Virus record (IMG/VR): IMGVR_UViG_3300031997_000030
Location: 1 to 36,779 of that record
DNA length: 36,779 nt
DNA from: a virus
Strand: one strand, 5' to 3'
Shown: positions 1-36,779 of the stretch, piece after piece
Layout of the letters: every line of letters begins with the position of its first letter
How positions within the stretch are numbered: position 1 is the stretch's first letter
Made by a program: the position numbers and the translations under genes
The notes under the pieces: model-generated
The model's input: only the letters and a program-made list of their open reading frames with translations
Databases searched by the model: none
Told to the model about the DNA's origin: nothing

Positions 1-8
1 GATCCAGT
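1..8. repeat. Terminal 8-base overlap (circular junction)
   Basis: The first 8 bases (GATCCAGT) are identical to the last 8 (36772-36779). Overlapping the ends by exactly these bases joins the minus-strand ATG at position 15 in frame with the membrane protein at 36529-36717. Abutting them without the overlap creates an early stop instead. This suggests a circular or circularly permuted genome. Eight bases alone could be chance. Confidence 0.5.
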
Positions 9-15
9 TTGGCAT
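1..15 (-). CDS. 5' end of possible long form of the holin candidate
   Basis: A minus-strand ATG at 15 lies 7 bases after a GAGG ribosome site (23-26), just beyond the stop of the zinc-ribbon gene. Another ATG at 21 is in the same frame but too close to that site. If the window is circular with an 8-base overlap, this frame runs for 23 codons into the membrane protein that starts at 36717. The added stretch contains four lysines and one glutamate. That resembles the positively charged N-terminal extension of dual-start holins such as lambda S. It depends on the junction being real. Confidence 0.35.
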
Positions 16-24
16 GGTCATACC

Positions 25-192
25 TCAGAACCTCGGTTTCCTCACTTGTCGGGGTTTACCGTCTTCGTCCAGGCACGCTTCGCAAAAGAACTTGTCGTCC
101 AGATAGAACAACGTCGCCTTCCCGCAAACCGGGCACCGACAGCCTTTAAGATACGTGCGGTCGTCAATGGGATATGCCGGTCCAACAGACAT
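25..192 (-). CDS. Small zinc-ribbon protein (55 aa)
   Basis: This 55-residue ORF has cysteines at residues 18, 20, 23, 37 and 40 (CRCPVCGK and CEAC), an arrangement typical of a compact zinc ribbon. The rest is charged, with a basic tail. It lies in the lysis group, overlaps the end of the endolysin gene by 29 bases and is followed closely by the possible long holin start. Small zinc ribbons are frequent in phage late operons, but their role is unknown. I infer metal binding from the cysteine spacing only and propose no specific function. Confidence 0.7.
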   Translation of the reverse strand: MSVGPAYPIDDRTYLKGCRCPVCGKATLFYLDDKFFCEACLDEDGKPRQVRKPRF

Positions 193-499
193 CCGTTACC
201 TTTTCTGTATCTATGTCAACATGGCAATGGGCAGAATAAATCCCAATGCGCCGAAACCCGGAATCAAACAAAGCCTTCACGATCCTGAATCTGTTCACGC
301 TCCCGTCAATCGCCAGGTCCGCCGCCAAACCCTTGATATGAGATGAATCGGGGACACCTCCCGCTTCCGAATTCGCCTCCGGATCCCGCTTCCCCGAGGT
401 GATCGTAAATGGGGTCTGGGCCAAATGGCGGGCCTGTTCCAGTTTGCAAACAAGTTCCTTGTCGAGTCCTGCTATTTCTTCGTCAGAAAAGTATCTCAT
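164..499 (-). CDS. Endolysin, M15-family peptidase (111 aa)
   Basis: This is a predicted peptidoglycan peptidase of the M15 (D-Ala-D-Ala / L-Ala-D-Glu peptidase) type, which would cleave the peptide stems of the host cell wall at lysis. The zinc-binding signature is visible: SSHIKGLAAD (His54, Asp61) and HCHVD (His91, His93), matching the SxHxxGxAxD and HxH patterns of the family. An Arg after the TSG segment is also typical. The frame is open upstream to 622, but the ATG at 499 gives the normal domain length of about 110 residues and sits one base after the stop of the preceding gene. There is no signal peptide, so a holin is needed for release. Confidence 0.88.
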   Translation of the reverse strand: MRYFSDEEIAGLDKELVCKLEQARHLAQTPFTITSGKRDPEANSEAGGVPDSSHIKGLAADLAIDGSVNRFRIVKALFDSGFRRIGIYSAHCHVDIDTEKVTDVCWTGISH

Positions 500-500
500 T

Positions 501-638
501 TTATACCCCGTCCATCGTATTGGGACGCTTATCCCAAGAGATATCTCGCGTCCACCCGCATTTGTCGCACCCGATAGTTTCTCCCATAGCTTCGTCCAGA
601 AATACCAAAACGATTTCACCACACCGAGGGCAGTTCAT
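501..638 (-). CDS. Small zinc-ribbon protein (45 aa)
   Basis: This 45-residue ORF has two CxxC knuckles, CPRCG near the N-terminus (residues 3-6) and CDKCGW (residues 24-27). That is a classical minimal zinc ribbon, ending in an acidic/basic tail. It ends with TAA one base before the endolysin ATG, so the two are probably co-translated. It occupies DNA that the longer, rejected start of the endolysin frame would also use. The ribosome site is weak. The function is unknown. Confidence 0.65.
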   Translation of the reverse strand: MNCPRCGEIVLVFLDEAMGETIGCDKCGWTRDISWDKRPNTMDGV

Positions 639-704
639 GGCTAAAAGCCATATCGACACCCAGTTGTACTGAACGATCCCATCGTATCGTCTCCCAATGT
701 TTCA

Positions 705-1004
705 TTAGAACGAAACCTCTGAATTGATTTGTGTTATTGCCGTGTCTGCGTTTTGCCTCGCAGTTTGTTTCACAGCCGTAGATTCGTAAGCGATGACGGT
801 TTGCCTGATGATTTTCTTGACCATTCTCTGAGAGAACTGCGCCTTTGTTTCTCCGTTCTGTTTAGCTACGTCGTAATCGTATGTTCCACATATTCCATCG
901 ACAACCCTCGACACAAGGGGATCTGGTATGTCGATAATAATATCTGCCGACCAAGACGGAACAACACCCAGAACAATCAGAATAAATACAACCATGCGTT
1001 TCAT
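705..1004 (-). CDS. Exported protein with signal peptide (99 aa)
   Basis: The start is set by a strong AAGGAGGGACAG site before ATG at 1004, and the ATG overlaps the previous stop as ATGA. Residues 1-19 form a Sec signal peptide: KR, then a long hydrophobic core, then SWSA as likely cleavage site. The mature part has two cysteine-free helices and an Ala/Thr/Gln-rich C-terminus (QTARQNADTAITQ). No lipobox is present, so it is not an o-spanin lipoprotein. Similar short proteins occur near tail genes of other phages. The role is unknown. It lies between the fibre and lysis genes. Confidence 0.75.
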   Translation of the reverse strand: MKRMVVFILIVLGVVPSWSADIIIDIPDPLVSRVVDGICGTYDYDVAKQNGETKAQFSQRMVKKIIRQTVIAYESTAVKQTARQNADTAITQINSEVSF

Positions 1005-1306
1005 CTGTCCCTCCTTCGTAGACCTTTTATAAATTCCTCTTGGTTCCTGATGATGATATCGAGCTTCGCGTTCACCACACTCAATGCCATATCGTGAGCA
1101 ATGATCTTCGGTTTCCATTCGGTGTCAAATTTTAATTGTGCCGTATTGACATCTTGAATCTGATCCATCCATTTCGAGTGGGCGCGGATCGCTTTTACAC
1201 CGAACATTAAAATCCCAATAAGCATCGTGAGCGTGAACCCGCTCATTATCCAGTCCTGCATCCGTCGGATCGGCCATTTGGAGCGATGATGTTCGTGGTC
1301 GTTCAT
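1001..1306 (-). CDS. Membrane protein with coiled-coil tail (101 aa)
   Basis: A basic N-terminus is followed by a single transmembrane segment at about residues 19-38 (MSGFTLTMLIGILMFGVKAI) and then a charged, probably helical stretch to the end. This N-in, C-out topology resembles inner-membrane spanins or XhlA-like lysis accessory proteins. No partner lipoprotein gene is visible next to it, so spanin identity is only a guess. It is coupled by ATGA overlaps to both neighbours and lies just upstream of the lysis group. Confidence 0.7.
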   Translation of the reverse strand: MNDHEHHRSKWPIRRMQDWIMSGFTLTMLIGILMFGVKAIRAHSKWMDQIQDVNTAQLKFDTEWKPKIIAHDMALSVVNAKLDIIIRNQEEFIKGLRRRDR

Positions 1307-2088
1307 TGCGCTATCAGTATTCTCCTTCGAGTTACGCTTGTAACAGGGGCGATCTCATCCAAAGCAATCATGCTCGAAGCCCGATCTGAACTTGCGCTCA
1401 TCGTAGGATCAGACGTTTCGGTGGTAGCGGTAGCGATGATAAATTCCGCCGCGACTCCCATGCTGGTTGCCGCCGTTCCGGTCGATCCGGTCGAACTTGT
1501 AAAAACGGAGAACCCGCCGCTCGGCGTACTGATCGAGGCATTGGTTGTTTCACTCGCGATGGCCCGGACCCATAGATGCCCCGCGTCCGATAGTCCCCCG
1601 AGAGTCAAAGCCCCGGCGTCCCCCGTCACATCTTCCTTCTGTTCCGTCCCAACCGAAGAAACCGTATTCCCTGCGGTGATCGTGAACTCCCAACAAGAGA
1701 GTCCGTGAGCTGTACGGGAAGCACTCATGTCGACCGCTACCGTGACGCCAGAATTCTGTTGACCCTCCGCTTTCAGATAATAAATACCGACCACGGCCCC
1801 CGCCGCCGTAGTCCCATTGTCGTATTCGTTTTCACCGACGGAGATCATCGTTTCCGTTCCATACGTCACACCCACGATATCGTCAGTGTCGGTTCCGTTT
1901 CCATCGTTATCGGAAGCAATCGCACAAACCGCCACGTTCCCGGCCTCTAGCGTAGCGGTCGTGGTCCAATTCACGGGGTCAGCCGCCGTGATGTTGGCTT
2001 TTGCAACCAAAGACCCTACACTCGTCCACGCCGCGTAGTGAGGTGTCGCCGCCAGGCAAATCGAAAGGATGATGGCGAGACGTTTCAT
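1303..2088 (-). CDS. Exported beta-rich protein (261 aa)
   Basis: The first 19 residues are a clear signal peptide (KR, hydrophobic core, cleavage around HYA-A). The mature protein is rich in Thr, Ser, Ala, Gly and Val with few charged residues, as in beta-sandwich or beta-helix virion proteins. A short basic tail (TRRRILIAQ) ends it. It lies immediately downstream of the giant fibre with an ATGA overlap, where a fibre accessory or chaperone would be expected. I do not recognise a family. The signal peptide is odd for a virion component, which should be made in the cytoplasm. Confidence 0.75.
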   Translation of the reverse strand: MKRLAIILSICLAATPHYAAWTSVGSLVAKANITAADPVNWTTTATLEAGNVAVCAIASDNDGNGTDTDDIVGVTYGTETMISVGENEYDNGTTAAGAVVGIYYLKAEGQQNSGVTVAVDMSASRTAHGLSCWEFTITAGNTVSSVGTEQKEDVTGDAGALTLGGLSDAGHLWVRAIASETTNASISTPSGGFSVFTSSTGSTGTAATSMGVAAEFIIATATTETSDPTMSASSDRASSMIALDEIAPVTSVTRRRILIAQ

Positions 2089-5000
2089 TCCCGGTTCTTC
2101 GTGTAATAGACCGTAATCGTGACGTATTGAACGGTTCCTGCTTCTGCCGTACTATCAGTGTCAAAGACAAGGTACGCTCCAGCGGCGATCTCTGCGTTTG
2201 CGAAGGATGCATATGTCGATCCTGTCCAGGTCGCCGATGAATTCGGAAGCGTGAACACATCAGTCCCCGCACTATTCAAGGCCCCTTTCGGACGTTCCTC
2301 CAAGCCGAACGTCAGGGTCGAAGTTGCCACCGAATAGGTCGCCGCTTCGATTTGGGTGATCGTGATCGCCATATCCTTCGGTGCTTGCCATATCGGAATG
2401 GTGTTATTGTTCCATCCCCCGGTTTCGGTTCCGATGGTGACGGTGAACTGGTCGACAGGATGAGCGTAAACCTTGGCCGAGGTTCCATCGTTTATGACGA
2501 GCGTATTGTCTGTCGTATCAAACGCTACCGCGCCGACCTGATCCGCTTTTGCGTTCGCCGACTGTGGAATGACAAGTTGCCCCGTCACGATAGTGGCCGA
2601 TGTTTCGATGATTCCGCGATGGTAAACGGTTGTTCCTGCCGACAAGTAGGAATTGCTTGCTACCTGGACGCCACCCGCGAAAGTGATTGAAGATCCAGAA
2701 ACTCCGACAGTACTGCTCCAGCCAAGAGGACGCGGTGCGCTATCGGAAGTCTGAATCAGAAGTTTTCCGGTATTGGAGCTGGTCGCCCACATATCATGCG
2801 TCCATGATCCCGTAATGGCATCCGGGGCAACCAGCCCGACATAGCTACCGTTCGAGGCCGCGAATCGAAGCGAGGTCTGCTTCGCGGTATCTTTTGACGT
2901 AAGCGTTAGATTCGGACCTTCCGTGGAATCCCATCCTTGCATCGTGGCGAAATCTTCGAAAGTATTGTCCGCCAGGTTTCGGTGGGCAAGTTTCAGAACG
3001 TCGCCCTGCACGCTCATCTCGTACTTTCCGAATCCTTTCGCAGAATCCGTATCCGTTTCGACGAATTCGATATTCGGATTCGGAGCGTCTATACGGATAT
3101 CCCCGTTGGAGTTTGTGTCCGTTCGTTTGATCCGAAGGAAGTATCCGAGGTAGTCGTGGTTCTCACTCTTGAGATAAAGCATCGTTGTATCGTCTGCGGT
3201 TGTCTGCGCCGACGAGTCGTAGATTACAACGAAATGGCCGGAACTCTTCGACATATCAAATAGAACTCCCCCATCATTATTGTCGGATGCCCCCAATACG
3301 CCAACGGGGCGGGCGACGATGGCCCGCGAAGAAACAAAAACCTTGCTCCCGGTGATCGTTTGGGTGTCCGCCAGAACCATATCCCCACCACCAGGCGCAC
3401 CCGTAGAATCCGCAGAACATACGGGAAGTCCATCGGTCCCGATGGCGCTCACTTTATCGGTCCCTCCGCATGTCAGGGATTTGATACCACCCAGAGCCGC
3501 CGCCGCCGGATTCGGGAGTTGCGCCGCCGGGATCGTTCCCATCGTGGCCGTGGCAAGCGATACCTGATAAGGCAATGTCCCAACGGTTCCCGTCGTTAAG
3601 CTGATATTCCATAGGTCCTGCATGGCCCCCGTCGATAAAGAAATTCGATAGGGTAGAACCCCGGTCACTCCGGTCGAAAGAGCTACTTGATATCCCAGCG
3701 TCCCAACGGTCCCGGTCGAAAGCCCGATCTTCCACAAATTCTCCATGGCTCCCGTGGCTAGAGATATCTTGTAGGGAAGGACACCCGTCACGCCGGTCCC
3801 GAGCGCCACCTGGTAGGGAAGCGTATTGATTACACCCGTAGAAAGACTGACCTTTCGATTCTGTAGCTCTGAAAGGATCGTCCCAGTCGCGAGGGATACC
3901 GCCAACCCCGACGGCAAATCTTCCATGGTTCCCGTCGCCAGGCTGATCTTCCAGATGTTCTGCATCGCTCCTGTTGCCAGGGATACTTGGTAAGGCAATA
4001 CCCCGGTTACACCCGTCGAAAGGGCGACCTGATAGCCAATCAATCCCGACATACAACTTGTGTATTCGATGTTCCCGGAGTCGTCCGTCTTGATGCACGA
4101 AAGCGAACCAGGGTATGCGGAAGGGTAGGTATATTTGAGCCCGTTTATGGTGATGTTGTCTCCAGTCACGGCCAGCGTAGAAGTCCTGATCCCCTGCGTA
4201 GCCGTGAAACTGGATTGAACGGTAAGACTCCGGGTGATCGTGTCGCCCATCGTCCCGGTATCTACGTGAATCTTCCATAAATTCTGCATAGCCGATGTTG
4301 CAAGCGAAAGTTTGTACCCCAAAGAATCCAAACTCAAAGTTATCGAAGATCCACTGACGACTCCTGAAAACTGATTGGGGTTAAACATTGCGTCGGATGT
4401 CGGGCTGGAACGAACGGGTCCGGCAGTGATGGCGAGAGAAGACGCGCCTCCACTCCCCGTATTATCAGTCGATGGTTCCCAATAGGACGAACCGTTGTTC
4501 CATTTCAATACCTGACCATCGGAGGCTGGCACGTTGCGAACCAACTGGCTTCCCGAAAGGGTCATGGAACTCGTAAATACTGCCGTAGACGAAACAACGC
4601 CAAGTGCAAATGTCCCGCTGGACTGAAAATGAATTGGTTGGTTTACAACAAAAAGTCGGTCGTTCGGTATATAACTGATAACTCCGTCTCGGGACACTCC
4701 GGTTGTGGATCGGAATTGAAGATAATGCTTGCGGGTATCGCGCCCACCTTTGATATCCAATCCAAAAGCATTGTTTGAATTGGTTTGCCCCTGCATCGAC
4801 CATCCATAGGATGTAGAACCCTCAAAGGTTGGATTAGAATCAAGTGTAATATTTTCATGCACACTAGAAATATTGGAATCAGCTTTTAACCGGATGGCCT
4901 GATCGTATGCCGAAGCATCGAAGTCTGTGATTTCCGATAAATAAACATTCGACAAATTGAGAAATTGATAGGCTGTCGGAGCGCCAGCAGGGTCATAATA

Positions 5001-7997
5001 AAACTCAAGGCTTGTGTCGTCTGTCGTGATAATGCCGTTAGACATATACAAATAACCGTTCACGGTGGCATCCCCGGTAAGCAATCCTCCGCCTCCCGTT
5101 ATCGTCATACTTGTTACGGAAGAATTAAATGCGGTAGCTCCAATAGTGCTTGTGGTTAGACCATACCCAGCAGTAAGCGTTTTAGTCGAAACGTGAGATC
5201 CCAGATCGTCTTTTCCTCCGGATACTGTAGATCCACCAACAACTGCCGTGGTACTGATTGTTCCATCCGCCCAAACCACCATGCTCGATAATCGGACCGC
5301 GTAAATTGTTGCACTCGATACGGTCATGGAACTCATAAGAACCATGACCGAATTAGAACCTTCCCCGCCGATTTTGGCGACGTTGCTGGATGTCGCTACC
5401 GCGCCGTACCCAATGGCAATGGATTTGTTGATCGAATTGCTTCCCGCTGTAGCCCCAGACCCGACAAAGGTATTGCTTGACCCCAGAGTAAGAACCGATC
5501 CTGCCTGATACCCAATTGAGGTATTGTCTGATGCTCCGGAACCCGAATAGCAGGAAGTGTGTCCAACGCAGGTATTGTTGAGTCCGGTCGTTAACCTATT
5601 CGCGGAATCGACACCCATTACGGTATTGTTCACTCCGATGACAGTGTTCGCTCCCATTGCCGAATCACCAACAGCCGTATTCGCCGTGGCTCCAGCCATG
5701 GTCGCTAAGGTGCCTCTCCCTATTCCTGTATTATTGTTCGCCGTCGTTCCGACGGAAGCGCAAGCACCAGAACCAAGACAACTATTCGATCCAGCAGATC
5801 CAGAATTTCCGGAGTTATACCCAACGTAGGTATTGTCGTAGGTGCTTGCTCCCATCCCGGAATGTGCGCCAGAACCCATCACCGTATTACGTTGCGCCGA
5901 CGCATTCCATCCAACACCTCTTCCGAGTACGGTGTTCCAATTCGTTCCCCTCGCAAATACCGTTCCATCCTGAGTGATCGATCCACCCTTCATATTGATT
6001 GTCGAGACTTCGACGATTTGATCGACGAACGTCATGGAGGACGTATGCGTCTTTGGGGCCGCGATGGTCTGGTTCCCGGAAACCGTCACGACCATCGAGG
6101 ATATTTCAATGTAAGCAGTTGAATCCCCGACGAGCGTCACGTTGAATGCTCCCGGTGAAAAGGCGATGTTGGCCGTAGGGCTTGAAACCTTTGTCGCCCC
6201 TTCCCAAACAGACAATGTTGATCCTCCTCCACCAACACCCCCGGTATCGTCCGTTTGCCACTCTAAGTTGACGAATCCGTTCGAGTCGATATTCCGTATG
6301 CCGAGAACATTGTCCACGGATCCAGTCGATGACGGGAGACGATATTTCTGAGTGTGGGTTATTGTCGGAGATGATTGAAATTGGACATACTGATTATTGG
6401 TGGTATCCCAATAACGATACGGTTGTCCGCCCAATATTCCGTCAGAATTTTCTGCGCTGTCTGGCCAAATTCCGTGGTATCCAGCATCAACGCCATCGGA
6501 TCGTCTGTAACGAATAGACCATGGCGGAAGAACCGTATTGCCTCCGTAAGTAACTCCATTCTGTTCCATCACTTCCTGTCCGGCATAAGAAGCTCCGCTG
6601 TACCAAATAATCGGAGCATTTCCAGACGTACCAACCGTTCTCAGAACGAACGAACTGGCAACAACAGAAAATGACGAAGTTATAGTTTGAGGCTGGCTAA
6701 AGGTTTGATTCGTGTTCGTGTAGGCAACCGTAGAAGCTAAAGCGAGAGTAACTCCTCCAGATGTACCTCCGCCAGTTAACCCCGTACCACCGAAAACTCC
6801 CGTTATACTCCCTGCTCCACCACCACCCGCGACAGAAGTAGTGCTAATTGTTCCATCGGCCCAAACGACCATACTAGAAACGGTTACTTTCGTCGCCGTA
6901 ACAGATCCGATGACGGTCATGGAACTATTGGAAATTACGGTATTTCCGGTCGCTGGCTGTAAACGGATAGAACCACCGGAGGGGTTCGTATTCAATATTC
7001 GTATCTCAGAACCTTGCAATCCGATGGAGGCATTGGCATCGACAATGTTGTAGGTGCTTGCGGTTACGTTGGCGACGGCGTTCACGGAAAATGCGGGTCC
7101 ACCATTACGGGAAGCCCTGATTAAAGTGGCACTCCCTCCCGTCCCGGTTGAGATGTCCAGGAACCCCGTTCCCGGCCAGCTACCGATAACAATAGAAGAT
7201 GAGACAGTCACCGATCTTGCCGTGATGGTTGAGATATTCGCCCATCCTGCCGTGGCGGTTGAGATATAGAGTGTCAGGAGCGTTCCGGAAGACGCATTGA
7301 TCCATTCGATATTCGCCGTTGAGATAGTAACCGCGTCCCCCAGGGTAATCGTGGCGGTCCCCCCGCCCACAAGAGAGGCATTGAAATCGGTACTGTCGAA
7401 ATTGAATATCTGGGTTGGGCTTGAGATTTTGACGGTCCCCTCGAAAACAGCAATTCCAGATCCACCCCCACCGGCTCCACAAGCCGCGCCGGTAGTCGAA
7501 AGGCGTCCGCCCGTAGCGGTTTGTACGCATTCCCCGGAGGCCAGAGTATCTATGACAAGACCTTTCGAGTAGGCCACCCCGTTCGTAGATACGGCGAAGT
7601 GGTAAATCGCACTGTTGGTGGTGACAAAAAGCGAGTAGGTGTTGGCGTTCGTCGTTATGATGTCCGACCGCGCCAGAAAAGTAGACAAACCGTTGGCAAC
7701 CAAGCGACTCTGACCCGTATAGGCAGGGGTGTCAATCAATACTTGGGTCGGTGTCATGGTCGAAATAGTCAAGGCTCCGGAGAATACAAGAGGTCCAGAA
7801 AAGGTCTGAGTATTGGTCGAGGTCAGGATAGCGACCGAGGAATCAATGATGTCGAAGTCTCCACGAATCTTGGTTCCCCATCCCGTAGATCCGTCTTCCG
7901 GCTTAGTAAGGCCCATTCGCGTCGTATAGGTATCTGCCGCATATCCGACAGTACCCAATAAGAGAAACAACGCTGAAAACAGTAGTTTTCTCATCAT
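2085..7997 (-). CDS. Giant tail fibre / adhesin-like protein with signal peptide (1970 aa)
   Basis: This is probably the receptor-binding fibre. Residues 1-20 form a signal peptide (MRKLLFSALFLLLG core, cleavage near GYA-AD). Next comes LTKPEDGSTGWGTKIRGDFD (about 30-49), a segment I recognise from the start of phage fibres. The body is low-charge and Ser/Thr/Gly-rich. Residues about 690-870 contain NTxVG/NTxIG repeats like the beta-roll heads of YadA-type trimeric adhesins. Residues about 1310-1490 contain repeats of the form VSLATG or VALSTG. A segment SSMVVWADGTISTT occurs twice (about 370 and 905). The C-terminal part looks like a compact beta domain. A GGAG site precedes ATGATG, which overlaps the glycosyltransferase stop. 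No intramolecular chaperone (peptidase S74) motif was evident to me. Confidence 0.85.
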   Translation of the reverse strand: MMRKLLFSALFLLLGTVGYAADTYTTRMGLTKPEDGSTGWGTKIRGDFDIIDSSVAILTSTNTQTFSGPLVFSGALTISTMTPTQVLIDTPAYTGQSRLVANGLSTFLARSDIITTNANTYSLFVTTNSAIYHFAVSTNGVAYSKGLVIDTLASGECVQTATGGRLSTTGAACGAGGGGSGIAVFEGTVKISSPTQIFNFDSTDFNASLVGGGTATITLGDAVTISTANIEWINASSGTLLTLYISTATAGWANISTITARSVTVSSSIVIGSWPGTGFLDISTGTGGSATLIRASRNGGPAFSVNAVANVTASTYNIVDANASIGLQGSEIRILNTNPSGGSIRLQPATGNTVISNSSMTVIGSVTATKVTVSSMVVWADGTISTTSVAGGGGAGSITGVFGGTGLTGGGTSGGVTLALASTVAYTNTNQTFSQPQTITSSFSVVASSFVLRTVGTSGNAPIIWYSGASYAGQEVMEQNGVTYGGNTVLPPWSIRYRRSDGVDAGYHGIWPDSAENSDGILGGQPYRYWDTTNNQYVQFQSSPTITHTQKYRLPSSTGSVDNVLGIRNIDSNGFVNLEWQTDDTGGVGGGGSTLSVWEGATKVSSPTANIAFSPGAFNVTLVGDSTAYIEISSMVVTVSGNQTIAAPKTHTSSMTFVDQIVEVSTINMKGGSITQDGTVFARGTNWNTVLGRGVGWNASAQRNTVMGSGAHSGMGASTYDNTYVGYNSGNSGSAGSNSCLGSGACASVGTTANNNTGIGRGTLATMAGATANTAVGDSAMGANTVIGVNNTVMGVDSANRLTTGLNNTCVGHTSCYSGSGASDNTSIGYQAGSVLTLGSSNTFVGSGATAGSNSINKSIAIGYGAVATSSNVAKIGGEGSNSVMVLMSSMTVSSATIYAVRLSSMVVWADGTISTTAVVGGSTVSGGKDDLGSHVSTKTLTAGYGLTTSTIGATAFNSSVTSMTITGGGGLLTGDATVNGYLYMSNGIITTDDTSLEFYYDPAGAPTAYQFLNLSNVYLSEITDFDASAYDQAIRLKADSNISSVHENITLDSNPTFEGSTSYGWSMQGQTNSNNAFGLDIKGGRDTRKHYLQFRSTTGVSRDGVISYIPNDRLFVVNQPIHFQSSGTFALGVVSSTAVFTSSMTLSGSQLVRNVPASDGQVLKWNNGSSYWEPSTDNTGSGGASSLAITAGPVRSSPTSDAMFNPNQFSGVVSGSSITLSLDSLGYKLSLATSAMQNLWKIHVDTGTMGDTITRSLTVQSSFTATQGIRTSTLAVTGDNITINGLKYTYPSAYPGSLSCIKTDDSGNIEYTSCMSGLIGYQVALSTGVTGVLPYQVSLATGAMQNIWKISLATGTMEDLPSGLAVSLATGTILSELQNRKVSLSTGVINTLPYQVALGTGVTGVLPYKISLATGAMENLWKIGLSTGTVGTLGYQVALSTGVTGVLPYRISLSTGAMQDLWNISLTTGTVGTLPYQVSLATATMGTIPAAQLPNPAAAALGGIKSLTCGGTDKVSAIGTDGLPVCSADSTGAPGGGDMVLADTQTITGSKVFVSSRAIVARPVGVLGASDNNDGGVLFDMSKSSGHFVVIYDSSAQTTADDTTMLYLKSENHDYLGYFLRIKRTDTNSNGDIRIDAPNPNIEFVETDTDSAKGFGKYEMSVQGDVLKLAHRNLADNTFEDFATMQGWDSTEGPNLTLTSKDTAKQTSLRFAASNGSYVGLVAPDAITGSWTHDMWATSSNTGKLLIQTSDSAPRPLGWSSTVGVSGSSITFAGGVQVASNSYLSAGTTVYHRGIIETSATIVTGQLVIPQSANAKADQVGAVAFDTTDNTLVINDGTSAKVYAHPVDQFTVTIGTETGGWNNNTIPIWQAPKDMAITITQIEAATYSVATSTLTFGLEERPKGALNSAGTDVFTLPNSSATWTGSTYASFANAEIAAGAYLVFDTDSTAEAGTVQYVTITVYYTKNRE

Positions 7998-8692
7998 TCC
8001 ATCTCCGGAGATCCGATAACCTTCAAAACTTCATGGCCGCAGCGCACCGATGGGTCAAGCAGGGTCTTAATCCCAGCCTTCCGCAACTTAGAGAAAAAGA
8101 GCATTTCTTCGCTGGCATGATTGATCGTGTAATCGCCGCCGAGCGAATAGCAATTAAAGTACGCAAAGTATGGCATCTCCAGTTTCTTGAAAATATCGGA
8201 TCGGACCAACAGACATCCCATACCGGAAACGTCCACGGTCTGAATCGTGGTGAAGTCACGTAGCGGTTTGTAGAAAAGCGTCTGATTCCCGTCCTTATCG
8301 ATAAATCCCATTGACTCAATGGTTTTACGCTGGCTTTCGTGCTTCTCCCAAGTCGCATAATGACCTGGGACCGCAACGTGAGGATGTGCCTTTCTGAAAT
8401 ACAGCCCGGACACGACCGGGAATTCATCAGTAACATGCGCCAAGAGGCGCGGGATCGTGTCAACGGGCCAAATCTGGTCGGCGTCAGCGAAGAATATGTA
8501 GTCTGCCGCGTATTTGCTGGACAGGGCATTATCCACGGCTTCGTTTCGGTTTCGATCCAACGGGAATGTGTCGGAAATCATGGGATTAATATTGCATCCC
8601 TCAACGGGATGACGAACTAGGTCAAGAAAAGACCGGAATACGCGGGTTGAGATGGTCGGCCAGGTGCAGGGGAAATAGATGACGAGGTTCAT
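7994..8692 (-). CDS. GT-A fold glycosyltransferase (232 aa)
   Basis: This resembles family-2 type glycosyltransferases: an N-terminal nucleotide-sugar-binding half with a hydrophobic strand followed by the metal-binding DAD (FFADADQIWP, Asp70-Ala-Asp72). Further on come SGMGCLLVRSDIF, an acceptor-side segment, and SEEMLFF with a late HE, as in the catalytic base region of such enzymes. It would move a sugar from a nucleotide donor. It sits directly between the internal protein genes and the giant fibre with 4-base overlaps on both sides, so it is expressed with them. Either the fibre or coat is sugar-modified, or the host envelope is altered. The substrate cannot be told. Confidence 0.85.
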   Translation of the reverse strand: MNLVIYFPCTWPTISTRVFRSFLDLVRHPVEGCNINPMISDTFPLDRNRNEAVDNALSSKYAADYIFFADADQIWPVDTIPRLLAHVTDEFPVVSGLYFRKAHPHVAVPGHYATWEKHESQRKTIESMGFIDKDGNQTLFYKPLRDFTTIQTVDVSGMGCLLVRSDIFKKLEMPYFAYFNCYSLGGDYTINHASEEMLFFSKLRKAGIKTLLDPSVRCGHEVLKVIGSPEME

Positions 8693-9894
8693 TCTCCCGT
8701 TACCTTCTCGGAAGCCTGCGAAAGAATGACGTTGCGGAATTGCGGGACTTTAAGTGCTTTGTTGATAACCCCCGCCAAGCCTGTTGCCGCCCCCATCAAA
8801 ATCGGAGAAGAAACCGTCCCAATAAGAGCCCCTGCCGGGGTAACAGCTCCACCACCTAGCGCGGCGAACATGGGGACAAGACTTTTCACATAAGAAATGT
8901 TTCCAGACATGACAAGAGGGAAAATATTTGAAAATTCGTTCGCCATTGCCGCTTGCGCGTATTTGGACATAGATTTCTTTACTTTCGGGTCCAACTGAGA
9001 GAGAACCCTATCGACGGAATGCAATTTTTCCATCATGGCAGGAATTGATCCCATGTCTTTCCACGGCGTTGCTTTGATGACGCGCTGAATGGCTCGTCGG
9101 CCTTTTACCATCTCCGTCCCCAATTCCTTTGCGGTCATCGGAATCATCGTAAACCCTTCTCCTTTAATTGGTTTTTCGACGATATCAACAGCCCTGGTCG
9201 CCGTTTTTCTCGCCTGTGTTAAGAGCGGATCAAAAACCTCTTTCGCCGTTTGCTCCGACGCGAAACCAGCTTTCTTGATGGCCGACTCAACGCCTTTACC
9301 TGCCATCCATCGGCGTATCGTGCTTACGATTGGAATTGGCAATTCCGGGTTTTCAAACATTTGTGGAAATCGGCTTTTCGCAATCCCAGTCGATGTCTGT
9401 AACCCAGACGAAACTCCGCGACCGATAGCTTTTGCCGCCATGCCGCCATATTTCGCGGCTGGAGCCGCAACCGCTTTTGGAATAAATTTCTCAGGAGCCG
9501 CCATAACTGCTTGCCCGATATTACCGAGAGCAATTTTCAGAGGATCGAGCGGAGTGGGCACTCCGAGTGCAACATTCGCTCCGCGACGAAGTACGTCTGC
9601 TCCCTGTGCCGCCAATACTCCCACAGGAGGACCGCCCAATGCTGTCCCGACAATCCCGGCAGTAGCAGGAATAAACTCTTGATAATCTCGATACGTTTTC
9701 TGCGGATCTTCTAGAGCCTTCATTGCGAAATCAGCCATTTTCATAGGCAATGGCTTCACGTAATCCGCATACGAAGAAACCATATCGACGAGAGATTTTG
9801 GAGCGTCGGAAGCTTTCGCCAAAATCCGTTTCCTTTGGTCCGGAGACGCTTGCCCCCATCTAGGGTCAGACGTTATTTGGGCGATGGTCGCCAT
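8689..9894 (-). CDS. Putative internal virion / ejection protein (401 aa)
   Basis: The ATG at 9894 overlaps the preceding stop as TAATG. The longer open frame upstream is a shadow of the previous gene. The protein is Ala/Gly/Lys-rich, with hydrophobic Gly-rich stretches at about residues 76-105 (ATAGIVGTALGGPPVGVLAA) and again near the C-terminus (about 335-385), separated by basic amphipathic helices. Such membrane-active, low-complexity composition and its position between nozzle and fibre genes fit DNA-ejection proteins of short-tailed phages. No enzymatic motif is visible. Assignment is by composition and location. Confidence 0.65.
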   Translation of the reverse strand: MATIAQITSDPRWGQASPDQRKRILAKASDAPKSLVDMVSSYADYVKPLPMKMADFAMKALEDPQKTYRDYQEFIPATAGIVGTALGGPPVGVLAAQGADVLRRGANVALGVPTPLDPLKIALGNIGQAVMAAPEKFIPKAVAAPAAKYGGMAAKAIGRGVSSGLQTSTGIAKSRFPQMFENPELPIPIVSTIRRWMAGKGVESAIKKAGFASEQTAKEVFDPLLTQARKTATRAVDIVEKPIKGEGFTMIPMTAKELGTEMVKGRRAIQRVIKATPWKDMGSIPAMMEKLHSVDRVLSQLDPKVKKSMSKYAQAAMANEFSNIFPLVMSGNISYVKSLVPMFAALGGGAVTPAGALIGTVSSPILMGAATGLAGVINKALKVPQFRNVILSQASEKVTGE

Positions 9895-11036
9895 TAAAGT
9901 CCGGCCTCTGAATAGATGCCGTCCATCTCGGACGGTTCGTCCATAATCGTCTGATCGTATTGGGATTCCGTTGACCTTTGTTGCAAATCCCACGGCGCAT
10001 CCTGGGTTTTAATCCCGAATTCACGCAGGAGAGCGTCAACCTGGAAAATATTCCCGGATTTGGATACATCCAGTAATCTCTTGATTTGTCCAAGTTTTCT
10101 CCTCGATACGTCTGGATTCTCGCCGATCTGTGGCAACAACCCGCGCATACGAACAGCGTCCTGTTCTGTCATTACACCCACATCGCCGGTAAAGGATCGA
10201 AGCCTCGCAATCAGGCCATCAGCAAGCTGTTGGAACGCATAAATCTTGTTTGTACCCGGCGCGTTCCCTCGCGTGAGTGCGGCCCTCGGAGCTTCATAAA
10301 GCCTTCCACGCAATCCCAATGCCTGTCCAACTTTCCCCTCTTTCTCGATTTCGTCGTAAAGTTTAAACAAATCGTCTGTCTGAATTTCGGTTCCACGGAT
10401 ACTCGCCGCTGCTTTCTCGTATTGCACCTTCTGTTGCCCGACGATACGCGAATTTACGGCGTCGATACGTTCTTTCTGACGATTCTCTTGTGCATCGATG
10501 CGTTCCTTCTGGCGTTTAGCCAATTCTGCTTGGGCTTTCTTTTGCGCCAATGCCTTCGCTGTCATGGCAAGTCCAGATTTCGTCATACCTGACGGTGCTG
10601 TAATTGGCGGCGATGAGGATGGAGGAAGACTTCCCGTATCCTCCCCAAGTGATGCCATGTCCGATCTTTGCGGTGGAAGATCATTTTGGCTTCCTAATGC
10701 GAGTTTCATTGCTGCCTCTGGATTGTAAACGGACATAAGCGCGACCATATCATCGCGTGTCATTTTGTCCTTTGTTAGCGGCAAAGTAGCGAGTGCCGCT
10801 TCTAGTGGAGCCCCGCTGTATTCACCCATTGTCTCGGGGACTCCGCTAGGAAACAAATCTCGGATGGTCATTTGCGCCATGCGTTGTTTTCGCAGTTTTT
10901 CTTGAATATCTTTGCTCGCAAGATACCCCTGACCAATATTCTTCGCCGCCCCAAGTGCCGCCTCTAGAACTTGTCGAGCATCCGAGGGTTGAGCCTCGAC
11001 TTCCGCCAACATCTCATAAAGTCTATCGCTAGGCAT
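9894..11036 (-). CDS. Putative internal virion protein with coiled coil (380 aa)
   Basis: The N-terminal half is helical. A Pro/Ser linker (about 128-150) leads into a long charged coiled coil at about 155-215 that includes a short repeat (QKERIDAQENR / QKERIDAVNSR). A C-terminal domain contains SFTGDVGVMTEQDAVR and RLLPQIGENPD-like segments of a kind I recall from phage internal/tail proteins. It lies in a run of four likely ejection-type genes and overlaps the next start by one base. No catalytic residues were seen. Function is inferred from context. Confidence 0.65.
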   Translation of the reverse strand: MPSDRLYEMLAEVEAQPSDARQVLEAALGAAKNIGQGYLASKDIQEKLRKQRMAQMTIRDLFPSGVPETMGEYSGAPLEAALATLPLTKDKMTRDDMVALMSVYNPEAAMKLALGSQNDLPPQRSDMASLGEDTGSLPPSSSPPITAPSGMTKSGLAMTAKALAQKKAQAELAKRQKERIDAQENRQKERIDAVNSRIVGQQKVQYEKAAASIRGTEIQTDDLFKLYDEIEKEGKVGQALGLRGRLYEAPRAALTRGNAPGTNKIYAFQQLADGLIARLRSFTGDVGVMTEQDAVRMRGLLPQIGENPDVSRRKLGQIKRLLDVSKSGNIFQVDALLREFGIKTQDAPWDLQQRSTESQYDQTIMDEPSEMDGIYSEAGL

Positions 11037-11047
11037 AAAATACCTCG

Positions 11048-11497
11048 TCAGATGTAGTTTGAAATCAGATAATTTGACGGTTTACTCTTAAAATAAGGAC
11101 TGAGAGTAAGGGCCGTTTGGCCTATTCCACCAAGACTGGAAAGAAGCGTAGCCGCCAAATTGGGCGCAGCCTTAGACCCGATGGCTCTCGCTAAAGCCAA
11201 GGATTGCTGGTGTTCTTTCTCTAATTGGGCATTTTTCAACGAACCCGCCCCTACAACCCCATACAAAGCGTCGTAAATGCCCCTTCCGCCCATTGTTCCT
11301 GACCTGCTGAGTTCCTGACCTGCATATTCGCCTACGGGCCGTCCTGATGCCGTTGCTGACGTTGTAGCGCGATCCCCGATCCTGCCCAGGGATTCCTGTA
11401 GAGAAACCCTGCTCTTTTTCAGGATGTCTTTGTAGGGGTCCGTCTTCCCGACGCCGCTAAGATCAAATAGTTTGATATCTGCCGCTGTCATAGCCAT
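11048..11497 (-). CDS. Putative small internal virion protein (149 aa)
   Basis: ATG at 11497 follows a GAGGG site by seven bases. The protein is Ala/Gly/Ser-rich with amphipathic helices and a hydrophobic C-terminal region (LAATLLSSLGGIGQTALTL) that could insert into a membrane. It has no cysteine and no motif I recognise. It is flanked by two other proteins of similar style, suggesting a joint role in genome ejection or as minor capsid proteins. This is inferred only. Confidence 0.6.
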   Translation of the reverse strand: MAMTAADIKLFDLSGVGKTDPYKDILKKSRVSLQESLGRIGDRATTSATASGRPVGEYAGQELSRSGTMGGRGIYDALYGVVGAGSLKNAQLEKEHQQSLALARAIGSKAAPNLAATLLSSLGGIGQTALTLSPYFKSKPSNYLISNYI

Positions 11498-11507
11498 ATT
11501 TTTACCC

Positions 11508-11978
11508 TCACCCTTGACTTCCGGCGTATCCGCCTAATCCTGCCCCTAAAACTCCTCCAATGACAATTCCTGGCAGACCAAACGGAGCCCCAGCCATCGC
11601 TCCAGACGCACCACCGCCCAGGACACCACTAGCAATACCGGAAGACCCACCCTTCTTGGACATCTTTCCGATCAATTTCGCTAGTTCTAGTCTGCGAGCG
11701 TTCTCTAGATCACCCATGTAATCTTGAGTAGGAATTTGCCCCAACGCCGTAGCCAAATCGCTCTCATTTGATGCCAAATCCGTTAATTCGCCCGCGTTTA
11801 TGTCGCCCATTGTGTAATTGGCTACCCCGCTACCCAGACGACCACTGGCGGCCTGTTCACCGACGGCCTTCCGACGCGCTTTTGCGTACTGATTCTGGAT
11901 GGTCATACCCGCCGTGTCTGCGGTCTGGCCAAGAACGTCTTCCAGGGTAGATGGTGCGGTATCAGCGATAAGAGCCAT
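11508..11978 (-). CDS. Putative small internal virion protein, Gly-rich C-terminus (156 aa)
   Basis: The N-terminal 100 residues are helical and charged. The last 50 are an almost uncharged Gly/Ala/Ile/Leu region with GxxxG-like spacing (GLPGIVIGGVLGAGLGGYAG), typical of glycine-zipper membrane-inserting segments. A GAGGTGATCT site precedes the ATG. Position and composition suggest an ejection-type protein that could form part of a channel through the host envelope. I do not recognise a named family. Confidence 0.6.
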   Translation of the reverse strand: MALIADTAPSTLEDVLGQTADTAGMTIQNQYAKARRKAVGEQAASGRLGSGVANYTMGDINAGELTDLASNESDLATALGQIPTQDYMGDLENARRLELAKLIGKMSKKGGSSGIASGVLGGGASGAMAGAPFGLPGIVIGGVLGAGLGGYAGSQG

Positions 11979-11986
11979 AGATCACC

Positions 11987-12223
11987 TCAAGAGAAAGCCG
12001 CGTATTTTAGCGTTCCGTTCACTTTCGTATATAAACGATGCAGCGTTTTGTCATAAACAAATTCTAACTCCCCCACATCATTTGCTATAGGGGGACTCGT
12101 TCTGCTCGGACGTAATTTCTTGGTCGCAAAATTCCTCAATACAGCGTTCAAATCGGTCCATACTCCCGGTTCGTCACTGTAAGCTCCGGACTTCAAGACA
12201 GGCTGTTTTGGATTTACGCTCAT
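11987..12223 (-). CDS. Small virion-region protein (78 aa)
   Basis: A short ORF coupled by a 4-base overlap to the nozzle gene. Its C-terminus (ELEFVYDKTLHRLYTKVNGT) resembles the beta-hairpin motif found at the start of many phage fibre or baseplate-type proteins, in which a label-like strand pair reads 'data/parameters/value'. It may be a small tail accessory. The N-terminal half is unremarkable and polar. Confidence 0.65.
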   Translation of the reverse strand: MSVNPKQPVLKSGAYSDEPGVWTDLNAVLRNFATKKLRPSRTSPPIANDVGELEFVYDKTLHRLYTKVNGTLKYAAFS

Positions 12224-14958
12224 ACAATATCCCCGCGAGAAGTCGTAAGCCGGTAATATAACCTTAACTCGTCCACAGAAAATGGGCGATCAATACCATT
12301 GGTCCGAACTCTGAATCTGACGGATGGAGCCATAAAATTGATATTCAAACGCTTCGTCATCCCGTCAGATTGGCCAGATTCCTGCGTCAAATCAACTTCA
12401 ATGTCCGTATAGGTCAATCCGCCATCAGTTGAATACCCAACAGAAAGATCGTATTCACCGGATCTCTCGCAGGACAACATCAATTCCTTACCTTTCATAA
12501 TGAATCCCGACTGTCCGAAATCGGCAGTTTCGTAGTAGGAATCAATCGTGGAACCATTCTTGGAATATCCATATTCGAGTCTATAAATTGACCCGTCCTC
12601 ACTCGACCCTCCAATGAATGATTCACCGAAACGACAGAAAGACAGGAGTTTGAAATCCTTCTTGTGCCAGGGGCTCTCAAAAGTAGATTTACCAAGAATC
12701 AAGACAATATCGTTCTCGGTTGCCCCCAAAGTGGAGGCCGCCAACCAATAGCGATTGCCCCATATAAACGATCCCACATTCTGCAAATTGGTAGCCCCAG
12801 AGGTAGAAGACAAAACCCAGTTCACGGTGAAAGCGTTTACGACGGGAACCGTCTGATTCTGCGCGTCCAGATACATTTCAATTTTGATTTGTATATACGT
12901 ATTCGTAATCGCCGTGTTTGGGATGGCCCCCGGAACGATGGCTGTCCAAGGTTGCGCCGATACCGCCCCGTTCGTGGAAGCTGCCCGGAAGTAGGAAGTG
13001 ATAATCGTCCCCGACCTATTACCGTCGAGCTGATATGCTCCCCATTGAAGTAGATTCCCACCTGTATTTTTGATCGGAGAAATGTATTGCGTCCCAACAT
13101 ACACCTTGTCGATGACAGGGGAATATTGCCCGTTCGATGAATAGAGATAGACTCCCCATCGAAGGTATCGCTTGAGTACAGACCCTATGGCCCCCTCATT
13201 GGCGACATTTACCTCCGCATCCCAATTTGTTCCATCTGCGGAAGACTGGGTGAAAAACTGGTAGGTCTGCGAATTCGTTGTCATAATGGCAACAAGATTA
13301 CCGTAAGAGGCAGGAGCCACCGATAGATCAAGCGTTTTGGAAATAAATTTACCATCTGGCTCATACCCTGCCTGATAGACATAAATCCCCTGGACCGTAG
13401 TCTGAACTCGCAAATAGGTCAAAACAAAAAGTCTAACGTAACGAGCTGTTACGGTTGAAAAATTTAACGTAAAATCTGTGGCTGTGAATTCTCCCCAATA
13501 ACCGGCCCCTCCGCTACCCCCATTATCAGCAAGGACTGTTGCTACGGGGGTATAGGTCGAATCATCAGAAGAAACTTCGATCCTGGCCCAATCAATCAAT
13601 AGATTTTCGGGCTGGTTGTATTTAGCGACGGCCAAACCTTTCACTACAACGCGACCGACTGAATAGACAGATCCAAGGTCTATAACAAAATCTGTTGATA
13701 TCCCTGCTCCCAAAGTTCGATAGCCCGCGATAGTCGAGTCATTTCCATCGGTGACATAAGACTTAGACCCGACGATCGCGCACTGATACCCTCGAATATC
13801 GGCATATTTACCCGCCGAAAGAAGCGTTCCGGGATTTCCGGAGGTCACAAGATCAAGCTGTAGATTTCCCGGATTGGTGGTCCCCGTTGTGTCATCGTGA
13901 GTCCCCGCCTCGAAATTGGCCTGGGTATCGTCTGCGGGTGAAAGAGTTAAGGCATCATTGGCTGTTGAAAGATTGGCAGGAACCGTGCCAGTCGCCAGAT
14001 CTGCCGTTTCTGACATATTCCAGAATTCCGTTGTCAGAAGCGGTTGCTGTAATTTTGAGAACGCAAATACCCCCGGTTCTGGGTTTGCCGGATCTACGAT
14101 GTCGGAGATTCGTTTCGCTTCTTCGCCATCAAACACATAAAGACCATCAACGCCGATAAAATGAACCAGATTGTCTTTGATCTGTATGGATTCTTGGAAG
14201 CGCGTACCCGTTGACGAGCGCGTTTTGACCCGCGTGTAGGTGTATTCGTCATATCCGACGACCCTCCAGACCGAATACTGCTTGGAGCAATAGAGATATC
14301 CGCGATACATGAAAATACCTGTACCCTGGTCAGCATCTCCCTCGGAAATTTGCAGTTCATTATCGGCGGGCCAAGCATCTGCGTCATCGGGCGTAATTTC
14401 CGTACCCGTCGAATCTGCCAGAGCCGAAAACCGAAGCGACGATAAATCACCGCTGATTCCGTACATCCAGATCCTCTCATCATGATAGGCGATGTATCGT
14501 CCCGGCGGTACATCCGGAGTTCCCGCCGTTCCGTCCAAGGTCGCCAAAGCACTTCCGTTCCATGTCATCACAGAATCCGAACCATTGGTGAGCCATACTT
14601 TGTCACGGATTACGGCTCCTCTCAGTTGGAAAAACGACGATAGGCCAGTTTTGATCTGAGTAAAAGTAACGTAATCCGTCGTCCACCATACGGTTGTATT
14701 ATCGGAGCAAATCAGTTGGGAAGATCCGTCCGAGGTCTTGTAAAATTCTAAAAGTAGCGTCGGGGGGTTTCCGGACGGAAGTTGTCCTAATTTGGTGTAC
14801 CCCAGAGAGGTAACAACTGATCCCGGCTTCTCGTCCATCCAAACATTGAGATTATCGGGGGACTGACCCTCGGGGAGTTTCGATGGAGAGGCCGCCGTAT
14901 TCAGCGTCCCCCACTTATCGACCACAATCTCTTTGGCATCTTCCAGGATAGCTGTCAT
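12220..14958 (-). CDS. Tail nozzle / hub protein with discoidin-like insert (912 aa)
   Basis: This large beta-rich protein lies directly after the adaptor genes, where short-tailed phages encode the nozzle (tail tubular protein B or equivalent). Recurrent WxxDG, YLYxxKQYSVWRV and LYVFDGEEAKRIS segments in the first 300 residues match the blades of such propeller-like nozzle proteins. Residues about 385-530 look like an F5/8 type C (discoidin) domain: YRTLGAG, FVIDLGS, VGRVVVKGL, IEVSSDDSTY and ARYVRLFV are its usual landmarks. Discoidin domains bind carbohydrates. The C-terminal region is again beta-sandwich-like. It is linked by ATGA overlaps on both sides. Confidence 0.75.
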   Translation of the reverse strand: MTAILEDAKEIVVDKWGTLNTAASPSKLPEGQSPDNLNVWMDEKPGSVVTSLGYTKLGQLPSGNPPTLLLEFYKTSDGSSQLICSDNTTVWWTTDYVTFTQIKTGLSSFFQLRGAVIRDKVWLTNGSDSVMTWNGSALATLDGTAGTPDVPPGRYIAYHDERIWMYGISGDLSSLRFSALADSTGTEITPDDADAWPADNELQISEGDADQGTGIFMYRGYLYCSKQYSVWRVVGYDEYTYTRVKTRSSTGTRFQESIQIKDNLVHFIGVDGLYVFDGEEAKRISDIVDPANPEPGVFAFSKLQQPLLTTEFWNMSETADLATGTVPANLSTANDALTLSPADDTQANFEAGTHDDTTGTTNPGNLQLDLVTSGNPGTLLSAGKYADIRGYQCAIVGSKSYVTDGNDSTIAGYRTLGAGISTDFVIDLGSVYSVGRVVVKGLAVAKYNQPENLLIDWARIEVSSDDSTYTPVATVLADNGGSGGAGYWGEFTATDFTLNFSTVTARYVRLFVLTYLRVQTTVQGIYVYQAGYEPDGKFISKTLDLSVAPASYGNLVAIMTTNSQTYQFFTQSSADGTNWDAEVNVANEGAIGSVLKRYLRWGVYLYSSNGQYSPVIDKVYVGTQYISPIKNTGGNLLQWGAYQLDGNRSGTIITSYFRAASTNGAVSAQPWTAIVPGAIPNTAITNTYIQIKIEMYLDAQNQTVPVVNAFTVNWVLSSTSGATNLQNVGSFIWGNRYWLAASTLGATENDIVLILGKSTFESPWHKKDFKLLSFCRFGESFIGGSSEDGSIYRLEYGYSKNGSTIDSYYETADFGQSGFIMKGKELMLSCERSGEYDLSVGYSTDGGLTYTDIEVDLTQESGQSDGMTKRLNINFMAPSVRFRVRTNGIDRPFSVDELRLYYRLTTSRGDIV

Positions 14959-15236
14959 GGCGTATCCACGTTCGCCCAGGGGGTATTGGCGTTGACAGCG
15001 AATGTCAGATCGTATCCCCCGAAACCGCCCTCTCCGAAACCACCTTCTCCAAAACCTACGGATTGAACAAGAATGTACCCACCGTCTCCCACATCGAAAA
15101 ACGTAGTCTCCGCCTCCGACCCAAAAGAAGAAAACAAAACGGACGAATCTACCGCATCAGAGAAATCCGACGTAATAGATTCCGACTGGTTCTTAAAAGT
15201 CACACCCGTTTCTGTGATATTCGAGAAATCGCTCAT
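14955..15236 (-). CDS. Small head-tail region protein with FGEGG repeats (93 aa)
   Basis: ATG at 15236 overlaps the adaptor stop as TGATG, which fixes the start. The upstream extension of the frame is a shadow. The first 50 residues are Ser/Thr/acidic. The second half contains tandem GFGEGGFGEGGFGG, a glycine-rich repeat seen in small proteins of podovirus tail operons, and ends NTPWANVDTP. Probably a minor connector protein. I cannot assign a precise role. Confidence 0.65.
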   Translation of the reverse strand: MSDFSNITETGVTFKNQSESITSDFSDAVDSSVLFSSFGSEAETTFFDVGDGGYILVQSVGFGEGGFGEGGFGGYDLTFAVNANTPWANVDTP

Positions 15237-15874
15237 CAGTATCCTTGACCCGACCACCTGAACTGTAGGAGGCTATCGGAGAATCGCTGGACCTTCGACA
15301 ACAACCTCCGCTTGTGATCCTCATAGAGTTTCAAATTCAGGTCGGACCGCTTGGAATTCCCCATCTTATGCTCGCATAGAAAAGCCGCATAGAAGGGAAG
15401 ACAATCGTTAAACGTCACATGAAGGTCCGGAGCCGTGGTGTCGTCACTGAGATCGGGTGGAACTTTAACGTATTGAATCTGAATCGTTTTCCCGGAATTG
15501 GCAGCGTCCGGAGGAGGCCACAAGCCAATCTTAGCGTTGTCTGCCCGATAAGCGTAATTCGGCGCAGCAGATTCCGCGTTTTGCCAATCCTGGCGGAATT
15601 TCGCCAGATCCGTGCGGTCCACTATCGTCATAACGAAATCGTTGAAATAAATATCCGACAACGAAACGAAATCGGTCGGGAGGGTGTAAACAGCCTGGTC
15701 CTCCACGGAGGTCGCCTCCGCCGTCTGTAGAGGCCATTCTGTTTCAGTCCCAAGAATACGAATCGCCTGGTTCAAATAGTCGTAAATTTCGTCGTCCGTA
15801 AAATGAGAATTAGCCGCCGTTTCTTCGTCTATGATCCGACGGGTCGATTCCAGTAAAGTCAGCCGTGTCGCCAT
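15236..15874 (-). CDS. Head-tail adaptor protein (212 aa)
   Basis: The N-terminal helical region (DDEIYDYLNQAIRIL), the WP segment and YTLPTDFVSLSDIYFN followed by IGLWPPPD are the usual landmarks of the small adaptor ('tail tubular protein A'-like) proteins that bind below the portal ring in short-tailed phages. A C-terminal helical arm is rich in Lys/Arg. Length is close to the roughly 200 residues usual for the group. It precedes the nozzle gene, as expected for stacking portal, adaptor, nozzle. Confidence 0.8.
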   Translation of the reverse strand: MATRLTLLESTRRIIDEETAANSHFTDDEIYDYLNQAIRILGTETEWPLQTAEATSVEDQAVYTLPTDFVSLSDIYFNDFVMTIVDRTDLAKFRQDWQNAESAAPNYAYRADNAKIGLWPPPDAANSGKTIQIQYVKVPPDLSDDTTAPDLHVTFNDCLPFYAAFLCEHKMGNSKRSDLNLKLYEDHKRRLLSKVQRFSDSLLQFRWSGQGY

Positions 15875-15877
15875 AGT

Positions 15878-16135
15878 TTACCCCTTGGGGAAAAAATACG
15901 CCTTTGGAGGCTCATAGTAAAAAAGCCTCTTTTCCGTCGGATGCCATCGTCTCTTTCGGATGTCCTGGACATGGGCCGTCGATCCCCCAGGATCGCTCGG
16001 GTTGGCGGTCCCCATTTCTTTGAAATAAGGCGCGAGCGGAGGGAGACGGTTCACACAATGTCGGCAAAGCCAGAGTTCCCCGTCCATGTATAGGGTTCCG
16101 GCCAAATCACCGCATGTTGAGCAATATCGTTCCAT
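15878..16135 (-). CDS. Zinc-ribbon protein of the head region (85 aa)
   Basis: Two CxxC knuckles, CSTC (residues 5-8) and CRHC (24-27), form a zinc ribbon. A long tail contains PSDPGG, RKRRWHPTEKRLFYY and PPKAYFFPKG. Proteins of this kind are common between coat and adaptor genes of podoviruses, with unknown role. A GGGGAGGATTC site lies directly downstream of a strong hairpin (16145-16176). Confidence 0.7.
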   Translation of the reverse strand: MERYCSTCGDLAGTLYMDGELWLCRHCVNRLPPLAPYFKEMGTANPSDPGGSTAHVQDIRKRRWHPTEKRLFYYEPPKAYFFPKG

Positions 16136-16144
16136 GAATCCTCC

Positions 16145-16176
16145 CCTCCCCGGAAGCGGTGAAGCCTCCGGGGAGG
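16145..16176 (-). terminator. 10-bp hairpin downstream of coat/head genes
   Basis: Perfect 10-bp arms (CCTCCCCGGA at 16145-16154 and TCCGGGGAGG at 16167-16176) with a 12-base loop lie in the 49-base gap after the exported head gene. On the transcribed strand no U-run follows. The stem instead ends directly against the ribosome site of the zinc-ribbon gene. It may be a partial terminator, an mRNA-stabilising stem protecting the abundant coat transcript, or a translation control element. Confidence 0.6.
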
Positions 16177-16184
16177 TTTAGACA

Positions 16185-16604
16185 CTAATAACCCTGGGTA
16201 ACTCGTCCTCTCTCCCAGATGAGAGTTGCCGCACCTGTCGCCGCTTGAGGAGCCACGATGATTCCGTTCGTAAACTGCAACGGAGGATCAAGGTAGTAAC
16301 TCGTATTGGCCGACGATGAGGTGTACCACACTTTCAATTTGAAAGTGTGGTTTGTGGCCGTCAGCGTATTCGGAGTAACGGTCGACGACGCATCGAACAC
16401 AGTCAAATACTCGGTTGGCGAAGCACCGGACGAAAGAAGGACGGCATACAGTGCCGCCGGTCCAATCGTAATGGTGGATACAGTCGCCGTGTAATTAACC
16501 GCAGTATAAGCCTTTGCTCCACGCGCCGCTCCCGCCGCTTCCGAAGAAGACGACAGAAACAGCATCCCCGCAACAAGAAGAAACGCGCCAATCAATTTAT
16601 TCAT
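16185..16604 (-). CDS. Exported head-associated protein, possible decoration (139 aa)
   Basis: ATG at 16604 has an AAGGAGG site. Residues 1-23 are a signal peptide (NK, hydrophobic core, SSSSEA-A). The mature part is beta-rich, with ALYAVLLSSGASP, LTVFDASS and a late TLIWERG strand. The pattern recalls the paralogous pair at 18407-19108. It sits directly downstream of the major coat gene, where decoration proteins are usually encoded. Export would be inconsistent with cytoplasmic capsid assembly, so its true location needs proof. The gene contains a 25-base palindrome. Confidence 0.7.
   Translation of the reverse strand: MNKLIGAFLLVAGMLFLSSSSEAAGAARGAKAYTAVNYTATVSTITIGPAALYAVLLSSGASPTEYLTVFDASSTVTPNTLTATNHTFKLKVWYTSSSANTSYYLDPPLQFTNGIIVAPQAATGAATLIWERGRVTQGY
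16326..16350. repeat. Perfect 25-base palindrome inside a coding region
   Basis: Arms 16326-16337 (CCACACTTTCAA) and 16339-16350 (TTGAAAGTGTGG) are perfect reverse complements around a single central T. The site lies within the exported head gene, encoding part of a TFKLKVWY strand. In RNA it would form a hairpin of about 10-11 bp with a tiny loop. Confidence 0.9.
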
Positions 16605-16618
16605 GGTTGGTTTCCTCC

Positions 16619-17485
16619 TTACGCGGCGGTCTTGACCCACACAGCATGGTTATCCCGAAGGGTAGCCACACCGTATAGGGCAGAACCGGCGTATGGGGTG
16701 CTGTAACGAACCCGAGAGAACTTCTCCAACTTGAAGTCTTTCTGCATAACGACGCCGAAAGCCTCCCGATAGAAAAGCACATTGTCGCGTTTCACCGCAG
16801 TTGTCGTAACCTGGGTCGAAACTTCGACAGGGGTTCCATACAGTCCCACTACGCGACCGCCTTCGACCTGTAAGCCCTTCGAGAAGCCGGTGGTATTGGC
16901 AAGCGTGAACTTGTCAATCCCGAGAATGTCCCCATGAGCAACAGGAGCCAAAACCCAGCACCGATCTTCCTTCGGAACATCCAGATCATCCAATTTTCTC
17001 TGAGCTTCGATGATGGACCCATCACCCAAAGCTCCAGAAGCATCCACGATATTAGTCGTTAAAGACACAACCAATGCCAACACATCGGCATCCGTTTGCT
17101 GACCAATAGCTTTACCGAAGGCTTCCGAGAATTCCGCTTCCCAATCCAGCACGGATTGAAAGTCCACGATATCCACCAGATCCGCCGAGACGTTCTTCCA
17201 TTTGTTAATGGTGATGGTCTTTGCGGTTGGCGATATTTCGCTGTTCGTGAACGATCCGTCCGTCGTGGAAATGTCCGTCGGCGTCAGGGAAGGGAACACC
17301 TGGAACGTCACGCGATCTCCGACCTTGTTGATTTGGCCTTTGATCAGCGCATCCCCTTCAACGCCATTCAGACAATGCTTCCACACCTTTGAGGCAGCAT
17401 ATCGAGCCTTGAGCGCGCGCTGTCTAAGCCACGCTGGTACGGCTGTCGATATGCCATTTGAGTCTAGTCCTGTTTCATTAGCCAT
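16619..17485 (-). CDS. Major capsid (coat) protein, HK97 fold (288 aa)
   Basis: A typical coat protein of the P22/N4-like podovirus type. It has an N-terminal helical arm, VGDRVTFQVFPSL (E-loop/P-domain strand region), TITINKWKNVSADLVDI, AFGKAIGQQTDADVLALV (long spine helix) and a C-terminal A-domain with RVVGLYGTPVEVS, NVLFYREAFGVVMQKD and GVATLRDNHAVWVK. It lies directly downstream of the scaffold. The site AAGGA precedes the ATG. Length is normal for this class. There is no signal peptide, unlike several neighbours. Confidence 0.92.
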   Translation of the reverse strand: MANETGLDSNGISTAVPAWLRQRALKARYAASKVWKHCLNGVEGDALIKGQINKVGDRVTFQVFPSLTPTDISTTDGSFTNSEISPTAKTITINKWKNVSADLVDIVDFQSVLDWEAEFSEAFGKAIGQQTDADVLALVVSLTTNIVDASGALGDGSIIEAQRKLDDLDVPKEDRCWVLAPVAHGDILGIDKFTLANTTGFSKGLQVEGGRVVGLYGTPVEVSTQVTTTAVKRDNVLFYREAFGVVMQKDFKLEKFSRVRYSTPYAGSALYGVATLRDNHAVWVKTAA

Positions 17486-17505
17486 GACTGGCTATCCTTT
17501 TTGGT

Positions 17506-18363
17506 TTATTTTTTCACCCGACCCTCGCGATACGCTGACCGGATTTCGCGGTCCAAGGCTTCCGATTGCTTCTTCATGTCATCGGTCCAAGTTCTTGGAT
17601 CATTCGGAAATTTGCCGACCTCTTTGATGATTTCGGCTTCCGTCCATACCCGTTGCCCATTCAAGGATGGCGGTGCCCCGATAACCGGAGCCGCCTTCGC
17701 CTTTAGAACGCTTTTATCCGTTATGCCCTTCTGTTTTTGCCAGAGAAACAGGGCATATTCTGCACGTTCCATCGGTCGCATATTCTTCATGGCCGGGGTG
17801 GATTGGACGATTTCCGCTATGTCTTGTTCGTCATCGTCAGTCAGTCCTCGTTGAGTCTTGATGAATTTGGTGGCTTCTGTCGTTTCTTGCCGCCATTCGG
17901 AGGTTTCTTGATCCACGACTTGTCGCTCATTGAGCTGCGAAAGCAACCGCTTCTCAAACTGCGACAGGTGGGTTCCAATCTTTTCTTCGATTGTCTCCTC
18001 TGGGGCTTCCCAAAACGACTTGCCAGGCTTTCGATTGTCTCCCGATGATTTAAGGGACGCTTCGAGTTGATCCAGGCGGGTTTGCAAGTTCCCGACTATT
18101 TCTTCTCTCTGCGATCTTTCGTCGCGTAGGCGACCTCTCAGCTCGCGGATAGTATCGAGCTTGGAAGGGCCTCGGGTACGGGTTTGACGATCTGTTGCCG
18201 AACCACCTTCGGTAGACTCTTGCGAGCCACCGGCACGTTCCTGTCCGTCTTGCGACGATTCGGGGGCGACACTCCCCGTCTCCGTGGATACGTCGGAGGT
18301 TGTTTTTACGGTCGCACCGCCGGAATTGATCGGCGCGTCTACAGTTCCCACTAAGTCGCTCAC
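17506..18363 (-). CDS. Scaffolding protein (285 aa)
   Basis: The GTG start at 18363 has a strong AGGAGGT site. The N-terminal 65 residues are Ser/Thr/Gly/Gln-rich and disordered. Then come a charged coiled coil (about 68-105: IRELRGRLRDERSQREEI), a long helical middle part and a short basic C-terminus (SAYREGRVKK), the usual coat-binding end of scaffolds. It is the gene immediately before the coat gene, as expected. It would guide procapsid assembly and then be released. Confidence 0.85.
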   Translation of the reverse strand: MSDLVGTVDAPINSGGATVKTTSDVSTETGSVAPESSQDGQERAGGSQESTEGGSATDRQTRTRGPSKLDTIRELRGRLRDERSQREEIVGNLQTRLDQLEASLKSSGDNRKPGKSFWEAPEETIEEKIGTHLSQFEKRLLSQLNERQVVDQETSEWRQETTEATKFIKTQRGLTDDDEQDIAEIVQSTPAMKNMRPMERAEYALFLWQKQKGITDKSVLKAKAAPVIGAPPSLNGQRVWTEAEIIKEVGKFPNDPRTWTDDMKKQSEALDREIRSAYREGRVKK

Positions 18364-18381
18364 AGGGCGACCTCCTGATAA

Positions 18382-18396
18382 CGGGCCATTGGCCCG
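18382..18396 (-). terminator. 7-bp hairpin before the scaffold gene
   Basis: CGGGCCA and TGGCCCG are perfect arms around one base, in the 43-base gap between the exported four-cysteine gene and the scaffold. On the transcribed strand a short TTATC follows, then the scaffold ribosome site. It is probably an attenuator or RNA-processing stem rather than a full terminator. Confidence 0.45.
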
Positions 18397-18406
18397 GATT
18401 TTGCGT

Positions 18407-18751
18407 CTAGTAACATTGGTAGAGAATCGTCACGCTGGCAGCGTTTGTCTTTCGATAGCTCAATCCCTTCGGGAGAGCTACGTCATAATATTTGCATTGA
18501 TCCGCAACCAGCGTTGAAATTGGACCTAGAAATTGACTATCAGCAACGGTCCATGTCGAGTTATAAACCGTCATGGAAGCACTGGCGACGCCAAAAGAGG
18601 TGCAAATTCCATGGAGAATTCCTCTCTGAGTTCCCTCGCATAGCGGAACGAAATTATGAGTCGTCAGTGTATTGGTCGATCGCCAGATATCACCTGCTTT
18701 AACGAAAGAGGGCATGGCCAGAAGTAAGGAAAAAATCAATAGTCGTTTCAT
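18407..18751 (-). CDS. Exported four-cysteine protein, copy 2 (114 aa)
   Basis: Signal peptide at residues 1-19 (KRLL, hydrophobic core, VKA-G). The mature domain is about 95 residues, is a clear paralogue of the upstream gene and shares DIWRS, TQRGI(L/F)HG(I/V)CT, GPI(S/T)TLVADQCKYYDVA and the C-terminal IL(Y)xCY. Four cysteines are conserved in both copies (LC near the N-terminus, GxC, DQC, xCY), suggesting two disulfides formed after export. It lies between portal and scaffold genes. The role is unknown. Candidates are a host-surface or periplasmic exclusion factor, or a head decoration that somehow meets oxidising conditions. Confidence 0.75.
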   Translation of the reverse strand: MKRLLIFSLLLAMPSFVKAGDIWRSTNTLTTHNFVPLCEGTQRGILHGICTSFGVASASMTVYNSTWTVADSQFLGPISTLVADQCKYYDVALPKGLSYRKTNAASVTILYQCY

Positions 18752-18760
18752 CGGTTCACC

Positions 18761-19108
18761 TCAGTAACACTTGTAAAGAATTCCGACGACCGCCGCGTTG
18801 TTCTTGAAGAAATACATCCCGCTCGAAAAGGCTACGTCGTAGTATTTGCACTGATCGGCGACCAATGTCGTAATCGGACCTACGATATTGCCGCTGGTAA
18901 ATGTGGCACTCGACAGAATGGCGATGGAAGAACCGGCCACACCAAAGTTCGTACAGACACCATGGAAAATACCTCTTTGTGTATTTGAACAAAGAGTCTG
19001 CATAGTGGCCTGGGTCGTGATCGCGTTGCTGGACCTCCAGACATCGACCGCCATCGAGGACAGAGATGCCCCAAGTAAAAGTGCCATCGTTAAAATTATT
19101 TTCTTCAT
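18761..19108 (-). CDS. Exported four-cysteine protein, copy 1 (115 aa)
   Basis: Signal peptide at residues 1-20 (KKIILTMALLLGAS, cleavage near SMA-V). The mature part aligns over its whole length with the next gene, with all four cysteines kept, so the two arose by tandem duplication. The pattern of strands (SSNAITTQ, GVAGSSIAIL, GPITTLVADQCKYYDVAF, GILYKCY) suggests a small beta-sandwich. The start overlaps the stop of the preceding 98-residue gene as ATGA. I know no named family. Confidence 0.75.
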   Translation of the reverse strand: MKKIILTMALLLGASLSSMAVDVWRSSNAITTQATMQTLCSNTQRGIFHGVCTNFGVAGSSIAILSSATFTSGNIVGPITTLVADQCKYYDVAFSSGMYFFKNNAAVVGILYKCY

Positions 19109-19401
19109 CGCGTTTCTCCTCTGGCTTCGCTTAGTAGTTGTTCAATCTCGATGGGGGGTTGATCCTCCCGACCGTCTTTTTCCAAAAACGCCAATTCTGA
19201 TTCCAGCGTTAACATGGCCTGTTTGAACCCCTTCTCTATTCCCGCATAGTAACGCCAAGCCGACTCCGATCCTCTGGCCGCCGCCCGGTCACGATTTTCT
19301 TCTATCTTTGAAACCTTTTTGACCCATTCTTCCTGGAGAGCCCGATACGCGGGATTCTCAACTAGGGAGGCGAGTAGGGCGTAGTTATTCACTCGGCTCA
19401 T
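19105..19401 (-). CDS. Small helical protein next to the portal (98 aa)
   Basis: Almost entirely charged helix, with NYALLASLVENPAYRALQEE and a second coiled-coil-like stretch. It is coupled to the portal by an ATGA overlap. Small helical proteins at this spot occur in many podoviruses, but I cannot assign a role. Confidence 0.65.
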   Translation of the reverse strand: MSRVNNYALLASLVENPAYRALQEEWVKKVSKIEENRDRAAARGSESAWRYYAGIEKGFKQAMLTLESELAFLEKDGREDQPPIEIEQLLSEARGETR

Positions 19402-21158
19402 AGGACACTCGCTACGTCTTGCGCGTTCTGCTCGGCGTCGTACCTTGCTGCGGCCCCTAGTTCACCGGCTCGAGAACGCATCGATTCTGCGTTCCCGGCA
19501 GCCGCTCCTGCTTGTTCGATAGCGTTCAGAGGCATACCCGGACCCGGCATACCGGGAGGCATCGGAACTCCGGGAGTCCAAACCGCTTTCGGGTTCATGC
19601 CAATCCCCCTCGCCAGTTCCTCAACAAAAGGCTGAATGTTGACTTGGCCCAGTTGCGGATTCTGGCTCCGGATCGAAGTCACAATCTGGAGAAATTGGAG
19701 CAAGTCTTTGTTGCGTTGAGGACGGAAGTCTTTGTCCGTGACGATCTTCGTCACGACCTCAACATCCAACGCCAAATCCGATGGATAAACGCGGATGTTG
19801 TTGGCTTGACCCGTTGCCGCGATCGAGAACGGCTGATCGAGGAACGAAATGTTGTTTTCGTGACATTTAGAGATGTGTTCCCGAAGGAGGGTTTCGCTCG
19901 CAATTTCCGCCATGACCGATAGCCGTCGGACGGCCTCTGTTTGCGCGATAGACGATTCCGTAGCCGTGGCTTCCGTAACAAGAGCCTGCAGATTGTCGGT
20001 CGCTCCCGTCGTCGCTCGGAACTCCGACTTCATCAACTGTTCTAGCTGGAGTCCAAAATTGACGCCTTCCAGCTGGGGACGTATGGCTTTCAACATCGAA
20101 TCAGGATCTCCGTCTACTTCGACCAATCCCCAAGGCCGAACCTTCATCTGGCTTTGTTTCAGGTTCCCCATACGATTCGAGAGCCACATATTGAATAGCG
20201 AGAAGGTGATGGTGTCATGCATTCGTGCGCGATTTGAGTTGATCTCGGGCTGTGTCGCTTCCGCGACTCTACCCACGCCATAAGCGTAAGGTTCCATCTC
20301 GAATTCGTTCATATGGGCGAACCCGATGGGCCGTCGTTTATAAACCGACGGATGGCCCTTGATCGTCGCCAGGTCATTCACCGTCGCGATACACCACTCG
20401 CGTCCGCTTTGGTCGTTGTTGAGATTCCCGTAGTAGGTAATCAGTTGGAGCAAACTAGAGGGGCCTTGGGATCCGGCATAAGTCTGGTATCCGGCGTTAG
20501 TCATTCGAGCCGTCAGCTCTGGAGACAGGTTTTTCGCATCGCCGGAAGCGGTAATCGCGTCTTCGATGGTCTGAGCATCCCATACATCCGGCATTTTCCT
20601 TGCGAGAGCCCTTAAATATTCCGGCGTGACATAATCAATCAGGGCGTGCCAACTTGATTGGGCGATATCGAAGGCCAGAGGATCGAACGCAATCTGCAAA
20701 AGCGATCGCGGCACGAAATCCGTAGACTCATAGTAGGGCAGATTGACGCTCCAAGGTTGCTCGAACCCGACGGTCCCGAAAAGAGCCATGGACCGGCAAG
20801 CCTTCAAGAGTTTCCGTCGGTACTGAGTCGCGGTCTGTTGCCAATTAATGACTTGCTCGGAAACCCAGAGATCGTCCTGAACCACGTCGGGGTTCATAGA
20901 GACGAAACTAAAATTGGGTTGGGCCGAAGTCATCGCGCGATAGAAAAACGTCGCAATGGCTTCGGTCGCTCGGGCGGTTTCTGTGACCTGGGGATTGGCG
21001 AACCCCGTTAAATCGCCCGTCCTCGCGGGTTTCACCAACCGCCAGAAATCGGCGTAGATATTGAACCGCGAAAGCTGCTGGTGAAGACGGGTATGCCAGA
21101 AATCGACCTTTTCTTTGATTTCGTTATGGGGATTTGGAGGAAGTTCTGGATCAATCAT
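19398..21158 (-). CDS. Portal protein (586 aa)
   Basis: Size, position after the large terminase and sequence style fit a podoviral portal. It has an N-terminal helical region, FFYRAMTSAQPNFSFVSMNP, a stem/wing region with LLQLITYYGNLNNDQSGREW and IGFAHMNEFEMEPYAYGVGR (the usual 'proceeding to smaller/portal core' segment), a helical NSNRARMHDTITFSLFNMWL and RATTGATDNLQALVTEATAT leading into the crown, and a disordered Pro/Gly/Ala-rich tail. Twelve copies would form the DNA gate at one capsid vertex and dock the terminase and adaptor. It is ATGA-coupled to both neighbours. Confidence 0.88.
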   Translation of the reverse strand: MIDPELPPNPHNEIKEKVDFWHTRLHQQLSRFNIYADFWRLVKPARTGDLTGFANPQVTETARATEAIATFFYRAMTSAQPNFSFVSMNPDVVQDDLWVSEQVINWQQTATQYRRKLLKACRSMALFGTVGFEQPWSVNLPYYESTDFVPRSLLQIAFDPLAFDIAQSSWHALIDYVTPEYLRALARKMPDVWDAQTIEDAITASGDAKNLSPELTARMTNAGYQTYAGSQGPSSLLQLITYYGNLNNDQSGREWCIATVNDLATIKGHPSVYKRRPIGFAHMNEFEMEPYAYGVGRVAEATQPEINSNRARMHDTITFSLFNMWLSNRMGNLKQSQMKVRPWGLVEVDGDPDSMLKAIRPQLEGVNFGLQLEQLMKSEFRATTGATDNLQALVTEATATESSIAQTEAVRRLSVMAEIASETLLREHISKCHENNISFLDQPFSIAATGQANNIRVYPSDLALDVEVVTKIVTDKDFRPQRNKDLLQFLQIVTSIRSQNPQLGQVNIQPFVEELARGIGMNPKAVWTPGVPMPPGMPGPGMPLNAIEQAGAAAGNAESMRSRAGELGAAARYDAEQNAQDVASVL

Positions 21159-22552
21159 AAGTATCCGGCGGCGGTACCTTCGGTATGGAAATCGAAGGAT
21201 GTCGCGGGCTCCTCGGTTTTATAACGTCTGATTTTTTGGGCTTCTTTATCGGCTTTAATGTCGGCATAAACTTCTTCAATCGTGCGAACCTTCTCTGAGC
21301 GTCCGGTGAGGAATAGCCGTGTTTGAAGAAGTTCGACCAGGTAATGAAGAGCGTCCACCAGATCATCGTTCCCGTCCTCGGTTTTCTCCATGGTGGTATC
21401 TTTCCACTCGTACATGAGCAATTGTTTCCGGAGTTTCCGGCAGGAAAGATCGACCACGATCCGATCTTCGGAAAAAAGCTGCTGGAGCATTGCTCGGGAG
21501 GATTTCTTATCGCGGGTAGAGAGGCGAAGCGGTCTTATTCCGGAGTTCTGGAAATGCCAGAACACCGTCAGTCCCCTCATTTCGGCGTCCTGTTTCGCAG
21601 CGTCGTGCGAGAGGGCGTTCCCGACGATGTTTTCCTTGGGCGTCGTCTTTTCTTTGATGATGGAGCCCTGGGCGGCAGGCGAGAGTCCGTTTTGGGCGTG
21701 TTCCCGGTAGACAAATAGTCTTCCATCGCGCACAAAGCCCCATACACATCCCGTATTGTCGCGCATCCCCCAATCAATCCCCCGATAGGCGTCGAACACC
21801 CCGAGGGGATTCTCCACGGCGGAGGTGTGGCGGGCATTGTCCTGGAAAACATTGAACACCCGACCCACTGCTGACTCGTATTCGGCCATGTATTCCTGGT
21901 TCCACACCATTGGATCGAGAGAATTTTTGATCCGGTCGATTTCTTCTTTCGAGATATGGGGGTTGTCATAGGTCGTAAAGTGAAAAGTTGCCCAATCGGT
22001 CTTGCCTTCGGCAATCAACCGTTTCGCTTCGTCCTCCAGATCCTTGAACCAGTTGAACCCCTTGGGGGTCGAGACAAAAATGGCGGGGGCCTTATGGACG
22101 GACAGGTTCGGCTCGACGACGTTGTACCAGGCTTCCGGCTTATGGTACGCCGCTTCCTCGAAAATAACACCCGTCGGAGCGGGACCACGCAGGGAGTCGG
22201 GATCGTCCGATCCCATGTAGTAAAGCTCGCTCCCGTTTTTGAGGGTAATCATCATGTCCTGATCATTCGGTTTCTTGGCGAACGCCTCATGCGGGATCAT
22301 GCGTTTGATCGAACTCCACGAAATAAGCCGCCCCTGCCTGTAGGTGGGGGAGATGTACCAAACCACCGAGTTAGGCGGTCCCATCCAGTCCAAGATCTTC
22401 TTCATCGTGAACACGGTTTTCCCGAACTTGCGACCGGCGCGGACATGCTTAAACCTCGCGGGGGAAGCGTCGATGAGTTTCTGCGCCGGAGTCAGGACAA
22501 GGTTGACCTTGAACTTGCGTTCCTTTGCTCCATCGTCCGGTAGCAGGTTCAT
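21155..22552 (-). CDS. terL: Large terminase subunit (465 aa)
   Basis: The DNA-packaging motor. The ATPase part shows the Walker A variant RAGRKFGKT (38-46), Walker B GVIFEE (128-133) and a coupling-type STPKG (161-165). The RNase H-like nuclease part has RGIDWG with Asp260, a second acidic site near HDAAKQD (Asp317) and GNDDLVDALHYL (Asp396/397, Asp400). All expected catalytic residues are present and the length is normal. It would cut concatemers and pump DNA through the portal. The stop overlaps the portal start and the start overlaps the preceding small gene. Confidence 0.95.
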   Translation of the reverse strand: MNLLPDDGAKERKFKVNLVLTPAQKLIDASPARFKHVRAGRKFGKTVFTMKKILDWMGPPNSVVWYISPTYRQGRLISWSSIKRMIPHEAFAKKPNDQDMMITLKNGSELYYMGSDDPDSLRGPAPTGVIFEEAAYHKPEAWYNVVEPNLSVHKAPAIFVSTPKGFNWFKDLEDEAKRLIAEGKTDWATFHFTTYDNPHISKEEIDRIKNSLDPMVWNQEYMAEYESAVGRVFNVFQDNARHTSAVENPLGVFDAYRGIDWGMRDNTGCVWGFVRDGRLFVYREHAQNGLSPAAQGSIIKEKTTPKENIVGNALSHDAAKQDAEMRGLTVFWHFQNSGIRPLRLSTRDKKSSRAMLQQLFSEDRIVVDLSCRKLRKQLLMYEWKDTTMEKTEDGNDDLVDALHYLVELLQTRLFLTGRSEKVRTIEEVYADIKADKEAQKIRRYKTEEPATSFDFHTEGTAAGYL

Positions 22553-22734
22553 CGTTTACCCAGAGCCGATTTGAGCGGATCTTTGCTTCGGTATTCCGGT
22601 TTGCCCTGCGCCTTGCGCTTCTCCGAGAGCATAATCGCAATAGCTTGATCGCGGCTTTTGACTTCGGGACCACGTTTGCCTCCCGAATGAAGCGTTCCCG
22701 ATTTCCACTTCGACATCACTTTATCCCAAGGCAT
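22549..22734 (-). CDS. DUF6496-like small protein (61 aa)
   Basis: The sequence has the pattern WDKVMxKWKxGxLHSGG followed by PEVKSRDQAIAIMLSE, which I associate with a widespread small phage/bacterial family (DUF6496) of unknown function, rich in Lys and Ser. It lies directly before the large terminase. The start overlaps the previous stop as TGATG. A nucleic-acid-binding role is plausible from the basic charge, but this is inference. Confidence 0.7.
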   Translation of the reverse strand: MPWDKVMSKWKSGTLHSGGKRGPEVKSRDQAIAIMLSEKRKAQGKPEYRSKDPLKSALGKR

Positions 22735-22925
22735 CAGTAAATATCCCCCTTATGCGTCGCCATTCCCCTCGGCGGCGTTTTTTCGCCCTTCTGCATCCCG
22801 TATTTCATCCGGATTCCCTTCAAGAATAATTCACGGTTCATGGCTCCGAGAGAATCTTCGAGAAAAGAATGTTTTTCCTTCTGGACAACGGGCGGGCGTT
22901 CCGGAGATGAAACCTTATCAATCAT
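22734..22925 (-). CDS. Small hypothetical protein (63 aa)
   Basis: A polar, basic ORF (SFLEDSLGAMNRELFLKGIR in the middle) between the likely small terminase and the DUF6496-like gene. Its ribosome site is weak, but its stop is coupled to the next start. No motif was recognised. It may be a packaging accessory. Confidence 0.55.
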   Translation of the reverse strand: MIDKVSSPERPPVVQKEKHSFLEDSLGAMNRELFLKGIRMKYGMQKGEKTPPRGMATHKGDIY

Positions 22926-22947
22926 TTTCGGCAGCCGCGTTTTTTGG

Positions 22948-23601
22948 TCACGTTGATCCCTCCATGAAAACGAAAGTTTCCTTCGTGTATTCGTGCTGGA
23001 CGCGCTCGATTTTGGGACTCAGCCGATTCCCCAACTCCTGCCAGAATTGCACCATCTCCCGCGTCGGTTTGAACTCCTCTTTCCAGTAGGCCAACTCGAC
23101 GGACTGGAGGCAAGTCTTACAGTTGGCCGCGAAACTCATGTCGTCGCGCCTCACGATTTCCGCTTCGGTGACCGAATAATCGCTGGTGCCGTGGCAAAGA
23201 TGGCAGGTCGCCCGGTACCCTTCCTTGAACCCACGGGCTCCGTCGGTCCCGTACTGCCACCACCAGGACACCAAATCGCCGTTCTGCGTTCCCATCGCCG
23301 CCAGCTTCGCCGCGATGAACTCCTTCCATTTGCGGGAGGAGAGAAACTTCGTCGCCCAGTCCCTCGGTTTATTGACAAACTCGCAAGCCAACTCAATATT
23401 TCCGTTGTTCTTCTGGAGGGCCCAGATGAACCGTGTCTTATCAGGGGAAAACGAGAAAGGCCGATCGCCGACCTTCCAGGGAGCAAACATGACATCGTTC
23501 CCCACAACGAGAGCCTTGCCATATCCCTCGGAAATATCGACAGCCATCTGGCGGGTCTGTTGATCCATAAAAATAGAGAGCAGTTCAGATGATTCAGGCA
23601 C
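22948..23601 (-). CDS. Putative small terminase subunit with zinc finger (217 aa)
   Basis: GTG start at 23601, eight bases after a GAGGG site. The middle region (WALQKNNGNIELACEFVNKP then WATKFLSSRKWKEFIAAKLA) has the helix-turn-helix layout seen at the N-terminus of small terminases, which bind the packaging site. It is followed by a CHLCH...CKTC zinc-binding pair (about residues 132-165) and a charged helical C-terminus. It lies three genes before the large terminase. Identity is inferred from the fold-like pattern and place. A zinc-binding regulator is the alternative. Confidence 0.6.
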   Translation of the reverse strand: MPESSELLSIFMDQQTRQMAVDISEGYGKALVVGNDVMFAPWKVGDRPFSFSPDKTRFIWALQKNNGNIELACEFVNKPRDWATKFLSSRKWKEFIAAKLAAMGTQNGDLVSWWWQYGTDGARGFKEGYRATCHLCHGTSDYSVTEAEIVRRDDMSFAANCKTCLQSVELAYWKEEFKPTREMVQFWQELGNRLSPKIERVQHEYTKETFVFMEGST

Positions 23602-23648
23602 CTGAATTGCCCTCTGTTTTCACGTATAAAAGACGGCGCGATTTATAC

Positions 23649-23855
23649 CTACGGAACGAGTTTACCCCCAGAGGAGGCATCTGTCAATGGCGCGCGTTTT
23701 TCATCGACGACGACACCGATGACGACATTCGGTACTCGATCCCCATGGAACCAGAACAACTTGCACCAGTTGCATTGTCTGAAAGAGATGGGTTTATCGC
23801 CATCCCATCCTTCCAAAGGAACGCCCCAGTTATGGGCGCACATGACTTTCATCAT
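23649..23855 (-). CDS. Small Cys/His protein (68 aa)
   Basis: The first of two ATGs overlaps the stop of the preceding 43-residue gene (ATGA), which supports this start despite the lack of a ribosome site. CAHNWGVP, then CNWCKLFWFHGD and PNVVIG, forms a likely single metal site. I recall similar phage proteins, but without known function. Confidence 0.55.
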   Translation of the reverse strand: MMKVMCAHNWGVPLEGWDGDKPISFRQCNWCKLFWFHGDRVPNVVIGVVVDEKRAPLTDASSGGKLVP

Positions 23856-23983
23856 TTGGGTTTCTTTCTGAAATAGGCGTCCAGGCTCTTGTCGAGCGAT
23901 TTCGCCTTGACGGAATTCTCTTTACAGAAGACCTTCGTGATCTTCGGTTTCGGAGCGTATTTCTTCTGCCAGGCCCCCGTCAT
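23852..23983 (-). CDS. Small basic protein (43 aa)
   Basis: A 43-codon ORF, lysine-rich (WQKKYAPKPKITKVF), that fits exactly between neighbours with 4-base ATGA overlaps at both ends. The double overlap is the main evidence that it is translated. Function unknown. Confidence 0.55.
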   Translation of the reverse strand: MTGAWQKKYAPKPKITKVFCKENSVKAKSLDKSLDAYFRKKPK

Positions 23984-24222
23984 AGCGGCGTTATTTCATC
24001 CCCCGTTGAATCTTGATCCGGGATATCGTTCGGCTCATTGAACCCCTCCGGAACCGATAACTCGTCTTGATCCGGAATTGTCGTTGTGGTGACATCCGTC
24101 GGTATCACCGCCTCCGCCGTCATCTCTTTTTTCTCCTCAATGGTGATCTCCGGAATCCGTATCACATACCCCACCGCTAGTGCCAACCCCGCTACCGCAA
24201 GCGCCTTCTCCCATCGTCCCAT
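23980..24222 (-). CDS. Single-span membrane protein with acidic tail (80 aa)
   Basis: ATG at 24222 has a good GAGGGGG site. A TTG at 24237 is in frame but less likely. Residues 6-20 are a transmembrane segment (ALAVAGLALAVGYVI). The remaining 55 residues are acidic and Thr/Pro-rich with two IPDQD motifs. Topology is probably N-in, tail outside. The role is unknown. It overlaps the upstream membrane-protein gene in a different frame by 86 bases. Confidence 0.6.
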   Translation of the reverse strand: MGRWEKALAVAGLALAVGYVIRIPEITIEEKKEMTAEAVIPTDVTTTTIPDQDELSVPEGFNEPNDIPDQDSTGDEITPL

Positions 24223-24400
24223 CTTGTACCCCCTCAATATCCCCAGGCCATGCCATCACCCGAATGAATTCTCTGTAAGCCATAAAACCAAATCCGCTCA
24301 ATATAAACAAACTTAATAAAATCGTTATAGCCCATAACGCAATACATCTGCGCTGCAATTCATTAAACCGCTGAACGTACCCATTGTCAAATCTCATCAT
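24137..24400 (-). CDS. Membrane protein, first gene of the leftward block (87 aa)
   Basis: ATG at 24400 (tandem ATGATG after an AGG site) opens a frame with one strong transmembrane segment (ALWAITILLSLFILSGFGFM, about 21-40), then YREFIRVMAWPGD and a Gly/Cys/Asp-rich tail. The tail is encoded in a second frame of the next gene, so its last 28 residues may be constrained by, or be a by-product of, that gene. It probably heads the main late transcript. Confidence 0.5.
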   Translation of the reverse strand: MMRFDNGYVQRFNELQRRCIALWAITILLSLFILSGFGFMAYREFIRVMAWPGDIEGVQDGTMGEGACGSGVGTSGGVCDTDSGDHH

Positions 24401-24682
24401 TCTATACCTGGGATATTTAATGAAAATTTGTAGGCCATTGCTATAGCCGTTGTTATTGCCATTATTGTAACTTGGATATGTTGGTAAAGTCTGTGGGGGG
24501 GATTAGAACTATGATCTAGGTGTGGGGGTGAACTACCCTCCCCTACGGTATGGGGTATCATAGGTACAATAGCCTATACAAATCATATTGATATATAGCA
24601 TTGATTATATATATGTCCGATAATGTTAATTATGTTTCATAGCCAAGCAACGTAGCTTGTTTATTAGTTTCGGAGTGCCAAT
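24401..24682. promoter_or_regulatory. AT-rich intergenic control region
   Basis: 282 bases without a gene, just upstream of the leftward block. It contains a direct repeat ATTGATATATA (24587-24597) / ATTGATTATATATA (24600-24613) and an interrupted inverted repeat ATAGG-N8-CCTAT (24560-24577). The reverse strand has a candidate leftward promoter, CGGACA, 16 bases, then TATATA. AT-rich DNA with iterons could also be a replication origin. No specific site is certain. Confidence 0.45.
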
Positions 24683-25042
24683 TTAGAGTTTTTCTGGTGT
24701 ACCAGCTGGTAGTTTACTATTTGCATTGCCGTTTTCTGATACGGGAGTTTCGCTCTGGCGATTATCGCTCACTAGTCCCTCTCCCCCTGCTTTACTCGCA
24801 GACCTTATCTCTATCTCTTGCTCTGGTTCTGCTTCAACTATCCGTTGTCTAGCTATCAGCGTACGAGTAACGGCTGGTATGCTTCCGCTTAGGCTATAGC
24901 TTGCTTCGCAAACGATGAGATAACCGCATCGGCATCGCTCTATCCACTTCATGCCATTTCCGGAGTGTTGTTGCGATCTATTGAGCACTCTGAAGTTATG
25001 ATTATGCCGATGAGGATTCACCGTTTCCGTTTTTTCGAGCAT
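24683..25042 (-). CDS. Putative metal-binding protein (119 aa)
   Basis: The start is taken at the ATG at 25042. The frame is open further, to a TTG at 25102. The region HRHNHNFRVLNRSQQHSGNG then WIERCRCG and CEASYS suggests a His/Cys metal site. The C-terminal 45 residues are low-complexity (Glu, Ser, Asn, Pro). It is separated by a control region from the block to its left, so it may be a separate leftward unit. No family recognised. Confidence 0.5.
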   Translation of the reverse strand: MLEKTETVNPHRHNHNFRVLNRSQQHSGNGMKWIERCRCGYLIVCEASYSLSGSIPAVTRTLIARQRIVEAEPEQEIEIRSASKAGGEGLVSDNRQSETPVSENGNANSKLPAGTPEKL

Positions 25043-25278
25043 AGGTTGGCCATATCTTCCTTTAGTTTCTTTTCCTTCGGATGGTAGGTGGCGAATTCGC
25101 AAAAAGAGCGCATCGCCTTGTTGTGACGGGGTCGGCCCAGTACGTTTATGCTCGCGGAAGTCCGGCCCGGTCCTATTCGTTTTGTTTACGGGGTGGCGAT
25201 TCTGCTTTCAGAAATCGGCACCGCTGCGGATGACCGCTTATCGTAAACTATCGGCGGCCTATACCGCCTTGCGTCTTG

Positions 25279-25554
25279 TCAAAATCGATCCAGCGCGAGC
25301 CCTAGGCGGTAGATCTTTTCCGGTCGCTGTGGCATCGCGCTGGGTCTTGGTTGTTTCCATGACACCCCTAGTTTACCCGGATCCCGCCGCGCTGTCAAGT
25401 CTACCGCAATCGTTTTCCGCAAATACGCAATATAACGCATTTCCCAAACGCACGCATTTTCGATTCTAGGCCCATAAAACTTGTGAGTAATACCCAAGCA
25501 TACCCCCATCTCATAAGATACGCCTAGGCAATCCTTGCACTTGCATGGGTCCAA
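25279..25554 (-). CDS. Possible Cys-rich protein, TTG start (91 aa)
   Basis: The ORF opens only with TTG at 25554. A TAG lies four codons upstream and the ribosome site is poor. It begins with CKCKDCLG (Cys4, 6, 9), then Cys19 and Cys35, and contains YGPRIENACVWEMRYIAYL, which looks like genuine protein. The last 30 residues are polar and less convincing. It sits in the divergent gap between leftward and rightward genes, where a regulator would be expected, but I see no DNA-binding motif. Confidence 0.35.
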   Translation of the reverse strand: MDPCKCKDCLGVSYEMGVCLGITHKFYGPRIENACVWEMRYIAYLRKTIAVDLTARRDPGKLGVSWKQPRPSAMPQRPEKIYRLGLALDRF

Positions 25555-25585
25555 AGACTCATTCTATCAATTCTCACAATTTCCC

Positions 25586-25613
25586 TTGACTCTCCCCGCA
25601 CGTCTGCTATACT
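25586..25613 (+). promoter_or_regulatory. Early rightward promoter (sigma70-like)
   Basis: TTGACT (25586-25591), a 16-base spacer and TATACT (25608-25613) match the bacterial sigma70 consensus closely (5 of 6 each). It points into the rightward block and lies 46 bases before the first well-supported start at 25659. It is probably read by host RNA polymerase right after infection, since no phage polymerase is seen. Confidence 0.8.
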
Positions 25614-25658
25614 TTCCTCATGAGAAACGAATCCTACGTCTATACCAAGGGGGACCAA

Positions 25659-25880
25659 ATGAGCAGAAATTCTGAAAACGAAATCAACGCCAACACGGGA
25701 TTGCTCTGGAATGGATTCGACTATGAGCGTCAAGCGTGGGTTATCGATGGAGTTTACCAAAAATGTGGCCATCCGGAATCTATGCGGAAAAATGGTCGGT
25801 CCTGTTGCTCGGCAAACGACGTTGCTGGCCTAAAGGTTCTCGATCTGGCACTCGCGTTCCCCGACGCGAATACATATTGA
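25659..25880 (+). CDS. First early gene, small Cys-containing protein (73 aa)
   Basis: ATG at 25659 follows AAGGGGGACCAA. An in-frame ATG at 25620 would be almost at the transcription start. The core GFDYERQAWVIDGVYQKCGHP resembles a small phage/plasmid protein I have seen without known function. A later CC pair and the single CGH could bind metal. It is the first gene after the strong promoter, so it may act very early on the host. Confidence 0.65.
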   Translation: MSRNSENEINANTGLLWNGFDYERQAWVIDGVYQKCGHPESMRKNGRSCCSANDVAGLKVLDLALAFPDANTY

Positions 25881-25891
25881 GCGGCCTAACC

Positions 25892-26041
25892 ATGAGAACC
25901 TTTGTTGCCATCCTGCTCGCCTCACTCTTGTCATTCGCCATCGGTCGCCATTCGGGCCGGGCTGATGCAGAGTGTGAGGCCTATACGTCGGGCTACGAAG
26001 CCGGGATTCTAGACATCCAAAACGAAATGGAATCAAAATAA
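25892..26041 (+). CDS. Small exported or membrane-anchored protein (49 aa)
   Basis: ATG at 25892 opens MRTFVAILLASLLSFAIG, a signal peptide or anchor, followed by a short charged part with one cysteine (DAECEAYTSGYEAGIL). The ribosome site is weak (GAGCGG). The upstream part of the same frame is a shadow of the previous gene. Function unknown. Confidence 0.5.
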   Translation: MRTFVAILLASLLSFAIGRHSGRADAECEAYTSGYEAGILDIQNEMESK

Positions 26042-26058
26042 AAAGGGAGGTTACTACC

Positions 26059-26496
26059 ATGTATAGACTTACGCAATACAAGCTATCGCTAGTCAGAGAC
26101 TCATCCTCATTGATCGACGGGAGTAAACGCATATCGACCGCCGCGGATATCGTAACGGCGGCTAGCGATATGCGGAATCTGGACAGGGAACAGTTGCGGG
26201 TTTATTACATAAACATCCGGCGCGGGATCATCGGATGGGAAGTTGTAAGCCAAGGGACCATGACCGCCAGCCTCGCTCATCCTCGCGAAATATTCAAAGG
26301 TGCCTGTTTGGCTAATGCTTACGGTATTGTCATGGTTCATAACCATCCATCCGGGGACCCGTCACCGTCGGATGAAGATACCAAACTAACACAACGGATA
26401 AAGCAAGCAGGGGTAATTATGGGAGTCGATCTGTTGGACCATGTGATTGTTGCTGAAAACGGTTGTTACAGTTTCCAAGCGTCAGGGAAACTCTAA
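26059..26496 (+). CDS. RadC-like JAB-domain protein (145 aa)
   Basis: The JAMM/MPN+ metal site is complete: HNHPSGDPSPSDED, with His94, His96 and Asp107 in the HxHP-x-D spacing. A conserved upstream acidic residue lies in GWEVVSQG. This is the RadC C-terminal domain without the helix-hairpin-helix N-terminus of chromosomal RadC. Such short forms are common on phages and plasmids. The biochemical role of RadC is unsettled, and a DNA-repair or anti-defence function is possible. A strong GGGAGG site precedes the ATG. Confidence 0.88.
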   Translation: MYRLTQYKLSLVRDSSSLIDGSKRISTAADIVTAASDMRNLDREQLRVYYINIRRGIIGWEVVSQGTMTASLAHPREIFKGACLANAYGIVMVHNHPSGDPSPSDEDTKLTQRIKQAGVIMGVDLLDHVIVAENGCYSFQASGKL

Positions 26497-26687
26497 TGCT
26501 ACCCGTCTACCTAATCCTTGCGGCGATGTTCGCCGCTACCGTCACCTGTAAAACCGTCACGCCTCACCCTTGGCCGCCAGTCGATATGCCAAGGGCTCAA
26601 GCATTCCTGGAGGACGTGCTCGAGTACCCAACCGGCCCAGCCCCAGTCGATGCGTATAGGCCCGAATGTGAGGCCGACAATGGATAG
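26496..26687 (+). CDS. Small exported or anchored protein (63 aa)
   Basis: The ATG overlaps the RadC-like stop (TAATG). A hydrophobic start (YLILAAMFAATVTC) is followed by a Pro-rich segment and an acidic end. The cysteine at the end of the hydrophobic part is not preceded by a good lipobox, so lipoprotein status is doubtful. Confidence 0.55.
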   Translation: MLPVYLILAAMFAATVTCKTVTPHPWPPVDMPRAQAFLEDVLEYPTGPAPVDAYRPECEADNG

Positions 26688-26811
26688 CGTATCCGTGCAT
26701 GAACTACGGCCAGAGGCGATAATACAAGCCTATTGGGAGCAGGTTATTGTGAGAGAGGAACAGTCAATTTGGCTAGACAAAATCATAATAACTCTAGACA
26801 AGGCCGCATAA
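26680..26811 (+). CDS. Small helical protein (43 aa)
   Basis: A 43-codon ORF overlapping the previous gene by 8 bases. It is predicted helical (ELRPEAIIQAYWEQVIVREE), acidic, and without motif. A promoter element for the next gene lies at its end. Confidence 0.45.
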   Translation: MDSVSVHELRPEAIIQAYWEQVIVREEQSIWLDKIIITLDKAA

Positions 26812-26823
26812 TTATGATATATT
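26795..26823 (+). promoter_or_regulatory. Second rightward promoter candidate
   Basis: TAGACA (26795-26800), 17 bases, then TATATT (26818-26823) lies 36 bases upstream of the ribbon-helix-helix candidate. Both boxes match the sigma70 consensus in 5 of 6 positions, and spacing is ideal. It overlaps the end of the 43-residue gene. Confidence 0.6.
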
Positions 26824-26858
26824 GCCATCGTTACGCATGAGATTAGAAAGGAGACACA

Positions 26859-27104
26859 ATGCCACGAAAACATGAGAAAAACTCACGCTGGACCAGTATC
26901 ACCGTATGCCTAGGTGATCCGGACATCGCACCAGAACGGCGCAAGGCGTACATAGACGCCGCCGGTGAAGCCGGGTCTAGCTCACTGAGCCAATGGGTCC
27001 GAAACTGCCTTGATTCGGCCTCAAGGTATGCAGAGCCCGTAAAACAGGTTCCCCCCGCTAAAAACGAAGGCCAAGGGCCTGCAAATGCAACGCCGAACGC
27101 TTAG
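26859..27104 (+). CDS. Ribbon-helix-helix-like regulator candidate (81 aa)
   Basis: After a basic start, TSITVCLG could be the DNA-contacting beta strand. It is followed by a helix (ERRKAYIDAAGEAG) and SLSQWVRNCLDSAS as second helix, the Arc/CopG layout. The C-terminus is a disordered Pro/Ala/Asn tail. AGAAAGGAGACACA gives an excellent ribosome site. With its own promoter upstream it may regulate the early block. Assignment rests on pattern only. Confidence 0.5.
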   Translation: MPRKHEKNSRWTSITVCLGDPDIAPERRKAYIDAAGEAGSSSLSQWVRNCLDSASRYAEPVKQVPPAKNEGQGPANATPNA

Positions 27105-27261
27105 CCAACGTTGGGCCTATTATCTGGTCTACTACCTCACCCATGCCATGAGGTTTAAGACCGAAGGCCAATACCTAAGATCCGCTGTATTGGCCCGCGC
27201 TGAAATGGAAATGAACCTTGCGCTTGAGGCCGTCGCAAATAGACAAAACGCCAATGGGTGA
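27085..27261 (+). CDS. Small helical protein (58 aa)
   Basis: Starts inside the end of the previous gene (20-base overlap) after an AAGGG site. Helical, with aromatic-rich RWAYYLVYYLTHAM and a charged second helix (LARAEMEMNLALEAV). No family recognised. Confidence 0.5.
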   Translation: MQRRTLSQRWAYYLVYYLTHAMRFKTEGQYLRSAVLARAEMEMNLALEAVANRQNANG

Positions 27262-27586
27262 TTGCTCCGGTATCGGTGACGGATGTTATAAGAATTGCCT
27301 GATCGTCTATGTCGAATGTTGTGAGAAATATGACCATGCCTGTAAACATGAGAACTGCCAAATGGAGGTCCAAATGTCACCACGAGAGTGCGCCGACGTT
27401 TTAGCTCAAAACGGTTGGGCGGCGGAAGTCATAACAAAAACCGGACGATGGGAAGTCGGGCCGCAAACTTCCGAGGGAATCCTTGACGTATGGGGGGAGG
27501 GAGACTCACTGGAAGAAGCGATTGGGAACGCGCTGGACTGTATCGAGTCATCTCTCATTGAACATGGGATCGGGTCAAAACGATGA
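27254..27586 (+). CDS. Cys-rich protein with second in-frame start (110 or 70 aa)
   Basis: The frame opens at 27254 with a Cys-rich N-terminus (eight cysteines within the first 35 residues). A second ATG at 27374 has a much better ribosome site (GGAGGTCCAA) and would give a 70-residue protein containing GRWEVGPQTSEGILDVW and SLEEAIGNALDCIES. Both forms may be made. The 40-residue leader could alternatively be untranslated or a separate product. The role is unknown. Confidence 0.55.
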   Translation: MGDCSGIGDGCYKNCLIVYVECCEKYDHACKHENCQMEVQMSPRECADVLAQNGWAAEVITKTGRWEVGPQTSEGILDVWGEGDSLEEAIGNALDCIESSLIEHGIGSKR

Positions 27587-27747
27587 GCGCGATTATATGG
27601 ATCGGATTCGCTTGTTTCTTTTTTGGCCTTCTTCTGGCCATCGCTTCCGCTGCCGGGTTTTGGGTAGACGAGACAGACCGGGAATACGAGGATCGGCTGT
27701 TGATGCGCCATTTCGACAAGGCGAATAAGAGGAGTAAAAAACGATGA
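27583..27747 (+). CDS. Small membrane protein (54 aa)
   Basis: One transmembrane segment (IIWIGFACFFFGLLLAIASA) followed by a charged, basic cytoplasmic or external tail (KANKRSKKR). ATGA overlaps link it to both neighbours. Confidence 0.6.
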   Translation: MSAIIWIGFACFFFGLLLAIASAAGFWVDETDREYEDRLLMRHFDKANKRSKKR

Positions 27748-27887
27748 AAGCCTCCGAGATACAGGAATTGAACGACCGCCTCGCGCAAATAGAAGATGGA
27801 ATCTGCGTCGCCCTCCAAGCTCTGATCCGAATCAGGGCCGAACTGAACGAGAAAATCTATGTCGAGTCAACGCGAACAGTTGCTTGA
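27744..27887 (+). CDS. Small coiled-coil protein (47 aa)
   Basis: Predicted as a single heptad-like helix (EIQELNDRLAQIEDGICVAL). It overlaps the next gene by 29 bases. Possibly an oligomerisation partner of a neighbour. Function unknown. Confidence 0.5.
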   Translation: MKASEIQELNDRLAQIEDGICVALQALIRIRAELNEKIYVESTRTVA

Positions 27888-28083
27888 TCTTTTCCGTCGG
27901 AATGGGAACCAGTTAACCCTGGGTCAGATCCTCCAGCACCCATACGGCTACGAAGCGCGGGCGCGGTTCACCGAACTAAGGCGGGACGGGTACGTGATCG
28001 CCTTCACAAGAGGCAAAACCCCTTCGGATAACCTTTACGTTTTATATGAGCCCGAACCGTCGGGGCAGTTGAGGCTGGCTTAA
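27859..28083 (+). CDS. Winged-helix DNA-binding protein, paralogue A (74 aa)
   Basis: The sequence Q-LLDLFRRNGNQLTLGQILQ, then GYEARARFTELRRDGYVI and GKTPSDNLYVL, is a compact winged helix: helix, turn, recognition helix with RF..LR, and a wing ending at the TPSxN turn. A second copy lies at 32727-32963 with the same order and spacing. It probably binds DNA and may regulate the early genes. Confidence 0.7.
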   Translation: MSSQREQLLDLFRRNGNQLTLGQILQHPYGYEARARFTELRRDGYVIAFTRGKTPSDNLYVLYEPEPSGQLRLA

Positions 28084-28084
28084 C

Positions 28085-28300
28085 ATGACCGACAAGGAAA
28101 TTCTTCTATACCTGCTCCATTATGTAGACCTTATACGCGAATCATTTTCGCGTCCAAATGATGAAGATAAATTTCATGCGCTTGAAAATATGATCCATAT
28201 CGCAGAGCGCATTAAATCGGCTATCCTAGCCAGAATAGAAATTAGTTATAAATCTTATCCGCCGCCGTCTAAACCTTGGCTATTGAAGTCGTCCAAATGA
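28085..28300 (+). CDS. Small helical protein (71 aa)
   Basis: Mostly helical, with YLLHYVDLIRESFSRPNDE and a second helix, ending in a Pro-rich basic tail. Starts one base after the previous stop. No motif known. Confidence 0.55.
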   Translation: MTDKEILLYLLHYVDLIRESFSRPNDEDKFHALENMIHIAERIKSAILARIEISYKSYPPPSKPWLLKSSK

Positions 28301-28319
28301 GACCGGCTTAGGAGGAAAA

Positions 28320-28562
28320 ATGACAAATCCGAATGATCCGGCTTTTCTCCCGTGGTCTGGTAGTGACGGGAAGATCCTCTCGGCCCTTACCAAGCGCGAA
28401 TACTTCGCTATCGAATTCTGCAAAGAACTTTACGGGGCTTTGTATATGCAACCGGATTTTCTAAAGCATTGGAAGATCGAAGGGGTTGCGATAAATGCAA
28501 TAAGCATGGCCGACGCCCTGATCGCCGCGCTCAATAAAACGGAAACCGAAAAACGGGCTTGA
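28320..28562 (+). CDS. Conserved phage hypothetical protein (80 aa)
   Basis: The pattern GLTKREYFA-like (ALTKREYFAIEFCKELYGAL) followed by a C-terminal ISMADALIAALNK is one I recognise from many phage hypothetical proteins of unknown function. Strong AGGAGG site. It is the last gene before the gene-poor region. Confidence 0.7.
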   Translation: MTNPNDPAFLPWSGSDGKILSALTKREYFAIEFCKELYGALYMQPDFLKHWKIEGVAINAISMADALIAALNKTETEKRA

Positions 28563-28974
28563 CAAAGGCGCACAGGAAACCTTTAATGAACACATGCATG
28601 AAATCACAAAACCTAAAAATTCAAGCGGTATCCGTCGGAGATTGGTTTTGTGCTCCATTGCAGCGGGTACTGCTTGATTTTTTATGTCCGCACAATCCCG
28701 CCGCTGTCAACCGTTCCAGCGTCACCAAAGAGCCAACTTGTTTTAGGTTGCCATCGGATCTCTTTCGGGCTAAGTCCGTAAATGCCTTGACCCCTAGGGC
28801 CGGACAGTCTGGTAATAAGCCCCGCACGGCGGAAATGGTGTCCCCATCAGTGCCGTGGCCTTAGATAAGCATGGAGAACACGAAAAACCTACATGGCACA
28901 TAACGAGAGAACTGGCGAAGAAGTAGTAACACCAGATAACTAGGGGTAATTATTCTGAGAATGGAGGGCAAGCG
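28563..28974. ncRNA. Gene-poor region with possible structured RNA
   Basis: 412 bases with no convincing gene. A plus-strand ORF (28586-28864, 92 codons, AGGAAA site) and a minus-strand ORF (28621-28827, GTG start) overlap each other. Neither looks clearly like protein. Structures seen: CACGGC (28825-28830) with GCCGTG (28852-28857), enclosing ATGG/CCAT; a 9-base long-range match AACCTAAAA/TTTTAGGTT (about 28611 and 28740); and GCAG/CTGC followed by a T-run near 28660-28685. A minus-strand TTGACA with an 18-base spacer to CATAAA (28710-28681) looks promoter-like. This may be a noncoding RNA or a control element. Confidence 0.35.
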
Positions 28975-29124
28975 ATGAGCAGAAAAAGCGAAGAACCCGA
29001 AGTCTGGAAAATAGTGGGGCATGGAGACAGCTTCCTGCGTATGGATTCCAGAACCGGAGAGACTTGGATACTTAAAAACACTGAACTGAAATGGATAAAG
29101 ATTAAGGAGGAAGCACAAAAATGA
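28975..29124 (+). CDS. Small beta-rich protein (49 aa)
   Basis: Good GGAGG site before ATG. The sequence EPEVWKIVGHGDSFLRMDSR then ETWILKNTELKWIKI looks like alternating beta strands, probably a small SH3-like or WD-like barrel. It overlaps the next gene by ATGA. Confidence 0.65.
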   Translation: MSRKSEEPEVWKIVGHGDSFLRMDSRTGETWILKNTELKWIKIKEEAQK

Positions 29125-29426
29125 GCCACAAATTTATCGACATCTCGCAAATCCCATCCGGAAAAGACCCGACCGGAGACGAGTTAATTAACGCAATTGT
29201 AAAGCTGGCGGGGGTGATCTCACCGGGCAAGGCGGCTATGGTGGATGCCACGGAGCTGGGAAGAAAGCTCATGACGGTCGTGAACTCCGCACGGAAGATG
29301 ATTGCGAACGGTGAACGTGCACGGTTTTCAGGTCATTGTTCGGGCGGGGGAGATTTACCTTGTCAGAAAATAAGCTTGTGTTCGACGCCCGGTTATCTAC
29401 CGACGCGCGCGGGAATCAATTGCTAA
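29121..29426 (+). CDS. Small helical protein with possible frameshift (101 aa)
   Basis: Strong AAGGAGG site upstream. Residues 1-65 look like real protein (DELINAIVKLAGVI, ELGRKLMTVVNSARKMIANG). From about residue 66 the frame becomes Cys/Gly/Pro-rich and shadow-like, while the +1 frame there reads VNVHGFQVIVRAGEIYLVRK and then stops, which looks like a natural beta-strand C-terminus. A programmed or accidental +1 shift near 29310 is possible, giving about 85 residues. The end also overlaps the next gene by 67 bases. Confidence 0.5.
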   Translation: MSHKFIDISQIPSGKDPTGDELINAIVKLAGVISPGKAAMVDATELGRKLMTVVNSARKMIANGERARFSGHCSGGGDLPCQKISLCSTPGYLPTRAGINC

Positions 29427-29560
29427 CGGTCGCAGGAAAGGCTTTATTTTGGAAATACGTGGCATTGCCTTTGCATGAAGAAATAGACCCGGAAATTGTT
29501 TGGGACGAATGCTGCATTCAGCTTAGAAAAGAGTTTGAAAAATGGAAGATGAAATCGTAG
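29360..29560 (+). CDS. Small protein, TTG start (66 aa)
   Basis: The TTG at 29360 is preceded by GGGGGAG at seven bases, the best start in the frame. The protein (KLVFDARLSTDARGNQLL then ALPLHEEIDPEIVWDECC) has a beta then helical layout and a Lys-rich end. Unknown function. Confidence 0.5.
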   Translation: MSENKLVFDARLSTDARGNQLLTVAGKALFWKYVALPLHEEIDPEIVWDECCIQLRKEFEKWKMKS

Positions 29561-29688
29561 ACATCGAAGCCATGGGACTGACCGTTGACGGAATGACGGT
29601 CGAGCAGATCATGCAATTGAAGTCCTTCTACCAAAAAACAACGCACGACATGGACCTGGAGAGGTTGTGGTTTTACACGAAAACATAG
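29542..29688 (+). CDS. Small acidic/helical protein (48 aa)
   Basis: Overlaps the previous gene by 19 bases. It is Met/Asp/Glu-rich (MGLTVDGMTVEQIMQLKSFY) and helical. It precedes the ATPase by eight bases. May be a co-factor or regulator of the recombination module, on position alone. Confidence 0.5.
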   Translation: MEDEIVDIEAMGLTVDGMTVEQIMQLKSFYQKTTHDMDLERLWFYTKT

Positions 29689-29696
29689 GAGGTCTT

Positions 29697-30578
29697 ATGG
29701 CATTTTTTACTCCGGCCAAGTTGTCTCAAGCCTATCTTAAATGCGGGATCATGGGGTTCGCAGGAAGCGGCAAAACCTACACCGCCTCGCTCATCGCCAT
29801 CGGGCTCAAGGAGTACGCGAAAAGCAAAAAGCCAGTGTCGTTCATTGACACGGAAACGGGGTCCGACTTCGTTATCCCGATGTTCAAGGGGGAATTGCTT
29901 TCGGCCAAGAGCCGAGCGTTCGCTGATCTTGTGCCCATGTGCCTTGAAGCGCAGAAGAATTCCGATATCGTCGTCATCGACTCCCTAACGGCATTTTGGG
30001 TCGAGATTATGGAATCCTACCTCGTCAAAATGAATCGGAAGCGGTTGCGGGTTCAGGACTTTGGCCCCCTAAAACAGGAATGGCGGGCTTTCACCGACTG
30101 GTTCGTTAACTCCCCTGTCCATGTCATCGTGTGCGGCCGGGCGGGGTGGGAATACCAGTTTCGGGAGGACGAGGACGGCGTGACCGAAATCCAAAAGACG
30201 GGCACGAAGTTCAAGGCGGAATCGGAGTTCGGTTACGAATCCTCACTCCTGATTGAAATGGAACACGCACTGGCTGATGGGTCGGTCGGTATCGTCGGGC
30301 AATCGCACATAAACCGGGCATGGGTTTTGAAGGATCGCTTTAACGTCATTAACGGGAAATCCTTCGACTTCCCGACGTTTGAATCTTTCCTTCCGCATAT
30401 CGAAAAGCTGAACATCGGCGGGGCTCATGTAGGAGTCGATACCTCGAGGTCTAGCGTTGACATGTTCAGCGGTCCGGAGTCGCGATCGAACGAATACAAA
30501 CGCCGGGAAATCGCCCTCGAAGAAATCAAGCAGGAGTTGATCCTGCAATACCCCGGTCGGTCCGACGCCGACAAGTAG
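29697..30578 (+). CDS. Sak4-like RecA-fold recombination ATPase (293 aa)
   Basis: Perfect AGGAGGTCTT before ATG. Walker A GFAGSGKT (20-27) and Walker B DIVVIDS (90-96), with a RecA-core layout and an acidic loop between. It resembles Sak4-type phage ATPases (AAA_24 family) that act with an SSB in single-strand annealing recombination. The C-terminal 50 residues are a helical tail. An SSB-like gene is two genes downstream and RusA ends the block, in line with a recombination role. A general packaging-independent ATPase cannot be excluded. Confidence 0.8.
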   Translation: MAFFTPAKLSQAYLKCGIMGFAGSGKTYTASLIAIGLKEYAKSKKPVSFIDTETGSDFVIPMFKGELLSAKSRAFADLVPMCLEAQKNSDIVVIDSLTAFWVEIMESYLVKMNRKRLRVQDFGPLKQEWRAFTDWFVNSPVHVIVCGRAGWEYQFREDEDGVTEIQKTGTKFKAESEFGYESSLLIEMEHALADGSVGIVGQSHINRAWVLKDRFNVINGKSFDFPTFESFLPHIEKLNIGGAHVGVDTSRSSVDMFSGPESRSNEYKRREIALEEIKQELILQYPGRSDADK

Positions 30579-30590
30579 AAGGTGATCCGG

Positions 30591-30737
30591 TTGCTTAAGG
30601 GGTTATTTGGGACGGCGGCAACATCTGCCTTAGAGCAACTGCAAGCCGACAAGCTGGAAGCGGGGCTAAAGACGATCCGTGAGGCGGCTACCGCCAAGAT
30701 AGAAAACGAAGGCATGGAGGTCAAAGAAGATGATTGA
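30591..30737 (+). CDS. Small helical protein between ATPase and SSB (48 aa)
   Basis: TTG at 30591 follows AAGGTGATCCGG. A GTG at 30582 gives 3 more residues. Helical and Ala/Glu/Lys-rich (SALEQLQADKLEAGLKTIRE). The end overlaps the SSB-like start by 8 bases. Position suggests a module partner. Confidence 0.5.
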   Translation: MLKGLFGTAATSALEQLQADKLEAGLKTIREAATAKIENEGMEVKEDD

Positions 30738-31116
30738 GAAAACGAGTTTTGAAGGCCGGTCGCTGTTCCCGCAGTCAAAGGCGTTGGTGTTCACAATCGA
30801 CGCTCCAGTCGAGAAGCGGAAAACACCGTCAGGGTATCCCTACTACCTGTTCAAGACCTCAACGGTCGTAGGGGGCCAGCGGAAGAAGATGACCAAGGCC
30901 GTGATGTGTTTCCTGTCAAAACCGCTGCTGATGGCGTTGGGGTTCAAGCCAGACGAGGCCGGGGATATCCTTTGGGATCGGGAGCAGGTTGTCGGCAAGC
31001 AGTTTGTGGCCGACGTGGTCCATGCACCAGACAAAAAGACGGGGGATATGCGGGACCAGTGGGCGAACTTTAGGGCGGTCGGAGGGGCAGAGGAAGAAAG
31101 TTCGATCCCGTTCTGA
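30730..31116 (+). CDS. Single-stranded DNA-binding protein-like (128 aa)
   Basis: Beta-rich core with OB-fold-like strands (SKALVFTIDAPVE, YYLFKTSTVVGG, KQFVADVVHAPD), aromatic residues on strand faces and an acidic C-terminal tail ending EESSIPF. The acidic tail with a terminal hydrophobic-Pro-Phe is the protein-docking signature of bacterial and phage SSBs. Neighbour of a Sak4-like ATPase, a known partner. Fairly confident in the OB/SSB role, less in the exact family. Confidence 0.7.
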   Translation: MIEKTSFEGRSLFPQSKALVFTIDAPVEKRKTPSGYPYYLFKTSTVVGGQRKKMTKAVMCFLSKPLLMALGFKPDEAGDILWDREQVVGKQFVADVVHAPDKKTGDMRDQWANFRAVGGAEEESSIPF

Positions 31117-31994
31117 TGTGGGTATATTTGGGGGAATCATGTACGGACTCGACCTATTCTCGGGTATTGGGGGGATCACAAAAGCTCTTGAAGGCTACGT
31201 CCATCCCGTTGCCTATTGTGAACGAGATCGGTACGCCATCGGGGTTCTGCTCTCTCGGATGCACGCAGGGGACATACCAACCGCACCAATCTGGAATGAC
31301 GTACTCACTCTTCATGGAACCATGCTCCCACGTATTGACATCATCTATGGAGGATTCCCCTGCCAAGACATTAGCGTTGCCGGACGGGGAGTTGGCTTGG
31401 ACGGAAAGCGAAGCGGATTATTTTTCGAGATCGCAAGGCTCGCTTGCGAAATACGACCACGATTCATCTTCTTGGAAAACGTCGCAGCGATTACTGTTCG
31501 AGGATCAGAACGAGTCGTTGGAGAGCTTTGCCGCATCGGGTATGACTGTCGATGGGGAATTTTATCCGCTCAAGATGTGGGAGCGAATCACCGACGAGAA
31601 AGGTGGTGGCTTCTTGCCCACTCCAACGGTGGGGATGGTAACGGGAGGCCAGAACCCGGAGAAGGGCGGTCAGGTCGGGTTAGGCTACATGGCGCGAAAG
31701 AACAAATGGCCCACTCCAGATTGCTCGGATCGGAGAAGTGCCAAGAGCAAACAACAGGTATTATCGAACATGGTAAAAAAGTACCCAACACCGGCAGCCA
31801 GGGACTGGAAGGACAACGGGAGATCGCCAGCAGAATTAAACCGCAATTCAACTACCTTGGCAACCGAAGCTGGTGGCAGTCTGAACCCAACGTGGGTAGA
31901 GTGGCTCATGGGGTACCATTCAGGGTGGACCGTCTTAGAGCCCTGGGCAACAGCGTGGTGGCGCAGTGCGCGAGAGAGGCGTTCGAGAGGTTAA
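31116..31994 (+). CDS. Long overlapping ORF in the other frame of the methyltransferase (292 aa)
   Basis: This ORF starts with ATG overlapping the SSB stop (TGATG) and covers almost the whole methyltransferase gene in a different frame without a stop. Its product carries patterns I recall from a family of phage proteins: SLAKYDHDSSSWKTSQRLL, a SGMTVDGEFYPL segment, repeated LPTPT / YPTPAARDW, and a C-terminal LNPTWVEWLMGY..GW. Parts of these are automatic shadows of methyltransferase motifs (FLENV always gives SWKT-like codons; PCQDIS gives SPAKT-like). So it may be a genuine overprinted gene or a conserved shadow. Kept because the ORF is far longer than chance and properly coupled. Confidence 0.4.
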   Translation: MWVYLGESCTDSTYSRVLGGSQKLLKATSIPLPIVNEIGTPSGFCSLGCTQGTYQPHQSGMTYSLFMEPCSHVLTSSMEDSPAKTLALPDGELAWTESEADYFSRSQGSLAKYDHDSSSWKTSQRLLFEDQNESLESFAASGMTVDGEFYPLKMWERITDEKGGGFLPTPTVGMVTGGQNPEKGGQVGLGYMARKNKWPTPDCSDRRSAKSKQQVLSNMVKKYPTPAARDWKDNGRSPAELNRNSTTLATEAGGSLNPTWVEWLMGYHSGWTVLEPWATAWWRSARERRSRG

Positions 31995-32008
31995 TCGGCA
32001 TCAAATGA
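31139..32008 (+). CDS. C5 cytosine DNA methyltransferase (289 aa)
   Basis: Adds a methyl group to cytosine C5 in a DNA sequence, using S-adenosylmethionine. Motifs: I LDLFSGIGG (4-12), IV with catalytic Cys75 in GGFPCQDIS, VI FLENV (111-115), VIII in a variant form ANHRRERWW, IX-X with RVDRLRALGNSVV (GNSV about 270-273). The target-recognition region between about 155 and 245 is short. It probably protects phage DNA from host restriction, since no partner restriction enzyme is visible (an HNH gene lies 2.3 kb downstream, unlinked). The frame is overlapped by a 292-codon ORF. Confidence 0.93.
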   Translation: MYGLDLFSGIGGITKALEGYVHPVAYCERDRYAIGVLLSRMHAGDIPTAPIWNDVLTLHGTMLPRIDIIYGGFPCQDISVAGRGVGLDGKRSGLFFEIARLACEIRPRFIFLENVAAITVRGSERVVGELCRIGYDCRWGILSAQDVGANHRRERWWLLAHSNGGDGNGRPEPGEGRSGRVRLHGAKEQMAHSRLLGSEKCQEQTTGIIEHGKKVPNTGSQGLEGQREIASRIKPQFNYLGNRSWWQSEPNVGRVAHGVPFRVDRLRALGNSVVAQCAREAFERLIGIK

Positions 32009-32148
32009 AAAATTGCGAATACTGTCAGGTAGAACTAAAACCTAAGTTGTGAGAAATAAAATCTAGCATGAAAACTTTATCCCGTCGATTCTGCGGGATT
32101 CATGCGGTCTATGTTTCGATGGAAAAATGCCCTTCGTGTGGAAAATGA
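32005..32148 (+). pseudogene. Zinc-ribbon ORF interrupted by in-frame UGA
   Basis: Coupled to the methyltransferase stop (ATGA), the frame reads CEYC near the start, then TGA at codon 16 (32050-32052), then continues open for 31 codons with FCG and CPSCGK before the real stop. Read through, it gives a plausible 47-residue ribbon with two CxxC knuckles. An in-frame ATG at 32068 could re-initiate the second half. Many other genes here end in TGA, so general recoding is excluded. It is a nonsense mutation, a readthrough site or a sequencing error. Confidence 0.5.
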
Positions 32149-32228
32149 TAAAGCTCGCGTTGGCTCTCATCTTCTCGGGGTTTGCTTTGGGAATAGCGGC
32201 CCTGTTATCAGAGTCGAAGAAGAAATGA
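32145..32228 (+). CDS. Tiny membrane protein (27 aa)
   Basis: A 27-residue single-span protein (LALALIFSGFALGIAALL) with a basic tail, linked by ATGA overlaps to both sides. Short membrane proteins like this are frequent in this block. Function unknown. Confidence 0.5.
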   Translation: MIKLALALIFSGFALGIAALLSESKKK

Positions 32229-32383
32229 CGGACTACGGACCCTTCAACTACTTCTGTCCCGGATGCAGAAGACGGGTGGAGGATTTGCTGGATATCGTCT
32301 TCCAAGTGAAGGGATACGAAGTTTCACTTAAACGGTGTCAAGACTGTATCCGTATCGCCAAAGAAAACATCCCGCAGAACTGA
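32225..32383 (+). CDS. Zinc-ribbon protein (52 aa)
   Basis: CPGC (residues 12-15) and CQDC (39-42), 24 residues apart, form a zinc ribbon with a helical insert (VEDLLDIVFQVKGY). Overlaps its neighbours by 1-4 bases. Could bind nucleic acid or a protein partner. Confidence 0.65.
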   Translation: MTDYGPFNYFCPGCRRRVEDLLDIVFQVKGYEVSLKRCQDCIRIAKENIPQN

Positions 32384-32730
32384 TGAAACGGGAGATAAAA
32401 ATCGAGTTCTGGCAGACGATGATTGATTACATAAGCGATACCTGGAAAGCAAAGAGAAACGCGCCAGCTTACCCTTGGAGCGGCAGAGAATTCCATTCAC
32501 TTCGGGGATTAGCGAGAAATTACGGAATCGGGGGGATCATGGCTCTTTGGAAGGAATACCTTGACCGGGAGAACCCCTACGCCAAGATGAACGGATACTC
32601 GGTCCCGGAGTTCATTCGGGAACTCCCATCCCTAGTCGATAGCCCTAGTTGGAAAGTAAAAGCTCGGGAAAATGAGCAAAAACTTCTGGGGGAAACGAAG
32701 CAACGGTCTTTCTCGGAGTTTCTAGTGTGA
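32383..32730 (+). CDS. Replication-organiser-like small protein (115 aa)
   Basis: The layout YPWSGREFHSLRGLARNYG, MALWKEYLDRENPYAKMNGY, FIRELPSLVDSPSWK resembles the C-terminal helical domain of phage replisome-organiser proteins. It lacks the N-terminal winged helix, which might be supplied by the adjacent gene. Possibly recruits host helicase to the origin. Assignment is by pattern, modest certainty. Confidence 0.5.
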   Translation: MKREIKIEFWQTMIDYISDTWKAKRNAPAYPWSGREFHSLRGLARNYGIGGIMALWKEYLDRENPYAKMNGYSVPEFIRELPSLVDSPSWKVKARENEQKLLGETKQRSFSEFLV

Positions 32731-32963
32731 CTCAATGCGATCAACTCGTCGCCTTGTTCCGCGAACACGGATGGACTATGACCCTCGGCCAACTTCTCCA
32801 GTACCCCGTCGGGTACAAATGCACCAGTCGATTTTCTGATCTGCGGAAACAGGGATATCTAATTGTCTGCGAGAAGGGCGCGACGCCATCGCTCAATAGA
32901 TACACCATGGTCATTCCGCTTCAATGGAAGTGCGACGAGAAGGGCCAACTTCTATGCGCCTGA
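32727..32963 (+). CDS. Winged-helix DNA-binding protein, paralogue B (78 aa)
   Basis: GTG start overlapping the previous stop (GTGTGA), eight bases after GGAG. The domain matches the protein at 27859-28083: QLVALFREHGWTMTLGQLLQ, SRFSDLRKQGYLIV and GATPSLNRYT in the same order. The C-terminal 15 residues differ. It follows the replication-type gene and may provide DNA binding for it. Confidence 0.7.
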   Translation: MTQCDQLVALFREHGWTMTLGQLLQYPVGYKCTSRFSDLRKQGYLIVCEKGATPSLNRYTMVIPLQWKCDEKGQLLCA

Positions 32964-33067
32964 TTTCCCCCATCTCCACCGGCAAGATTCCTCCTGCTGG
33001 CCTTATGGCCAATTGCCGCGTCTATGGCTCTCCCTTTCTCGTCATAGGCGGATGGGGGCCCATTTGA
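32954..33067 (+). CDS. Possible micro-protein (37 aa)
   Basis: ATG at 32954 opens a 37-codon frame overlapping the end of the winged-helix gene (10 bases) and the start of the next. Composition is plausible (PISTGKIPPAGLMANCRVYG) but without motif. An AAGGG lies 11 bases upstream, a little far. Confidence 0.35.
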   Translation: MRLISPISTGKIPPAGLMANCRVYGSPFLVIGGWGPI

Positions 33068-33174
33068 AAGTCGAAGACGCTAGATTGCTTACGGCGTTTC
33101 AACTGGCGATGTACGAAGAATTGGTGAAGATCAGGAAGGCCTTGGAAGCCTTGGTAAAGGAGTCTGAAACATGA
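33052..33174 (+). CDS. Small helical protein (40 aa)
   Basis: The start at ATG 33052 is favoured. Upstream frame is a shadow. One amphipathic helix (LLTAFQLAMYEELVKIRKAL) with a Lys/Glu end. Followed by an ATGA overlap. Function unknown. Confidence 0.5.
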   Translation: MGAHLKVEDARLLTAFQLAMYEELVKIRKALEALVKESET

Positions 33175-33347
33175 ACGAAAGCTCGACTGCCATGACTCAA
33201 GTCGCTATGTTCTGTTTGGGGGTCGTCATATTGTTCACGGTGGTTTTTATTATCGTGTTAGCAAGAGGAGTGTTCGGATGTCGATCCGCCGAACAGGCGA
33301 AAAAGCTATCCGATCACGATTGGAGACTTCCAGAGGACAAGGGATGA
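33171..33347 (+). CDS. Small membrane protein (58 aa)
   Basis: A strong transmembrane helix at about 10-31 (VAMFCLGVVILFTVVFIIVL) and a 25-residue charged tail containing one cysteine. ATGA-coupled. One of a series of short membrane proteins in this early block. Confidence 0.6.
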   Translation: MNESSTAMTQVAMFCLGVVILFTVVFIIVLARGVFGCRSAEQAKKLSDHDWRLPEDKG

Positions 33348-33856
33348 AAGGGGTTTACGAATGGACTACAGCACGATGGATCGGGACGAACTTCTGGATC
33401 ATGTTACTGCTTATAGTTTGGCTATGCATGGGATGTGCAATGAGATCTTCTATTGGAGATCCATCGCCTCACGGTATGGCCTCCCGCCATGCCCTAAGTC
33501 CTCGAAGCATGTGGTCGAAGCCAGCAAGAGCATTAACGCTGGCCGAGGGGCAGATGATCGTCTCGATAGCGCGTTTAGGCCAACCTCCGGTGCGCCAACA
33601 GATCCTCGGATCGCTTTGGCATTTACCCCTCAAGAATGACTCGTTCTTCCTGGTCAACGTGGGGAACGCTTTCATCGGCAAGGCCATCGCCAAGGAACTT
33701 AGGCGAGTGACGGAACGGGAAGGGTTCGCGCTGGTGCAGGTGATCGAAAAGTCGGAGCGTGAACGGAGGCGGATCATGGGATGGGCGGGTTGGCGCAGGT
33801 TGGGAGAAGGGAAGCATTTCACGATCTACCAGAGATGGACGGGGAGAAGCGCATGA
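33344..33856 (+). CDS. Protein with real-looking C-terminal domain, start unclear (up to 170 aa)
   Basis: The frame opens at 33344 (ATGA overlap) but the first 50-60 residues overlap the gene at 33361-33639 in another frame and look less natural (Trp-rich hydrophobic stretch, then Ser/Pro/Arg-rich). From about residue 75 (LTLAEGQMIVSIAR) the sequence is convincing, with FFLVNVGNAFIGKAIAKELR and MGWAGWRRLGEGKHFTIYQ. The true start may be an internal ATG at 33476 (MAS), 33509 (MWS) or 33554 (MIV). Function unknown. Confidence 0.5.
   Translation: MKGVYEWTTARWIGTNFWIMLLLIVWLCMGCAMRSSIGDPSPHGMASRHALSPRSMWSKPARALTLAEGQMIVSIARLGQPPVRQQILGSLWHLPLKNDSFFLVNVGNAFIGKAIAKELRRVTEREGFALVQVIEKSERERRRIMGWAGWRRLGEGKHFTIYQRWTGRSA
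33361..33639 (+). CDS. Small protein in the alternative frame (92 aa)
   Basis: ATG at 33361 has a good AAAGGGG site. The first 40 residues look like real helix (MDRDELLDHVTAYSLAM, then FYWRSIASRYG), a pattern I have seen in phage proteins. The second half is Pro/Ser-rich and overlaps the better-supported domain of the other frame. A shorter product or true gene overlap is possible. Confidence 0.5.
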   Translation: MDYSTMDRDELLDHVTAYSLAMHGMCNEIFYWRSIASRYGLPPCPKSSKHVVEASKSINAGRGADDRLDSAFRPTSGAPTDPRIALAFTPQE

Positions 33857-33930
33857 AAGAACGCAGGTGGTATGTCCTGATTCCGGGGTTGCTGTGGACA
33901 CTGATACGGGAGATTTGGAGGGGGGGATGA
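33853..33930 (+). CDS. Tiny membrane-active protein (25 aa)
   Basis: 25 residues with a short hydrophobic stretch (WYVLIPGLLWTLI) flanked by Arg. ATGA overlaps at both ends, otherwise unsupported. Confidence 0.35.
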   Translation: MKERRWYVLIPGLLWTLIREIWRGG

Positions 33931-34079
33931 TCGACGATCTCGAACATTTTATCGGACCACCGCTAAAGCTCCACGTTTCGCTTGCGGGGTGGGAAGCATG
34001 GTGCGAGATCGACGCCGACAGCCGCGATTGGCATGAATTGTTGGAGCAAATTTACGCTCAGATATGGGGGTGGGCATGA
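33927..34079 (+). CDS. Small acidic protein (50 aa)
   Basis: Acidic, Trp-rich (LAGWEAWCEIDADSRDWHEL). Starts in an ATGA overlap with the tiny gene before it and ends in ATGA with the next. Acidic small phage proteins sometimes mimic DNA, but there is no direct evidence here. Confidence 0.55.
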   Translation: MIDDLEHFIGPPLKLHVSLAGWEAWCEIDADSRDWHELLEQIYAQIWGWA

Positions 34080-34321
34080 TCGACCGAAAACGGATGGAAG
34101 AATGTCGTGAATGGTCAACGCCAATACCGGGCCGTGGCGGAGCAACGCTACTATTCCCGAATGGCGTGAGTCTGCTCGACATTTTCAGCACCATCGACAA
34201 ACTGCTGGTGGTGAAGGAGGCGGCGGAGGAAGTCAACCACAATCGGTTTGATGAGAAATGTCTATGGGATTTGGACGAAGCTCTCGCCGCTTGCGAAATC
34301 GGGGACGATGAAAAGAAATAA
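34076..34321 (+). CDS. Small helical protein (81 aa)
   Basis: The ATG at 34076 is favoured over 34064 by a GGGGGTG site and ATGA overlap. It contains a central helix (SLLDIFSTIDKLLVVKEAAE). No motif recognised. It immediately precedes the HNH gene. Confidence 0.6.
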   Translation: MIDRKRMEECREWSTPIPGRGGATLLFPNGVSLLDIFSTIDKLLVVKEAAEEVNHNRFDEKCLWDLDEALAACEIGDDEKK

Positions 34322-34763
34322 TTTCATGTCTGTATTCTCGAAGATCAGACGGTCGAAATCGGGCTGTTGGATTTGGCTCGGGAATACCGCCCCGAACGGA
34401 TATGGCCTTATCCGAATCAACGGGAAATACATGGGGGCGCACCGGGTCGCGTGGCTGGCAATGGGGGATGGAATACCGGAGGGTAAACAGATCGACCATA
34501 TCTGTTGTCGGAAGAATTGCGTTAACCCCCAGCATTTGCAGGTTGTCACCGGGAGCGAAAATCAGCGGCTCGGATATGAGCGTCAGTTGTTATGCCGACG
34601 CGGCTTGCACTTGAAGAAGATTGGATACAGCATCTGCCCGTTGTGCCGTGAGCAAAACAGGAGAAAGCTTCGATCATCTCCATCGACGAAACGGTATCAG
34701 ATGATGTGGCAGAGGAAGCGACGGAGTTCCGTTCTCGCCGCTTGCGAGGGGGAAGGGAAATGA
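34308..34763 (+). CDS. HNH endonuclease (151 aa)
   Basis: HNH_3-type homing-style nuclease: CWIWLGNTAPNGYG, then AHRVAWLA and QIDHICCRKNCVNPQHLQVV, with Asp63-His64, Asn73 and His76 forming the beta-beta-alpha metal site. A C-terminal Cys/His knuckle (GLHLKKIGYSICPLC) follows, typical of the group. The start could also be the next ATG at 34326. Free-standing HNH genes of this kind spread as mobile genes within phage genomes. It would nick or cut DNA at a recognition site. No intron is evident around it. Confidence 0.85.
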   Translation: MKRNNFMSVFSKIRRSKSGCWIWLGNTAPNGYGLIRINGKYMGAHRVAWLAMGDGIPEGKQIDHICCRKNCVNPQHLQVVTGSENQRLGYERQLLCRRGLHLKKIGYSICPLCREQNRRKLRSSPSTKRYQMMWQRKRRSSVLAACEGEGK

Positions 34764-35023
34764 CCCCCGAGGAAAGAGCCGCGAAACTATGGGGAAGCCC
34801 AGAGACATCTAAAATTCCGTGGACTCAGCTCGATTGCAAATTCGTGGTGGCATTAGCTGAGCAAATCGAGCAAGCCGAGCAGGAAGCCTACCGCAAAGGC
34901 TTCGAGGATTGCCGTGGGAAAGCAGTAAATATTGCAGTGTTGTTTGAATGGAAAAACTACGGGGACGATGACTGCACAAAAATTGCTCCGGCAATCCATG
35001 CCCTGAAACCGGAGGACAAGTGA
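34760..35023 (+). CDS. Small helical protein (87 aa)
   Basis: ATG at 34760 overlaps the HNH stop (ATGA) after a GGGAAGGGAA site. An EQIEQAEQEAYRKGFEDC helix and an acidic C-terminus. The function is unknown. Confidence 0.55.
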   Translation: MTPEERAAKLWGSPETSKIPWTQLDCKFVVALAEQIEQAEQEAYRKGFEDCRGKAVNIAVLFEWKNYGDDDCTKIAPAIHALKPEDK

Positions 35024-35109
35024 AACGCGCTGACCGGTTCGACTTCGTTTGGCTGATTCTGTTCACGTTGGCGGTGATTGCCGTAGTTTTGATCGTTACG
35101 CGCAGATAG
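35020..35109 (+). CDS. Tiny membrane protein, GTG start (29 aa)
   Basis: GTG at 35020, four bases after GGAGG, overlapping the previous stop. One transmembrane helix (VWLILFTLAVIAVVLIV) closed by RR. Function unknown. Confidence 0.5.
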   Translation: MKRADRFDFVWLILFTLAVIAVVLIVTRR

Positions 35110-35118
35110 GGGAATACT

Positions 35119-35421
35119 ATGAAAGTTCTAATGCTGATGATGTTCTTGGCGAACCTGGCAGTAGGAGTATGGGCAAACGACGATGGGGAGGGAAAGATGC
35201 GGCATTACATTCCGGCGGGCATAGGGCCGTCACAGAAACACGCGACGTTCAAGGGCGATGCTTACGAGTATTTCCCTTATGAGGAATCGTACCTGACAAG
35301 AAAACATATGTTCGACAACCAACCTTCCCCGGAAAACTTCAAAGTCGGAGGGCTGACGGAGATCTACATGGATTCCGTGTATGAACATCCACGTGGAATC
35401 GTCGTAGATGAATTGGAGTAA
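35119..35421 (+). CDS. Exported protein of the early block (100 aa)
   Basis: Signal peptide at residues 1-19 (KVLMLMMFLANLAVG, cleavage near VWA-N). The mature part is short, acidic and Tyr-rich (DAYEYFPYEESYLTRKHMF). AGGGG site upstream. Unknown; could act in the periplasm or on the envelope early in infection. Confidence 0.6.
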   Translation: MKVLMLMMFLANLAVGVWANDDGEGKMRHYIPAGIGPSQKHATFKGDAYEYFPYEESYLTRKHMFDNQPSPENFKVGGLTEIYMDSVYEHPRGIVVDELE

Positions 35422-35424
35422 CTT

Positions 35425-35532
35425 ATGGAATGGCTGAAAGCGATTGGAATGTGGATTCTCCTTCTTTGCATTCTATTCTCAATGGGATTTACGATTGGTT
35501 TCGGGGTTTATGCCGGGATGAGGTTATGGTGA
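35425..35532 (+). CDS. Tiny membrane protein (35 aa)
   Basis: Nearly all membrane span (WILLLCILFSMGFTIGFGVY), with a short basic tail. It overlaps the next gene's start by seven bases. Confidence 0.5.
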   Translation: MEWLKAIGMWILLLCILFSMGFTIGFGVYAGMRLW

Positions 35533-35783
35533 AAATGGATTACAACAGGCTATTCATTTTCTGCGTCAGCGCAATGGTCAGCTTGTTTGTTCTTTTTTCC
35601 ATATTCTTCGTTCTGGAAAACATCGACGAATGGACCGGAACCAGAGAAAGCGATATCGCCACCGGACATTCTTCTGTTCATCCGGATTGGATATACGTCG
35701 GATTCGATGGTAAAGACAAGTGGATGAACTACAAGGATGGACGTATCTCTTATGATGGTGGCATGACCTGGGAGAAAAAATGA
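35526..35783 (+). CDS. Membrane protein with external beta domain (85 aa)
   Basis: ATG at 35526 after GAGG. Transmembrane helix at about 8-28 (LFIFCVSAMVSLFVLFSIFF). The soluble part contains DWIYVGFDGKDKWMNYKDGR and ISYDGGMTWEK, similar to a single beta-propeller blade. Function unknown. Confidence 0.6.
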   Translation: MVKMDYNRLFIFCVSAMVSLFVLFSIFFVLENIDEWTGTRESDIATGHSSVHPDWIYVGFDGKDKWMNYKDGRISYDGGMTWEKK

Positions 35784-35950
35784 TAAGAGGAGTTTATAAA
35801 TTCTACCCACTCAGGAAAAAAAGAAAAGATCCGCTCAAGGGAATGTTGACATCGAAATCAATTAAAGCCATCGGGGCTAAATCTCTGGTTAATCGTCTAG
35901 ACAGGTTCTTTGAAACGAATAGGGGGAAGTCCCCATGGAAAACGAAATAA
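35780..35950 (+). CDS. Small basic protein (56 aa)
   Basis: ATGA overlap with the previous gene and a 16-base overlap with RusA. Highly basic (FYPLRKKRKDPLKGMLTSKS), probably nucleic-acid-binding. Likely co-translated with RusA. Confidence 0.55.
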   Translation: MIRGVYKFYPLRKKRKDPLKGMLTSKSIKAIGAKSLVNRLDRFFETNRGKSPWKTK

Positions 35951-36330
35951 TCACGTTTACGATACCGGGCACCCCAGTACCAAAAGCCCGCGCCAGGGTC
36001 ACTAGGGGAGGATGGTCTTTCACCCCGAAGAAGACACGTCAATACGAGAATCTTGTGAAAATGATGGGAATTCTTGCACGGAAAGGCTGCCAGCTTTCGA
36101 TTTCAGGGGGGGATTTTTGTCTAGAGGTCATCTGCTATGGGGCCAAACGTGGGGATGCGGATAATTATCTAAAAAGCATCATGGATGGGCTGGAAGGTGT
36201 CTTTTGGGAGAACGATAAGTCGGTGGTTGATGCAAGGGTGGTGAAAACTTGTTGCGCCAAAGGCGAGGAGCGTGTGGTGGTCCGTATCTCTAAGTCCAAC
36301 TTGCAAACGTCAAACGAGGAAGCCGAATAG
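35935..36330 (+). CDS. rusA: RusA-family Holliday junction resolvase (131 aa)
   Basis: Cuts four-way DNA junctions as a dimer with Mg2+. The N-terminal strand TIPGTPVPKARARVT and the catalytic signature GDADNYLKSIMDGLEGVFWENDK are the RusA hallmarks, with Asp74, Asp76, Asp84 and Asp94 in the expected metal/DNA positions. Length is normal (about 120-130). It closes the rightward block, near the convergent junction with the late operon. It probably resolves recombination intermediates and branched DNA before packaging. Confidence 0.92.
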   Translation: MENEIITFTIPGTPVPKARARVTRGGWSFTPKKTRQYENLVKMMGILARKGCQLSISGGDFCLEVICYGAKRGDADNYLKSIMDGLEGVFWENDKSVVDARVVKTCCAKGEERVVVRISKSNLQTSNEEAE

Positions 36331-36484
36331 AAAATGTTCTGTAATACTTCTTTAACGTCTTCCATTCTTCTCCGCGTATTTTAAAATTCCTGTATTCCTC
36401 CGTTGGTTTTATACTGATCTTATTTGTCTTTGGTAATGAACACGGGAACCATCCCTGACCCTTATTCATCCACATAGCGATCAC
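36290..36484 (-). CDS. Possible small basic protein, convergent (64 aa)
   Basis: A minus-strand ORF in the gap between RusA and the holin candidate. The part outside RusA (NKISIKPTEEYRNFKIRGEE) looks like protein. The last 14 residues are the shadow of RusA. No clear ribosome site. It would be the last gene of the leftward block. Confidence 0.3.
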   Translation of the reverse strand: MIAMWMNKGQGWFPCSLPKTNKISIKPTEEYRNFKIRGEEWKTLKKYYRTFSIRLPRLTFASWT

Positions 36485-36528
36485 CGCCTATCGTTTAATG
36501 ACGTAGCGGATACTGAAACAAAACTGAA

Positions 36529-36717
36529 TCAGGCGATCTTGTCTGTCGTCGTTACTCTCCTGTAAATACCGAGAGCCCCGAGGATCGTGATGATCCAGGG
36601 CGGGATCGCCGGAAGATGAACTCCGGAGGCGATCAGGCTCTCATAGATTCCGATCACTCCGATGACGACACAATTCCAGATGATCGTGCTTTGATACCAT
36701 TTCTTCGTTCCGTCCAT
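36529..36717 (-). CDS. Holin candidate (62 aa)
   Basis: ATG at 36717 with a strong AGGAGGGGCC site. Two predicted transmembrane segments: TIIWNCVVIGVIGIYESLIA (about 8-27) and PPWIITILGALGIY (about 37-50), with a short basic cytoplasmic end. This size and layout fit small phage holins that form the lesion for endolysin release. The endolysin lies just beyond the circular junction. An in-frame upstream start (position 15, if circular) would add 23 residues rich in lysine. Alternatively this is only a small phage membrane protein. Confidence 0.65.
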   Translation of the reverse strand: MDGTKKWYQSTIIWNCVVIGVIGIYESLIASGVHLPAIPPWIITILGALGIYRRVTTTDKIA

Positions 36718-36779
36718 TGGCCCCTCCTGTAGATTGATCTTCTTTTTCAGAAACTTGCCGGTCAAAGACGCGATCCAGT

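What the first reader, a model, noticed from the sequence alone, without database searches (positions are those of the whole stretch)
705..19108. Six late (structural-operon) proteins carry Sec signal peptides
Proteins at 705-1004, 1303-2088, 2085-7997 (giant fibre), 16185-16604 (next to the coat gene), 18407-18751 and 18761-19108 all start with basic residue(s), a hydrophobic core and an A-x-A-like cleavage site. Virion proteins of tailed phages are normally assembled in the cytoplasm without export. Either these are host-surface or periplasm proteins (superinfection exclusion, adhesin-like display), or the virion acquires late parts outside the cytoplasm, or the hydrophobic N-termini are structural anchors. 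The coat, portal, terminase and scaffold lack such sequences, so it is selective.
Basis: partly seen in the sequence, partly recalled or inferred. Interest (0 to 1): 0.8.

Follow-up and report, generated by a model that had tools for sequence, protein, structure and literature searches.

The report
Phage surface parts carrying export signals
A family of uncultured soil-type tailed phages puts standard bacterial export signals on its fibre and two small proteins beside the coat gene, but not on its capsid, portal or packaging proteins, and the exported parts show the cysteine-pair signature of proteins folded outside the cytoplasm, suggesting that these virions may be built from parts made in two different cell compartments.

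Summary
All six window proteins start with signal-peptide-like N-termini (four clear, 1303-2088 fair, 705-1004 weak). In 12 related IMG/VR records the same positions keep them: protein A (18407/18761 type) 13/13, protein B (16185 type) 12/12, fibre 10/10. Sixteen other late/structural families give 2 calls in about 160 proteins. More signal-peptide proteins follow the fibre in relatives. The fibre's N-terminal domain begins directly at Met in other phages, including phiM5, whose fibre is in the virion; here the signal is added exactly at that boundary. Independent evidence for export and cleavage: mature proteins have even cysteine numbers in 44 of 49 cases (controls 38 of 105), and this holds only if the signal is removed. 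Two isolated Acidobacteriota phages, Tunturi_2 and Tunturi_4, show the same in their tail-fibre modules, so it is testable. Export is strongly supported. That the exported parts then join virions is inferred; the rival is a periplasmic or surface role. No localisation or proteomic data exist. Host of the window phage is unknown.

The parts
18761..19108 (-). Protein A1: SP (19049-19108) + 95-aa jelly-roll with 4 Cys, between portal/p98 and scaffold
18407..18751 (-). Protein A2, paralogue of A1 (52%): SP (18695-18751) + jelly-roll with 4 Cys
   Evidence: model
16185..16604 (-). Protein B, directly after the coat gene: SP (16536-16604) + 8-strand jelly-roll; 0 Cys here, 0 or 2 in relatives
2085..7997 (-). 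Giant fibre, 1970 aa: SP (7938-7997), then the ADTYTT..TGWG tail-attachment-type N-terminal domain; 10 mature Cys in 5 local pairs
1303..2088 (-). Protein C, 261 aa: probable SP (2032-2088), 2 mature Cys; no homologue detected among the 256-aa SP proteins of relatives
705..1004 (-). Protein D, 99 aa: weak SP (945-1004), 1 mature Cys; no relative found
16619..17485 (-). Major coat protein (no SP; contrast set)
17506..18363 (-). Scaffold, by position and composition (no SP; contrast set)
19398..21158 (-). Portal / head-tail connector (no SP; contrast set)
21155..22552 (-). Terminase large subunit (no SP; contrast set)
12220..14958 (-). Large tail/virion protein with F5/8-type-C domain (no SP; contrast set)
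1001..1306 (-). Holin-like one-TM protein, by position only
   Evidence: no family match
164..622 (-). Peptidase M15 endolysin without SP

Best explanation
These phages make their virions from two protein pools. Packaging, scaffold, coat, portal, nozzle and internal proteins are made and assembled in the cytoplasm. The parts that sit on the outside (the long fibre and its companion receptor-binding-type proteins, and two small jelly-roll proteins that look like head-decoration or turret proteins) are exported through Sec with a cleavable signal peptide, fold in the periplasm with disulfide bonds, and wait there. When the holin opens the inner membrane, the capsids meet this pool, the mature fibre N-terminus docks on the tail and the jelly-rolls dock on the head before or during outer-membrane rupture. 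Shown here: presence, selectivity and conservation of the signals, the domain boundary, and the disulfide signature. Inferred: that the exported proteins become virion parts, and when and where they attach.
For: (1) Selective conservation across 12 related records: A 13/13, B 12/12, fibre 10/10, versus 2 of about 160 other late proteins. (2) The fibre's N-terminal domain starts directly at Met in phiM5 (GenBank note: detected in particle proteome), three Manatee Spring phages and Tunturi_4; in all 10 records here a signal peptide is placed exactly before it, so cleavage regenerates the ordinary virion N-terminus. (3) Mature cysteine numbers are even in 44 of 49 signal-bearing proteins versus 38 of 105 controls (nominal Fisher p about 1e-10, not corrected for kinship); B has both or neither of five different cysteine pairs; [quoted passage not shown] Even counts are an accepted mark of exported, disulfide-bonded proteins (PMC7678975). 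(4) A and B model as 8-strand jelly-rolls of the kind seen in phage cement and turret proteins, and same-fold phage proteins of 86-100 aa, with no room for a signal, exist in BFVD. (5) Isolated Acidobacteriota phages Tunturi_2 and Tunturi_4 repeat the pattern in their tail-fibre modules. (6) Lambda holin holes average 340 nm, wide enough for capsids (PMC10865782).
Against: No proteomics or localisation. A and B are assigned to the virion only by gene position and a common fold (Z 6-9, middling). Disulfides could also form in released virions exposed to oxygen. Protein D is odd, weakly scored and unconserved; five mature proteins have odd counts. Signals were scored with a home-made rule, and cut sites were set by eye. 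A time gap between holin triggering and lysis long enough for fibre docking is assumed.
Confidence: 0.55

Rival explanations
1. The proteins are exported but are not virion parts: they act in the periplasm or on the host surface late in infection, for example masking receptors against superinfection or stopping progeny from binding debris.
For: The same export evidence. Exported late-region proteins such as lambda Lom/Bor or superinfection-exclusion factors exist (general knowledge).
Against: The fibre keeps the N-terminal domain that begins virion fibres in phiM5, right after the cut site. In each relative examined the fibre and most large proteins downstream of it carry signals, which would leave few candidate receptor-binding proteins in the virion. 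A and B are syntenic with the head genes in every relative.
Confidence: 0.25
2. The hydrophobic N-termini are not cleaved; they tether virion parts to the inner membrane, or serve as anchors within the virion.
For: Hydrophobic N-termini could in principle do this; sites in C and D are not canonical.
Against: Signals diverge to 20-25% identity in the most distant pairs but keep n-h-c order and small residues at -3/-1. If kept, cysteine parity falls to 31 even and 19 odd; if removed it is 44 and 5.
Confidence: 0.08
3. Export is a folding route only: disulfide-rich fibre domains need the periplasm, and the exported material is used by other cells' virions or shed, with no ordered assembly.
For: High cysteine content and local pairs in fibre and Tunturi proteins.
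Against: B has no cysteine at all in three records, including this window, yet keeps its signal.
Confidence: 0.07
4. Chance hydrophobic N-termini or wrong start codons.
For: One ORF (D) is weak; the rule has a small false-positive rate.
Against: Conservation across divergent relatives at three loci and near absence elsewhere in the same operons; starts are coupled or preceded by purine-rich sites.
Confidence: 0.03

Closest known systems
Filamentous phage (Inoviridae) coat proteins pIII and pVIII
   Same: Virion proteins made with cleavable signal peptides, moved to the inner membrane/periplasm and then assembled into virions (general knowledge)
   Different: Inoviruses extrude without lysis and have no icosahedral head; here a tailed dsDNA phage exports only outer parts while the head genes lack signals
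phiM5-type podovirus tail fibre (Sinorhizobium phage phiM5 gp19)
   Same: Same N-terminal ADT(Y/F)T..LTKPEVG..TWG domain; detected in phiM5 particles according to the GenBank note
   Different: phiM5 and other homologues start at Met with no signal peptide
Tail-fibre modules of Acidobacteriota phages Tunturi_2 and Tunturi_4
   Same: Neighbouring fibre/structural genes with signal peptides and mostly even cysteine counts
   Different: Not homologous at the levels tested; different phage type; signals seen in the fibre module only, and not described in the paper text
Phage head cement/turret jelly-rolls (Helicobacter phage KHP40 cement 7dou; HFTV1 turret 8qpg)
   Same: A and B models share this general 8-strand fold (Z 6.0-7.7)
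   Different: Fold match is middling and also fits nucleoplasmin and CUB domains; solved phage chains align from near their first residues
Exported late phage proteins (T4 RI antiholin with cleavable signal peptide; lambda Lom/Bor)
   Same: Phage proteins sent through Sec during infection (RI: PMC8385771 title; Lom/Bor: general knowledge)
   Different: Those are lysis or surface proteins, not a whole set of virion-type parts

Membership tests
Sec/SPI-exported protein | Basic n-region, hydrophobic core, small residues at -3/-1, no downstream TM | tested here: met
   A, B, fibre in all records; C fair, D weak
Sec/SPI-exported protein | Signal cleaved; protein folds in an oxidising compartment | tested here: inconclusive
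   Indirect only: cysteine parity holds after removal. Direct proof needs proteomics
Lipoprotein (SPII) or Tat substrate | Lipobox cysteine at +1, or twin-arginine motif | tested here: not met
   By reading of the N-termini; no consistent lipobox or RR motif
Tailed-phage virion fibre | Homologous N-terminal domain at the start of a fibre found in particles | tested here: met
   tblastn and reading against phiM5 gp19 and others; weak scores (E 0.005-0.1) but motif and position agree
Tailed-phage virion fibre | Present in the virion of this phage | not testable with these tools
   No isolate or proteomics
Phage head decoration/cement protein (A, B) | Jelly-roll fold and gene next to head genes | tested here: met
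Phage head decoration/cement protein (A, B) | Binds the capsid | not testable with these tools
   none
Inovirus-like virion assembly | Extrusion through the envelope, pIV/pI homologues, ssDNA | tested here: not met
   Genome has TerL, portal, coat and an M15 endolysin; no extrusion genes were seen among the proteins scanned

The most novel reading that the evidence does not exclude
Tailed phages can assemble in two compartments: heads in the cytoplasm and Sec-exported, disulfide-bonded fibres and decorations in the periplasm, joined at the moment of lysis. The habit occurs in at least two unrelated phage groups, one of which infects Acidobacteriota.
Probability: 0.5. Interest if true: 0.92.

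Novelty: categorically new. Interest (0 to 1): 0.82.

Why it matters
Tailed phages are taught to be built entirely in the cytoplasm. If fibres and head ornaments are exported and joined at lysis, assembly order, the source of disulfides in virions and the role of the time between holin triggering and lysis all need rethinking; disulfide-stabilised receptor-binding proteins would also become a natural feature of some phages. The presence of the pattern in cultured Tunturi phages makes it directly testable.

Tried and rejected
Host search: the single genome-contig scan with the coat alignment gave only a 30% match inside a Chthoniobacteraceae gene with no phage context (L032), rejected as chance; a follow-up phylum search failed for want of a genome handle. 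No cultured relative of A or D; B gave only a weak 30% match to phage phikF77 (E 0.8; none), not pursued; no portal match. A viral scan with the A alignment found only records already held. Pfam/PHROGs gave nothing useful for A, B or the fibre; DUF4230 for D is below the cut-off. hhalign does not join A and B, so their common fold is not claimed as homology. C is not detectably homologous to the 256-aa SP proteins of relatives. Two false calls of the SP rule among controls (Gly-rich p149 of L011, GT of L008) were inspected and dismissed. Literature searches found no report of signal peptides on tailed-phage fibres, but only an open-access library was searched.

Full report
What was checked. 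The window is a 36,779-base IMG/VR virus record. Its minus-strand late operon runs TerL, portal, a 98-aa protein, A1 and A2 (18761, 18407), scaffold, coat, B (16185), tail genes, internal-type proteins, a glycosyltransferase, the giant fibre, C (1303), a holin-like protein, D (705) and an M15 endolysin. A1, A2, B and the fibre are clear; C is fair; D is weak.

More than chance. The portal and coat searches brought 12 related records (one nearly identical to the window), with coat identity 62-78% for the rest. A simple n-h-c rule was calibrated on 79 E. coli proteins and applied to every syntenic family, allowing any start in the first 45 codons in all families alike. A: 13/13. B: 11/12, the twelfth being a start-codon artefact. 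Fibre: 10/10 by reading, though one of nine distinct fibre signals fails the strict rule. All other families together: 2 of about 160, both explained. Shuffling the first 30 residues cuts the pass rate to 0.16-0.26. A and B mature parts are only 22-72% identical between records, and the signals 20-80%, so what is kept is the signal character.

Domain boundary. The fibre begins, after the predicted cut, with ADTYTTRMGLTKPEDGSTGWG. In phiM5 (fibre listed in the GenBank note as detected in the particle proteome), in three Manatee Spring phages and in Tunturi_4 the same domain starts at Met. In the window family each fibre has its own diverged signal placed just before it. Cleavage would restore the ordinary virion N-terminus.

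Further signal-bearing proteins. In the relatives where the stretch after the fibre was read and is intact, it holds one to three more large proteins with signals, between the fibre and the lysis genes.

Cysteines as an independent test. Exported proteins of diderm bacteria prefer even cysteine numbers because of disulfides (PMC7678975). Mature A has four cysteines in ten sequences and two in one, which lost two together; one record lost the C-terminal cysteine and gained another. Mature B has none or two, at five different pairs of positions. Over all signal-bearing proteins, Tunturi included, mature counts are 44 even, 5 odd, 3 zero; non-signal structural proteins give 38 even of 105 non-zero. 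With the signal left on, the count is 31 even and 19 odd. [quoted passage not shown] 17 of them become even on removal. The numbers are not independent because the sequences are related, but the different cysteine pairs in B, the paired changes in A and the unrelated Tunturi proteins are separate events. This favours real export and real cleavage.

What A and B are. AlphaFold2 models from 11-sequence alignments (pLDDT 83 and 81) are both 8-strand jelly-rolls. Matches include nucleoplasmin cores, CUB domains, and phage cement and turret proteins at Z 6.0-7.7; such Z values are middling and a common fold shows no function. BFVD holds phage proteins of the same fold with 86-100 residues, too short to carry a signal. 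Gene position and fold suggest head ornaments; this is inference.

Cultured examples. Tunturi_4 was met through the fibre domain. Its gp111 (true start probably upstream of the annotated one), gp113 and gp114 carry signals and 12, 8 and 20 mature cysteines. In Tunturi_2, gp12, gp13, gp14, gp16 and gp17 carry signals with 20, 10, 20, 1 and 34 cysteines. Their other structural genes do not, and have about 0.5 cysteines per 100 residues. Tunturi_3 (first 50 kb) and Tunturi_5 (first 50 kb) show no such block. The description paper does not mention signal peptides.

Mechanism. The best reading is two-compartment assembly: heads in the cytoplasm, outer parts exported through Sec and folded in the periplasm, joined when the holin opens the inner membrane. 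Lambda holes average 340 nm (PMC10865782), large enough for capsids. Export is well supported; attachment to virions is inferred. The main rival is a periplasmic or surface function without virion incorporation. A retained anchor is disfavoured by the parity test.

Limits. SignalP was not available; cut sites were set by eye on the -3/-1 rule; no host is known for the window's family; no proteomics exist; the literature library is open-access only. The rating 'categorically new' refers to the best explanation; if the exported proteins prove not to be virion parts, 'new variant of a known kind' would be the fair rating.

Noticed in passing
L050:40076-47324 (Tunturi_4, PP885687) and L052:9754-22744 (Tunturi_2, PP885685): Tail-fibre modules of two isolated Acidobacteriota phages carry signal peptides and cysteine-rich, mostly even-count mature proteins; not reported by the authors. 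The GenBank start of Tunturi_4 gp111 (locus 40433) misses an upstream in-frame start at 40076 that carries the signal.
   Followed up: partly
L025 and L026 (fibre N-terminal domains): Two relatives carry a pair of cysteines in the fibre N-terminal domain (V/A-C near the cut and N/E-CGWG), absent as a pair in the other fibres, suggesting an added disulfide.
   Followed up: partly
window 7994-8692: Glycosyltransferase-like gene sits directly before the fibre; similar genes lie there in relatives L008, L010 and L011.
   Followed up: no
window 12220-14958: Large late protein with an F5/8 type C (discoidin) domain but no signal peptide.
   Followed up: no
window 2085-7997: The fibre contains many imperfect repeats of the type (V/I)SLATGTMxxLPYQ; a signal-bearing 989-aa protein of L037 (1957-4926) shares them.
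   Followed up: no
L037:1697-1969, L038 oriented 1275-1553: A 90-aa protein (M-A-(D/N)-x-Y-x-S-V-S-V) without signal follows the fibre in two relatives, among signal-bearing neighbours.
   Followed up: no
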